The notes under the pieces were generated by a model. That model ran no database searches, had not been told where the DNA came from, and saw only the letters and a list, made by a program, of their open reading frames with translations. From Chloranthus sessilifolius (Eukaryota > Streptophyta > Magnoliopsida > Chloranthales > Chloranthaceae), in assembly GCA_021018995.1 (NCBI GenBank), contig CM037586.1, forward strand, positions 146,920,060 through 146,984,059: DNA of 64,000 bases, read 5' to 3'. This document shows, piece by piece, positions 1 to 64,000 of this stretch (the first letter of the stretch is position 1; each line of letters begins with the position of its first letter). Position numbers and translations under genes: made by a program.

Positions 1-112
1 ATTCACTAACTAATCGATAGCGATTTTTTAACGAATCGATAACGATTTATTAAATAGTCGGTACCGATTCTTTACATAATCGAGAGTGATTTATTATATA
101 TAACGATCATTT
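1..112. repeat. 22-bp palindromic array A1
   Basis: Degenerate units with the word TCG-N4-CGA (for example TCGATAACGA) recur every 22 bp or so, separated by AT-rich spacers. The array ends just before the splice acceptor at 149, so it lies in an intron of the ULP-like gene. It continues past the left edge of the window. Confidence 0.85.
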
Positions 113-767
113 TATTCTGTTGTTTACATGTTTCATTTTCTTTCAAAAGGTTCGCGCTCCCCTCGTGCCTCAGGGCTTTGAATTAGAGATACCCGTGTTA
201 AGAGAATATCTACGGGTTCAAAAGGAGGTTGGGGGGAAGAGGAAAGAATCGGTCAAGAAAGCTGTGGAAGAGATTCGGCCGAAGAAGAAAAGAAATTACA
301 TTCTACGAGAATGTTGGAGAGGAGAGGAAGAATGGGATGGGCGATCGACGAAGAAGAACCCCTCTCAAAAAGGGCCCAGTGCATGTGGAGAGGGCGGCCA
401 AGAACTAGGGGCCGCCAAGGAGAGCTGGCAAATGAAAGATAGCCCAGCTGAACCGTCCACCTCCAATGATTCTTTGTTGAGGAGGGTCGATCATTTGACG
501 CTGGATAACTTGAAGCTCACCCAAAGAGTGAGCGATTTGGAGGGAGAGAATAAGGCCCTGGCTAAATGTTGCGCTTCTTTAGAGAAACTATGCAACTCCT
601 TCAATGAGAGGCTGAATTCAAGGGATGGGGAGTGGCAGAAGTTAAATCACTACAACTATTTAGTCAGAAAGGGCCAGACTAATATTAAAGAACTCCTTGA
701 AAATTTATTGGAGGCGAGACCTAAGGTATGTGTTGAAATCTGATTTTAGATGTTCAATTTTGTTAAC

Positions 768-1005
768 ATAAATCGATATCGATTATATATAAAGTCGATA
801 CCGATAATATATTCAATCGTTATCGATTATATATGCAGTCGGTCTAATTCTATTTACAATCGATCGCGACTATATATATAATCGATAACGATCATATATA
901 AAATCGATAGCGACTATATATATAACCGATAACGATCATATATAAAATCGATAGCGACTATAAGTACAGTCGATAACGATTATATTTAAAATCGATTTGG
1001 ACTTT
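768..1005. repeat. 22-bp palindromic array A2 (intron)
   Basis: About ten units of exactly or nearly 22 bp. TCGATATCGA, TCGATACCGA, TCGTTATCGA, TCGATAACGA and TCGATAGCGA alternate with AT-rich spacers. It fills the intron after the coiled-coil exon. The matching intron in copy B (about 60175-60257) is short and has no array. Confidence 0.9.
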
Positions 1006-1684
1006 TTAAAATGTGGACCAAAAATTATTTCTTATTTTGCATCATTATTACGATGTACAGGAATTGGCTATGGAGGAGCTGATATTGAAGGTGTGCGACA
1101 CAACCTTCGATGAGGAACCATCAGCTCCTGCGCATTAGGTTCCTCCTCCTCCTCCCGTTGATGAGGTGAAGGCAGCTGCTAACAAGCAGCCTGAGACCCA
1201 AACTGATAAGGGTCCTGCTGGTGAAGAGAAAACCTCTTCCGAATTGCCTCACCAACAAGCTGAGCTTCGCTTAAGACCTAGGCAAGCGAAAGTCAGCAAA
1301 GTAATTGCCGTCAAACCTAAGGCCCAGCGAAGGATAGCGGCTGAAAAGAAGCCTACCGAGAAGGCCAGCAAAGGACCAACTGCTGAGCCTGGACCGGTGG
1401 CAGTCATTACCGCTGGTCCTGGGTCTACGGATGAAGATGCTCCTGCTGAGCTAATGAGCAAAATATATATGCTAGACATATAGAACAAGCCTCAAGGAGG
1501 ACGAGTAAGTTATTCTACCACGAATACTTAACTTTATTATTATATATTTATCGTGAAGATTAGTTGGCCATTTTTTATGCAGAGAATATGTTAGCACTGT
1601 CGGCAAGTATAAGCTGGTGGTGCAATCCTTCAGATGTCTGGCGGGAACTCAGTACCTGGATAACTTTGTAAGTTTAACATACTG

Positions 1685-1930
1685 TAGGCAAAATCGTTAT
1701 CGATGGCTTATGTAATCGTTATCGATGGCTTATGTAATCGTTATCGATGGCTTTTAGAGTCGATAACGATGGCTTATGTAATCGTTAGCGACTCTGTACA
1801 TCATCGATATCGATTCATTAGAGAGTCGATAACGATTTCGATGACTTAAATAATCGTTACCGACTCTCAAATAAATCGATATCGGTGACTTATAGAGTCG
1901 CTAACCATTATGTAGTTAACTCTAATCGCA
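1685..1930. repeat. 22-bp palindromic array A3 (intron)
   Basis: About ten units. The first three are nearly identical (TCGTTATCGA plus a 12-bp spacer), and one interval is 28 bp instead of 22. It lies between exon 1583-1667 and exon 1960-2239. The homologous intron of copy B holds array B3, which keeps the 22-bp register but has different spacers. Confidence 0.9.
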
Positions 1931-2954
1931 TATTTTAATCTAAGCGCATTGGTTTTGAGTTATGGGCGCCTACCTGAGACATTTGGAAGTTATTGATGAT
2001 AAAATTCATCCTGAGAAAGAGGTCAAAAACTTCCTTATGGACTCTGCCGCGCTGACGTACATGGGCTATGAACTGAGAGATTTCAACAAGTTCTCGCTTT
2101 TAAAAAATTATCTGACCAAATGGAGGTTCAAGTTCAAAGGTGGGCTGCCTATAGACAAAGAGAGACCGGAGGGAAGAAGCTGATGGAAACTTTCTTCTTC
2201 AATGAGCTTCGAAATCTGTGGGTTCACGAATGCAACATAGTATGCTTTTATCCTCTTTATAATTATTCTTTTTAATTTTTCTATCATACCCTTTGAGATT
2301 ATATTACTTTTTTGTAGATATTTATGCCAATACATTCAGAACAACCACTACACTGGGCGCTTGCGATCGTAACGTTAGTCGAACGATCGATAATGATCGT
2401 CGACCGTATATTTAATAGGCCCTCTAAGGAAATATATGTGTCCCAATTGCAGGCGCTGGTAAGATATTTTGCTTAGCATATCTTTTATCATTGTTAGCTT
2501 AACATATTTGACACTCCTCTCTATTATTTCGAAACAGACCCAATACCTTCCCATGATTTTATATTCGTACGATGACTCTGCTGCACTAATGAAGAAGAGT
2601 TATCCTTGGTCATCTACTGACTGCCGGATCAAAGCCGTCCCCTGACAGACCAACTCCTGTGATTGTGGAGTGTTTGTTGTAAAGTATATCGAATACTTTA
2701 CGATGGGGAAGAAATTTGACTTCGCGCAATCAGATATAGATAGGATCAGGGCAGAAATTGGTCATATACTGGCTACATACACAGGCGATGGCAGAGTACT
2801 GGCGAAGGATGACAAAAATGAGGGGGAGCAGTAGTAGTGTGGTTGTATTTGAATATTTTTATAATTGTAAATGAAATATTTTTTCTTAATGAATTATTTT
2901 GAATATAATTGCACTATTTTTATGTAGTTGTAGTTAAAAAGTAGAAATAGCATC

Positions 2955-3230
2955 CATTAGCGACTACATATATAGTCGTCATCGACTATATAAATAATCG
3001 GATTTACTGTATGTAATCGCTACCACTATATAACTAATCATTCACGATTCTTTAGGTAATCGATATCGATTTCCATATAGAGTCGCCATCGACCAGATAT
3101 CATAATCGATACCGATTCTTAAATGAATCGATATCGACTTTATAAATAGTTGATGGCGACTCTATATAGAATCGATATAAATTATTTATACAATCGATGA
3201 CGACTCTATGATACATCGGTAAAGACTATA
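2955..3230. repeat. 22-bp palindromic array A4 (between convergent genes)
   Basis: Units with TCG-N4-CGA words, more decayed than in A2 and A3, lie in the gap between the 3' ends of the ULP-like gene (2834) and the transposase gene (3304). Copy B has array B2 in the same place. Confidence 0.85.
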
Positions 3231-3303
3231 TTACAGTGTAAAAAAATATGGATTCTGAATTTCTCATTTACATTCAATCTATCATTATTAAAAATATATA
3301 CTG

Positions 3304-4143
3304 TTAGCCCATCGGTCCCACTGCCTTGCAGCTCCTGCGGTTGTGACCATATTCACTGCACCTGCTACACTGTAGTGCCCTAACCTCACCCTTAGACCTT
3401 ATCCTTCTTTTCCTCGGACGGTCGGCTTGCTTTCGACAATAATAGGGTGGTCTCACTTTCATATTTTCAGGGAGTTGCTCTGGTTGGAACTCCCATTGAC
3501 TTTTATCGAGGGTGGGAACCCATTGCTCGTCATATGTTTGTCTAAAGCAAGCGGTGAAAAACCAGTTCTCACAAAATTTATGGTAGTCGTAACTTCTTCG
3601 ATTGATGGCCGCCACGGCATGGGAACAATCGGGTTCGTAGCATCCGGCTGTCACTCGATAACTAGTGGTCCTCAAAGGCCGAATTTGAAAGTTTTTCTCC
3701 ACCGCGTGTTCTTTCAATGCTCTTTGAAATGTTTGTTTGTCTCGGAAGATCTCTCCAATTTTAAACGTCCAATTCCGATATTCAGTTTCCACCTCTTCAT
3801 CGGAGGAATCGCCCAATGTCTCTGACATTTCGTAATCTCCGTCTACTAGGGGATTGTCAATGTCTCTCACAAAAATTTTCGGATCATCTTTGATAAACCC
3901 ATCCGGTTCGCCTTCATATTCTTCTTCTAAGGTATCTTCATTCATGGCTTGAGGATGACTACCCCATTCACTAGCGGTGTTCTCGGGTGGTTGACTAGAT
4001 CCTTCATCGAAGGGGTTCTGATGTGATTGATCGGATCCTTCACAGAATGGATAATGGCGTGGTTGGCTAGGCCCTTCACCGAAGGGGTGCTCATATGTAT
4101 GGACATGGGGTTGAGTTACTCTGGTAATTCCCATCGATGGCAT
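3304..4143 (-). CDS. MULE transposase derivative lacking the catalytic domain
   Basis: This 279-codon frame opens with a Pro/Gly-rich repeat segment (HPFGEGPSQP, NPFDEGSSQP; residues 10-60) and an acidic stretch. It then has the MuDR-type N-terminal domain (about 125-175: WTFKIGEIFRDKQTF..LKEHAV, ending at GCYEPDCS). Next it jumps straight to the SWIM-finger tail (HAVAAINRRS) and the C-terminal zinc knuckle (CSRCSEYGHNRRSC). Copy B has the whole MULE transposase core between those points, so an in-frame internal deletion removed the DDE domain. ATG at 4143 and stop at 3304-3306 are intact. It could still make a DNA-binding protein without transposase activity, but nothing here shows expression. 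Confidence 0.75.
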   Translation of the reverse strand: MPSMGITRVTQPHVHTYEHPFGEGPSQPRHYPFCEGSDQSHQNPFDEGSSQPPENTASEWGSHPQAMNEDTLEEEYEGEPDGFIKDDPKIFVRDIDNPLVDGDYEMSETLGDSSDEEVETEYRNWTFKIGEIFRDKQTFQRALKEHAVEKNFQIRPLRTTSYRVTAGCYEPDCSHAVAAINRRSYDYHKFCENWFFTACFRQTYDEQWVPTLDKSQWEFQPEQLPENMKVRPPYYCRKQADRPRKRRIRSKGEVRALQCSRCSEYGHNRRSCKAVGPMG

Positions 4144-4158
4144 GGTAGAACATAAGTC

Positions 4159-4794
4159 TTAAGTAAACCAAGTTGTCCATCCACCGGGGAAGATATGACT
4201 GAAATCGTTGGTATCCACCACCCTTTCTGAAGTATAGTCTAACCATTGACTACATTGTTGTGACCCATGCATGTATTTTACTGGGTCATCATATGATTCA
4301 ATCGGAGCATCGTTTAAATCAAATGTTACTTTCCCTTTGCCATCGTTCGCCGCAATATAACCGTCATCGCTTAACGGGACGGTATCGTATACAATTTCAT
4401 CCTCAAACTTACATGACTGAAATGAATGAGACACAAAATCAGTCCCGCCGAGATTTACTTGTTCACCTTCAACTGGGAAGGATGACGGTTCCTTAATGAT
4501 GAATACTTTTATAACGTCCACTCCGGATTTATAAAACGTAAATAATATAGCCAAATCATCAGAGTCCAAAATGTCGGCAACCACAGGCGTATTCACTATC
4601 TTCATATGAAACTTTGTGGAAACTGTTTCATCCGCCTTCGCAAAACTGACAGCAGACATTCGCCTTATGAATTGTTCATAAGAAATTTCAATTGAAATGT
4701 TAATAAGCCTCCGCCGGCCACCTTCATACAAGCCATCATTGTTTACAAGAAGGCCATTATAGTGACAAAGAAGAGAAATCCTCACGTCCGTCAT
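4159..4794 (-). CDS. N-terminal PB1-like ORF of the MULE transposase gene
   Basis: The 211-codon frame starts MTDVRISLLCHYNG and has YEGGRRRLINISIEISYEQFIRRM, the form of the N-terminal domain found before the DNA-binding domain in many plant MULE transposases. ATG at 4792-4794 is the first in frame, just downstream of array A5. It ends at TAA in the same frame as the next ORF, with only a few codons between. Copy B has a stop at nearly the same place (after TTWLTHE). Either two ORFs are normal here, or a short intron or a common defect separates them. It is probably the start of the transposase unit. Confidence 0.65.
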   Translation of the reverse strand: MTDVRISLLCHYNGLLVNNDGLYEGGRRRLINISIEISYEQFIRRMSAVSFAKADETVSTKFHMKIVNTPVVADILDSDDLAILFTFYKSGVDVIKVFIIKEPSSFPVEGEQVNLGGTDFVSHSFQSCKFEDEIVYDTVPLSDDGYIAANDGKGKVTFDLNDAPIESYDDPVKYMHGSQQCSQWLDYTSERVVDTNDFSHIFPGGWTTWFT

Positions 4795-4864
4795 CGTCTG
4801 TTTAAGAATGAGAAGGAAGGGTCATAAGACTGATGAAACAAAAGAGAAAAGACGACTATAACTC

Positions 4865-5005
4865 TTAGTCGATTGCAAATACAATCGATATCGACTCTAT
4901 ATAGAGTCGATATCGATTGTGTATACAATCGGCATCGACTCCATATAGAGTCGATATCGGCTCTATACACAATCGATATCAATTGTGTATGGAGCCGATG
5001 ACGAA
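4865..5005. repeat. 22-bp palindromic array A5 (subterminal)
   Basis: About six units with words TCGATATCGA, TCGATATCGG and CGGCATCGA, spaced 22 bp. It lies upstream of the transposase ATG at 4794. Copy B has array B1 in the same place (25755-25925). Confidence 0.9.
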
Positions 5006-5417
5006 ATGCAGGGCCTTCTTCTGCGAGATACTGCATCACTAAATAACACTAATAAACTGAAAATGGGGTTAAGTAGGATACCTCTCGTCGCAAGGACAAA
5101 GTTCAGGGTCTTTTTGCCACAATGAAGAAATGCAGGGCCTTCATCTTCCAAGCCTCTGTTTTCTTCTTCGAAATAGCAGATCAGACTAAGTAAGGACACT
5201 CCGTCTAGGGTTTTACACCTCTAACTTTTTTGCAGGATAAAATGAGGAAGAAGACGATGCTTTGTTGGTTAAAGAAGGTCATAGAAGGGGATAATTTGGA
5301 CCTTTTACTCTCCTTAGGGTCGGCTAGGCTTAGAGCTGGTTTGTCTGGGTAAAAGTGAAACTATAGGGCTTCTGACGTAAAAGGCGTACGTGATAGGGCC
5401 GGTTAGATAAATTTCCC
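5006..5417 (-). other. MULE terminal region, copy A
   Basis: Read on the minus strand, this matches 25311-25700 of copy B. Both share GGGAAATTTA at the edge, CTTTTACGTCAGA, CTAAGGAGAGTAAAA, and a stretch reading CYFEEENRGL in one frame. It is presumably the terminal and subterminal sequence and promoter of the element. The conserved frame is short and has no known domain. Confidence 0.7.
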
Positions 5418-6120
5418 AAAAGACAAGCTCTTATTATTATTATTATTATCATATTTTTTTATACGATTATTATTATTATTACTGCCGTTAAACAAAACCG
5501 CTCAAAAAGGTGGGTAGTCCAGTTATTTTTACATTAATAGCACCGCAGTGAATATTTCTGACATACAATACAGAGCTATAACGTGGCCCGGATTTAATGC
5601 CATAACCATCCGGAATATACAGCCTATATATACATACAAAAATATGGGCAATAGTTAGGTCCAACCGGTTGAACCGGTTCTCAGACCCTTTGATTTAAGG
5701 AAAGTCTGAGATGAAAAAAGTTTCTACGTCCCACTTAATAAAGTGGAAGAGGTGGAAGTCCAGATTCTCTCGAATCCGCACGTAGAATTCAACGTCTTTG
5801 ACTTTACCTGACCATTGCCGTAGAAGACAAGAAGTAGGTAAGTAGAGGAAGAGAAACATATCTGCTATTAACATAATACACTATCATTAAACATTTCACA
5901 CTCGAATAATGGGTAATAATTGAAAATACATATGGCCCAATAGAGACATCACACTTGAATAGAGAAGAAAATAAAATTAAAATGGAAACAGAGAGGAAAA
6001 AACTGCCTATCTCGGCAATTTCTCTTACCCTTCTTTCGTTAAAGAAACGGTAAATGATTAGGTTTTTTTTTCCTTTTTTTTTTTTTTTTTTCCCACATTA
6101 TGGGTATTATTACTACCATC
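5418..6120. other. Intergenic, 3' side of the hydrolase gene
   Basis: No gene was found. It holds a (TTA)n-type tract near 5430-5480 and a long T run near 6066-6092. It should include the 3' untranslated region of the minus-strand gene that ends at 6121, but no poly(A) site could be fixed. Confidence 0.5.
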
Positions 6121-9054
6121 TCAGCGGCAAGTGTTCTTCCAAATCTCCTCCAACTCTCTAGCAAAAGCCTTCTGCCTCCCAACAACTATTGTGATGTGGT
6201 CTTTCTTCTCTATCACCTTAACCCGAGCTCTAGGGATCTTCGATCGGACGGCATAGCTGCACTCGACTGGGAGAAGCTCGTCATCTCTGCCGTGGAAAAC
6301 GATGACGTGGCAGTCCAGCTGTTGTTTCACTATGTCCAAGTACCCCTCCATCTTGCTTGCACTTCCACATATGATGTTGTGTAATGTATGCCAGGCTGCA
6401 TTATGGGTGTGACAACAGAAGCCTTCCACCAAGAAAGTCTTCATCCTGCCCATTATAATAAAGACACAAGCTGACTGCCATCAAAGCTTAGCAAGCCAAA
6501 GGGCAAAAGGCCAAATCACTTAAATTCAAGGTGTCAAGGTGTCTATATTGGGTATCGGGTATCCATCCCAGAGATTCCGTTACGTATCAGTCGATACACG
6601 ATGTGTGTTTAAATCTAAAAAAAAGTTTAAACAATTATTATATATATATATATATAGGAAACCACTACATGTAACCCCGTAGTTTTAAAACATAGGTGAG
6701 ATAAATAAATAAATAAAATTAAAAATTAAAAATTAAAAAAAAGCATAGGTCACAGATGGGAGCAAATAAAAAATGAAATAAATACATAAATAAATAATAA
6801 AAAGAAAAAGTGTTATACACTAACACCAAAAAATTAGAATATAGGTGTATGATTCCACACTAAGACGTAACACGACCGAGATGTATCCACTGATACAGTG
6901 GCGTCGTCGCATAATCTCTGATACTGATATTCCAGACTGATACCAATCTGAAACCTGTATCCGGAAGGTATCGGTATTGGCTGAATATTTATGCCATTGC
7001 TTAAATATTTTCATCCCTTTCCACTCAAGTTTCGGTAAATACTTCCCTGATTTTGACTAAAAGCCAAAAATACCTATTTTTATTAACCAAAAACCCAAAA
7101 GAACCCATCACATATTATCTTCTCTATGCTTCTCCCTGTTGATGGCCACATGCAATCATTTCTCTTTATGTTCAATGGGCTGAATCCTAGAAATTTCACC
7201 AAATTGGTATCTTGGTCGTATATATCTTTTTCCCATGTATTTATTGAACAGCCTGGAGAAAAAGATTGATGGAAGAAGTTTGTTTGGAAACATTTGGTTG
7301 ATGTGATTCTTTGCCCTTAACCATGCAAAAGTTACACATCATATAGACCATCGAGATGAACGAGGGGGAAAAAAGCATGCTGTAGCATAACATAGTGGGT
7401 AAGCTATAATTCTGCTTATCTTCAACATGGGAGGGTATTTAATTTTTAGAAGTGTTACGCTCACTCCTGCTTCTTGTTACAACCACATCACTTAAGGAAA
7501 GCCCAAAACCATTGACTGAATCAAACGATGGATATCATTTTTTATCCTAATCTTTTCCATAATAGATCATGAGATCATGGTCCTACCTTCAAATGGTTTC
7601 AAATGGAATGTTGAATCCATGTGGCATATATAAAAAAAAGTGAACCCCTTTGATGGTCCCCAATGATAATATTAACTTTTTGAGATGTACGCCATGTGAA
7701 AGCATCATCTTCACCATTTGATGGGAGGCCCTGAACGCAGCAAGGTCTATCGTGTGAAAGATCCAGACCGAAAACAATCTCCTTGCCATTTGATATAAAG
7801 CAGTCAAACACTTTTTTCTACCCTAAAGTGATGTGACTATAATAAAAAAGGTGTGCCAGTAACACTTCTCTTAATATCTTATTATTTATTTTAGTGTTTT
7901 TTTAAAATTTTATATTGGAAGTATGTGTCGAGATCAGCTGCGTCTATATATGTTGCGCAACATGTGACACCATACATGAGGATCATGTTCCACGGAAAGA
8001 AAGATAAGATCGGTACAATACAACTTTAAAAAAATAGGTATAATTCGATGCATAAAAATGTGGGGCAAAAGAATTATTTTCGTAAGTCACATCCCTTGCG
8101 ACTGAAGCATGTTTATTGGATTAACCATGCCACGTGGCATCTGGTGGGTTAAGGTCCGGCCGTACACGGCTGCGTGCACACATTTCCCCATTTCGCTCTA
8201 CATATTTTCATATTCAAAAATTTATAAATTTATATAAAGTAGTTGAGAAAACAAAAAAAAAAAAAAAAAAAAAAAAAAGGAGTTTTCGGTAATTTGACGT
8301 CTTAATCTTAAGCTTAGCAAAAGTAGATACATATTTTTCTTATGAGCGGTTGCTGGTTGGTTACCTGTTTCGGGTGATCTGTTTGGCGATGAAGTCCCAG
8401 AGGCGATGTTGTTTGCAGATGAGCAAGCAAATCGTGCGGCTAATGTGCTCGTACCAGCAAGCTATGGACGCTCCAAAAGCTATTAATGGCCACACGCGCC
8501 TCGGGGCAACCATTCTCATCACGTATTGCGACCCTTGCTCCCCCTTTGGTACTGGAAAATATGGCTGCGGCGTTTTTAAGAGTGTTCGTAAACCCACTGG
8601 CGATTCCAAATGCCAATCGCTCTTTTATATTTATAATAATTGAAAGAAAGAAAAAAAGTAATAAAGAAACTCTTACTGGTGCGAGTAATGTGAGTGACTT
8701 CACAGCGCCAGGGTATTTTACAGCAAGCGCCAGAGCCAAAATGCAGCCTAACGAGTGCGCCACTATGTGAAACGACTTGACTTTGAAGGGGTCTAGCACC
8801 GACCGTTCGATCATGTCGATGTGCTCTCCCAATGTATAAAGTGAATCACTCGGTTTTGGGCTACTCCCAAACCCCAGAAGATCTATGGCTATTAACCGAT
8901 ACGACGATTTCGTCGTTTCTGAGAAGTTGGGAAATACGGTTTCAGTCCAAAATTTTGACGAGGAAATAAACCCATGTATGAACAACACATCCTCCTTGGT
9001 TGTATCTGCTGTAACACCAAGATCTAGTTATTTCTGTTGTTTTCTTCTACTAAT

Positions 9055-9138
<84 letters not shown>

Positions 9139-9730
9139 CAAATGTACCTTTAGCTCCTTCGGCATGAACAAACAGTGTTGGCTCCTTGCATGAGGAGCTC
9201 CATGAAGTGCAAGTCTTGCAATCGCAATCAGACCATCTTGGAACGGGATGCGATTGCTGCCCTCCGATCTTCCCTTGCAGCATCTCTACAATGTTAGAGT
9301 TAATCGTGAACGTCGATCTCACGCTCCCGTTCCTCACCTTCTCACACGCTTGTACCATCGTCCCCTCCATCTTGAGCCTCTTAAGCTCCTTCACCGTTGA
9401 TTTCGAGAGGTCGGAAACCAACGACGGACGTGTGTACAGAGTGTCGGAGATCTCCTCCAAATGCAACTTACTGGAACAGAGGCACACGATCTTCGACTCG
9501 CCTTGCTCGGAAACCAGGATTTTCCCACTGCTCGTGATCGCCTCTTTAGCAGAAGAGCAGTAACACGGTTTCCATTCGGCTTCAATGATAAAATCAGCGA
9601 TCTTGTAAAGGACGCAGAGGAAGACATCGAGGAGATCGAGTACGGAGAAGACGAGGAAGCTAATGACATCGTTTACGACCCGCCCCGTTAACGTTAGAAC
9701 GGTTCTTGTGGCACCCATTACTGCAGCCAT
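6121..9730 (-). CDS. BODYGUARD-like alpha/beta hydrolase (4 exons)
   Basis: Plant BODYGUARD proteins are extracellular alpha/beta hydrolases needed for cuticle formation. Exons: 9730-9148, 9008-8677, 8564-8365, 6445-6121, all with GT/AG borders, joining into 479 codons, close to the family's usual length. The start is the first ATG, at 9730. An N-terminal hydrophobic segment (about 20-45, ISFLVFSVLDLLDVFLCVLY) is followed by AEWKPCYC, typical of the family. The fold shows VLFIHGF (oxyanion side, about 202-208), nucleophile Ser near 280 in AHSLG, acid in FHGRDDELLP (about 426) and His in KKDHIT (about 455). No lesion was seen. Intron 1 is mostly an (AT)n run and its acceptor is a tandem CAGCAG, so an alternative of one codon is possible. 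Intron 3 is 1.9 kb and holds a MITE. Substrate is unknown. Confidence 0.9.
7448..7869. mobile_element. MITE in intron 3 of the hydrolase gene
   Basis: Ends begin AGAAGTGTTAC and finish GTAACACTTCT. The inverted similarity extends about 45 bp inward (ACATCACTT near both inner edges). No coding capacity. No clean target-site duplication was found, so the family is left open. The rest of the intron (6446-7447) includes degenerate sequence with words such as GGTATCGG but no gene. Confidence 0.6.
9061..9134. repeat. (AT)n microsatellite filling intron 1
   Basis: Thirty-seven uninterrupted AT dinucleotides. They make up more than half of the 139-bp intron (9009-9147) and leave only short splice-site flanks. 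Confidence 0.98.
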
Positions 9731-11110
9731 AACACCCAAAGTTTCCGAGAGAGAAGCTAAGTTAAATGTAGGTTTTGTAAGAGCTATGAAGAAGCTCTCC
9801 TCCTAATATGAAAAGCCATACACTGAAACTAGGTTATATGCCCTATCTCCTTCTCCGTTTTCTTTTATCTCAAATCGCCATGGGGAAAAAGAAAGGCAAC
9901 GAGAAAGGATAAAGTTAGTTTTGCGTTTTATCAGTCTCTTCAAATGGGTATTCTAAACCCCTGTTCTAAAAGAATCGATTTTTAGAAGGTTGGAAGGGGT
10001 TGTCTTAAAAGTAAAGAAAAAAAAGAAAGAGAGAGAGAGAGAACATAGACACGTACCAGTAATATCAGATGAATGAAACGAATTCATTGTTCATTAAAAT
10101 CGTTTGTTGGCCAAGGAAAAAGGGTAGGTGGTGGTTGAACTCCCGACTAACAATTCCTTGCTTTAGCTGATACTAAAAGTTTACTATATAAAATATATAT
10201 AGATAATATTATTATTATCTTTCTTAGTAATCTCAATGCCCAGTTGCCCACCCACGAGGCCATGACACTTTCTATGTTCTTCGCTAGCCCATATTAGTTA
10301 CTGCCTTGGACGCGGTCATTGCTAGGCCCTCAAACACCTCCTATTTATTACTCGCTGTCTTTGGCACATGACTCCCATTCCTTTAGGAGCCACCCCACCA
10401 CCGTCCCCGCCCTTATAAATGAGGTTGCTTAAATATAAGAGTTTTGTTTGTGTGTAATTCTTCCCCACCCGTAGATTGGCCAGAAACCAAATCTGGCCCG
10501 TCTGATTGTCATCCCACTTTACGGTTAAGTGGCAGAACAATGGCCCTTGCATCCTGCAGCCCTCTGTCCCATGTAACAATGTTAAATTCTCTTGGGATCC
10601 ACATGTCATGCTGCAAGTGATACACCGTCCAATCGCAATCGGAAGGTGAAAACTGTGTTTCCACGCAATATTTGGTGGAAAAACCTTATGCCGAATTCGA
10701 GCCCAAAAGAGTTAAATTAAACAGGACATTATAAAGCCTATAATCTGCACAAACCTTTCGGTGAAGATCTTTCTCCTCACTGCTAATTAAGTGGGAATGG
10801 AGTATCTGCTTTATTGGGCTCTTAATGGACTAGGCTGGCCCGGATTTCTTCGGGCCTTGATCCAGAAAATGCGAGCTTTCTAGGCGTGTAAACTAGGCCT
10901 GAGACTCAGACTGGGCAAAGCATGATCCAGCCCAAGTTAACACGGGCCCATCTTAGAATTGATGTCCCAGCATCCGGCCCTATATATATAAGGACCCTGC
11001 ACGTGCGATGCACGTGAGAGCCGTTTATTTGGAGAATGAATCGTTACAATGTAAATTTTGAAAATATTTTTTGCATTTAAAAAAAAATCATTGGGCAACG
11101 AAATTTCGGT
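9731..11110. other. 5' flank of the hydrolase gene and gene-free DNA
   Basis: The part next to 9730 should hold the promoter and 5' untranslated region of the minus-strand gene. There are short GA tracts near 10025-10042. GGCCC and GGGCC words cluster at 10840-10950, as is common in plant promoters. No convincing ORF or RNA gene was seen, and no TATA box could be assigned with confidence. Confidence 0.4.
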
Positions 11111-12840
11111 TTGGTTGGGATTGAAATCGAATCCGATATGTTCACCAAAATTTCGGGATTTCGACTAAACATCTCGTACGACATTTCGGCCGAAATGTGG
11201 TGGGCTAGGCCGAAGTTTCGATGCTCATACATTTTTTTGCTTTATTTTAAAACAAATAATAATCAGCCTTCAAAATATTGGCCAATATTTTGGCCAACAA
11301 TCCGAATCTAGTATGTTCACCGAAATTTCGGGATTTCGGCTAAACATCCCAGACGAAATTTCAGCCGAAATGTGGTGAGCCAGGCCGAAGTTTCGGTGCT
11401 CATACTTTTTTTTTTTTTTTTTTTTTTTTAACACAAAAAATTATCAGCCTTCAAAATATTGACCAATAATTTGGTGATTAGCAAATTATCGACCGATAAC
11501 TTCAAATTATCAGTCAAGGATTTGAAGGCCACGATTTTTGACCAAAAATTTCGGGATTTTGTTTCGATGGGGTCCAAAACTGATGTGTTTCGGCTGAAAT
11601 TTTGATCTTTTACCCCAACTAAAATGAAATCTTTATCGTTTGATATGAAGGTGGCAAACTTGGTATCGGTATCGGTCCATGGAGGACAAATACGAATTGG
11701 CCGATACGCATTGGCCCTTTTTAAAAAAAGATAAAAACGAAAGGTCTCGGCGCAAACCAATATGTATCGGCCAATGCCCGATGCGTGACGACCGATACGG
11801 ACCTGTATCAACCAATACCGATACCGATCAGTAATTTGAAGTTATCGGCTGATGATTTGCTAATCATCAAATTATCAGCCGATATTAAATCATCATATTA
11901 TAGGCCGATAAATTCAAATTATCGGCCGATAAGTATGGGTTTAAAAAAAAAAATTGGCATCAAAATTTCGGCTTGGACCATAAGATTTCGACAGAAATAT
12001 CATTCGAGATTTTCGGCCGAAATCCCAACTTTTCGGTGGGGCTCGAAACCGATTCGTTTCGGCCGAAATTTTGATCCATGTTGTAAGGTTTGACATCCTA
12101 AGCGATACCGATACATAACGGTGATACATAACGATTTTTCGGCAAACCGACACGTATCAGTTCTGATACTTCTCGGTCCTCCAACTCGGTATCAATATCG
12201 GCTGATACAAGTCCGTATCAGCCGATATGTATCGGTTTGCACCGAGACCTTGGTTGTTTTTTTTACAAAGGTCGATACGTATCGGCTGATTTGTATCGGT
12301 CCTCCATGGACCGATACCCGATATCGAGTTTGACACCTCAATCCCAAATGATAAACACTTCATTTTAGTTGGGGTCATGGATCAAAATTTCATCTGATAA
12401 CTTCAAATTAGCGGCCGATAATTTTGGGTTTTTTTAAAAAGAAAATTTGGGCATCGAAATTTCGGCCTAGACCACAGGATTTCGCCCGATAATTTGATGA
12501 TTAACAAATTATCGGCCGATAACTTCAAATTATAGATCGAGAATTTGAAGGCCATGATTTTTTATCAAAAATTTCGGGATATCAGCCAAAAATCCCACAC
12601 GAAATTTCAGCCAAAATCTTGTGGACTAGGTCAAAATTTTGGTGCCCAAATTTCGTTTTTTTTAAATTCAAAATTATCGGCCTAAAAAAAAAATCCAAAA
12701 TTGTCGGCCGATAATTTGAACTTAACGGCCAATCTAATTATATTAGTCGATAATTTGATGATTAGCAAATGATCGGCTGATAAGTTCAAATTATCGGCCG
12801 ATAAGTTTAGATTTTACAAGAAAAATCGTAAGGCACCGAA
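11111..12840. repeat. Cluster of TTTCGGCCGAAA / ATCGGCCGAT repeats
   Basis: Two direct copies of a roughly 170-bp unit start this block (11127-11300 and 11301-11465; both have ATGTTCACC..AAATTTCGGGATTTCG). Many self-complementary words built on CGGCCG or ATCGGCCGAT follow, often 20-22 bp apart. Blocks near 11905-11995 and 12405-12485 are direct repeats. It looks like an unclassified mobile or fold-back sequence without coding capacity. Confidence 0.6.
11595..12390. repeat. Fold-back inverted repeat, arms about 170-200 bp
   Basis: The left arm (about 11595-11790) contains CCCAACTAAAATGAA, then GGTCCATGGAGGAC, then GGTCTCGGCGCAAACC. The right arm (about 12210-12390) carries their complements in reverse order (GGTTTGCACCGAGACC, GTCCTCCATGGACC, TTCATTTTAGTTGGGG). 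The loop is about 400 bp and itself rich in GATACC/GGTATC words. Its transcript could fold into a long hairpin. Confidence 0.65.
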
Positions 12841-12869
12841 ATTTAGGTGAAAATTTCTATGAGACACCC

Positions 12870-12926
12870 AAAAAAGTGACCTTAAAATCAATTTTGAGCG
12901 TGCACGTGATATTAAGGTCACTTTTT
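12870..12926. repeat. Small hairpin
   Basis: AAAAAAGTGACCTTAA and TTAAGGTCACTTTTT form 15-bp arms around a 26-bp loop that contains GCGTGCACGTG. Nothing links it to a gene. It may be the remnant of a small MITE. Confidence 0.5.
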
Positions 12927-12940
12927 CTAAAATGTGTGTT

Positions 12941-13342
12941 ACGTGAAATAAAACACTGATCGTTTGATAGTACTCTCATGATGTCGAGATATATCATGCG
13001 AAAGATTGGGAGGATAAATCATGTCCATCGTCTGATTCAACGCAGTCATGTGTTTCAGCGTGGGTGAACTCAGCGATTTAGTGGGTGGATTTTAAAAAAC
13101 CAAAAACCAAAACAATCAAAACGGGGAAATTTTGTCCTTAGAACCCAAAAGTAGAAGGGGTGAGATTTAGTCCCTTTGTTTTCCTTTTTTACGATTTGCC
13201 AATATAAACCAGAAATCCAATAATAAATTGCTTTTATTTTTTAGGATTTGCTAACATAAATCATAAATCATAAATCATTGATTTTATCTTATAGTAATAC
13301 AATCCAAAGACCAATAAAATCGAATTTCGTCTTCTAACTTTC

Positions 13343-13401
<59 letters not shown>

Positions 13402-14220
13402 AGCAATAATAATAATGCCTAGGACGCTACTCACGAAGGATAACTGCTAACTTGCGAAAGATGGATCCACGACCATCTAGATAGAAAATTTTTAAGATGG
13501 ATGATTTTTCCGGTTGATTTCTGAGTCAAAAGTGAAAGTTTTCAATGCCTTACCATTGACCTGTAATTTAAATGGTAAATAAGTCCACAAAAAATTCTAA
13601 AAACCCAATGAACCCGGAACCCGAAAGTCCCATGTGATTGCCAAGTTACACGTGGACGTAAGTTACACGACATTCTTTAAGCATGTTACATGATACATGA
13701 TTTAGCATTGGAATGTAACATAAACTTGTTGAATCTTAAGAGGATATGGTGTAACTCCCAATCACGTGGAACATGATAAGGCACTTGAAGGTAGCGTTTT
13801 CGTACTAGCTTTATACTACCGTCCCTTCATAAGCATATAAAATAATGTAGTATTAATATTTATTACGGTGGTTAAGACGTGAGACTCCGATTTCCGCTAA
13901 AATCTGGTTCTGCCTCAAAGGACTTGGCCATTCCCCATATATAGTACAATATTAAACAAATAATCCAGTACAATAGCCCAATACTCAGTCCGGACCGTGG
14001 TAGAAAGCGTAAACTGGAGCCTCTATATGGTAGAATATTGATATAAATTTACTTTCGAAACAAATAAGCCAAGTTTCAAGATCATGTTTCGAGACTGATT
14101 GGCCGATATTTGATATATACATGCATGTATGAAGTCTTCTTTCATTAGAGTTTAGTAAAAAAGAATTAGAAAAAAAAAAGGGCCCGGATAGTAGCATGGC
14201 CTTCCTAAAGACGTGTTTAA
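12941..14220. other. Gene-free DNA with an (AT)n run
   Basis: No coding frame, RNA gene or element could be supported. It includes an (AT)n run at 13346-13398. Confidence 0.5.
13346..13398. repeat. (AT)n microsatellite
   Basis: Uninterrupted TA/AT dinucleotides over 53 bp. Confidence 0.97.
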
Positions 14221-14364
14221 CACTACAAAAAATAAGACTATTAGCGACAATTTTTTTTTACAATAAAATATTATCGCTATTAACAAAAAATTATTAAGAC
14301 CATTAACGGCAAAGGTATTAGCAGCAGCTTTTGACTGCCGCTAATAATCTTATTTTTTGTAGTG
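14221..14364. mobile_element. CACTA-type MITE
   Basis: Starts CACTACAAAAAATAAGA and ends with the complement TCTTATTTTTTGTAGTG. Inner parts (TTAGCG and CTGCCGCTAATAA) extend the inverted repeat to about 28 bp. The CACTA end and TTAGCGGC words are typical of non-autonomous CACTA (EnSpm) elements. The flanking trinucleotides (TAA and ATT) do not match, so the target duplication has decayed or the borders are off by a base or so. Confidence 0.8.
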
Positions 14365-14410
14365 ATTGCAAATGAGAAAATCTAGATATGCACGTATCCC
14401 ACTTCCAACT

Positions 14411-14720
14411 AGGGCTGTCAACGAGTCGAGTCTACCTGATGCCCAACCTATCTGAACCAGATTTTTTACTCGGTCGGGCATATAAACTTGATCCGTTGGG
14501 TTGGGTGAGGTCCAGTCGAGTAAGTGCTCAGGTTAGACAAATGACCCGACCCAAAATTTTATATACATAAATAATAAAAAATATGGGTTTTTTACCAGCC
14601 TGGGTCGGGTTTTTGGGTCAGGTCGGGCGGACCATAAGTTCGGGCCGTTGGGGTCAGGCATGTCATTTTTCTCTTGAACATTCAAAACATTTTCCTGCTA
14701 GACCTGACCAGTTGAGCCCT
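14411..14720. mobile_element. Probable hAT-type MITE
   Basis: Ends AGGGCTGTCAAC and GTTGAGCCCT are imperfect inverted repeats, and the body is rich in GGGTCGGG/GACCCGACC words, a common plant hAT MITE style. No 8-bp duplication was recognised, so the assignment is tentative. Confidence 0.5.
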
Positions 14721-15087
14721 ACTCTTGCCTCACCGACCACATGCCAAGTCAACAGTAATAATGTATACCCAAAAGAACCCGTCGACAATACACAATTAGC
14801 TTGCCACATCCGCTACCTATGCTATTAATAAAGATCGCACTGTTCAGATGGTCCTAAGCTTCACATTTAGTAATCGCCCATTAATTTTACTGCATCCATG
14901 CATTTTGCAAGACCACGCCTACAATCTTAATATCGCGACCAATCCACATGCTGGCGTGTGTATATAAGGAGATATAGCTATATGAGACTCATATCAGGAT
15001 ATTTCCACGCCCATATTGATTGGTATAGGAAGTTAGATTACTACCCTAACATGTCATGTGACATATGATCACGAGCGTGTCATGTGG

Positions 15088-15161
15088 CATGTGATCCAGT
15101 GTTACACCAAACCTCTAATATGTTCATGTGATCCAGTGTTACACCAAACCTCTAATATGGT
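15088..15161. repeat. 37-bp tandem duplication
   Basis: Two copies of a 37-bp unit starting CATGTGATCCAGTGTTACAC stand head to tail (15088-15124 and 15125-15161), nearly identical. Confidence 0.9.
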
Positions 15162-15455
15162 CAACTGGTCCTCTAAGTTAAAAAAAAAAAACGTATAAAC
15201 TCTTTTGCCCTTAAAATTACTGTTTTACTGGTCAGAGTTTGTGATTCCCCGCTCACGTATAGTCCATTAATATTTAAACGACCTTTAATTGACCCAATAT
15301 TCAAAGTTTATAAGCTATCCTTTCTATTCAAAGTTTGTTTATTCTTTTTTAAAAATGGTAAGGTTAGTAATTAATCAATATGAACATGTTGTTATGACAC
15401 TGATTCTCCAGTTGAGTGCCACGGATTTCAATTTACACACCGGCTGTGCATTCGA

Positions 15456-15456
<1 letters not shown>

Positions 15457-15499
<43 letters not shown>
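15457..15499. repeat. (TA)n microsatellite
   Basis: Uninterrupted TA dinucleotides over 43 bp. Confidence 0.97.
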
Positions 15500-15501
<2 letters not shown>

Positions 15502-15821
15502 ATTTCATTCTCTAACTCAATTTGATTTAATGGTGAGAATGATTTGATAGTGAGATTGCCTGAAAATAAAGGTGAGGCTGATTTAAGAGCCTATTTTGTT
15601 AGGTGTTGGGAGTAGAAACCTCCGAATTTATGAAGCACTAAAAGTCACATTAGCGCAATGACGTTTGATCATCAGTCTTCTCAGATATGATCTGTCCTCT
15701 TATTTAGTTGTGACATTGATGCTCAGTACCAAAATGTTGTTGTTTGTCGGCTAACACTCGTAAAAGCGGCAGCTAAGAATCCTTCTTTAAAGCATTTTTT
15801 TTTTCTTTGATTTTTTTTTAA

Positions 15822-16540
15822 TTTATGCTAAAATTTGCATAAAACTCCTAAAATTATGTCTATTTACATTATATCTTCTATTTTTATATTTCCTTTACAA
15901 ATATCCCCTGCCGTTAAATGACAATTAATTAGGCATCACTTTTTTAATTAAATGAGGCATTTGCCCTTAATATTATATACAAAATGATCATTGTCTTTTT
16001 CTCAACTTTGACCGCATTTTAAACGGTGGACAAACATCGGATCTTGTCCAAATTTTTTGGGTGGGGCATGATTAATCTCCTATAAGTTGTCGTGTTACCC
16101 AATTTTTGATTTGGGTCTTTATGACGCTCACTTGACTCGTTGGTAACGCTAAAATATTACTCCCATTGGTACCATCCCAACTCTATCGTCGTTACAAACC
16201 AATTGAGCATCATGGACACCCAAATCAAAAATTAGGTAACACAACAACTTAGAGGGGATCAATTATGTTCCACTCAAAAAATTTGGGCAGAATTCAATGC
16301 TTATCCACAATTTAAAAAGCGGTCAAAATTGGAAAAAAGACAATGGTCATTTTATATATAATATTAAGTAAGGGCAAATACGTCATTTAATTGAAAAAGT
16401 GACGCCTAGTTAATTGTCATTGAAGGACAAGGAGTATTTATAAAGGAAACATAAAAATAGAGAGTGCAATATAAATAGGCATAAGTTAGAAGATTTTATG
16501 CAATTTTAGCATAATATAGGGGAGTATTTGCATGAAAACC
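15822..16540. mobile_element. Long palindrome / fold-back element, arms about 350 bp
   Basis: The left arm from about 15822 (TTATGCTAAAATTTGCATAAA) matches the reverse complement of the right arm ending about 16525 (TATGCTAAAATTGCATAAAA). The pairing runs through CAATTAATTAGGC, CCCAAATTTTTTG and TTTTTGATTTGGGT almost to the middle near 16180. The arms differ at scattered sites, so this is an old inverted repeat. No coding frame. It fits a fold-back MITE and could yield long hairpin RNA. Confidence 0.8.
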
Positions 16541-17104
16541 CTTTTTCTTTAGGATACATGCTACTTGATGAAAAAGCTAGCCTTAATTAAGGACCTGCTT
16601 CTTCCACATATTTTTTTACTTCCGTTCTACTTAGTGAAAACGTTAGCATTAATTTCATATGGATTTTTTCTTGGGACACATATACACTAGTTACGCTCCA
16701 ATAATTTCTTCCTGCACATCAATTAATGAACAAACTAAAAAAAGTCTTTCAATTCCCCGAAAGGCCCTTTATCTTCTTCTTTCTCCTTATTTGAACCGGA
16801 GTGATGAAGCAATGGACAATGGAGGGAGAAGAAAGTCGTGCCGCCAGACTTTGAAACCCATAAATTTGGCATGTTTTCGTTAAAGGGAACCAATTTGATT
16901 CAGAATGCGAAAGATTAGATCCTAAGGAAGCAACTGTAGCAAAGATTAAGGGTTGTGGGGCTGCCAAAAGCCCCAGAATCCTCAATTCGATTCGTTCTCC
17001 ATGAGTAAAATCTAATTGGTGTTTGTTGGTACTTACCATCTTAAGTTGTTTACATATACCACCTTGTAATTAGGGCACTTTTCAAAAGGAGGACTCATAT
17101 TGAT
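16541..17104. other. Gene-free DNA
   Basis: Two opposed short frames overlap here (around 16659-17039), but neither shows a domain or a start context worth trusting. Confidence 0.4.
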
Positions 17105-17314
17105 AAAGTTTCTCACTATTATACTGAAAGGGAAAGTTTCTCATAATCAGGACTGCACGGATTTTTTTGGTGCAAAAATTTGAAAAAGCAGGGTATCAAG
17201 GTCATTTCACTAATCACTAAACAGTATATTTTACAGATTTTGAGGACCCTGAAATACAGTGCATTCTGATTATGAGAAACTTTTGATTTCAGTATAATAG
17301 TGAGAAACCTTTTT
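17105..17314. mobile_element. MITE with about 50-bp terminal inverted repeats
   Basis: The left end AAAGTTTCTCACTATTATAC and the complementary right end (GTATAATAGTGAGAAAC) pair. A second shared block (GTTTCTCATAATCAG) continues inward. It is about 210 bp in total, with no coding capacity. Family not assigned. Confidence 0.7.
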
Positions 17315-18032
17315 TTCCCAATCCTGTTTCTATAAATTTCCCTTGTAATTAACTAACAAGGGAGAACAGTGGCCCGGAGGACGACTCATGAAGTGGATGT
17401 TCTAAGTTTGAATCTCACCTGTTGTTGGCTACTTGCAGGGATTTTATCTCTACTGATTGGTACTTTTATCTCTACTGATTGGTACGTGTGATATACATGT
17501 ATTACAAATCCCAGGACTTAGTCAAATAAGGCCGAATACCCTATTATAAAAAGAAATATACCACCTTCTAATTACTCTCTCTCCTTTATATACCAATTTA
17601 AAATTGGGAGATCGATCAACCGTGTGTTGAATTCCCCAAGAGATTTTGTGGTTAGTTGGATTCGTTTGGAGTTTAAGGGCGAATATGGGGATGGCTACTC
17701 CTTTTTGGAAGAATGGGAAACCTGCCTTTGAACCTCTAATCCTTCAGCTAGGGGAGGGGGAGCCCGTCTCGGGCATTCGGGTTGCTAGCTTCTTTTTGCT
17801 GTCTTGTTTTTTATACTTTGTCTTTTTGTTTGGTTGCTTATTTTTTTTGTCGTTTTCTTGTCTCTTTGTTAGATTTTTTGTTCTCTCTGTTTGGGCTAGC
17901 TCCTCGCTGCTTTTATTTTTATTTATTTATTTATTTTTTTTTTATTGGCACACTGAGGTTGGAGGGACTTCACCCTTATTTATTGCTTAGAAATTCTCCC
18001 ACTCAACCCATTGGCATATGCACTTCAAGCAT
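17315..18032. other. Gene-free DNA, T-rich
   Basis: Open frames at 17646-18081 run into T-rich sequence that translates as Phe/Leu-rich peptide. No domain was recognised. It might be the 3' part of a degraded transposon, but nothing proves it. Confidence 0.35.
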
Positions 18033-19855
18033 TGTGACAAATTTCTCCAAAATTCTCCGAAATCTCTTCGAAATTTACTGAAACAGGGGTCAGGCGAAAC
18101 TTTCGGCAAAATTTTAATGATTTCTCCAAAATTTTCCTGAAACTTTTCGAATATTTCCTGAAATTTATCCGAAATGAACCGAAATGACCCCTTACCAAAA
18201 TGTTTCTGAAAACGAAATTTGTCACTATGACTTCAATCAGAGCTGAGCCTGGTTGGAATCGAACCATCCAATGCCTTCTAAGGCATGTTCTCTCATACAG
18301 AATACTAAACAGATATCACATGGCACTATTTCGATTCCAATTCTATATATGACATAATCCAAGCTGACAAAATAACCATCGGTGATAGCCAACCGTTACC
18401 TAAATAGTGGTTCAAACTGTACACAGTTACACAAACTTAATTCCAGTGATTTACTTATAAACACCAAAATCTATCACCAACAAACTGAATTAAGGAAAAT
18501 AGTCTTCCGGTGAAAGCTCCTCTGCTTCTAACACGTAATCAGGCTCCTCTAACTCAGGATCCTGATCCACACGACATAAATGTCGGGATTTGCTAACAGT
18601 CTAAGCTCAGTAGGAAATAGATTAATATTAACTCATATCTCATAAAATTCGAAACACAGGTTCAATGACATAATCAACAACATTTATCATATTAAAGTAA
18701 AATCAAACGAAGATCTTTCAAATATAACTTCATGTTCAAATATAATTCAAAAGCATTAATATTCAACATAGTATTCAAACAAAATTCGAAATTTTCATTT
18801 CTTACTTCTTACATGTTATGCTTCGTTCATTAAATGACTTAAATTATAACTTAAGTAACTCCAACGTGATTATAGCGTTGTTGAGCCAAATTTCGATGGA
18901 AGTCTCCCTAACCATCCTTGTTCGATAAACACTTACAAATGTATGGTATAAATCGCCATATCGGTCCATGGTGGATGTATAAATCGTCATACCGGTCCTT
19001 ATGGGGTTTTGTTCACATAACCCTTAATCTTTAAATCACTATATAATGCTTAAATCACATTCATGACATATTACTAATATTCGGAGTCAAAGATTTCATA
19101 TTCATCAAATCAAAGATTCGGAAATCGATATTAAATTTCAATGATTCACTTCGGAGTTTGAGCATTCGATGAAACATATAATTTCTAGTTATTCAAATTC
19201 AAATTCATGTTAATCGTATCACGTATCCATGTATCAAAATCAAAATAGGAATTAAGTATTGAGTTTTTCCTACCTTAAGTTCGGTGTCTTTCAAAGCGAT
19301 CCAAAGGTTCTTTTCTACCTCTCCCATTCTTAACCTAGATCACATCAAGACCGTACTACGTATCAATGGCGGAAAAATCATATGGTTCGAAGTTCTCCAA
19401 ATTTTTCCAAAGAAAACTTGAAGTATCGAGAACAGTGGATTGATCGATTTCCAAATTGATCGTTTGATTTCCTTCAGAAAATTGGCACCTCAGTTTGTCA
19501 GACTCGATCGATCGATTCTAAAATCGATTGTTTGACTTCCAACTCGATCGATCGATTTAAGAAAATTGATCATTCGATTCCTTTAGAAATTCTGCATTTC
19601 TCAGTCCTGTCAAATTCTGCATTTCTCAGTTCGATTTTGACAGATTCTGTAGCCCATTCGGGCTCTTCTTCCTCGATCCATTTTTCATTAAAACTTCCCT
19701 AATTTGAACCAAACTTTATCCATTTATAGTTCTAAACTTATATTAACTAATTATCATGTGATAACACAAAAGTGCTCCCCTTTCTCGATCGATCTAACGG
19801 TCTACGATGATTGCTGCAAAAAGAGGGCTTCGGTGTCGAATGGCGAATTCTCACA
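18033..19855 (+). mobile_element. Probable LTR of a Ty3/gypsy-like family (LTR3)
   Basis: Starts TGTGACA and probably ends TCTCACA. Its internal order parallels the solo LTRs at 21600 and 37354: a CTCCTC..CTCAGGATCC segment, AACTTAAGTAACTCC, AAATCGTCATACCGGTCC, a CCTACCTTAAG block, then a palindrome array (19437-19580). The 5-bp flanks (AGCAT and ATGAT) do not match well, so the borders are approximate. Its array uses TCGATCGATCGA and variants about 20 bp apart. Confidence 0.55.
19437..19580. repeat. Palindrome array in LTR3
   Basis: Words TCGATCGATCGAT, ATCGATTGTTTGA and TTGATCATTCGAT stand about 20-22 bp apart. It lies in the same part of the LTR as the arrays of LTR1 and LTR2, but with a different word. 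Confidence 0.75.
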
Positions 19856-21599
19856 ATGATTGACTCGAAACGAAACCCAATACATTGCAAAAATCCTGGC
19901 TCCTTAGTGACCAGCCTCTATAAAAGGAAAAAGGAGTTGTGGAGCTGAAGAGGTTTGGACTCATCTCCTTAGTAACCATCCTCTATTAAATCATTGCAAA
20001 AATTCTGGCCAACAGAATTAAAAAGGTGATCGGTTCAATCATCTCTAAGACTAAAGGTGCTTTTATAGAAGGCAGATAGATTCTCGATCTTGCTATTATC
20101 GCTCAAGAGTCTATCCACTCCAAACAGAAAGGCGTTTTGATCAAAGTGGACATGGAAAAAGCGTACGATAAGATCAGCTGGGGTTATCTCCTTTGGATGT
20201 TGAAACAACTGGGCTTCGGAGACAAATGGCAGTCCTGGATCCACGATTGCCTTACTAGTGCCCATTTTTCCATCATCATAAATGGAAAAGCGTACAGATT
20301 TTTTAAAACTTCTAGGGGCGTTAGACAAGGGTGTCCTATGTCTCCTTACCTCTTTGATATCGTGAGCAAAGGGCTTTCTCTCTTATTTCAGTAAGTCGAT
20401 CTTGAAGGTCTAATTACGGGGTTCTTTAATCTGAGAAGCAATTCCAGAGTAAATCTCCCCCAATATGTGGATGACTCTATCATCATGTATAATGGTGATC
20501 CTAGTCAGATATCTCAGGTTTGCAATCTCCTTAAGATTTATGAGGATGTTTCTGGTCAATGTGTGAATTTTGATAAATCTAACGTATATGGCTAAATGTT
20601 GACGATTTCACCTTAAGCTCTTGGGCTGCTATCACGAATCTCTCTAAGGCCAAACTCCCCTTTAAATACTTGGGCATCCCTATTGGTACTGGTAAGATAC
20701 GAAGCTCCGAATGAGACCCCATTTTTTCCAAGGGTTAGAATAGATTGAGTGGCTAGAAAAGTAAGTTAATTTCCAAAGGAAGACTTACTCTGATTCAATC
20801 TGTTCTCAGTGTTATTCTCACATATTTTCTCTCCCTTTACAAGTGCCCCAACAAAGTTTGTAATGAAATTGAGACGCTTAAGAGGAATTTTCTTTGGGAT
20901 GATCTCCGAGAAAATAATAAAATCCATTTAATAAGTTGGGATAGGGTCTCTAAACCCAAATGCTCTGGAGGGCTCGGTATTCGATCGATTAAAGACATGA
21001 ATAAAGCAGTTCTTATGAAATGGTGGTGGCATTTGAGGGATGAATCTGACCTATGGTGGAAAGAAATTGTCATCAATAAATACCATATGTGCCAAAAAGG
21101 TTAAAAATCAGTGACAACAAATATAGAGTCACTTCCTAGTAGTGGAAGTATTCTATCGATAAGAGAAGACTTCCAAAATAATAATTTTTTTATTTGCAGT
21201 AAGGGGGACAATATTCACTTATGGTCCGATAGATGGCTTGAAGGGGAACCGATGCTACATTCAAAGTTTCCAAACTTCTTCAGTATCGTAGTTGACCCCA
21301 AAATCAAACTATGCGACACCTTCAGTCTGGATAATCTCACCCAGTGGTATATCAGTTTCAAACGAAGATTTACCGATGTTAAAATAGCCGAATACTACAT
21401 GTTATTTGACATCTTGGATAATATTAAATTAAACTTGGATGGTGATGATCGTAGAGTTTGGAACTACGGTAATCAAAGAAGCTTCTCCGTTAAATCAGCT
21501 TTCATATCTTTGCATCCTCATCACCAAACCATGGACTGGGCTTTCATCTGGGATTATCACATCCCAGCCAAAATAAGTTTCTTCTTATGGACGGTTTGT

Positions 21600-23729
21600 T
21601 GTGGCGGCCAATTTGACATCCAAAATCCAAGACCATCAACCACGACCTTCAAACACATTGATATATATACAAGCCAAAACTGAAACTGAAGCACACGTAG
21701 CTACCCTAAATCGAAATCTCAAAATAATATATTTGGTCTCACAAGGCTGTCCTTGTCCCATGCCAATTCATGGACATAAGGACATACCCAAAAGTTAAAT
21801 GATAACTATTCATCCTAGATGTTTTATCAAGGGACAGAAATTAAAGCATTCGACATAAAGAGGCTCGATATACCATACATAGTACTCTCTCAACTCACTC
21901 TCGAGTATGCGTGGGTTTCCTAGAAGAATTCCTCAGAGGAGGTTCTCGACTCTTCAGGCCACGAACACCGAGGCCCTTGGATTAACTTCTCCGAAGTCTT
22001 TCTGCCGCTAGTCCTGGACTGCGACGATAGTCTAAGGGGTGAGCTACATCCTAGCTCGTGAGGGAAAACAAAAGAACATATAGATCAACCTTCACACATA
22101 TGTCAAGACAACTTAAAAGCATAGAATTTTCAAGAAGTCACTTATGGACAATAATTTGAGTAACAGAATAACCCAATAATTTCCACCACTACTTAGCATG
22201 GTTTTGTTTAATCTCCTTATTAGTTTGGTTGTGAATTTGGCCTAATCACTTAAATCTTAACTTAAGTAGTCCTCGAGCAATATAGCATCGAGCCCTCGAT
22301 GGAATACCCGCCATCGTCGCCTAACTAGACATTGTTATATGTATTCACAGAATCGTGCCCCTTTCTCATAGGCTAGGGTCTATTCTCAATCTACATCCAC
22401 AGGATGTGCTATAAATGTACTGGATTGGCGCGCATCGTCAGTCAGGTATCCTGTATCGATCGTGGGTATCGCCACGTCGTATTCTAATCACCCTTAAATA
22501 ATAAAAATATCAATGTGCTTTACATATAGTTATTCACCGTGATTGTGCTAAATATATTATATTAGGCCTTATCACGTTACCTTTGTTTCTCTATTAGTTT
22601 TCTTACGCATCCCTGGGATGCCCCATGCTTCTATTTCACCCTTCTTTGATTTAACCACTTGATTTTTCTTTTTCGTCCCCTGGGGACCTCAGGATTTTTC
22701 GCATTGCAACACACACACACACACCCTTATCATGAGGGTTCATGGAATATATAACTATTTAAATAGACTATACTACGCATATGAGTTCACGGAATAATGC
22801 ACATGTTTCAAGAATATTCCCTACCTCGACGAATCTCAAGGCACGCCTGCTCGTAGAGGGTTATAATGCATCAACCTACATTTAAAAAAATAGTTTTAGA
22901 ACGATCTAAAGTCTTTGGGGTGTGTGACTCCCAAGTTTCTTACATTCGAAAACCAAGATCTGAGTGGTCACCAGACCTCGCTCGCGCGGCCATTTATACT
23001 CGCTCGAGCGGTCACTTGACCTCGCTCGAGCGGTCTCTTGACCTCGCTCGAGCGGTTAAATCGAGGTCGCTCGAGCGGTTAAATCGAGCTTTGAATTATC
23101 ATGGCCTCGCCGAGCGAGCTCCCTTTAGTTTTAGGGACCGCCGAGCGCCTGTGAGTCATATTTTTTCTCTGTTCATCCTCGCTCGAGCGAGCCTTTTTGG
23201 ACCGCTCGAGCGAGGAACACTGATTTGTCCCTCGATCAGATCGAGAACAGATTTCCATCCATCCTTTAACCTTAATCTCATACAAAGCAACATTTATCCA
23301 ACATTCTTCCTACTATTCAAAACATTCCTAGGCATATATCATGTTTTTAACGTACCTCCGACGATGAGTCACGCACAGGTTCGATTTATAATTCGAAACT
23401 CCACTAGACTAACTGGCCTCCCTGGTTCTTCCTCCAGTCCTTTCCTCTAATCTCCTTTGCCGACCTAAGTCTCGACGAACCCTAGTTCTCTACTAGGCTC
23501 TTTTCTTCTTTCTCTTTATATTCTCCTTCTCTCTATTTAGGTTAGAATAGAGTTACGTAAGGGCTCCTCTCTCTCCTTCACTTTTATATCTATAATTTTA
23601 GGGATATACTAGTGTGTTTCCCACGTACACACTTAATGTATTTGGGTCGTTTTGGTCTCCTTGTGAAACACATATACCTATGTGTGTATGCGTGTCGTGC
23701 ACTCATCTCAAAAATCTGCGGTTGTGACA
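21600..23729 (+). mobile_element. Solo LTR inside the LINE (LTR1)
   Basis: Starts TGTGGCGGCC and ends GTGACA. LINE coding sequence stops at one border and continues at the other. It shares long similarity with the solo LTR at 37354: GGTGAGCTACATCCTAGCTC, GAGCAATATAGCATCGAGCC, ATATAGTTATTCAC. The flanks (TTTGT and TTGCT) are an imperfect target duplication. No internal retroelement sequence is present, so it is a solo LTR. It carries a CGCTCGAGCG array. Confidence 0.85.
22975..23225. repeat. CGCTCGAGCG array in LTR1
   Basis: At least six copies of CGCTCGAGCG(G), three of them in perfect 22-bp steps with the spacer GTCACTTGACCT or a variant. More copies near 23180-23215 are in looser spacing. 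Confidence 0.9.
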
Positions 23730-24473
23730 TTGCTGGAATAAACTTCCGACTATCTTCAATCTCATTAGAAGAGGCATACAAATTGATCAAAAGTGTTTCT
23801 TTTGTAGGCACGCAGAAGAAGGCATCGAGCACCTTCTCCTCACCTGTGAGAAAATATGGCCCATTTAGATAGATTTCTTTAAAGCTCTTGATATCTCTTC
23901 CTGCATACATAAGAACCTAGTTGTATTTCTTTCTGCATGGGATCAGTGCGATATTATGGGCATCAAGAAATGGATTTGGAACCACCTCCATATTTTAATT
24001 CTTTGGAATATCTGGATATCTCGGAACAACATCAAATGAAACAACTCTTCTTTTAATGCCAAGAGGCTCACTCAAGACAATATCATCACCGTATGCAATT
24101 GGACGATAGCGGATGGCAAAGGCGACTCTATCTTCAACATTAGAAGCTTCGATATGGATCAATTGTTATTTATTTTTCATTCTTTGTAGGGGGACATTAC
24201 TTTGTAGAGGTTTTGGCTTCCCTTTTTATTTGTTGAAGGTTTTTTTCCGGACTCTCCGGTTTCCTCCGAGCGTAGGTTTTTTCCCACTTCACTCAGGTTT
24301 CCTACGCCACCTAAGTACCTATTCTTGTTTTCTCCGGGAAGTCCGATTTTCCATATAACAATGCTTTGGGTGCTACCTAGTGTATTACTTGGACTCTCCA
24401 AGGCACTAGTTTAGCTTTTATACTCTTTATAATAAAATAACTTTCAAAAAAGAAATTTATAGGTGGTAAAAGA

Positions 24474-24937
24474 TAATTTGTCACCTTTATATTTGATTAT
24501 TCAAGATATGCTCATGTTTATTTAATTGATTCTAAAAATAAAGTTTTAGATAAATTTAAGACGTACAAGTCATTGGTAGCGAGTGGAGAATACATGTCAA
24601 ATGATTTCTCCAAATTTTATGATATTTATGAAATTCGTATGAAGTGATAGCCCCTATATTCCTAAATAAAACGGGATTGTAGAAAGAAAAAAATATATAT
24701 TGGTAGAGATGATTAATGCTATGTTGATAGATTCAATTTAAATTGAAATTTGTAGGGTGAAGCGTTATTGGCTGCTTCATATATATTCAGTAGAGTGCCA
24801 CATAAGAAGTCATTTATTATATCTTATGAATATTGGTTAGGTAAAAAGCCTAATTAAAATTATTTTAAAATGTGCGGGGTAGAACAATTATTAGGCTAGT
24901 AGAACTTAAGAAACCTAAATTAATATCTAAAGCAAGG

Positions 24938-24982
<45 letters not shown>

Positions 24983-25010
24983 CTGAATATGCAAATATAT
25001 AAAACAAAAG
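24474..25010 (+). pseudogene. Ty1/copia integrase relic
   Basis: Translation in shifting frames gives FVTFIFDYSRYAHVYLIDSK, then NGIVERK, then ASYIFSRVPHKKS and YEYWLGKKPN. These are the integrase core and its C-terminal side in Ty1/copia elements. The expected conserved Asp-rich start and most flanking parts are missing, and several stops interrupt it. A (AT)n run (24941-24980) splits the last piece (IAEYANI). Confidence 0.75.
24941..24980. repeat. (AT)n microsatellite
   Basis: Forty bp of uninterrupted AT dinucleotides within the copia relic. Confidence 0.97.
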
Positions 25011-25310
25011 AGAAAAAAATAAAACAGATACAAGCTCAGCTACTGTGGAGCTTCGGCATCACTACCACACCACAATAGAAGAGCAAAACCAAGAACAACT
25101 AAATAAATTACAACCTCATAGATAAGTTCAGGAGACCTAGCCTATCATCGTGAAGACAAATCCGAGTCTAAAGAGTGCACTACTTACTATCCTTAAAATA
25201 CATATTTATATAGATTTATGTTGATTTTATAAAAAAAAGTAACAATAAATAATGTTCGTAGTTAATAAATTAAATATATGAGTTGATCGAATCTCACTAC
25301 AAAGAATAAG
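25011..25310. other. Gene-free spacer
   Basis: No feature recognised between the copia relic and the start of MULE copy B. Confidence 0.4.
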
Positions 25311-25754
25311 GGGAAATTTACCAGATCGACCCTGTCCGATATACCTTTTACGTCAGAGACCCTGTATTTTCACCTTAACCCAAACCGACCAGCTACAAGC
25401 CTAGCCGGCCCTAAGGAGAGTAAAAAGTCCAAATTACCCCCTTCTATGACTTTCTTTAACCCACAAAAGCATCCTCTTCTTCCTCATTTAAATATGGTAA
25501 AAAGTTAGAGGTGGGTCAGGTGATGACATCTTCTTCCTTAGTTCAATCTGCTCTGATCTGCTATTTCGAAGAAGAAAACAGAGGCTTGGGAGAAGAAGCC
25601 CCTACATTTTCTCATTGTAAAAAGAAGACTCTGCAGTTTCTCGTTGCGACGCAAGGTATCCTACTTAAACCTCATTTTCAGTTTGTTAATTTGTTAGGGT
25701 CTCTTAATGGTGCAGTATAAGAAATAATTTTATTTCCTTGATAAATTTTTTAAA

Positions 25755-25925
25755 CAGTCGATATCGACTATATATACAATCGATATCGACTAGGTATAGA
25801 GTCGATATCGATTCGCTAACCAGTCGATATCGACTGTTTATATAATCGATATCGACTCCATACCCAGTTGATATCGATTGTATATATAGTCGATATCGAT
25901 TGTATAAACAGTTGATATGTGTTAA
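25755..25925. repeat. 22-bp palindromic array B1 (subterminal)
   Basis: Eight units. Most read TCGATATCGA with 12-bp spacers, giving an exact 22-bp pitch. This is the least decayed array of the set. It is upstream of the transposase ATG at 25986. Confidence 0.95.
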
Positions 25926-28587
25926 CAATCGTCTTCTCTTTTGTATCATCAGTCTTATGATCCCTTCCTTCTTCTTAAACAGGCAATGACGGATGTGGGC
26001 ATTCATCTTCTCTATCACTATGATGACCTTCTTGTCAATGATGATGGCTTGTATGAAGGTGGTCAGTAAAGGGTTATTAATATTTCGACTGGTATTTCTT
26101 ATAAACAATTCATATGGCGAATGTCTGTTGTCAGTTTTACGATGACAAATTAAATAGTTTCGATAAAGTTCCATATGAAGATAGTGAATACTCATGTGGT
26201 TGCCAAAATTTTGAACTCTAATGATTTGGCCACCGTATTTATGTTTTATAAATCAGGAGTGGACATCATAAATGTATTCATCATTAAGGAACTGTCATCC
26301 TTTCGAGTCGAAGCTGAACAAATACCTCTTAGGGGGACTGATTTTGTGAGTAACCATTCATTTCAGCCATGTAAGTTTGAGAAGGATGGAACTATATATG
26401 ATACCATCTCGTTAGGCGATAACAATGATATTACAGCGAATATATTTGCCAGAAAAGTAACTATTGATTTAAACGATGCTCCAATTAAATCGTATGATGA
26501 TCCACTAAAATATATGTATGGCTCACAACAATGTAGTCAAGGGTCAGACTACACTTCAGAAAGGGTGGTGGATACTAAATATTTTAGTCATATCTTCCCC
26601 GATGGATAGACAACTTGGTTGACTCACGAATAATGTTCTACCATGTCATCGATGGGGATTATCGGAGAAGCTCAGCCCCATGTCTATACACATGAGCATC
26701 CCTTCGGTAAAGGGCCTAGTCAATCATACCAGAACTCCTTCGGTGAAGGATCTAGTCAACCACATCAAAACCTATTCGGTAAAGGATCTAGTCAACCACC
26801 TGAGAACACCGCTAGTGAATAGCTTAGTCATCCCCAATCCACTAATCAAGATAACTTAGATGAAGATTATGATGGCAAAACGGATGGATTTATAAATGAA
26901 GATCCGAAAAATTTTGTGAGAGGCATTGATAATCTCCTAGTAGACGGAGATTACGAAGTTTCGGAGGCATCGGGCGACTCTTCCGATCAAGAGGTGGAAA
27001 CTGAATAGTGGAATTGGACGTTTAAAGTTGGAGAGATCTTTAGAGAAGCAAACATTTTAAAGAGCATTGAAAGAACACGCGGTGGAGAAAAACTTCCAAA
27101 TCTGACCCTTGAAAACAGCTAGTTATCGAGTGACAGTCGGATGCTACGAACCCGATTGTTCGTGGCGAATACATGCTTCTAAATTGACTGGGCTTGACTC
27201 TTTTAAAATCAAGACGTTCAAGAATACTCACACATGTGTGGCCGCTAAGATCAGACCGTACGGTTACCGTAATGCAACAATTTTATAGCCAATTATGTAC
27301 GGGAGAAATGTATAAAAGGATTCGACTACACACCTGCGTCGATAATGTTTGATATTACAAAAGCTTATAACGTGCAAATCTCATATGTTAAAGCTTGGAG
27401 GGGGAACGAATTTGCCCTTAATGATATTAGAGGCAGTTGGGAAGGATAATTTATAGATCTACAGGCCTACATGCAGGAGATAAAAAGGATAGATCCTAAT
27501 GTATGAACGTCCTTTCAACTTACGCTTGACGGTAAGTTTCAAAGAGTTTTTTGAGGTTCTGGCCCGTGCATCGAAAGCTACCGCAATACACTTCGTCGTA
27601 TTTTGCTTGTAAATGACATACACCTACGGGGATGTTTCAAAGGGATCCTACTTATCACCTCGGTGCATGACGGTAATGGCCATATATTACCATTAGCATT
27701 TGTCGTCATCGAGTTAGAAGAAGAGGATACGTGGATGTGATTTCTTGAACGGATATGTGCATTTGTAATCGGTGAGTTTACCAAATATTTCGTTATTATC
27801 ATGGATAGGTCAAAGGGTTTAATAAAAGTGGTGAAATATATCTTCCCTAACGCATACCACAGCTACTGCATGCGACATATGACATAAAATTTGGCACACC
27901 AGTATCCTAGGAATAGTGTAAAGGGTCTATGGTGGATCGTTGCGCATGCATATTCAGTAGAGAGATTTGATTACTTTATTAATAAAATAAAGAAAGATGC
28001 TGGTAATCCTCGGGTCGTAGAGTATATTTTAAAAATAAACCTGAAGCATTGGGCACAAACATATATAAAAAGAAGGCAGTATGATTCTCTGACTATGAAT
28101 AATACTGAAAGCTTAAACAGTGTACTGAAGATAGCTCAGGAGAAACCAATTATTGATTTAATCAGAACTACTAGAGATAAAGTTGCTGATTATTTTCAAA
28201 AGCGTAGACAGATATCTAAGAAATAGAGCACCCTCCTCTGCCCAAAAGCAAACGAGCACATGAAGAAGGTGTTGCAATGGGTTAGTAGAAAGAAAGCTCA
28301 ATCATATGGGTGTGATCAATTTCAAGTTAATTTCAGGAATTTCATTCATCAGACCGACTTGGAACAGAAGATATGTACTTACCGCCGTTAGCACATTCAT
28401 GGTTTACCTTCCTCGCATGCCGTTGTGGTCGTCAATCGGAGAAGTTTCAATTACCATAACTTCTATACGAAGTACTTTTTCACCGCTTGTTTTAGACAAA
28501 CATACGATGAACACTGACTTTCCACCCTCGATAAAAGCCAATGGAAATTTCAGGCTGAGCAACTACCTAAAAATATGAAAGTGAGAC

Positions 28588-30084
28588 TGATGAGTAGTGA
28601 AATATGATAATATTTCACCCCTAAAGACCTATATTTAGCCATCCGATGAAGGTTATCTAATGGAATTTATAAAGTTTTCTGAGTTTCAGGTAAAATTGGT
28701 CATTTGATGCATTAAGGAGTATAAAAGAACGCAAAGTCAACAAACATCGGAACACTGAAGCAAACCCTAACTATTCTGTTATGTCGATCAATCGACCCCC
28801 AAGGTCGATGCATCGACATAACAACATAAGTTTTAGATTCAAATTCGAAATCAAATCTGGTTGATTGATCAATCGACTAAGTTTAAAATTTTAATTCCGA
28901 ACCCGAAAAGATATTTAAGAAAAATCTCTGAGGATTCGGGGGGATCCTCTCCATTTTTCATGGTTGTGTTTGGCTTTTGAGTTTTTGAGGGCATTCAGTC
29001 CCGGGGGTTCCAGTTTTGATATTATTCATTTTCCTTTATTAAAACGAGGGGGACTAGTTATCATTTTATGCACTTGTGAAAAAGGATTGTACCAGATTTG
29101 AATTAAAGCTTTTTGTGGATTTTGTTCAAGCACTTTACGGTATTTTGATGTCATTTTTAATTCCTATTTTTATTTTATCATTTATTTCTATTATGTGCAG
29201 CTAGTTCCATTAAGGATGAGGATCTAATGAATTTCATCCGAAGTAGTCATTTATCGTAATGTAAATTTGCGATTGAGATATTAGATTCATTTAAAAGGCC
29301 CTAATGTTGTTATTGATAGTGATAAAATCTGATTGCAATCTGAGATCTAGGAGCTAATCATGCCCTATGATCTCAGCCTTGCAATAATAATTTTATCCTA
29401 ATTATTGCCCATCTCGGGGTTAAGTTTTACTACCATCTGAGGTATAAGTGTTAATCATACACTCATGGGATGTTAATCATACATATCCATGATCTCATAT
29501 TGGTGGTGTGACTTTACCCCAGTGGTAAGTTCCAATTACCATCCGAGGTGAGTGTTAATCATACACTCATGGGATGTTAATCTTACATCTCCTTGATCTT
29601 AGATCAATAGTTTAGAATTTACCTAGAGATTTGGTTCTGAATATTGTCTGAGGTGTGAGTGTTAATCATACACTCATGGGATGTTAATCATACATCCCCA
29701 TGATCTCATATCTATATTTTAGAACTCATGTGTGTTTGGGGCTGGTGCTTCTTCTTAGATATCTTTTGAAGATCTCACATCTTAATCCACAGATTTATAT
29801 TGTACAAATGATAAATTTATGATGGGAGGATTTAGTATCCCAATCCTTATCTTTTATCATCTGTTTAAATTTTAATTTATTGTTAGTACTTATCTCACCC
29901 TCAAAATTCTCAAGTTTTTAATTTAAAAGATACTGTGATAGATTTGTGGTTATTCTTTTGGTTAATTGTTATTTCTGATTATCATTTTCTAACCAATCTT
30001 CGTGGAAACAATCTCGTACTCTGTACCCACTGACTACATCATGATTCATTCACTTGCGAGTAAAACACACATTTAAAAATAACA
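28588..30084 (+). repeat. 5' LTR of element 1
   Basis: It is 1497 bp and matches 56282-57800. Near 28780-28885 it has the palindrome words GTCGATCAATCGAC and ATTGATCAATCGAC. Around 29451-29700 three blocks each carry TTAATCATACA twice, 22 bp apart; blocks repeat about every 105 bp. Compared with the 3' LTR it lacks one palindrome unit (about 17 bp). Confidence 0.93.
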
Positions 30085-30090
30085 AGTATT

Positions 30091-30112
30091 TAGCGCCGTT
30101 GCCGGGGATTGG
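30091..30112 (+). promoter_or_regulatory. Primer binding site (tRNA-Asp)
   Basis: GCGCCGTTGCCGGGGAT matches the complement of the 3' end of plant tRNA-Asp, apart from TAG in place of TGG at its start. It lies six bases after the LTR. Athila elements commonly use tRNA-Asp. Confidence 0.88.
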
Positions 30113-30239
30113 ATTTAGAAAATCTAAAAATTTTAGGAAATAGAAAATTAATTTTAAGAATTTCTGTAGGTTTAAATTAATAATTTTATTAGTTTTGAAA
30201 AAAAAAATTTGAATTAAAAAAAAAAAGTCCAAAAATATT

Positions 30240-30445
30240 GAGATCGATCAATCGAGCTAGACCCTCAATCAATCGACTCTAAAAAATCTATAAATTTTTC
30301 CTCCATAATCTTTTGATTTTTGAAATTTTAAAAAAAAAAAAACTTGAATTTTGAATTCTAATTCTCGATCGATCGACCTAAACCCTCGATCAATCGGAGA
30401 CTGTTCTTGATCGATCGATCGACCTAAGCCCTTGATCAATCGAAC
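30240..30445. repeat. TCGATCGATCGA words in the leader of element 1
   Basis: Copies of ATCGATCAATCGA, TCGATCGATCGACC and similar words lie between the primer site and gag, in groups about 20-22 bp apart with A-rich spacers. Confidence 0.8.
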
Positions 30446-33400
30446 TTAAAAAAAAAAAAAAACAAACACAAATAAAAAATCGGTGCATCTTGTGTGGAAT
30501 ACGTGTGTCTTTGTATGCACACGGGTCCTCTAGAGATAAATCTTTAGAACCTTTCAATTCTGAGATCGAGCGAACTTATCATTCGAATAAAAAAGAGATC
30601 AGAACAGGGCGAGAAGCTAGAAGTGAAAAATTAATTCAATTCGAAATGAATGCAAACGATTGTGAAGATCACCCACATGAAAATGAGGAGGAACCAACTC
30701 TGAGGGAGTTGTTTGCTCCTATAACTATAAACACCCCTTCTTGCATCAGGCAGATTTGAATTTCATACAAATGTGATTCAAATCCTTCCAATTTTTCACG
30801 ACATGGATAGAGAAGACCCGTACCAACACATCAAAGACTTCGTTGAAGTCTGTTCATCAGTATATCAAAATTTCAGTGAGGAATTTGTGAGATTACGTTT
30901 ATTTCCTAAAGCCTGATTAAATTTCTTATCAGCTGGATCCATAACCACCTGGGATCAGATGATTAAGAAATTTTTATCAAAATTCTTTCCCATGGCCAAG
31001 ACTAATGCCTTAAGATATGAAATCTCTGATTTTACATAAGAAGAGGATGAGAGATTTTATGAAGCTTGAGATAGGTTCTTGGATATCTTATTGAAGTGTC
31101 TGCATCATGGATTCTTAAAATAGAGATTGGTCTAATATTTTTACAACGGACTGGATCAGGCCAATTAGCATCTGATCGAATCAATGAACAGTAGAGGATT
31201 CCTTGGACTTAGAGAAAATGAATCCTATCAATTCTTAGAAAAGTTGGCTGAAGATTCACAGCAATGAGACTTTTCGAAAACTCGAGATAAACCAAACAAG
31301 AGTCGAGATCAAGCAGGAGGCTCAACAAAGAAAGGAAGATTGTATGTGGTGAAAAAAACACCTGATCTCATGGCAAAAATAGATTTCCTTACTCGATAAG
31401 TTGAGGAATTGAAGTTGAAGAAGAACATGAGTGCTGTGAATATACAATTAGATCCATGTTCATATTGTGCAAGTCCAATGTACACATCTGATGATTGCCC
31501 TTCAATACAGAATTACTCAGAAGATCCTTGCAAGCAATTGAACGCATTGAACACCTATGGTTGAAATCAGGGAAATGTCTACAATGAAAATAATCCAAAT
31601 AGTTAGAAATATCATCAAAAAATTTCATGGAAGCAAGGAAATCAAAAACCTCAAGGTAGAGGACAAGGGATGAATTTTTATCCAAATCAAAATTTCAATC
31701 AAGGACCACAACAACAGTTTGGTCAATGACAATTCCACCAATAGCACTATGGGGGTGGAAACCAATTTCACCAAAATTAAAATCAAAATAAGCAACCCAG
31801 GCAATCCAACCAGAATTATCAATTCTCACAACCAATGTTGGAATATTAGAACCAACCGACACAGCAACTCGTGAGTCAATCTGGTTTTGCGTAAAATTTT
31901 CCATCGCCTGGATTCAATAATCAACAAGGAAACATTGTGCCATGTCATCCTCAGAACCAATATTCTCAAAATGAGGATATGTGAAAGTTCATCCAATCAA
32001 ATGCTTCTTCGATATCAAGGATAGAAACTCAAATTGGTTAACTGGCAACACTCTTATATGAAAGGGAAAAGGGATCATTTCCTACCCAGCCAATTCCAAA
32101 TCCGAGAGGACAAATTGTCATCGAGCATGCCTCGACCTCATCACAGGAAGAAAGCCAACAACAAATCAAAGTAATCACAACGTTGAGATCTGGAAAGCAG
32201 ATTGACAACAAAGTGAAAATGTCAAAAGAAGATAAGAAGTCTGAACTTGAGGACAAAATTAAGATGAACGAAGAAGTCGAAGAAGAGGAGAAACAAGAGA
32301 AAAAGACTGAAGAAAAGAATGAGAGAGAAAAAAGGTTCATGCCCAAAGTCCCATATCCTTAAAGGCTAATGGGACTAAAGAAAAATCGCAATCAGAAAGG
32401 GATCATTGAAATGTTCAAGCAGTTAAAGATCAATATTCCCTTCCTAGATGTCATTAAGCAAATACCGACATGTAAAAAAATTAAAAGACTTGGTCACGAT
32501 CAAGAGGAAGACTAACATCCCGAAGAAAGCTTTCTTAGCAGAGCAGGTAAGTTCAGTATTGCAAGCGAGACTTTCGATTAAATACAAGGACCCTGGTTGT
32601 CCTATAATTTCAATCATTATAGGGGAAAATCGCATTGATCAAGCACATCTACACCTTGGAGCAAGTGTTAATCTCTTGTCATACTCCGTTTACAAGGAAC
32701 TCGAACTAAGTGAATTAAAGCCCACAGCTATGACCCTTCAACTTGCTAATAGGTCAATCAAGATTTCCAGGGGAATAGTCGAGGATGTCCTTATTAAAGT
32801 AGACACTTTCTACTTTCCAATTGACTTTGTTGTCCTTGGACACCGAACTTACTCCTAAACTGAAAAATAATGTTTCGGTAATTCTGGGAAAACCTTTCCT
32901 AGCAACTTCGAATGCATTAATTAATTGTCGAAATGAGATAATAAATTTGTCATTCGGGAACATGACCATAGAGCTAAATATCTTTCACATTGTATGGCAA
33001 CCTGTTGAAGATGAGGAACATGCACAAGTATACATGATTGATAGTATTGTGGAAAATACATTCTTTGCTTCGGAATACGAGGACCCGTTGGAGGCGTATA
33101 TAGCAAATTTTGATAAAGACTTCGATGTGGATCAGGTGATCCACGAAGTTAATGAGATGTTAGATTTAACGCCACTCTTGGGAGATAATGAATGGCAACT
33201 AAAAGATGAAGCCAAGGAGGAAGAAAGTCAAGAGGCATCGAGAGAAGAAGAGAAATCAAACCTGAAACTGTAATCTCTCCCTGTCGATCTGAAATATGCA
33301 TACTTAGGAAGAGATGAAACTGATCCGATAATTATTTCAGCAAAACTGAATGAGGATCAAGAGGAATAGCTCATTCAAGTACTCCAAAATTATAAAAGTG

Positions 33401-33896
33401 CAATCAGATTATCTATTAAGGACATTAAGGGTATTAGCCCAATAGTGTGTATGCACCGAATTCATTTGGAAGAAAGCACTAAACCCTCTAGAGAACCACA
33501 ACGTAGATTGAATCCAATAATGCAAGACATTGTGAGAAAGGAGGTTATTAAGCTGCTAGATGCTGGGATTATATACCCTATTTCCGACAGCAAATGGGTA
33601 AGACCAACACAAGTGGTTCCCAAGAAGTCTGGAGTAACTGTGATAAAGAATAAAGAGAATGAACTGATACCAACAAAAGTTTACACTGGCTAGAGAGTGT
33701 GCATCGACTATAGAAAGTTGAATTCAATGACAAGGAATGATCGCTTCCCCCTCCCATTCATTGATCAAATGCTTGAGAGACTGGCAGGACATCAATACTA
33801 CTGGTTCCTTTATGGCAACTCTGGATACAATCAGATAGTCATAGCACCAGAAGATCAGGAGAAAACAACATTCACATGTCCATTTGGAATGTTCTC

Positions 33897-35717
33897 TTAT
33901 GTGTGGATTAAGTTGTACTCGCAAGTGCACGAATCGTGATGTAGTCAGTGGGTGCAAAGTACGAGATCGTTCCCACGAGGATTGGTTAGAAATTTTAAAA
34001 TCAAAAATAGCAATTAACTAAAAGAATTTTCACAGATCTATCACAGTAACCAACAACCTAAAATTTTGAGAACTTCTGATAAATGAGATAAATGCTAACA
34101 GATAAATATTAACTGAATTTAAGAATTAAACAATTAATGAAAGATAAGGATTGGGATGCTAAATCCTCCCATCGTAGGTTTATCATTTACAGAATACCAA
34201 TCTGTGGATTGAGATGTGAGATCTTTAACAGATTTCTCAAAAGAAGCATTGCCCCATACACACGTGAGTTCTAAAATATAGATCTGAGATCACGGAGATA
34301 TATGATTAACATCCCATGAGTGTATGATTAACACTCACACCTCGGACAACATTTAGAACCCAATCTCTAGGGTGATTTCCAAAGTACGATCTAAGATCAA
34401 GGAGATGTATGATTAACACCCCATGAGTGTGTGATTAACACCCACACCTCAGATAGTGATTGGAACTCACCACTGGGATAAAGTCACACTATCAATCCGA
34501 AATCAAGGAGATGTATGATTAACACCCCATAAGTGTGTGATTAATACTCACACCTCAGATGACAGTAAAACTTCACCCCGAGATGGGTATAATTATGATA
34601 AAATCATTATTGCAGATCTAAAATCACAAGGCATGATTAGCTCCTAGATCTCAGACTGAAATAATGATTTCATCCTTTTCAATGAATATTAGGGTCTTAA
34701 AAAGTATCTGACATCTTAATCGCACAGATTTATATTAATATAAATGAATACCTCGGATGGGGTTCATTAGATCCCCATCCTTAATGAAACTAGCCACACA
34801 TAATTGAAATAAGTAATAAAAGAAATGCAGAAGTTAAAAATGTCATTAAAATACCGTAAAGAATTATCCACAAAAATTCACGAAAGCTTTAATCTAAAGT
34901 ACGTACACCTCCTTCTTGAAAGTGGATCCAAAATCAGAAAGACTAAGACTTATCTTCTTCTCAAAATGAATATTAAAAAGGTAGTTCAAGAAACTGGGAC
35001 TCAATGCCCTTACACGTTGAAAAGCAGAAGACTAAAAATAGAAGAATGCAGAAAAATGAAAACTCTCCGTCCATAGAACAGAAGACCCCCCGAATGAATA
35101 TATCTCTAAGAATATATTTCTCTCTAATTGCCAAAACAGAAGCCGCTTTTTCCTCCTTGAATCCAAGATTTTCTTCCGTGAAAAGAGTACCGAGATTCTT
35201 GCGGCCAAAGATAATTTCGAACTCAAATGTAAACTTGGTCGATCGATCAACCATATCAGATTCTTTTTTAGAAATTCCAAATCTTCCGGATTAGGTCGAT
35301 CAATCGATCAAAAAGGGACGATCAATCGACCTCCCAGATTTTTGTGAACTCCCGCTAGACTTTGCATCAGACACTGCCTCGGTATTTTGGCCATAACTTT
35401 CTATCCCGAAGTCAGATTGAGGCGATTCATGCGGTGTGGGAAAGCTGACGATGAGCTCTACAACTGTTGTGTTTTGATAATTTTCTGAATCTGACGTCTT
35501 GAAGGTTCAAATTGAGCTCTAAGTCAGGATAAGTTCCGAATGATCCAAGGTAGCACGAATTTGACGTTATATTCTGAACTTTTGGGTTATTTCATGCTCA
35601 ACGCATCTCTAGGCCTGTAAATCACTAAAACTATATAAAACATGTTAAATGGCTTTCATTGGATAGCTAAATGTAGGTCTTTAGGGATAAAATATCATCA
35701 TATTTCACTGCACATCA
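33897..35717 (-). repeat. 3' LTR of element 2 (left copy)
   Basis: It is 1821 bp and nearly identical to 49185-51028. It has the TTAATCA..-type repeat blocks at 34300-34560 and palindrome words at 35236-35330. It lacks one 22-bp palindrome unit present in the other LTR. Confidence 0.93.
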
Positions 35718-35718
35718 T

Positions 35719-35730
35719 ACCCCCAAACCT
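35719..35730 (-). promoter_or_regulatory. Polypurine tract, element 2
   Basis: On the minus strand AGGTTTGGGGGT stands next to the LTR start TGATGTGC. Confidence 0.85.
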
Positions 35731-37353
35731 ACACTTTGATAGTACTCGAGCAAAGAAGATAAACAATACTAAAAAAATAAACTAATAACCTAAGAAAATA
35801 AATGCCACTTTCGTAGGGAGCACGATTGCATTTAGGATATGTAACAAGCCTTTAAACCGCTAGGTGATCCCTAGTGGAGGAGTTTTGTCTCCTGAGGGTT
35901 TTCAGTGAAGTTACCCACAAACTTTAAGGCATTGATTTATGTGAAATTTATTAATTGATCTCATTATGCATTTCTTCTACAAGTACTATGCATGCCATGT
36001 CATTTCCATTGATGCTTAGTTAAGCTAAACTAATGCTTCAATTTACAGATAAATTTTTTTTCTCCTATCTTTAGATGTTTCAATGTGGTCATCAGATCAA
36101 ATAATTTTTATTTGAGGATTTATCTTATTTGTGAACTGTATAGATTTCTGCTTTGATTCAAACCTCACAATAGGTGTACTTCTCAAACTAAAATCACTCT
36201 GATGATGGGTAAATTTTCGCACACATGTGAGAGATCAATACAAAGCAAGCAAAAAGGTCTCACATGATAAATGAAACACGATGCAATCAATGAACAAAGA
36301 TAAATCTCATAAGAACAGATACTTGTATATTCTAAACATGTCATATCAAGTTCCATAGGTATCACATATTTGCTCTCCACCAGGCAGTTACCAATGCAAG
36401 ATCGGATCATGAGGGTCTTTTATAAGGTTATAATGGGGCTCAGGTAAGGGTAAGAAAGAAATGGAAGTTGGGATTCAAAATTTCTGAGAAATTGGAAAAG
36501 AAAACTGACTTTTGACTCTTCTATTTCTCTTCTCTCCCTTTTTTTTTCGTAATCTCTCACTATTTTTCTCAACCTTCTTTTTTTTTTTTTTTTTCTTCTT
36601 TTGCATTTAATCTTCTTATAGCACCTCATATTTTTCGTTCTTTTTCAATTTTTCTTTTTCTTTTTCTTTTCTTTTTATATTTTTGCCATTCACTCTCAGT
36701 AAACACCACAACTCGGTATTTCTCCACTTACTCTCTTTTCCCTCACTCTCATCCCTCGTTCCTAATTTCTCATAAATAAGAAGGGTAAGGTTGATTTTTC
36801 AGAAATGGTGAAGGGGTAAAGGTTAATGTGGCTTATCAAAGAATATATAAAGGTAAATTTTTCAATAGGCTCAAAGGGGTACTAGAAGGATAGATTTATA
36901 TGAGGTGGGGTATTTTAAGCACAAACGAGCCAATGATGGCCTTCAATCACGTCCTCAAAAGATGGTAATTTTGCCTATTTGTCTTGAGCAAACTCATGAT
37001 ACGTTCTAGCACAATAATATGAATTTAATGTCATGCAAAGTCACAAGTCAAAATAAAATGTATGAGATTATGCAAGAATAATTCGTATTCAAAGATAACT
37101 TCGAGTTTATTTAAGCACTCATCAAGGACGGGAAATTGGCGCTAAAGCTCACCGGATTTTATTCTCCGCTAAAATCCTTACAGTTCACAATTTTGATAAA
37201 TTTTCATGATTTAAACTCTTTGAACTGAATCAAACATCAAAAACTCCTCAAGAGCGGGTTTAAGATTTATATGTCAATTTCACCTTAGCTGTACTCTCCT
37301 AAGAACAATGAAACGAAATTGCATTTAATATTCGTTTAAGATCACATAATTTA
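35731..37353. other. Non-coding 3' spacer of element 2
   Basis: No ORF of substance. It includes a CT-rich block at 36500-36680 (GA-rich on the element's own strand). It ends where the solo LTR is inserted. Confidence 0.7.
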
Positions 37354-39862
37354 TGTGACAGCCCAGATTTCGGCACCCCAAAACCCGTGCCATCAGCACA
37401 GTCATCTTGATCGTGCCCCTTAGCTAAGCACGGAACATTGGCATATCAAGCATAAAATGAAATAGTAAATAAAACTACGGAATTTAAATCTATATAAAGG
37501 CATTTCTCAAAAGACAGTTCTACCCTCATGCCTCTGCATGAATGGAGAACCGATCCGAACCATCGATGATAGCAAATCATCACGGATGGTTCGCCCCAAA
37601 AGAATAGTCTCAATTATACAGGTACATTGTTTAGCCAAAACAAAGCTTGACATACCAAGCCGTACAAATCTCTATCAAAAAGCTCTCAAAGCGGCACAAC
37701 GGAGTCCTCTAGAAGAAGTCCTCAGGAGGTGGCTCCAACTCTTCACCGGCCGCGAGGTCCGACTCACCGGGGTCAGCGTCTCCTGAAGCCTCGGCAGCTG
37801 CTAGTAGTGGACCTGCGACGTATAGTCTATAGGGTGAGCTACATCCTAGCTCAATAGGGAATAAAACACAGTTGAACATATAAATTATCACTCACATATA
37901 TTCCATGATATGCCATGCATGATGTGTCTGTGCAGTCACTGATGAAAACAATTAAAAGCATTACATTTTACTGGTAGTTTACTTATGTCTTTATTTATTC
38001 ATGAATGATGCTGAAAAGGCCTAAAGCAAAACTTAAACTTTCAACTTAAGTAATCCCCGAGCAATATAGCATCGAGCCCCGATGAGATACCCATCATCGT
38101 CATCGATATAGACACTTTTAACGTATTCCCTGGGAATACAAATAGCACCCAAGCCCCTTTCCCCTGGGGATTGGTGGCGGGGTTTCACTAGTCTCAATCA
38201 ACACCCCCTGGGGTGTGCTTACTGTGTACGGATAAGCCTCCACACTAGCCTACGGTTTTGCCGCCATATCGGTCACAGGTACCCTGCCGTGTCAGTCGTG
38301 GATATCCCGTCACATTGGTGGGGTACCCTATCAAACCTCAAATAATAAAAATATCGGTGCCTTACATATAGTTATTCACTGTGTAAATGTGCTATCTTAT
38401 ATCAGTTAGGCCCTATCAAACATGATCCAATCTTGGATACATCCCTGGGATGTATCCATTCATTTGCATCACACCTGATGCTCTTATCTCTTTACTTCCT
38501 CATCCCCTGGGGATGGTTCATTATAATTACTCTTATGGATGTCACGCATACACACTTTCACAATTCTTAAGCAATAAAGACATTTTGAATTGAATTCTAT
38601 ATCACTACATACATGCTCTTATAAAATAAAGTACATGTTCAAGGTGTTCCCTACCTCAAGTCTTCGTTCGATCAATGCATCAAGGTCCCACGTGGCTCCT
38701 TGTGCACTAGCTCACACGTACCACCTATGGTACCACATATCATGTGAAACACATCACTAAAGATGTAATAAAGGAGGTCCAAGACCCTCCATAAAGCTTA
38801 AAGTCAAACTCAAAAGTCAACATAAACTAGCCCAGTCGATTAATCGAACTCCAAAATCGATTAATCGAAAGTCAATATCGATTAATCGATTCTCAAATCG
38901 ATTAATCGAGATTCCCATTTGATTAATCGAAACCCAATTCGATTAATCGAATTTCTCTACTCTATCCTGTCGATTCTCAATTCGAGTAATCGAATCTCCA
39001 AAATCGATTAATCGATCCCAAATCGATTAATCGAAATTCTAAATCGATTAATCGAATTCCCATTTCGATTAGTCGATCTCTGCAAGCTATTTTCTTTCCT
39101 CCACTGGAGTTCACTATAGGTTCCCAGTCGATCAATCGATTTCCAATTCGATTAATCGAAATCTAAAGTCGATTAATCGAAACTCAATTCGATTAATCGA
39201 GATCGGGGTCCTCTGACTTTTCAACTTCTTGGCCAATTTCGATTAATCGAAACCCAATTTCGATTAATTGAAATTGTCAGATTCAACCCCTTTTTGGCTG
39301 CTCTTCCCAATTTCTTCCCTTACTTTCTCCTCCATTTTTCTAAGCTCTTATCCCACATTTTAAACTATTTCTAACTACAATTTAACCCTTTAATCCATGC
39401 ATTTCAAACTACATAAATCTTACCTTTAATAAATCTCAAATTTATTTCAAATCAATGGTTGGAAAGGCTAGGGTTCCAGCTTTGGCTTGAACGGATCCTT
39501 CGCGTTGAATCGGTCTCTTTAATGCTTGAATCCCCCTTCCAATCACCACAATAACTCCTTGCTCAACCCTTCTTTACTCCTCTCTCTCTCTTCTTTACTT
39601 CTCTCTCAACAACCCAAAACATAAATTTAGGGTTATTAAACCCTTTTATCTCTCCTCTAACTTGTGTGTTGAGCACAAGCACCGCGATAGGTGTATGTGA
39701 CTTCACATTTACATCACACACCACACAGTCAATCAATTTATCACATCTCATCCGTTCATCACACTCTATGCTAACTATTGAACTCCTAATTGGTCAAACC
39801 TGTGACCAATCGGGCACGGATCTCGAGGTCACTGTTTAACATGATTTTTTTGGGATATTACA
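37354..39862 (+). mobile_element. Solo LTR inside element 2 (LTR2)
   Basis: It is 2509 bp, starting TGTGACAGCCC and ending GATATTACA. A perfect duplication ATTTA lies at 37349-37353 and 39863-39867. It is related to LTR1 (21600-23729) along most of its length. No internal retroelement sequence. The TGTGACAGCCC start and general layout recall chromovirus (Tekay/Del-like) LTRs; that lineage call is inference. Confidence 0.92.
38833..39275. repeat. TCGATTAATCGA array in LTR2
   Basis: About fifteen copies of TCGATTAATCGA or close variants, 19-22 bp apart in the dense parts, with spacers such as AAGTCAATA, TTCTCAAA and GAAACCCAAT. They lie after the CCCTACCTCAAG block, as the arrays do in LTR1 and LTR3. 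Confidence 0.95.
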
Positions 39863-40000
39863 ATTTATCAATTTTTAAATTCCACACAAAACATCACTGT
39901 GCTCAGGCGATCGATCGACCAAGAGAGTCGATTGATCGACCAAGTTCGAAATTTTTTTTTTATTATTATTTTTTTATATACCGTAAATAAGAAAGACTAC

Positions 40001-40066
40001 ACCCCCAAACCTATTCATGTGCAATGTCCTCATTGGACCAAAATTAACGGGGGCACCCCCAAACCT
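40001..40066 (-). promoter_or_regulatory. Paired internal purine tracts, element 2
   Basis: On the minus strand AGGTTTGGGGGT occurs at 40066-40055 and 40012-40001, with GACATTGCACA between, as in element 1 at 54343-54406. Confidence 0.75.
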
Positions 40067-40273
40067 GCAATGAAAATACTCAAAAGACCAAACAGGCAAA
40101 GGAAGTGAGACGCATAAGTGAAACTGAAATAAAATTGATTGCCGAAAATTATTGACAATGACACTTATTCAATCCAGAAAATGTGAAATCCTAATATCGA
40201 AAATAATTAATCCTAAATTTCCTAAAATATCCTAAACTTCGTAGAACATCCTCAAACTTAGGCAAGGCGACAC

Positions 40274-40811
40274 TCAAACATCTGCATCGGTCCCCTCTCT
40301 TGGCTTTGGCTTGGGAAACGCAAAATCCCACATTGCAGTGGTGATCCTCCTCGGATTTAAGGAATCAGGAATCACATCCGGCGGGGGTGGTGAAGGGCTT
40401 GGCATACTACTCGAGGCCATATCCCGAAGTGTTGGAGCCGGATATAATTTCACCCAAGTTTCAGTCGGGTATGAGATCAATAACCTCCTTGGAAATTGAT
40501 TTAGGGATGAATGCAGCCAATGGAGTAGGTGGTGGAATATTCGGTGAATTTGGGTCAAGGGGCGGTGATGGAAGCGCATCCAAATCAATCATCTCGATAT
40601 CGGTGGAGAAGGATGGGGTGGATTTGACGGAACGATTCATTCGTTTACATGCTGGCTCTTCCCACAATTGAACAGGGATGTGGTCCAGATTGACCACATT
40701 AACGTTGGTGAGATCCAACGGAGGGTGTGTTCCCGAAATCCGTTCTCGTTTCCTTGCTGGCTCTTCCATCTTCCTGAGGGTAGACCTTGTAAAGTAAGTT
40801 CTGCCGGCCAT
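40274..40811 (-). pseudogene. Small conserved ORF between pol and 3' LTR, element 2
   Basis: Starts MAGRTYFTRSTLRKMEEPA at 40811, then QLWEEPACKRMNRSVKSTP and TDIEMIDLDALPSPP, Pro-rich. A frameshift near 40460-40590 moves the ending (MWDFAFPKPKPREGTDADV) to another frame. Homologous to 53751-54109. No known domain. It lies in the position where some Athila elements have an env-like gene, but no signal peptide or membrane segment is visible. Confidence 0.65.
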
Positions 40812-40974
40812 TAAAGAAATATGAGAAGGATGGAGTGGATGATTAAACCATGGAAGCAAGGATCCAGGGGGTTTGGTATTAATAGAAAATGAGTGTTTGA
40901 GATTTGATAAAAGACGTCTACGAAGTAAAACAAAGAATCCTAACATACTAAACAGTTTAAAATTTTTGGAAACC

Positions 40975-41222
40975 GATCGGTCGATCGATCGACCAAGAAG
41001 GGTCGATTGATCGACTAATCCAGTCAACAGAAGTGGACTTTAAAAGAAATTCCCAGAGTCGATCGATCGACCATGAAGGGTCGATTGATCGACTTTCATT
41101 ATGGACTCAGCAGAGTCGATTGATCGACCATGAATGGTCGATTGATCGACTGTGTTGTTTTGGTTTTTTTTTTTTTTTTTCAAAGTCGATCGATCGACCA
41201 GTCATGGTCGATTGATCAACTA
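40975..41222. repeat. GTCGATCGATCGAC array in element 2
   Basis: Eight words, GTCGATCGATCGAC alternating with GTCGATTGATCGAC. Within pairs the pitch is 22 bp (for example spacer CATGAAGG). Pairs are separated by longer spacers. Confidence 0.93.
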
Positions 41223-41250
41223 TTATCAGTGCACAACAGTAAACAGAAAA

Positions 41251-41286
<36 letters not shown>

Positions 41287-41379
41287 TTTTCTAATTCAAA
41301 GACTAAAAAGAAAATCTACGATACTAAGAAATCTAAAATAAAAATCAACACAAATAGCGCAAAAAGAGATCCTAATCCT

Positions 41380-42431
41380 AATCATTGTCTTCTTCTTTTG
41401 CCTGACGCGCGCGAGCCCTCATCTCGTCATAGCCATCGGGCCACAGGTGTTGACCCAACTGATGCATAAATGACCGATCATATCGGCTACGATGGAGATT
41501 GCGATTATATTACCGTTGTTGCTCATCGATCAAAGAATTGATCTGAGCCTGCATTAGTTCGAGGGAAACTCCTTCATTGCGGGGTGGCTCGGGTGTTTGC
41601 TCAGCTCGGCCAGCTCGAGCTTCGGGCGTCCTCTGGCGCCCTTTGCGGCGTTGCTAGAATGCCAAGTTCCCAATATTATCATCAAGATAAAAAGGGAAAC
41701 CAAGGTGATGCAGACGTTGCATCACCAGATGAGGGAAGTAGATGAGGGCAGCGTCACCAGCAGGAGGGTTAACAATTTCATCGTGGCATCGCCACATTGA
41801 ATCGTGCAAAAACCATGGGATGTTCAACCACGAGCGCTTGTAGCCATCGTATAGGGCTTTCACCCGAGGTCCAGTTCTTTCATAGGTATGCCCCCGTGGG
41901 CAAAGACTACACGACACGACAATGTCCCACAATAGGATGTCGTGTGGAAGAGCCAATCGTTTAGTCGTAATTCCTCGGCCAGCATACACACCATTGCACA
42001 TATCATCGATCATTGGGCCTTGCTCAACGTCGAGTTCTTCACCAAGTGGGTGATCCATTGTTTGCTCATCAATGATTGCAAATACATCCGCGATCGTGCA
42101 CGGATAGATTTTCTGCTTCCAACCATCGATGGAAACAGTGAAATGGGCCTCCTCATTGGTTATGGTTGAGGCAGCCACCCAAACCATGTTTTGATAAAAC
42201 AAGCGGACGACCCGCTCCGAGACGCTGATATCAGGTGGAGTCATCAAAAAATGAAGGTTGAGCGCAACGATGTACGCAAGAGAGATGGCGCACTCAGACA
42301 TTGCTTGGAATGCCTATAGATCGTAAGTGTATTCAGAGGACATCTCCTTGGTGGCAAAACGACCTTCTGGTCGCTCTTGAAAAACGCCATCAGGGCGCTG
42401 TGGAAGTCTGACAGAAGAGGATGACGCCATC
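41380..42431 (-). pseudogene. Post-pol ORF of element 2, plant-transposon-protein type
   Basis: Reads from ATG 42431 (MASSSSVRLPQRPDG) with stops near 42316 and 41653. The long open part (42301-41654, 215 codons) has VRLFYQNMVWV, DILLWDIVVSCSLCP and RSWLNIPWFLHDSMW. This is the pattern of the domain called putative plant transposon protein, often found beside gypsy pol genes. A glutamate-arginine-rich tail follows to 41380. No membrane segment or signal is clear, so env function is not supported. Element 1 has no counterpart between pol and its small ORF. Confidence 0.6.
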
Positions 42432-42554
42432 ACAAAGAATGTCAGAAGGAATGTCAGAGACCTCTACAGAGAACTTCGAATGCTGAAGGGGATGTGGAAA
42501 AGGAAGGACGCTCAGTCCTTTAAATAAACACAAAGGCACCCCCTCTGTTCGGAC

Positions 42555-42980
42555 ACAACGTATAGGTCGATCGATCAACATGTATATGTCGGTCGATCGA
42601 CAGAGGCGTTGAAAAGACGCACAATCAAAGCACGAATTCCCAAATAAATGTCGATCGATCAACCAAAGAAAGTTGATCGATCGACATTGACATGAATCAA
42701 TTCCTCACGCGTTGGAACAGTGCGTGTTATGAATTTTTGAAATGGTCGATTGATCGACTTTACAGGTCGATCGATCGACGTAGGCGCATGCAAAAGGTAG
42801 ACTGACATGACATTGAATTCAAATTTCAATGTGAACAATCGATCGATTGACTCTGAACAGTGATCGATCGACTCATAAAGACAAATTTTAAAAATTTTGG
42901 TGTAGTGATTAATGCCCACATTCAATAGGCGATTGATCGACTGTTTAAGTCGATCGATCGACCCTTGTCTTATTGGCGAT
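42555..42980. repeat. GTCGATCGATCGAC array between pol and the post-pol ORF
   Basis: About a dozen words (GTCGATCGATCAAC, GGTCGATCGACAG, GTCGATCGATCGACC, GATCGATCGACTC). Close pairs are roughly 22 bp apart; larger gaps separate the pairs. Confidence 0.9.
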
Positions 42981-43118
42981 CGATCGACCGAATTCCAAAT
43001 TTTTTTATTATTATTATTTTTTTTTGAAATTAAATTAAATTACCGAAAACAACATGGGTTGCCTCCCAAGAAGCGCTAAGTTTAACGTCGCTAGCCCGAC
43101 ATTTCAGAATTTTCAATT

Positions 43119-46100
43119 TCATCCCGATTGATCGGGATTTCTCAATGCAATTTCATCAATCTTCTCAATAAAATTCTCCAAAAACGGTTTTACCCGTTGC
43201 CCGTTGACTCGAAACGTACTTTCATTTCGTAAGTTACACAGCTCAACTGCCCCGTTTGGAAATACTCGATTGACCAGGAACGGACCGCTCCAACGGGTTT
43301 TGAGTTTCCCAGGGAACAAATGTAGTCTTGAGTTATACAACAACACCTTCTGTCCCACAATGAATGATTTTCTCAAAATAGACGGATCATGAACATGCTT
43401 CATGCGGTCCTTGTAGGATCTGGCACACTCATAAGCATCAGCTCTCACTTCTTCTAATTCTGTAATTTCCAATTTCCGCTTCTCCCCAGCTTTGTGTAAA
43501 TCAAAATTTAAAGACTTAACAGCCCAATAGGCCCGATGTTCCAATTCAACAGGTAAATGACAACCTTTGCCAAAAACCATTCGATAGGGAGACATTCCTA
43601 TGGGAGCCTTGAATGTTGTCCGATAGGCCCAGAGTGCGTCGTTTAATTTCAACGACCAATCCTTCCAATTGGGCCTTATCGTTTTCTCTATAATACGTTT
43701 GATTTCTCGATTTGAAACTTCGACCTGTCCACTAGTTTGAGGGTGGTATGGTGTAGCCACCCTGTGAGTGATCCCATATTTCTTCATTAGCTGAGCGAAA
43801 ACTTTATTATAAAAGTGCTTTCCGCCGTCACTAATAATAGCACGTGGAGTACCAAATCTTGGAAATAACTCATTTTTAAGAAACTTGACCACTACTCTGT
43901 GGTCATTGGTTTTACAGGCCAGTGCTTCCACCCACTTTGAGACATAGTCCACCGCAACTAAGACGTATAAATTTCCAAAAGAATTGGGGAATGGGCCCAT
44001 GAAGTCTACTCCCCATACGTCAAACAGTTCAACTTCTAGGATTGGATTTAAAGACATCATATTTTTTTTTGAAATTCTGCCTAGCATTTGACAATTACTG
44101 CATGAAATGCAGTGCTGATGACAGTCTTTAAAAATTGTCGGCCAATAAAATCCACATTGTAGAATTTTCGTTGTAGTCTTCCTTGAGCTAAAATGTCCTC
44201 CATAGGACAGCTCATGACAAAATGAGATGATTTTTGACTGCTCCTGTTCTGGAATGCACCGTCTGATGATCTGATCAGCACAATATTTGAACAGGTACGG
44301 GTCCTCAAAGAAATAATGCTTAGCTCGTGCTAGAAAGACAGCTTTTTCATTTTTATTCCAATGCTTAGGTATCTGATCTGTCACCAAATAGTTAATCAGA
44401 TCTGCATACCATGGCAGATTCTCGACAGTGAACAATTGTTCATCAGGAAAACTTTCCAAAATTGGAATCAGATCCTCAGCTTTTTCAACAATGATTCGAG
44501 ACAAATGATCAACAACTACATTTTCTGATCCCTTTTTATCTTTGATTTCCAGATCAAATTCTTGTAAGAGTAGAATCCATCGAATTAATCGAGCTTTTAC
44601 ATCTTTCTTTGAAAAGCGGTAGCGAAGAGCTGCATGGTCAGTAAACACTATCACTTTTGATCCCAACAAGTAGGATCGGAACTTGTCCAAAGCAAAGACT
44701 ACTGCTAGGAGTTCTTTTTCTGTGGTAGAATAATTTAGTTGCGCATCATTGAGGGTGCAACTTGCATAGTAGAAGACATGCGGAACTTTCTCTACCCGTT
44801 GTCCCAAAACAGCACCGATTGCATAATCCGATGCGTCACACATGATCTCGAATGGGAGCTTCCAATCTGGTGATTGGATGATAGGGGCGCTGACCAATTT
44901 TGCCTTAATACTTTCAAAGGCATTTGTACACATTTCATCAAAGATGAATGGGGCATCTTTAGCCAGTAGGCTGCACAATGGTTTTGCAACTTTGCTAAAA
45001 TCTTTTATGAAACATCGATAAAAACCGGCGTGTCCATGGAATGACCTTACTTCTTTGACTGCTCTTGGTGGTGGAAGGTTTGAAATTAATTCTACCTTAG
45101 CTTTGTCCACCTCAATCCCTCGGGATGATATGATATGTCTCAGGACGATACCACTTTTCACCATGAAATGACATTTTTCCCAATTCAGAACAAGATTTTT
45201 CTCTTCACATCTCGCAAGAACAAGAGATAGATGATACAAACAATCACCGAAGTTGTCTCCATAAATAGAAAAATCGTCCATGAAGACTTCCAGGAACCTT
45301 TCCACCATATCAGAAAATATACTCAGCATACATCTTTGGAATGTAGCTGGAGCGTTGCAGAGTCCGAATGGCATTCGACGGTAAGAAAACGTTCCAAAGG
45401 GACATGTGAATGTTATCTTTTCCTGATCTTTCGGCGCGATGACTATCTTATTATACCCAGAATAGCCGTCAAGAAAACAATAATATTGATGTCCGGATAA
45501 TCTCTCTAGCATCTGATCAATGAACGGGAGAGGAAAGTGATCTTTTCGGGTCACTGAATTCAACTTCCTGTAATCGATATATACTCTCCAGCCAATTTGA
45601 ACCTTAGTTGGTACCAGCTCATTCTCCTCGTTTTTCACCACAGTCACTCCAGACTTTTTTGGTATTACTTGTGTTGGGCTCACCCATGTGCTATCAGAGA
45701 TTGGATATATGATCCCAGCATCTAGCAGCTTAATAACCTCATTTCTCACCACTTCTTGCCTTATTGGATTCAATCTACGTTGTGGTTCTCTTGAGGGTTT
45801 AGCGCTTTCTTCCAAATGAATTCGGTGCATACACACCGTTGGGTTGATTCCTTTAATGTCTTTGATAGACCATTCGATCGCACTCTTGTGGTCTTGAAGT
45901 ACTTCAATGAGCTTTTCTTTTTGGTCCTCATTTAAATTCGCCGAAATAATTACTGGCTCAGTTTCATCTATGTCCAGGTACGCATATTTCAAATCCGCAG
46001 GGAGGGGTTTTAGTTTCAGCCTTGGTTTCTCTCCTTCATTTGATCGATGCGATTCTTCTTCGCTATCTTCTTCCTTCTTCTCATTTTTCGGTTGACATTC

Positions 46101-47081
46101 TTTTTCTCCCAAGAGTGGCGTTGAGTCTAGCATCTCATTGACCACGTGTATCACCTTATCCACATCGAAGTCTTTGCCAAAATGTGCTAAACAGGCCTCT
46201 AAAGGGTCCTCATATTCTGAAGAAAAAAATTCATTTTCCACAATGTCATCAATCATGCAAACTTGTGCATGTTCCTCATCTTCAGTAGGCTGTTTCGAAA
46301 TGTGAAAAATATTCAGTTCAACAGTCATGTTCCCAAATGATAAATTCATTATCCCATTTCGACAATTGATTAGAGCATTCGATGTTGCCAGAAATGGTCT
46401 TCCTAAAATTATGGGAACATTGTTTCTGTGTTGAAGAGTGGGTTCCGTATCCAATACAACAAAGTCAACTGGAAAGTAGAAAGTGTCTACTTTGATCAGA
46501 ACATCTTCGACTATTCCCCTAGGAATCTTAATTGACCTATCAGCAAGTTGAAGGGTCATAGCTGTGGGTTTTAATTCCCCCAACTCAAGTTTCTTGTACA
46601 CAGTGTATGGCAACAAATTGACACTTGCTCCAAGGTCTAGGAGTGCTTGATCGATGCTATTCTCCCCTATGATGATTGAAATTGTAGGACATCCAGGGCC
46701 CTTATATTTAATTGGGAGCCTCGCTTGTAGAACTGAGCTTACCTGTTCTGCTAAGAAGGCTTTCTTCGAGACATTAGTCTTTCGCTTTATCGTGACTAAA
46801 TCCTTTAGAAACCTCGCATATGCTGGCACCTGCTGAATGGCGTCTAGGAAGGGAATATTTATCTTTAGTTGCTTAAACATTTCAATGATTCCTTCCTGAT
46901 CGCGATTCTTCTTTGGTCCCACTAGCCTTTGAGGGAATGGGGCCTTGGGTATGAAGCTCTTCTCTCTCTCGCTCTTATCTTCCATCTTCTTCTCTTGCTT
47001 TCCTTGTTTCTCTTCTTCTCCTGCTTCCTTGTCCTTCTCCATTTCGACTTCAGGTTCATGCTTCTCCTCTTCTTCTGGCAT
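43119..47081 (-). CDS. Athila-like pol polyprotein, uninterrupted (1320 codons)
   Basis: Protease, reverse transcriptase, RNase H and integrase of a Ty3/gypsy element in one open frame. Protease shows [10 protein letters not shown] (about 149-158). RT runs from about 430 to 640 with [21 protein letters not shown] and the active site FMDD (600-603). RNase H shows CDASDY (749), TEKELLAV and TDHAALRY (815). Integrase has an HHCC-type finger (about 956-997) and the acidic residues in GVDFMGP (1026), ISDGG (1085) and GQVEVSNRE (1121). All expected catalytic residues are present. Its ATG is not the native start: comparison with element 1 shows gag running in frame into pol, and one A is missing here in an A-run near 47085, so this ATG simply opens the shifted remainder. 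Expression is not shown. Confidence 0.92.
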
Positions 47082-47089
47082 TTTACTTT

Positions 47090-48787
47090 GTTGTCGACTT
47101 CCTTCCCAGATCGCAATGTAGTGATAGTCTTGATCTGTTGCTGGCTCTCCTCCTGAGATGAGGTCGAGGCATGCTCAATAGCCATCTGTCCTTATGGATT
47201 TGGGACTGGTTAGCTTGGGAATGATCCCTTCTCTCTCTCGCAGAGGAGTGTCGCCAGTTGCCCAAGTTGTGTCTCTATCCTTGATATCGAAGAGGTATTG
47301 GATTGAATGAACTTCCACATATCCTCACTCTGAGGATATTGATTTTGGTGCTGGCGTGGCGCAGCATTTCCTTGTTGATTATTGAATCCTGGTGGAGGAA
47401 AATTTTGTGCAAACCCTGATTGACTTGTTGATTGTGAGAACTAATAATTCTGATTCAATTACCTAGGTTGCACATTTTGATTTTGATTTGGGTAAAATTG
47501 GTTTCCTCCTCCATAGTGATGTTGGAATTGTCCTTGACCAAACTGTTGTTGTGGTCCCTGACTGAAATTTTGATTTGGGTATAAATTCATCCCTTGACCT
47601 CTGCCTTGGGGTCTTTGATTTCCCTGTTTCCATGAGAAATTCTGATGATATTTCTAACTATTTGGATTGTTTTCATTAAAAACATTTCTCTGATTCCGCC
47701 CATAAGTGTTCAATGCATTCAATTGTTCACTAGGATCTTTTGAGTAAGTTTGCAGTGACGGGCAACCGTCGGATGTGTGCATTGGACTCGCACAGTATGA
47801 GCATGGATCTGGTTGTACATTTACAACACTCACATTTTTCTTCAATTTCAATTCCTTAATTTGTTGAGCGAGGAAATCAATTTTTTTCATCAGGTCGGGT
47901 GTTTCTTTCACCACATACAATCCTCCTTTCTTTGCTGAGCTTCCTGCTTGATCTCGATTCTTCTTCGGCTGATCTCGACTGCTAGAGAAGTCCCATTATT
48001 GTGAATCTTCCGCTAACTTTTTCAGGAATTGATAAGATTCATTTTCTCTCAATCCCAAGAATCCTCCACTGTTCATGGATTCAATCAAATGTCGATTAGC
48101 TTGATCCAATCCGTTGTAAAAACATTTGACCAATCTCCATTTTGAGAATCCGTGGTGAGGACATTTCAATAAGATATCCATGAATCTATCCCAGGCTTCA
48201 TAGAATCTTTCATCATCTTCTTGTGTAAAGTCGGTGATTTCACATCTTAAGGCATTAGTCTTAGCCATGGGGAAGAATTTTGACAAAATTTTCTTAATCA
48301 TTTGATCCTAGGTGGTTATGGATCCAGCTAGTAAAGAGTTTAACCATGCTTTGGTCATATCCTTTATAGAGAAAGGAAATAGACATAATCTCACAGATTC
48401 TTCACTGAAATTTTGATGTACCGATGAGCAGACTTCAACAAAGTCTTTGATATGTTGATATGGATCTTCTCTATCCATACCATGAAAAATTGGTAAGATT
48501 TGTATCACATTGGTACGGATTTCGAATCTGCCACCAGGTGTGGCGAGATACGTGATGTAGGATGGAGTATTAGTAGTAATTGGGGAAAACAACTCCCTCA
48601 GGGTTGGTTCCTCCTCATTTTCATGATGTTGATTTTCACAACCGTTTGCATTCATTTTGAATTGAATTGATGGTTCGGTTCTTACTTCTCGACCTGTTCT
48701 AACTTCTTTTCGATTTGAACTACACGTTCGCTCAATCTCAGGATTCAGAGATTCTAAAAATTTATCTCTAGAAGATCTTGTGTGCAT
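47090..48787 (-). pseudogene. gag of Athila-like element 2, broken by stops
   Basis: Opens near 48787 (MCMHTRSSRDK), with EEEPTLRELFSP, IQILPIFHGMDREDPYQHIKDF and YEAWDRFMDILLKCPHHGF, as in plant gypsy gag. A short CSYCASPMHTSDGC knuckle and a Gln/Asn-rich tail follow. In-frame stops replace Trp after GSITT (48310), Gln after EDSQ (47995), and others near 47655 and 47450. Most fit single C-to-T or G-to-A changes. Joins pol through a one-base shift near 47085. Confidence 0.85.
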
Positions 48788-48837
48788 ACACAAAGTGTAA
48801 AGAAATTTTATTTTTATTTTATTTTATTTTTTTTAAG

Positions 48838-49040
48838 AGTCGATTAATCGACTGTTTAGGTCGACTGATCGACCAAGAGAAGAGTCGATTGATCGACTGT
48901 TTAGGTCGATCGATCGAGGATTCAAAATCTGAATTTTAAATTTTTTTTTTAATTCGAAAAATCCATAATCCGGAGATTAAGCGAAATTTTTGCAGATTCT
49001 GGAGGGTCGTTTGATCAACTGTTTTGGTCAATCGATCGAC
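48838..49040. repeat. GTCGATTGATCGAC words in the leader of element 2
   Basis: Four words in 48838-48920 at about 20-22 bp pitch (AGTCGATTAATCGAC, GGTCGACTGATCGACC, AGTCGATTGATCGAC, GGTCGATCGATCGA) and two weaker ones near 49005-49040. Same position as 30240-30445 in element 1. Confidence 0.88.
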
Positions 49041-49184
49041 ACTCAAAGAAAGAAATTTTTATTTTTATTTTTTTTAATTTTTTATTTTTTTTTTTAAATT
49101 ACTGAGTTCAAACCTACAAAAATTCTTAAAAATTAATTTTCTATTTTCCAAAAATTTTGTAATTTTCTACGCCCAATCACTATC

Positions 49185-51028
49185 TGATGTGTGGATTAAG
49201 TTGTACTCGCAAGTGCACGAATCGTGATGTAGTCAGTGGGTGCAAAGTACGAGATCATTCCCACGATGATTGGTTAGAAAATTTTAAATCAAAAATAGCA
49301 ATTAACTAAAAGAATTTTCACAGATCTATCATAGTAACCAACAACTTAGAATTTTGAGAACTTCTGATAAATGAGATAAATGCTAACAAATAAATACTAA
49401 CTGAATTTAAGAATTAAACAATTAATGAAAGATAAGGATTGGGATGCTAAATCCTCCCATCGTAGGTTTATCATTTACAGAATACCAATCTGTGGATTGA
49501 GATGTGAGATCTTTAACAAATTTCTCAAAAGAAGCATTGCCCCATACACACGTGAGTTCTAAAATATAGATCTGAGATCACGAAGATGTATGATTAACAT
49601 CCCATGAGTGTATGATTAACACTCACACCTCGGACAACATTTAGAACCCAATCTCTAGGGTGATTTCCAAAGTACGATCTAAGATCAAGGAGATGTATGA
49701 TTAACACCCCATGAGTGTGTGATTAACACCCACACCTCAGATAGTGATTGGAACTCACCACTGGGATAAAGTCACACTATCAATCCGAAATCAAGGAGAT
49801 GTATGATTAACACCCCATAAGTGTGTGATTAACACTCACACCTCAGATGATAGTAAAACTTCACCCCGAGATGGGTATAATTATGATAAAATCATTATTG
49901 CAGATCTAAAATCATAAGGCATGATTAGCTCCTAGATCTTAGACTGAAATAATGATTTCACCCTTTTCAATGAATATTAGGGTCTTAAAAAGTATTTGAC
50001 ATCTCAATCACACAGATTTATATTAATATAAATGAATACCTCGGATGGGGTTCATTAGATCCCCATCCTTAATGAAACTAGCCACACATAATTGAAATAA
50101 GTAATAAAATAAATGCAGAAGTTGAAAATGCCATTAAAATACCGTAAAGAATTATCCACAAAAATCTACGAAAGCTTTAATCCAAAGTACGTACACCTCC
50201 TTCTTGAAAGTGGATCCAAAATCAGAAAGACTAAGACTTATCTTCTTCTCAAAATGAATATTAAAAAGGTAGTTCAAGAAACTGGGACTCAATGCCCTTA
50301 CACGTTGAAAAGCAGAAGACTAAAAATAGAAGAATGCAGAAAAATGAAAACTCTCCGTCCACAGAACAGAAGACCCCCCGAATGAATATATCTCCAAGAA
50401 TATATTTCCCCCTAATTGCCAAAACAGAAGCCGCTTTTTCCTCCTTGAATCCAAGATTTTCTTCCGTGAAAAGAGTACCGAGATTCTTGCGGCCAAAGAT
50501 AATTCCGAACTCAAATGTAAACTTGGTCGATTGATCGACTAAAGAGGGTCGATCGATCGACCATATCAGATTCTATTTTAGAAATTCCAAATCATCCGGA
50601 TTAGGTCGATCAATCGACCAAAAAGGGTCGATCAATCGACCTCCCAGATTTTCGTGAACTCCCGCTACACTTTGTATCAGACATTGCCTCAATATTTTGG
50701 CCATAACTTTTTATCCCGAAGTCAGATTGAGGCAATTTGTGCGGCGTTGGAAAGCTAACGATGAGCTCTACAACTGTTGTGTTTTGATAATTTTCTGAAT
50801 CGGACGTCTTGAAGGTTAAAATTGAGCTCTAAGTAGGGATAAGTTCCGAATGATCCAAGGTAGCACGAATTTGACGTTATATTCTGAACTTTTGGGTTAT
50901 TTCATGCTCAACGCATCTCCAGGCCTGTAAATCACTAAAACTATATAAAACATGTTAAATGGCTTTCATTGGGTAGCTAAATGTAGGTCTTTAGGAGTGA
51001 AATATTATCATATTTCACTGGACATCAT
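49185..51028 (-). repeat. 5' LTR of element 2 (right copy)
   Basis: It is 1844 bp. It has palindrome words at 50524-50645, including the 22-bp unit missing from the left copy. The sequence just outside it (49160-49184) reads GATAGTGATTGGGCG on the element's strand. The tRNA-Asp primer site seen in element 1 is absent there. Confidence 0.93.
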
Positions 51029-53359
51029 TCTCCTACCGGCGAATGTCATTTGGGCTTTGCAACGCACCAGCCACCTTTCAAAGATGCATGCTAAATATAT
51101 TTTTGAACATGGTGGAGAGATTTTTGAAAGTCTTCATGGATGACTTCTCAATTCACGGGGACAATTTTAATAATTTCTTGTATAACCTATCTCTAGTTCT
51201 TACGAGATTTCAGGAAAAGAATCTTGTTTTGAATTGAGAGAAATGTTATTTCATGGTTCAGAGTGGTATAGTCCTTGGACACATCATTTCATCCAAAGGC
51301 ATTGAGGTGGACAAGGTGAAAGTAGATTTGATTTCAAACCTCCCGCCACCCAAAACAATCAAGGAGATTAGGTCTTTCCTTGGGCATGTCGATTTTTATC
51401 GACGATTTATCAAGGACTTCAGTAAGATTACAAAACCTCTATGCAACTTACTTGGTAAAGATGTCCCATTCTTTTTTGAAGAGAAATGCCTGAAAGCTTT
51501 TGAGGTAATCAAATCTGAACTTGTTCAAGCCCCAATGATCCAATCTCCGGATTAGAATTTACAGTTTGAGATATGTGTGACGCATCTGATTATGCGGTAG
51601 GAGCAATACTGGGACAAAGGATGGATAAAATTTCGCATGTAATTTACTATGTAAATTACACGTTGAATGATGCACAATTGAATTATTCCACCACAGAAAA
51701 TGAACTCCTAGTTGTAGTCTTTGCACTAGATAAATTTTGATCCTATTTGGTGGGATAAAAAATTGTGATGTTTACGGATCATGTGGCTCTTCGCTACCTC
51801 TTTGCGAAGAAGGATGCAAAAGCCTGTTTGATCCAATGGATTTTACTTTTACTAGAGTTCAATCTAGAAATTAAAGATAAGAAGGGATCAGAAAATGTGG
51901 TGGCTGACCATTTATCTCGAATTATTGTTGAAAAATCTGACGATCTAGCCCCGATCTTGGAAAACTTTTTCGATTAACAATTGTTTGCTATCGAATATTC
52001 ACCATTGTATGTTGATCTGATTAACTATTTGGTGACGGATCAAGTACCACAGCACTGGAGTAAGAATGAAAAAGTTTTTTCTAGCACGAGCAAGGCACTA
52101 TTTTTTCGAGGATTCGTACTTGTTTAAATATTGCGCCGATCAAATTATCAGAAGGTGCATTCCGAAATCTGAACAGTCAAAAGTTATTTCATTCTGGATT
52201 CTATTGGCCGACAATTTTCAAGGACTGTCATCAGCACTGTATGTCATATAGTAATTGTTAGATGTTAGGTAGAATTTCAAAGAGAAACATGATGCCCTTA
52301 AATTGAATTTTTGAGGTTGAAGTGTTTGATGAATGGGGAATAGACTTTATGGGCCCATTCCTGAATTCTTTTGGGAATTCATACATCCACGTTGCAGTAG
52401 ATTATGTTTCAAAATGGGTCGAAGCAATAGCCTACAAGACTAACTATCACAAGTTGGTTGTTAAATTCCTTAAGAACGTGGTATTTCCGAGATTCGGTAC
52501 ACCACGCGCTATCATTAGCGATGGTGGAAAGCATTTCTGCAACAAAGTTTTTACTCAGTTAATGAAAAAGTACGGGATCACGCACAAAGTGGCTACACCA
52601 TACTATCCTCAAACTAGTGGGAAAGTTGAGGTTTCAAATCGAGAGATAAAATATATTTTAAAGAAAACGATAAAGCCTAATCAAAAAGATTGATCGTTAA
52701 AATTGAACGACGCACTTTGGGCTTATCGGATGACATTCCAAGCTCCCATTGGAATGTCCCCTTTTAGGATGGTCATTGGTAAAAGTTGTCATCTACCTGT
52801 TGAGATAGAACACCGGGCCTATTGGGCTATCAAGTCTTTATATTTTAGTTTGAAAAAAGCGGGTGAGAAGCAAAGCTTAGAAATTGCTGAATTGGAAGAA
52901 GTAAGGGCTGATGCATACGACGGTGAAAAATCTTACAAGGACCGCATGAAGCGTGCCCATAATCAGTTTATTTTAAGAAAATCATTCACTGTGGGTCAGA
53001 AGGTATTGTTATACAACTCAAGGCTTCATTTGTTTTCAGGAAGGCTTAAAACCCGATGGAATGGTTCATTCCAGGTAAACCGAATATTTTCGAATGGAGC
53101 AATTGAACTCTGCAATCCTTGAAATGGGAGAAAATTTTGACTCAATGGACAACGGGTGAAACCGTTTTTAGAAAATATCATCCAAAATTTTGATGAAGTT
53201 GCATTGAGTGATCTCGACCAATCGAGATGAAGTTAAAAATTTTGAAATGTCGGGCTAGCGACACTAAATTTAGCGCTTCTGAGGAGGTAACCCAAGTGTA
53301 CAATATCAAAAAAAAAAAAAAAAAATTCCATTTTCGAGTAATTTTGTGAAAAAATTTTA

Positions 53360-53545
53360 ACGGTCGATTAATCGAGCCAAAATCTCAATTAATCGACCCT
53401 TTAAAAAACAAAAAGAAAAGGGAGATGGTGTCTCTGTTAGGATGGACACTTGATTAATCGATTAATCAAGGTGCTATAAAGTCAACGCATGTTGATTTAA
53501 CTGGTCCATTGATCGACCACTTAAGTCGATCAATGGATTGAGCAG
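53360..53545. repeat. TCGATTAATCGA / GTCGATCAATGGA words after pol of element 1
   Basis: Decayed palindrome words (GTCGATTAATCGAG, AATTAATCGACC, TTGATCGACC) sit in the spacer after pol, matching the position of arrays in element 2. Confidence 0.7.
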
Positions 53546-53750
53546 TTTTCGGAAAATAATAAATATATATGATATAAAAAAATTCGTACAAAACCTTTTT
53601 AAATTTAGCAGTTTAATGTTTTAGGACTCTTCGTTCTCCTTAGTAGGACTCTTTTAGATGTTTTATAACTCCTCTATTTATTTCAAACACTCTTAGGATT
53701 TTTTCATTCATGTCATCATAATTCAATTTTCTCCACGCTATCAAGCATCA

Positions 53751-54109
53751 ATGGCCGACTGAATCTATCGCACTCGAGTGACCATGAAAAAGATGGAGGA
53801 AACTGCCAAGAAGAGGGTAAGACATAATGGACCACCAGTTCCATTCATCTCACTAACGTAGATGTGGTGGAGTTTGATCCAGTGCCTCTTCAAATATGGG
53901 AAGAACTAGCGAAAAAGAGGACCAATCGATCAGCTAAGCCCACGCCAATCAAATTAGATAATATTGAGATGATTGATATGGATCCATCTACTCTACCTCT
54001 CCCTTATGTGACTCTGGATTCCTCTAATCCTGGCTGTATCACCGAAGCGATGTGAAATTTTGCTTTTCCAAAATCGAAGCTAGAATCAAGACACGATACT
54101 GATTCTTAA
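53751..54109 (+). pseudogene. Small conserved ORF between pol and 3' LTR, element 1
   Basis: Translates with a stop at codon 4 and another in the middle. It shares KKMEE..KKR, QIWEELAKKRTNRSAKPTP, NIEMIDMDP and a NFAFPK ending with the minus-strand ORF at 40811-40274 of element 2. Both elements keep it, so it is a real part of this family. No known domain; basic and Pro-rich. Function unknown. Confidence 0.65.
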
Positions 54110-54342
54110 AGAGGATGTTGAAATATCTTGAGGCTTTTTAGGATGGTTTAGGATTTATTTTATGATTTTTGTTTGTTTTTCTTTATTTTGTGATTTTTGC
54201 TTGTTTTTAGGAAGATTTAGGTCTTATTAATTTCTGTTTTCCAATAAGTGTAAATAGCACATCTTAATTAATAAATTTTTCATTATTTTCAATTATGCTT
54301 TTCACCTCCTCCTTGCCTCTTAGTCTGTACAAATTTTGATGC

Positions 54343-54406
54343 AGGTTTGGGGGTTACACCTCAATTTCGGTACAGTGAAGACATTGCACAGATTAGGTTT
54401 GGGGGT
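54343..54406 (+). promoter_or_regulatory. Paired internal purine tracts, element 1
   Basis: AGGTTTGGGGGT occurs at 54343-54354 and 54395-54406. The same 12-mer is next to the 3' LTR at 56269-56280. Element 2 has the same pair with the same spacing (40066-40055 and 40012-40001, minus strand). Confidence 0.75.
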
Positions 54407-56268
54407 GGTAAATGCATACTTTTTTATTTTTATTAAAAAATAATAATAATAAACAAATAAAAATAAAAAATAAATAAATATTAATATATATATATATATT
54501 CGGATTTAGTCGATCAATCGAGCTCTATGCCTCGATCGATCGACTCTGCACTTTGAAGATTTTTTCCGAAGAATTTTATTTTATATAATTGATTTGTAGA
54601 ATTAGAAATTATTAAATTATAAAATCTCACAGGAATAATATTAAGTGCCATTTTTTTATCATTGCTATTAGGAAGGAAAAAAGACAATGTGGGGATTAGC
54701 TTATAAATTTGAACTCACCTCTAAAAAAGTCATGATGTTTGACTCAGTTCGAAAACTAAAAATCAAGAAAATTTATCGAAAATTGTGAACTGAAGGATCT
54801 TAGTGGAAATTAAATCCAAGTGAGCTCTAGAGCCAATTTCACGTCTTTGATGAGTGCTTACATAGACTCGGAGTTATCTTTGAATACGAATTATTTTTGC
54901 ACAATCTCATACATTTTGCTTTAACTTGTTACTTTGCATGACATTAAATTCATATCATTGTGCTAGAACATATCGTATATTTGTTCAAAACAAATAGGAA
55001 AAGTTACCATCTTTTGAGGACGTGGTTGAAGGCCATCTTTGGCTCATTTGTGCTTAAAATATCCCACCTTATATAAATTTATCCTTCTAGTACCCCTTCG
55101 AGCTTATTAAAAATTTGATTTTATATATTCTTTGATAAGTCACATTAACCTTTACCCTTTCACCAATTCTAAAAATTCAACCTTATCCTTCTTATTTCTG
55201 AGAAATTAGGAACGAGGGATGAAAGTGAAAGAAAAAAGAGTAAGTGGAGAGATACCGAATTGTGGTGTCTACTAAGAGTCTATAGCCAAAATATTTTAAA
55301 AAAAGGGAGAAAAAGAAAAATATGAAAAAGAATGAAAAATATTAGGTGCTTTAAGAAAATAAAATTCAAAAGAAGAAAAATGAGTGAGAAAGGAAAAGAA
55401 AGTTCAGAAAAATAGAAAAATATTGAGAAAGATAGCGAGAGATAAAAAAAAAAGAGAGAAAAGAAATAGAAAAATCATAAGTTAGTTTATTTTCCAATTT
55501 CTCATAAATTTTGAATCCCAGTTTCATTTCTTTGAAACCCTTACCTGAGCCCCATTATAACCCTACAAAAGACTTTTATGATCCGATCTTGCATTGGTAA
55601 CTGCCTTGTGGAGAGTGAATATGTGATGCCTATGGTACCTGATATGACATGCTTAGGATACACGAGTATCTATTCTTATGAGATTATTTTTATTCATTAA
55701 TTACATCGTGTTTCTCTTATCATGTGAGACTTTTTATTTGCTTTGTATTAATCCCTCACATGTGTGTAAAAATATACCCATCATCAGAGAATTTCTATTT
55801 TGAGAGTATACCTATTGTGAGGCTTGAATCAAAATATAAATCTATACGGTTCACAAATATGATAAATTTTCAAATAAATAGAATTCGGTCTGATGATTAC
55901 ACGTGACACATCTAAGGATGGGTGATGAATTTATCTGCAAATTGAAGCATTGACTTAACTTAACTAATTATCAATGAGAATGACATGACATGCATATTGT
56001 TTAAGGAGAAATTGCATGATAAAGGCAATTAACAAATCTCACGAGAGTCAATTATAGAAAATGTCTTGAAGTTTGTGGGTAACTTCACTGAAAACCCTCA
56101 GGAGATAAAACTCCTCCACTAGGGATCACCTAATGGTTTAAAGGCTTGTTGCATACGCTAAATGCAATCGTGTTCTCTACGAAAGTGACATTATTTACTT
56201 TTCTTAAGTTGTTAGTTTATTTTTCAATTTTGTTTATCTTCTCTTTTACTCGAGGACTAGCAAAGTGT
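54407..56268. other. Non-coding 3' spacer of element 1
   Basis: No ORF. It holds a (TA)n-like stretch near 54482-54500, palindrome words at 54508-54545 and a GA-rich block at 55210-55480. It matches the spacer of element 2 (35731-37353), reversed. Confidence 0.7.
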
Positions 56269-56280
56269 AGGTTTGGGGGT
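56269..56280 (+). promoter_or_regulatory. Polypurine tract, element 1
   Basis: AGGTTTGGGGGT ends one base before the 3' LTR start (56282), the expected plus-strand primer site. Confidence 0.85.
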
Positions 56281-56281
56281 G

Positions 56282-57800
56282 TGATGAGTAGTGAAATATG
56301 ATAATATTTCATCCCTAAAGATTTAAATTTAGCCCTCCGATGAAGGCTATCTAATGGAATTTGTGAAGTTTTCTAAGTTTCGGGTAAAATTGGTCATTGG
56401 ATGCATTAAGGAGTATAAAAGAACGTAAAGTCAACAAACACCAAAACACTGAAGTAAACCCTAACTATTCTGTTATGTCGATCAATCGACCCCCAAGGTC
56501 GATGCATCGACATAACAACATAAGTTTTAGATTCAAATTCGAAACCAAATCTGGTCAATTGATCGACCACTTAAATCGATCAATCGACTAAGTTCAAAAT
56601 TTGAATTCCAAACCCGTTTAAATATAATTAAGAAAAATCTCTAAAGATTCAGGGGGATCCTCTCCTTTTTTCATGGTTGTTTTTGGCTTTTGAGTTTCCG
56701 AGGGCATTCAGCGGGGGTTCCAGTTTTTATATTATTCATTTTCCTTTAGCAAAAAGAGGGGGACTAGTTTTCATTTTATGCACTTGTGAAAAACGATTGT
56801 ACCAGATTTGGATTAAAGTTTTTTATGAATTTTGTTAAAGCTCTTTACGGTATTTTAATATCATTTTTAATTCCTATTTTTAGTTTATCATTTCTTTCTA
56901 TTATGTGTGGCTTGTTCCATTAAGGATGAGGATTTACTGAATCCCATCCAAAGTAGTCATTTATCATAATGTAAATTTGTGGTTGAGATGTTAGATTCAT
57001 TTAAAAGGCCCTAATGTTGTTATTGACAATGATAAAATCTGATTGCAATCTGAGATCTAGGAGCTAATCATGCCCTATAATCTCAGTCTTGTAATAATAA
57101 TTTTATCCTAATTATTGCCCATCTCGAGGTTAAGTTTTACTACCGTTTGAGGTGTGAGTGTTAATCATACACTCATGGGATGTTAATCATACATATCCGT
57201 GATCTCAGATTGGTGGTGTGACTTTACCCAGTGGTAAGTTCCAATTATCATCCGAGGTGTGAGTGTTAATCATATACTCATGGGATGTTAATCATATCAT
57301 ACATCTCCTTGATCTTAGATCAATAGTTTAGAATTTACCTAGAGATTGGGTTTTGAATATTGTCTGAGGTGTGAGTGTTAATCATACACTCATGGGATGT
57401 TAATCATACATCCCCGTGATCTCAGATCTGTATTTTAGATTTCATGTGTGTTTGGGGTGGTGCTTCTTCGTAGATATCTTTTGAAGATCTCACATCTTAA
57501 TCCACAGATTTGTATTGCACAAATGATAAACCTACGATGGGAGGATTTAGTATCCCAATCCTTATCTTTTATCATCTGTTTAAATTTTAATTTATTGTTA
57601 GTACTTATCTCACCCTCAAAATTCTCAAGTTTTTAATTAGAAGATACTGTGATAGATCTGTGGTTATTCTTTTGGTTAATTGTTATTTCTGATTATCATT
57701 TTCTAACCAATCGTCGTGAGAACGATCTCGTACTTTGCGCCCACTGACTATATCACGATTTGTGCACTTGCAAGTAAAATACATATTTAAAATCACAACA
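56282..57800 (+). repeat. 3' LTR of element 1
   Basis: It is 1519 bp and matches 28588-30084 with many point differences. The palindrome array near 56475-56590 has one more unit than the 5' LTR (ATTGATCGACCACTTAAATC is extra around 56555-56580). Confidence 0.93.
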
Positions 57801-58094
57801 GAGACCATCATATAATTGTCGAAAGCAAGCCGATCATCCGAGGAAGAGAAGGATACGGTCAAAGGGTGAAGTTAGGGCCCTACAATGTGGCAGGTGCAGT
57901 AAGTATGGTTACAATCACATGAGTTGCACGACAGTGAGATCGATGGGTTGATAGTGTATTAGTGATAGATGGAATGTAAACGAGACAATATATATTTGCT
58001 CAAAAACTCAAAATCCCAATTTTTTTGTTTTGTAATAGTTGTAATTTTAGACTGTATTGTTGCTCAAAAACATGGAACATGGAATGTACAAATG

Positions 58095-58240
58095 AGCTGT
58101 CAGCGACTGTGTAGATAGTCGTTGACGACTTTATATATAGTCATTGATGAATGTATATAGAGTCGCTGATGATTGGATATATAGTCGATAGCATCTCTAT
58201 ATAAATTCGATGGGGACGATATATACAGTCGATTGCAACT
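58095..58240. repeat. 22-bp palindromic array B2 (between convergent genes)
   Basis: Decayed TCG-N4-CGA words (for example GTCGTTGACGAC, GTCGCTGATGA) at 22-bp pitch in the gap between the transposase tail (57951) and the ULP-like gene end (58388). Confidence 0.85.
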
Positions 58241-59224
58241 TCATTGGAAACTTAACTTAGTTGTGATTAAATTATTAACAGTAACAACTAAAATTTGAAT
58301 ATGCACAATTGAAATTCGATTGTACAGAACATAATTTATATTACAAATTATCATATATTTAAATTTTCAAATTAGAATTCATTTATATTACAAATTTGAG
58401 GACGGAACCACTGATACTTCTTCACCAGGGTCTTGCTCCAATTCTCCTCCTCCATCGTCGGCGTATTTAGCCAGGGTATGACCAATTTCTTCCCTGAACC
58501 TACTCATATCTGATTGCGCGAAGTCAAATTTCTTTCCCAACATGAAATACTCTACATACTTCAACACAACCACCCCACAATCACTCGAATTGGTCTGTCG
58601 AGGAACGAATTTGATCTGGCTATCACTAGATGACCAAGGATAGGTCTCCACGTTCAGTGCAGTCGAGTCACCGTATGAATATAAAATCGCGGAAAGGTAT
58701 TGCGTCTTTTTTAAAATAGTAGAATGTCAGATATGCTAAGCTAACAATGATGAAAGATACGCTATAAGCAAAATGTTATACTAGTGTTTTCAATTGGTCT
58801 GGATATCTTTCCTTAGAGAGCCTATCAAAAATAGGGTCAACGATCAATATCAATCGTTCGAGTAACTTCACGATCGTAAGCGCCCAGTATAATGGTTGTT
58901 GTGATGAATTGGGACAAATATTTACAAAAAAGCAATATAATCTCAAAGGGTACGATTGAAAAAATTATGAAGCAAAAATTATAAAGATGTTTGAAGCATA
59001 CTATCCCACCGTTCGATTTGTATCTCGAATAATTTCTTGTACAATTTTTTAATAAGAAAGAATTTGTTAAAATCGTTCAGTTCAAAGCCCATGTAGGTCA
59101 GAATGGTGGGACACATAAGGAAGCATTCCTCCTTTCCATTAGGATGAATTGAGTCATCAATGACTTCCAAGTGCCTCAAGTAGGCGCCCATTATCTAAAA
59201 CTAATACAGTTACAATTAAGGAAA

Positions 59225-59495
59225 TAAGCGACATTCAAAAGAGTTGTTAACGAGTCTGCATTTAGTCGTTGACGACTCGAAATAGAGTCGGTACCGACTA
59301 CATAAGTAGCCGTCATCAACTCTAAATATAATCGACGCCACCTCCAAAGGAAATCGATATCGATTCTTTTTAGAGTCGATAATGACTGTATAGAGAATCG
59401 ATGACAATTACATATAGAGTCGATAACGACTGTATGAATAATCGATATCGATTCGTTGTAGAGTCGATATCGACTCTATATAGAGTCGTCAACTA
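59225..59495. repeat. 22-bp palindromic array B3 (intron)
   Basis: About twelve units in a regular 22-bp register (TCGATATCGA, TCGTTATCGA, TCGGTACCGA, TCGTCAACGA). It occupies the intron homologous to that of array A3, but the spacers are different. Confidence 0.9.
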
Positions 59496-60894
59496 ATTTA
59501 TATTGTCTATTTGGTACTTACAGAAGCAATAATGAAATAAGTTGTAAGGTTACTTTACTTATAATATTATCCAAATACTTCGTGCCCGCCAAACATCTGA
59601 AAGACTGCACCACCAGCATATAATCACTGACGGTGCTTACGTAGGTGTTGCATAAATAACGGTCAACCTAACTAATTTTCGTAAAAAATTAAAAAATAAT
59701 AAACTAGGGTAAACTACTACTAACTAATTATCATTCCTGAGAAGAATGACTTCCTCGTCCTTAAATTTAGGCTTGTTCCATATTTCCATCATGTATTTCT
59801 GCTCCGCTGTCAGCTCAGCAGTAGCATTAGCCACTGGTCCTTCAATGGCCTTCTCCATTACAAGCTTTTTTGTCGTGGCCCCCTTTCGATGTGTCCTAGG
59901 TTTGACGGTAATTTTTTTCGCATATTTCCCTTGCCTAGGTCTCAAGCGAGGGTCAATTTGTTGTTGAGGCAATTGGGAAGAGGTTAGCTCTTCACCAGCT
60001 GGCCCTTATCGGCTTGAGACTCAGGTTGCTCGTCAGCAGCTACCGACACCTCATTCGTGGGAGGATCCTCATGCACGAGAGGAGATGGTACCTTATCGGT
60101 GGGCTTTTCCTTGGATGGTCGGATATCAAAGGTTGTGCCAGACACCTTCGATATCAACTCCGAAATAGCTGCATCCTCAACATCGAATATAACCTTATTA
60201 AAATTAGAAATTGGCTCGAATTATATTCACTTATACAAACTATGTTACAACACATACCTTAAGTGTCGCCTCCAAAACATTTTCAATAAACTCTTTCAGA
60301 ATCCCCTGGTCCTTTCTAACCAACATGTTGTAGTGACTAATTTTCTGCAACTCTGCATCCCTTGAACTGAGTCGCTCATTGAAGGAGTTGCATAATTTCT
60401 CTACGAAGTTGCAACGTGTCGCGAGAACCTCATTCTCTCGCTCCAAATGGCTCACTCTTTGGGTGAGTTTCAAGTTATCCATCACCGGATCGTTGATCCT
60501 CCTCAACAACGACTCATTGGAGGAGGTTGGTGCAACTGGCCTCTCCTTCGTGGCCCCCCTAGTTCTCGGCCGCTCTACATAGACGGGCCCCTCTTCCGAG
60601 GACGATTCTTCGTCCGACGTCGATTGGACGCCAAATTCTTTCTCATCAATATTAGCGACCAGAATATAATTTCTCTTCTTCTTCGGTTGCACAACTTCCA
60701 CAGTTTTCTCGACCGATTCATCCGCTTCGTGGACCTCTTTTCTATTCCCCCCAACGACCTTTCGACCCGTAGATATTGTCTTAGAACGGGTAGCTCTAAC
60801 TCAAAGCCAATAGGTACAAGGGGAGCGCAAACCTTTTGAAAGAAAAGGAAACACCCATAATAAAAGTTACTAAACTGATAATATATTCTAAATA

Positions 60895-61300
60895 CAAGGT
60901 ATCGACTCTTTAATATGTCATTATCGACTAGTTACAAAGTCGTTATCGATTATTTACAAAGTCGTTACCGACTATATACGAAGCCGTTAACGACTCTGTA
61001 TGAAATCGGTATCAACTATTTACGAAGTCGGTATCGACTCTATAATAGATCGTTATCGACTCTGTATGAAATCGATATCAACTATTTACGAAGTCGGTAT
61101 CGACTCTATAATAGATCGTTATCGACTCTGTATGAAATCGGTATCAACTATTTACGAAGTCGGTATCGACTCTATAATAGATCGTTATCGACTATTTACG
61201 AAGTCGGTATCGACTATTTACAAAGTCGTCATTGACTCCTTAATGAATCGGTATCGACCCTCTATGAAATCGCTATCAACTCGTTAAGCAGTCGATGGTT
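60895..61300. repeat. 22-bp palindromic array B4 with 66-bp higher-order repeat (intron)
   Basis: The longest array, about eighteen units. From 61015 to 61205 three 22-bp units form a 66-bp repeat (GTCGGTATCGAC, ATCGTTATCGAC, ATCGGTATCAAC) present in nearly identical copies. Because 66 is a multiple of three, open frames run through it by chance. It lies in the intron before the coiled-coil exon, as array A1 does. Confidence 0.95.
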
Positions 61301-62264
61301 GAATTCAATCTATATCCTTAACTTTATAAATTTGAATTATCAAATAGACATTATACCTTGCTATTCAACATCTTTCCGTAAGTGTAGCCTTTGATCCTCG
61401 ATTGCGCCTTGTCCGACCATTTCAACAATCGTGGGAAAGGGTCCTTAAGGGTTGTCCGTACAAGCGAGATTTCTAGCAGCATCTTGTAAGCCCACCATTA
61501 AAGTACATATATGCATCCATATGTGTTATACACCTTGAAGCCTTTATCCATTTCGGCAGTCTTTCTATTCACCACGCCCTTCATTATATACTCGATCAAG
61601 TCATGGTACACATGGAGACCCCACAGAGTTCGATTGAAGTTCTCGACGTCATCGATAAGGTCGACGTGGTCTTCCGCCAGTTGATGGTGGGACCCGAGAA
61701 AAAAAAATATACACAGCACAAATAGAAGAGGCAACTTTACGAAGTCGTCATCACTTTCCACTCACCTAATTGCACCATCTATATAAGACCGAAGAATTTT
61801 TTCAGTAGGTATTCTACGAAAATATTTGTATCAAATGGTTTGTTCTTCTGGTGGTTTAACGGACGGGTTATACTTTTCGAGGTCAACTACGGCAAGGCTC
61901 AATATCAATGCAATGTCCAACTTTCAAAGATAGACATCAGACTTTCCAATTCGAAAGTGGTTTTTTTTTATCTAAAAAGTCAACATCTCATCAACCACAT
62001 CTCCAAGAAATCTCACACCCTTAGGAATTTGAAATATTCTACCAAAAACTGATGCTCTCAACAACTCCTTTCGCCTTGAGCTAGCGTCTTCATAGAGATT
62101 CCAAATGGCACTGGGAGAACATTTGGCAACAGTCCGGTGTACGACCATCTTGACAGCTTAATAAAATGAACTGTAATAAAAAGAAATGAGTGAGTCCCAT
62201 ATTAACACGAATTGTTTAAATTTTAAATGAACTGTACTATATAATCAAGCGGAGATAATGATAT

Positions 62265-62425
62265 CAATTATATATATAGTTGATATCGATTGTATATACA
62301 ATCGTTATCGACTATATATATAATCGATAACGATCGTATATACAATCGTTATCGACTCTATAGACAGTCGATAACGATTGTAAATATAGTCGATATCAAC
62401 TATATATATAATCGCCTCGTCGGAT
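62265..62425. repeat. 22-bp palindromic array B5 (upstream of the ULP-like gene)
   Basis: About seven units (TTGATATCGA, TCGTTATCGA, TCGATAACGA, TCGATATCAA) at 22-bp pitch, upstream of the ULP-like ATG at 62148. Confidence 0.92.
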
Positions 62426-62973
62426 GTGAGCTGGATCAATACGAGATTTGTCATGAGACTAGAGATCGTCGATAACGGATGTCCACCCTGCAACCTTAAT
62501 GGTATCCTTTTTGAGAAGTCTTTTGTAGGCGGCGATAAGCCCCTTTTATAGGTGCACAAGAAATCTTCTAACATTCGGATTACTCGACGTTATGGAGAAA
62601 TTATTTTTTCCTATAAATCTAACGCACATCGAAAGTGTCTCGAGTAAACGAAACTCTATTCCCCATTAAGATAGTGCACAATGACTACATGTGTAGGATT
62701 ATGTTTCCCACTACGTTAGTGCACAACGGCTACATGGCCACACGTGCCAACGCTTCTCACTTGGCCATGAAAGCCGTTAAAAATATATATAATATTTTCT
62801 CCTATTATTTTTAATACATATTTTATGAAAGTATTTTCAGTTATAAGATTTTTCACGCTCTTGGCGGATATGTCCTTCACAACTAAAATTTAGATCATGA
62901 GATTTTTCGTGCTTAAAAAAAAATTCGATTTACTCTTCATGATAAAACAGTAAGTGCTTGACAGTTTCATGAC
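62426..62973. other. MULE end region and gene-free spacer
   Basis: No gene found. The right end of the MULE should lie here (about 62570), but neither an inverted repeat nor a duplication was found. Confidence 0.4.
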
Positions 62974-64000
62974 TCAGGCGTCCCTAAGTCCCATTAAGTT
63001 AAATTGCTTTGAAAAAATGTACGCACTAAGACTTTTAGTCAAAGGGTCAGCGATCATATCGCTTGAACATAAATGACTCACAGTCACTTCACCTTTCTCA
63101 ATTACATCTTGAATGTAGTGATAATGTACTTCAATGTGCTTACCTTTTGAGCTATTTGACCCACTTTCAATTAATCTAATTGCAGCTTTATTGTCACAAA
63201 ATATGTGCACAGGCTCGTCGGCTATATCTAGCTCTATATCAGCTATGAAGTATTTTATCCAGACGGAATAAGTACAATCAGTACTACATGCTATATACTC
63301 AGCTTCCTAAGTATGACGGACAACACAACCCTGTTTCTTACTAGACCAAGAAACAGCACCACCTCTAAAGAGGAATATATGAGCTGAAGTAGATTTTATG
63401 TCATCTTTATCCCCAGCATGATCAGCATCCGAATAGCTTTGAACCTTAAGCTCATTAGCTTGAAAACATAGTTTAAGATATTTTGTTCCTTTTAAATATC
63501 TCAATATTCATTTCGTTGCTTGCTAGTGCTTAAGACTCGAGTTTCTTTAATATCTACTAACCACATTTATTGTAAAACTAAGAACGGGTCTAGTACACAT
63601 CATAGCATACATCAAGCTCCCAACAGCTTGAGTATAAGGAACATTCAATTTATTTTATTCATCTGATAGACAATAATTTTTACTTAATTTTAATCTTTTT
63701 TTCTATGGGAGTTGACACAGGATGGGAGTTGTCCATATTAAATCGTTTTAAAATAGTTTATATGTATCTTTCTTGGCCTAGGTATAACATTTTAGTTTCT
63801 CTGTCTCTAATTATTTTTATACCTAGAACAAATGATGTCTCTCCCATGCCTTTCATCTCAAATTGATAACTCAGTCAGGATTTAGTTTTCTCAATCATTT
63901 TCAAATCATTTTCAGCTATAAAAATGTCATCTACGTATAAAGACATTATTGTAAAAATACTCCCACTTTTCAATACATATACACAATGATCAAATTAATT
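62974..64000 (-). pseudogene. Ty1/copia RT-RNase H fragment (extends past the window)
   Basis: On the minus strand: decayed RT from the right edge, then the connection MRYLKGTKYLKLCF (63504) and RNase H (QSYSDADHAGDKDDIKSTS and FRGGAVSWSSKKQ). Next come IFCDNKAAIRLIES, KGKHIEVHYHYIQD, DMIADPLTKSLS and FNLMGLRDA near 62974. These are the classic 3' end of a copia pol. Frames break near 63300 and repeatedly beyond 63505, so it is a relic; which family is not clear. Confidence 0.88.

Follow-up and report, generated by a model that had tools for sequence, protein, structure and literature searches.

Two-turn ladders of a palindromic CpG motif in a Mutator-like element family of Chloranthus sessilifolius: candidate binding sites for an element-encoded PMD/DUF1985-Ulp1 protein

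The window analysed here, a 64,000-nucleotide stretch of the Chloranthus sessilifolius genome, carries two copies of one Mutator-like element (MULE) family and ten arrays of the palindrome TCG-N4-CGA (Table 1). The second copy is a single element cut by a 29-kb insertion, and the array at 25755-25925 therefore belongs to it. The family is a TIR-type MULE, with terminal inverted repeats, a 9-bp target duplication and both MULE and MuDR-type domains. Exact 9-bp target duplications were found for the three full-length copies A, C and G, and a 56-base terminus taken from G, where both ends match it with 0 mismatches, recurs at the two ends of A with 1 and 5 mismatches and at those of C with 9 each. 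The MULE transposase domain (PF10551) was detected in copy C (1.8e-16; L023:2134-2844) and the MuDR-type DNA-binding domain (PF03108, DBD_Tnp_Mut) in copy A (2.2e-7, 30.9 bits; cutoff 25); neither mudrA ORF of copy A matched the MULE (DDE) domain. Short non-autonomous relatives retain arrays together with terminal repeats, which C1b has at both ends and C1d and C1f each at a single end; the target duplication of C1a is an exact 9 bp and that of C1b matches at 8 of 9 positions.

Table 1. Elements, coding segments and TCG-N4-CGA arrays in the window
Feature	Positions	Strand	Remarks
Copy A, right part of complete TIR MULE	1..5417	+	left end upstream at L016:7299; total 8,119 bp; target duplication AAAAGACAA on both sides
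Copy 2, mudrA side	25311..28587	-	single terminal inverted repeat, located at 25311
Copy 2, Ulp1-type gene side	57801..62430	-	lacks its left end; truncated near 62430
LTR-retrotransposon insertion splitting copy 2	28588..57800	.	probably several nested elements; begins with TG and ends with CA; flanked on each side by the 5-bp duplication GAGAC
Coiled-coil-like coding segment, Ulp1-type gene, copy A	150..725	+	within ORF 90-743
C-terminal Ulp1 (Peptidase_C48) segment, copy A	2646..2831	+	PF02902, 9.3e-9, 35.9 bits (cutoff 20.7)
mudrA, copy A	3304..4821	-	two adjoining ORFs; DBD_Tnp_Mut in one
PMD/DUF1985 exon, two pieces, copy 2	61354..61761	-	78% and 71% identical to the exon of copy A
Peptidase_C48 segment, copy 2	58400..58726	-	4.8e-10, 40.1 bits
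Array 1	14..100	.	inferred intron before coiled-coil-like segment; extends upstream into L016
Array 2	773..996	.	inferred intron
Array 3	1694..1909	.	inferred intron; seven in-register sites, then a 28-bp step
Array 4	2956..3225	.	between the two convergent genes of copy A
Array 5	4869..5004	.	5' of mudrA, subterminal
Array 6	25754..25918	.	in the subterminal part of copy 2; all six exact sites are TCGATATCGA
Array 7	58104..58235	.	between convergent genes of copy 2; largely degenerate, a single exact site across 58095-58240
Array 8	59260..59490	.	inferred intron
Array 9	60898..61290	.	inferred intron; 17-18 units; also 66-bp higher order
Array 10	62255..62414	.	inferred intron 1; about 7 units

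The gene that hosts most array positions contains a plant-mobile-domain (PMD)/DUF1985 region and an Ulp1 (C48) part. PMD was matched above its cutoff in the exon of copy A (4.9e-9, 36.3 bits; cutoff 34.9), and DUF1985 was matched at 30.1 bits in copy C (5.5e-7) and 16.6 bits in copy A, both under the Pfam cutoff of 35.1. The C48 domain was recovered in all three last-exon segments scanned, at 4.8e-10 to 9.3e-9 (1.6e-9 in copy C). Judging by their order and strand, the Ulp1 segment and the PMD exon, with the coiled-coil-like region, probably form one gene. In copy A, the coiled-coil-like segment gave matches to HAUS5 (1.5e-5, 24.5 bits; cutoff 25.6) and bZIP_1 (0.0078) that were both below cutoff, and an 87-aa piece of the PMD/DUF1985 exon of copy 2, scanned alone, matched no Pfam family. 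The copy C exon drew 130 candidates from a protein collection that is perhaps poor in plant proteins, none of them at E ≤ 0.001, and the structural model of the PMD/DUF1985 exon had a mean pLDDT of 40.8 (AlphaFold2, 4 rows). The dN/dS ratio of the PMD exon was 0.57 in the A group (5 copies), above the 0.40 of mudrA, and 0.86 in the C group (3 copies), which indicates little constraint.

The ten arrays named in a preliminary description of this DNA were confirmed: 55 of the 63 TCG-N4-CGA sites in the window lie inside them, and the other 8 are scattered. In 100 first-order Markov shuffles of the window the number of sites averaged 8.76 and never exceeded 18, and pairs of sites exactly 22 bp apart, of which the window has 31, averaged 0.01 with a maximum of 1. 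The step had been called strict, which is nearly right: 31 of the 45 neighbouring in-array steps are exactly 22 bp and a further 9 are 44 or 66 bp, so that the register is kept across decayed units, whereas 5 are off register (43, 28, 84, 23 and 23). When 116 internal units were scored irrespective of their own state, the commonest base reached 86-97% in the columns of TCG and CGA, compared with 29-86% in the remaining sixteen; 85 of these units are intact. The periodicity was also borne out beyond the window. In the 2.17-Gb genome, 39,345 pairs of sites are separated by 22 bp (144 for the reversed-pattern control), against 1,959 at steps 16-21 together (control 2,515) and 1,362 at steps 23-28 together (control 545). 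Among the 15 loci examined, arrays were neither lacking from other copies nor found equally outside transposons: in 14 of them the arrays lie in copies of this one MULE family.

The sites in copy A avoid its conserved ORF segments. These segments, picked by eye from ORF lists in this copy only, add up to 4,406 bp and contain none of the 50 TCG-N4-CGA sites; all 50 fall in the other 3,713 bp. The earlier statement that the arrays are never in exons is supported to that extent, but isolated coding sites do occur: the mudrA part of each of the sister copies C and G has one such site and no ladder. Stop codons in all six frames close 21 of the 33 arrays with at least 3 sites, which alone does not rule out coding for the remaining arrays. 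Comparing the copies at the protein level could not delimit exons: it placed 41-44 of 44-51 sites in "exon-like" matches, mostly non-collinear, as one array aligns with another once translated.

The array unit is palindromic, and the motifs consequently have no single orientation. The two halves of the palindrome combine nearly independently, which fits a reading by two half-sites, and a dimeric binder is predicted. We hypothesize that the PMD/DUF1985-coiled-coil-like-Ulp1 protein of the same MULE uses the arrays as ladders of binding sites, acting in the manner of VANC, and on sequence grounds we give this proposal an even chance. Every 22-bp unit would offer two inverted half-sites, A-R-TCG-N-Y, about one dyad axis, and with one unit per two helical turns a two-fold-symmetric binder could align on one face of the DNA. 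Were the non-coding gaps loaded with protein, as with VANC, silencing marks could be kept off or stripped from the whole element, and the short non-autonomous relatives with terminal repeats and arrays would benefit in trans. The PMD/DUF1985 protein as reader, its binding as a dimer and an anti-silencing outcome are the inferred parts of this scheme.

A VANC-like recognition system in another MULE group had been suggested before the gene was characterized, and the suggestion is strengthened because the array-bearing gene has PMD/DUF1985 and Ulp1, both described for VANC proteins: DUF1985 in the cited parts of the VANDAL21 study (Hosaka 2017, PMC5735166) and Ulp1, for some VANC proteins, in those of a review (PMC13317346). 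According to the same parts of PMC5735166, VANDAL21 and VANDAL6 of Arabidopsis are likewise MULEs with a transposase and a second gene carrying DUF1985, carry short repeated motifs in their introns, between genes and in the terminal non-coding DNA, show quick changes in array copy number, and conserve VANC less than the transposase VANA. Site number per array differs between VANDAL21 copies (PMC5735166, cited parts), and here homologous arrays of kin copies hold, for example, 3, 11, 9 and 10 sites. The systems also differ. VANC21 sites (YAGTATTAY) are described there as non-palindromic and in one orientation, whereas the sites in the window are palindromes of 10-14 bp with two CpGs and a fixed 22-bp step; VANDALs are non-TIR elements (PMC5735166 and PMC13317346, cited parts), whereas this family is a TIR MULE with a 9-bp duplication; and DUF287, present in VANC, was absent among the matches in the unspliced protein pieces scanned from the family. 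The Ulp1-bearing VANC genes of the KIU/Kaonashi type, as presented in the cited parts of PMC13317346, resemble the gene in the window in having an Ulp1 part within a MULE gene, and their products reportedly recognise motifs in the non-coding DNA of related elements. They are described, however, as belonging to VANDALs of the non-TIR kind, in which Ulp1 is conserved across eudicots, and the motif in the window is palindromic. The exon of copy A, being above the PMD cutoff, also places the protein beside the plant mobile domain proteins; in the cited parts of PMC7156037, MAIN and MAIL1 are host genes that aid TE silencing, whereas here PMD occurs in a TE gene with an Ulp1 part. An open-access literature search returned no match uniting palindromic 22-bp tandem repeats, Mutator-like elements and anti-silencing. 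If the VANC-like proposal is true, sequence-specific anti-silencing extends beyond the non-TIR VANDALs and does not need directional motifs, and a palindromic CpG site at a fixed two-turn phase predicts both the seat of the reader on the DNA and its sensitivity to methylation; a family of this size (39,345 site pairs) could reveal the co-evolution of site, reader and host silencing.

A different candidate for the reader is the MURA-type transposase, or a transposition cofactor, acting in end recognition. En/Spm offers the model: its TnpA, likewise encoded by a TE, binds short repeats and can switch on a promoter that is methylated, although it belongs to the CACTA superfamily and its repeats are subterminal. 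Subterminal arrays near both ends, the terminal repeats and arrays held on to by the short non-autonomous relatives, and the DBD_Tnp_Mut match are all consistent with such a role. Most array positions, however, lie in inferred introns and between genes, distant from the element ends, and we regard a transposase site as unlikely.

Reading by a host protein has to be weighed as well, in the light of a second CpG dyad ladder. Genome-wide, TCGATNNATCGA forms 86,751 pairs at steps 21-22 (reversed control 0), against 3,157 at steps 23-28 together (control 1), and 43 of its 45 sites in the window lie in the LTR-retrotransposon insertion, with the other 2 at 19.5 kb; 43 of the 45 are outside the eight ORFs checked. 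Two-turn ladders are thus not exclusive to this MULE, and a MULE-specific reader leaves the LTR-retrotransposon ladder unexplained; the VANC-like suggestion, in which binding, dimerization and loss of methylation are predictions, is partly supported. The ladders may be a phenomenon wider than one MULE. A host CpG-reading protein or chromatin factor could have been captured by two-turn dyad ladders that several TE classes evolved independently, as the step preference of TCGATNNATCGA and its placement mostly outside the ORFs checked would suggest, but the centres are unlike (N4 versus N6) and the N4 type is confined to one MULE family in all but one of the loci examined, so we consider this improbable. 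It is similarly doubtful, though conceivable, that CpG-dyad ladders at two helical turns arose convergently in the non-coding parts of unrelated TE classes of this genome (TCG-N4-CGA at 22 bp in the MULE; TCGAT-NN-ATCGA at 21-22 bp in LTR elements), and that a protein with a plant-specific domain, encoded by the TE itself, reads each of them (PMD/DUF1985-Ulp1 and a PF20167-like extra ORF, respectively) to give a general block or erasure of CpG methylation. Among the matches listed in the open-access literature, none appeared from its title or the start of its abstract to deal with CpG dyad ladders in LTR elements. The second ladder makes convergence testable within the same genome.

The proposal of binding-site ladders also has to be set against a neutral minisatellite, spread by slippage and copied along with the element. 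The tandem structure, the copy-number shifts between copies and the 66-bp higher-order repeats would all be expected of one. The arrays turn over fast around a slower core: within each subfamily the spacers align but diverge about twice as often as the TCG/CGA core, with core/spacer divergence ratios of 0.35-0.56 in the C group and 0.35-0.54 in the A group (95% bootstrap), a contrast that may be inflated by misalignment of units. In gap-free contexts only, divergence in the A group was 30/504 in the core versus 110/1008 in the spacer; the C group gave 7 observations, too few, and the control is informative in the A group alone. The core columns are slower even though they contain CpG, a mutable step. 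CpGs in sites, on the other hand, are no less divergent than those outside arrays, at 20/336 versus 44/890 in the A group and 7/28 versus 928/4568 in the C group, which is compatible with neutrality. The column-specific conservation of TCG and CGA, the survival of the register across decayed units at 44- and 66-bp steps, and the recurrence of arrays at eight positions in each of two subfamilies argue against a minisatellite, which we judge quite improbable.

That the arrays work as long RNA or DNA hairpins, as a source of siRNA or as cruciforms, is highly improbable: the 176-nt array at 25741-25916 has a folding energy of -103 kcal/mol (z -19.9) and array 1685-1930 also folds strongly (z -11.8), but arrays of palindromic units fold likewise in any unit order, and across 31 arrays there was little excess over versions with shuffled unit order, the mean z being -0.48 for folding energy (below -2 in 4 arrays) and 0.51 for inverted self-identity (above 2 in 3 arrays).

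The window contains 63 TCG-N4-CGA sites, 55 of which lie inside the ten arrays of the preliminary description, and 31 pairs of sites have a spacing of exactly 22 bp, compared with a mean of 0.01 and a maximum of 1 in 100 first-order Markov shuffles; the proposed 22-bp ladder is therefore upheld. Across the 2.17-Gb genome (G000:C3), 39,345 pairs were counted at step 22 (144 for a reversed-pattern control). The six steps 16–21 together gave 1,959 pairs (control 2,515) and the six steps 23–28 gave 1,362 (control 545), so step 22 exceeds the average of these twelve steps more than 100-fold. In 116 internal units, which were picked by their neighbors with their own state disregarded, 85 were intact and the TCG and CGA columns were conserved at 86–97%. 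The core is preceded by A then A/G and followed by C/T then T, and palindromy extends loosely over all 22 bp of the unit. The inner half-site dinucleotides of 183 sites pair almost independently (AT/AT, 46 observed versus 55 expected; AT/TT, 38 versus 32), and GT/GT departs from independence (6 versus 2.4). In C-type copies (copy C and sequences L030, L032, and L034), 16- and 6-bp steps also recur, with shifted-register sites beside the dyad, e.g., TCGACTGCGA; an extra half-site at 6 bp is thus recurrent.

Fifteen array loci were examined, all on contig C1: seven were the first clusters on C1 among the matches listed, and eight were hand-picked from a listing biased towards off-register pairs. 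Fourteen of these lie inside the MULE family, in line with the proposed association with one family. Eleven were assigned by long matches, eight of them to array-masked copies and three (C1a, C1c, and C1g) to each other and to copy A; C1b, C1d, and C1f are short elements assigned by common internal sequence and by the terminal repeat, present at either one end or both. The exception, C1e (G000:C1:2423149-2423355, in sequence L025), carries the TCG-N4-CGA motif within short units that resemble hairpins and lie outside recognized MULE copies. It is reminiscent of AT9TSD1, which Hosaka 2017 (PMC5735166) reports as unrelated to VANDAL but bearing VANC6 motifs.

Element ends match a common terminal repeat. 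The left gene of copy A, on the plus strand, comprises in order a PMD/DUF1985 exon, a coiled-coil-like segment, and an Ulp1 C48 last exon; from order and strand, we infer that these are exons of one gene. The convergent mudrA gene follows. DBD_Tnp_Mut was matched in mudrA of copy A; the MULE domain was not matched in the two mudrA ORFs of copy A and was matched in copy C. Within window positions 1-5417 of copy A, the MULE (DDE) part of the transposase is seemingly absent, and Ulp1-type gene segments are open over long stretches. The second copy in the window (25311-62430) is one element interrupted by an insertion of 29 kb, which is flanked by a 5-bp duplication.

Coordinates of MULE copies and of features in the LTR insertion (L016, sequence upstream of the window)
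Feature	Location	Strand	Length	Remarks
Copy A	L016:7299 to window 5417		8,119 bp	9-bp duplication AAAAGACAA flanking both ends
Copy C	contig C1		9,224 bp	exact 9-bp duplication
Copy G	contig C1		9,589 bp	exact 9-bp duplication
PMD/DUF1985 exon, copy A	L016:9040-9834	+		
TCGATNNATCGA ladders, ~19-22 bp	38836-39273, 40981-41197, 42560-42960, 48839-48917, 50527-50639, 54510-54543, 56478-56587, 28784-28816			LTR insertion
pol of LTR element at 38-49 kb	43119-47174	minus		
Extra ORF, same LTR element	41654-42313	minus		sub-threshold PF20167 match

The arrays were also said to avoid exons, and none of the 50 sites of copy A falls within its conserved ORF segments (4,406 bp, selected by eye from ORF lists). 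A-type and C-type copies each have eight recurrent array positions, some copies covering only part of them; the recurrent arrays occupy inferred introns, the intergenic gap, and parts near the ends.

Kin copies differ by 8–10% on average outside the arrays, and site number varies between homologous arrays (the last A-group array, for example, has 3, 11, 9, and 10 sites in different copies). When the 50 sites of copy A were aligned with copy G, 27 were kept, 10 were lost, and 13 fell in gaps. Core columns change 0.35–0.56 times as often as spacer columns between copies (95% bootstrap ranges, C and A groups), in a reference-site design in which the compared pair was not chosen by its own state and units may be misaligned. 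Under a stricter control, limited to gap-free 130-bp contexts, differences amounted to 30/504 in core versus 110/1008 in spacer for the A group (84 observations) and 7/42 versus 28/84 for the C group (7 observations only). CpG divergence was not lower inside sites than outside arrays (A group, 20/336 versus 44/890; C group, 7/28 versus 928/4568), which counts against a strong claim here. CpG retention in other copies was higher in sites for the A group (322/336 versus 808/890) and not higher for the C group (20/28 versus 3414/4568). The two groups differ somewhat in inner half-site usage (chi-square 35.3, 7 d.f., with sites not independent). Pairwise mean dN/dS was 0.57 (A group) and 0.86 (C group) for the PMD exon, 0.72 for the coiled-coil-like segment, 0.40 for mudrA, and 0.49 for the DDE ORF; the copies compared provided no sufficiently long pair for the C48 exon.

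Judged from sequence, the ladders are probably maintained protein-binding sites. We see roughly even chances that the element's own PMD/DUF1985-Ulp1 protein is their reader and serves anti-silencing through them. According to Hosaka 2017 (PMC5735166), VANC21 binds YAGTATTAY repeats, in one orientation, in non-coding parts of VANDAL21; these repeats turn over fast, and VANC proteins contain DUF1985 and DUF287. A 2026 review (PMC13317346) describes Ulp1-bearing VANC genes (KIU) in non-TIR MULEs, recognizing motifs of kin elements, with an Ulp1 domain strongly conserved in eudicots. Compared with the systems as described there, the Chloranthus family shares the layout, the Ulp1 domain, and a sub-threshold DUF1985 match but differs in having terminal repeats and a palindromic, phase-locked site; on this basis it was filed as VANC-like in its presumed working, not as a VANDAL.

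A second CpG ladder is built from TCGATNNATCGA (TCG-N6-CGA), of which the window has 45 sites; the LTR insertion (28588-57800) contains 43 of them, and the other 2 are at 19.5 kb. Of the 45 sites, 43 lie outside the eight ORFs checked. In the genome-wide count, which covered steps 21–28, steps 21–22 accounted for 86,751 pairs (0 for the reversed control) and steps 23–28 for 3,157 (1 for the control); steps 19–20 are also present in the sequence examined. The extra ORF of the LTR element matches PF20167 (putative plant transposon protein) at 2.2e-6 and 28.1 bits, below the cutoff of 45. This ladder may be read by the product of the PF20167-like ORF, by a host protein, or by none. Other CpG repeats in the window include a CpG-rich two-turn repeat at 22962-23088, with tandem 22–23 bp units GAGCGGTCACTTGACCTCGCTC and CTCGAGCG palindromes, and 21-bp repeats centered on the CpG palindrome ATCGGCCGAT at 11862-11932 and 12766-12807.
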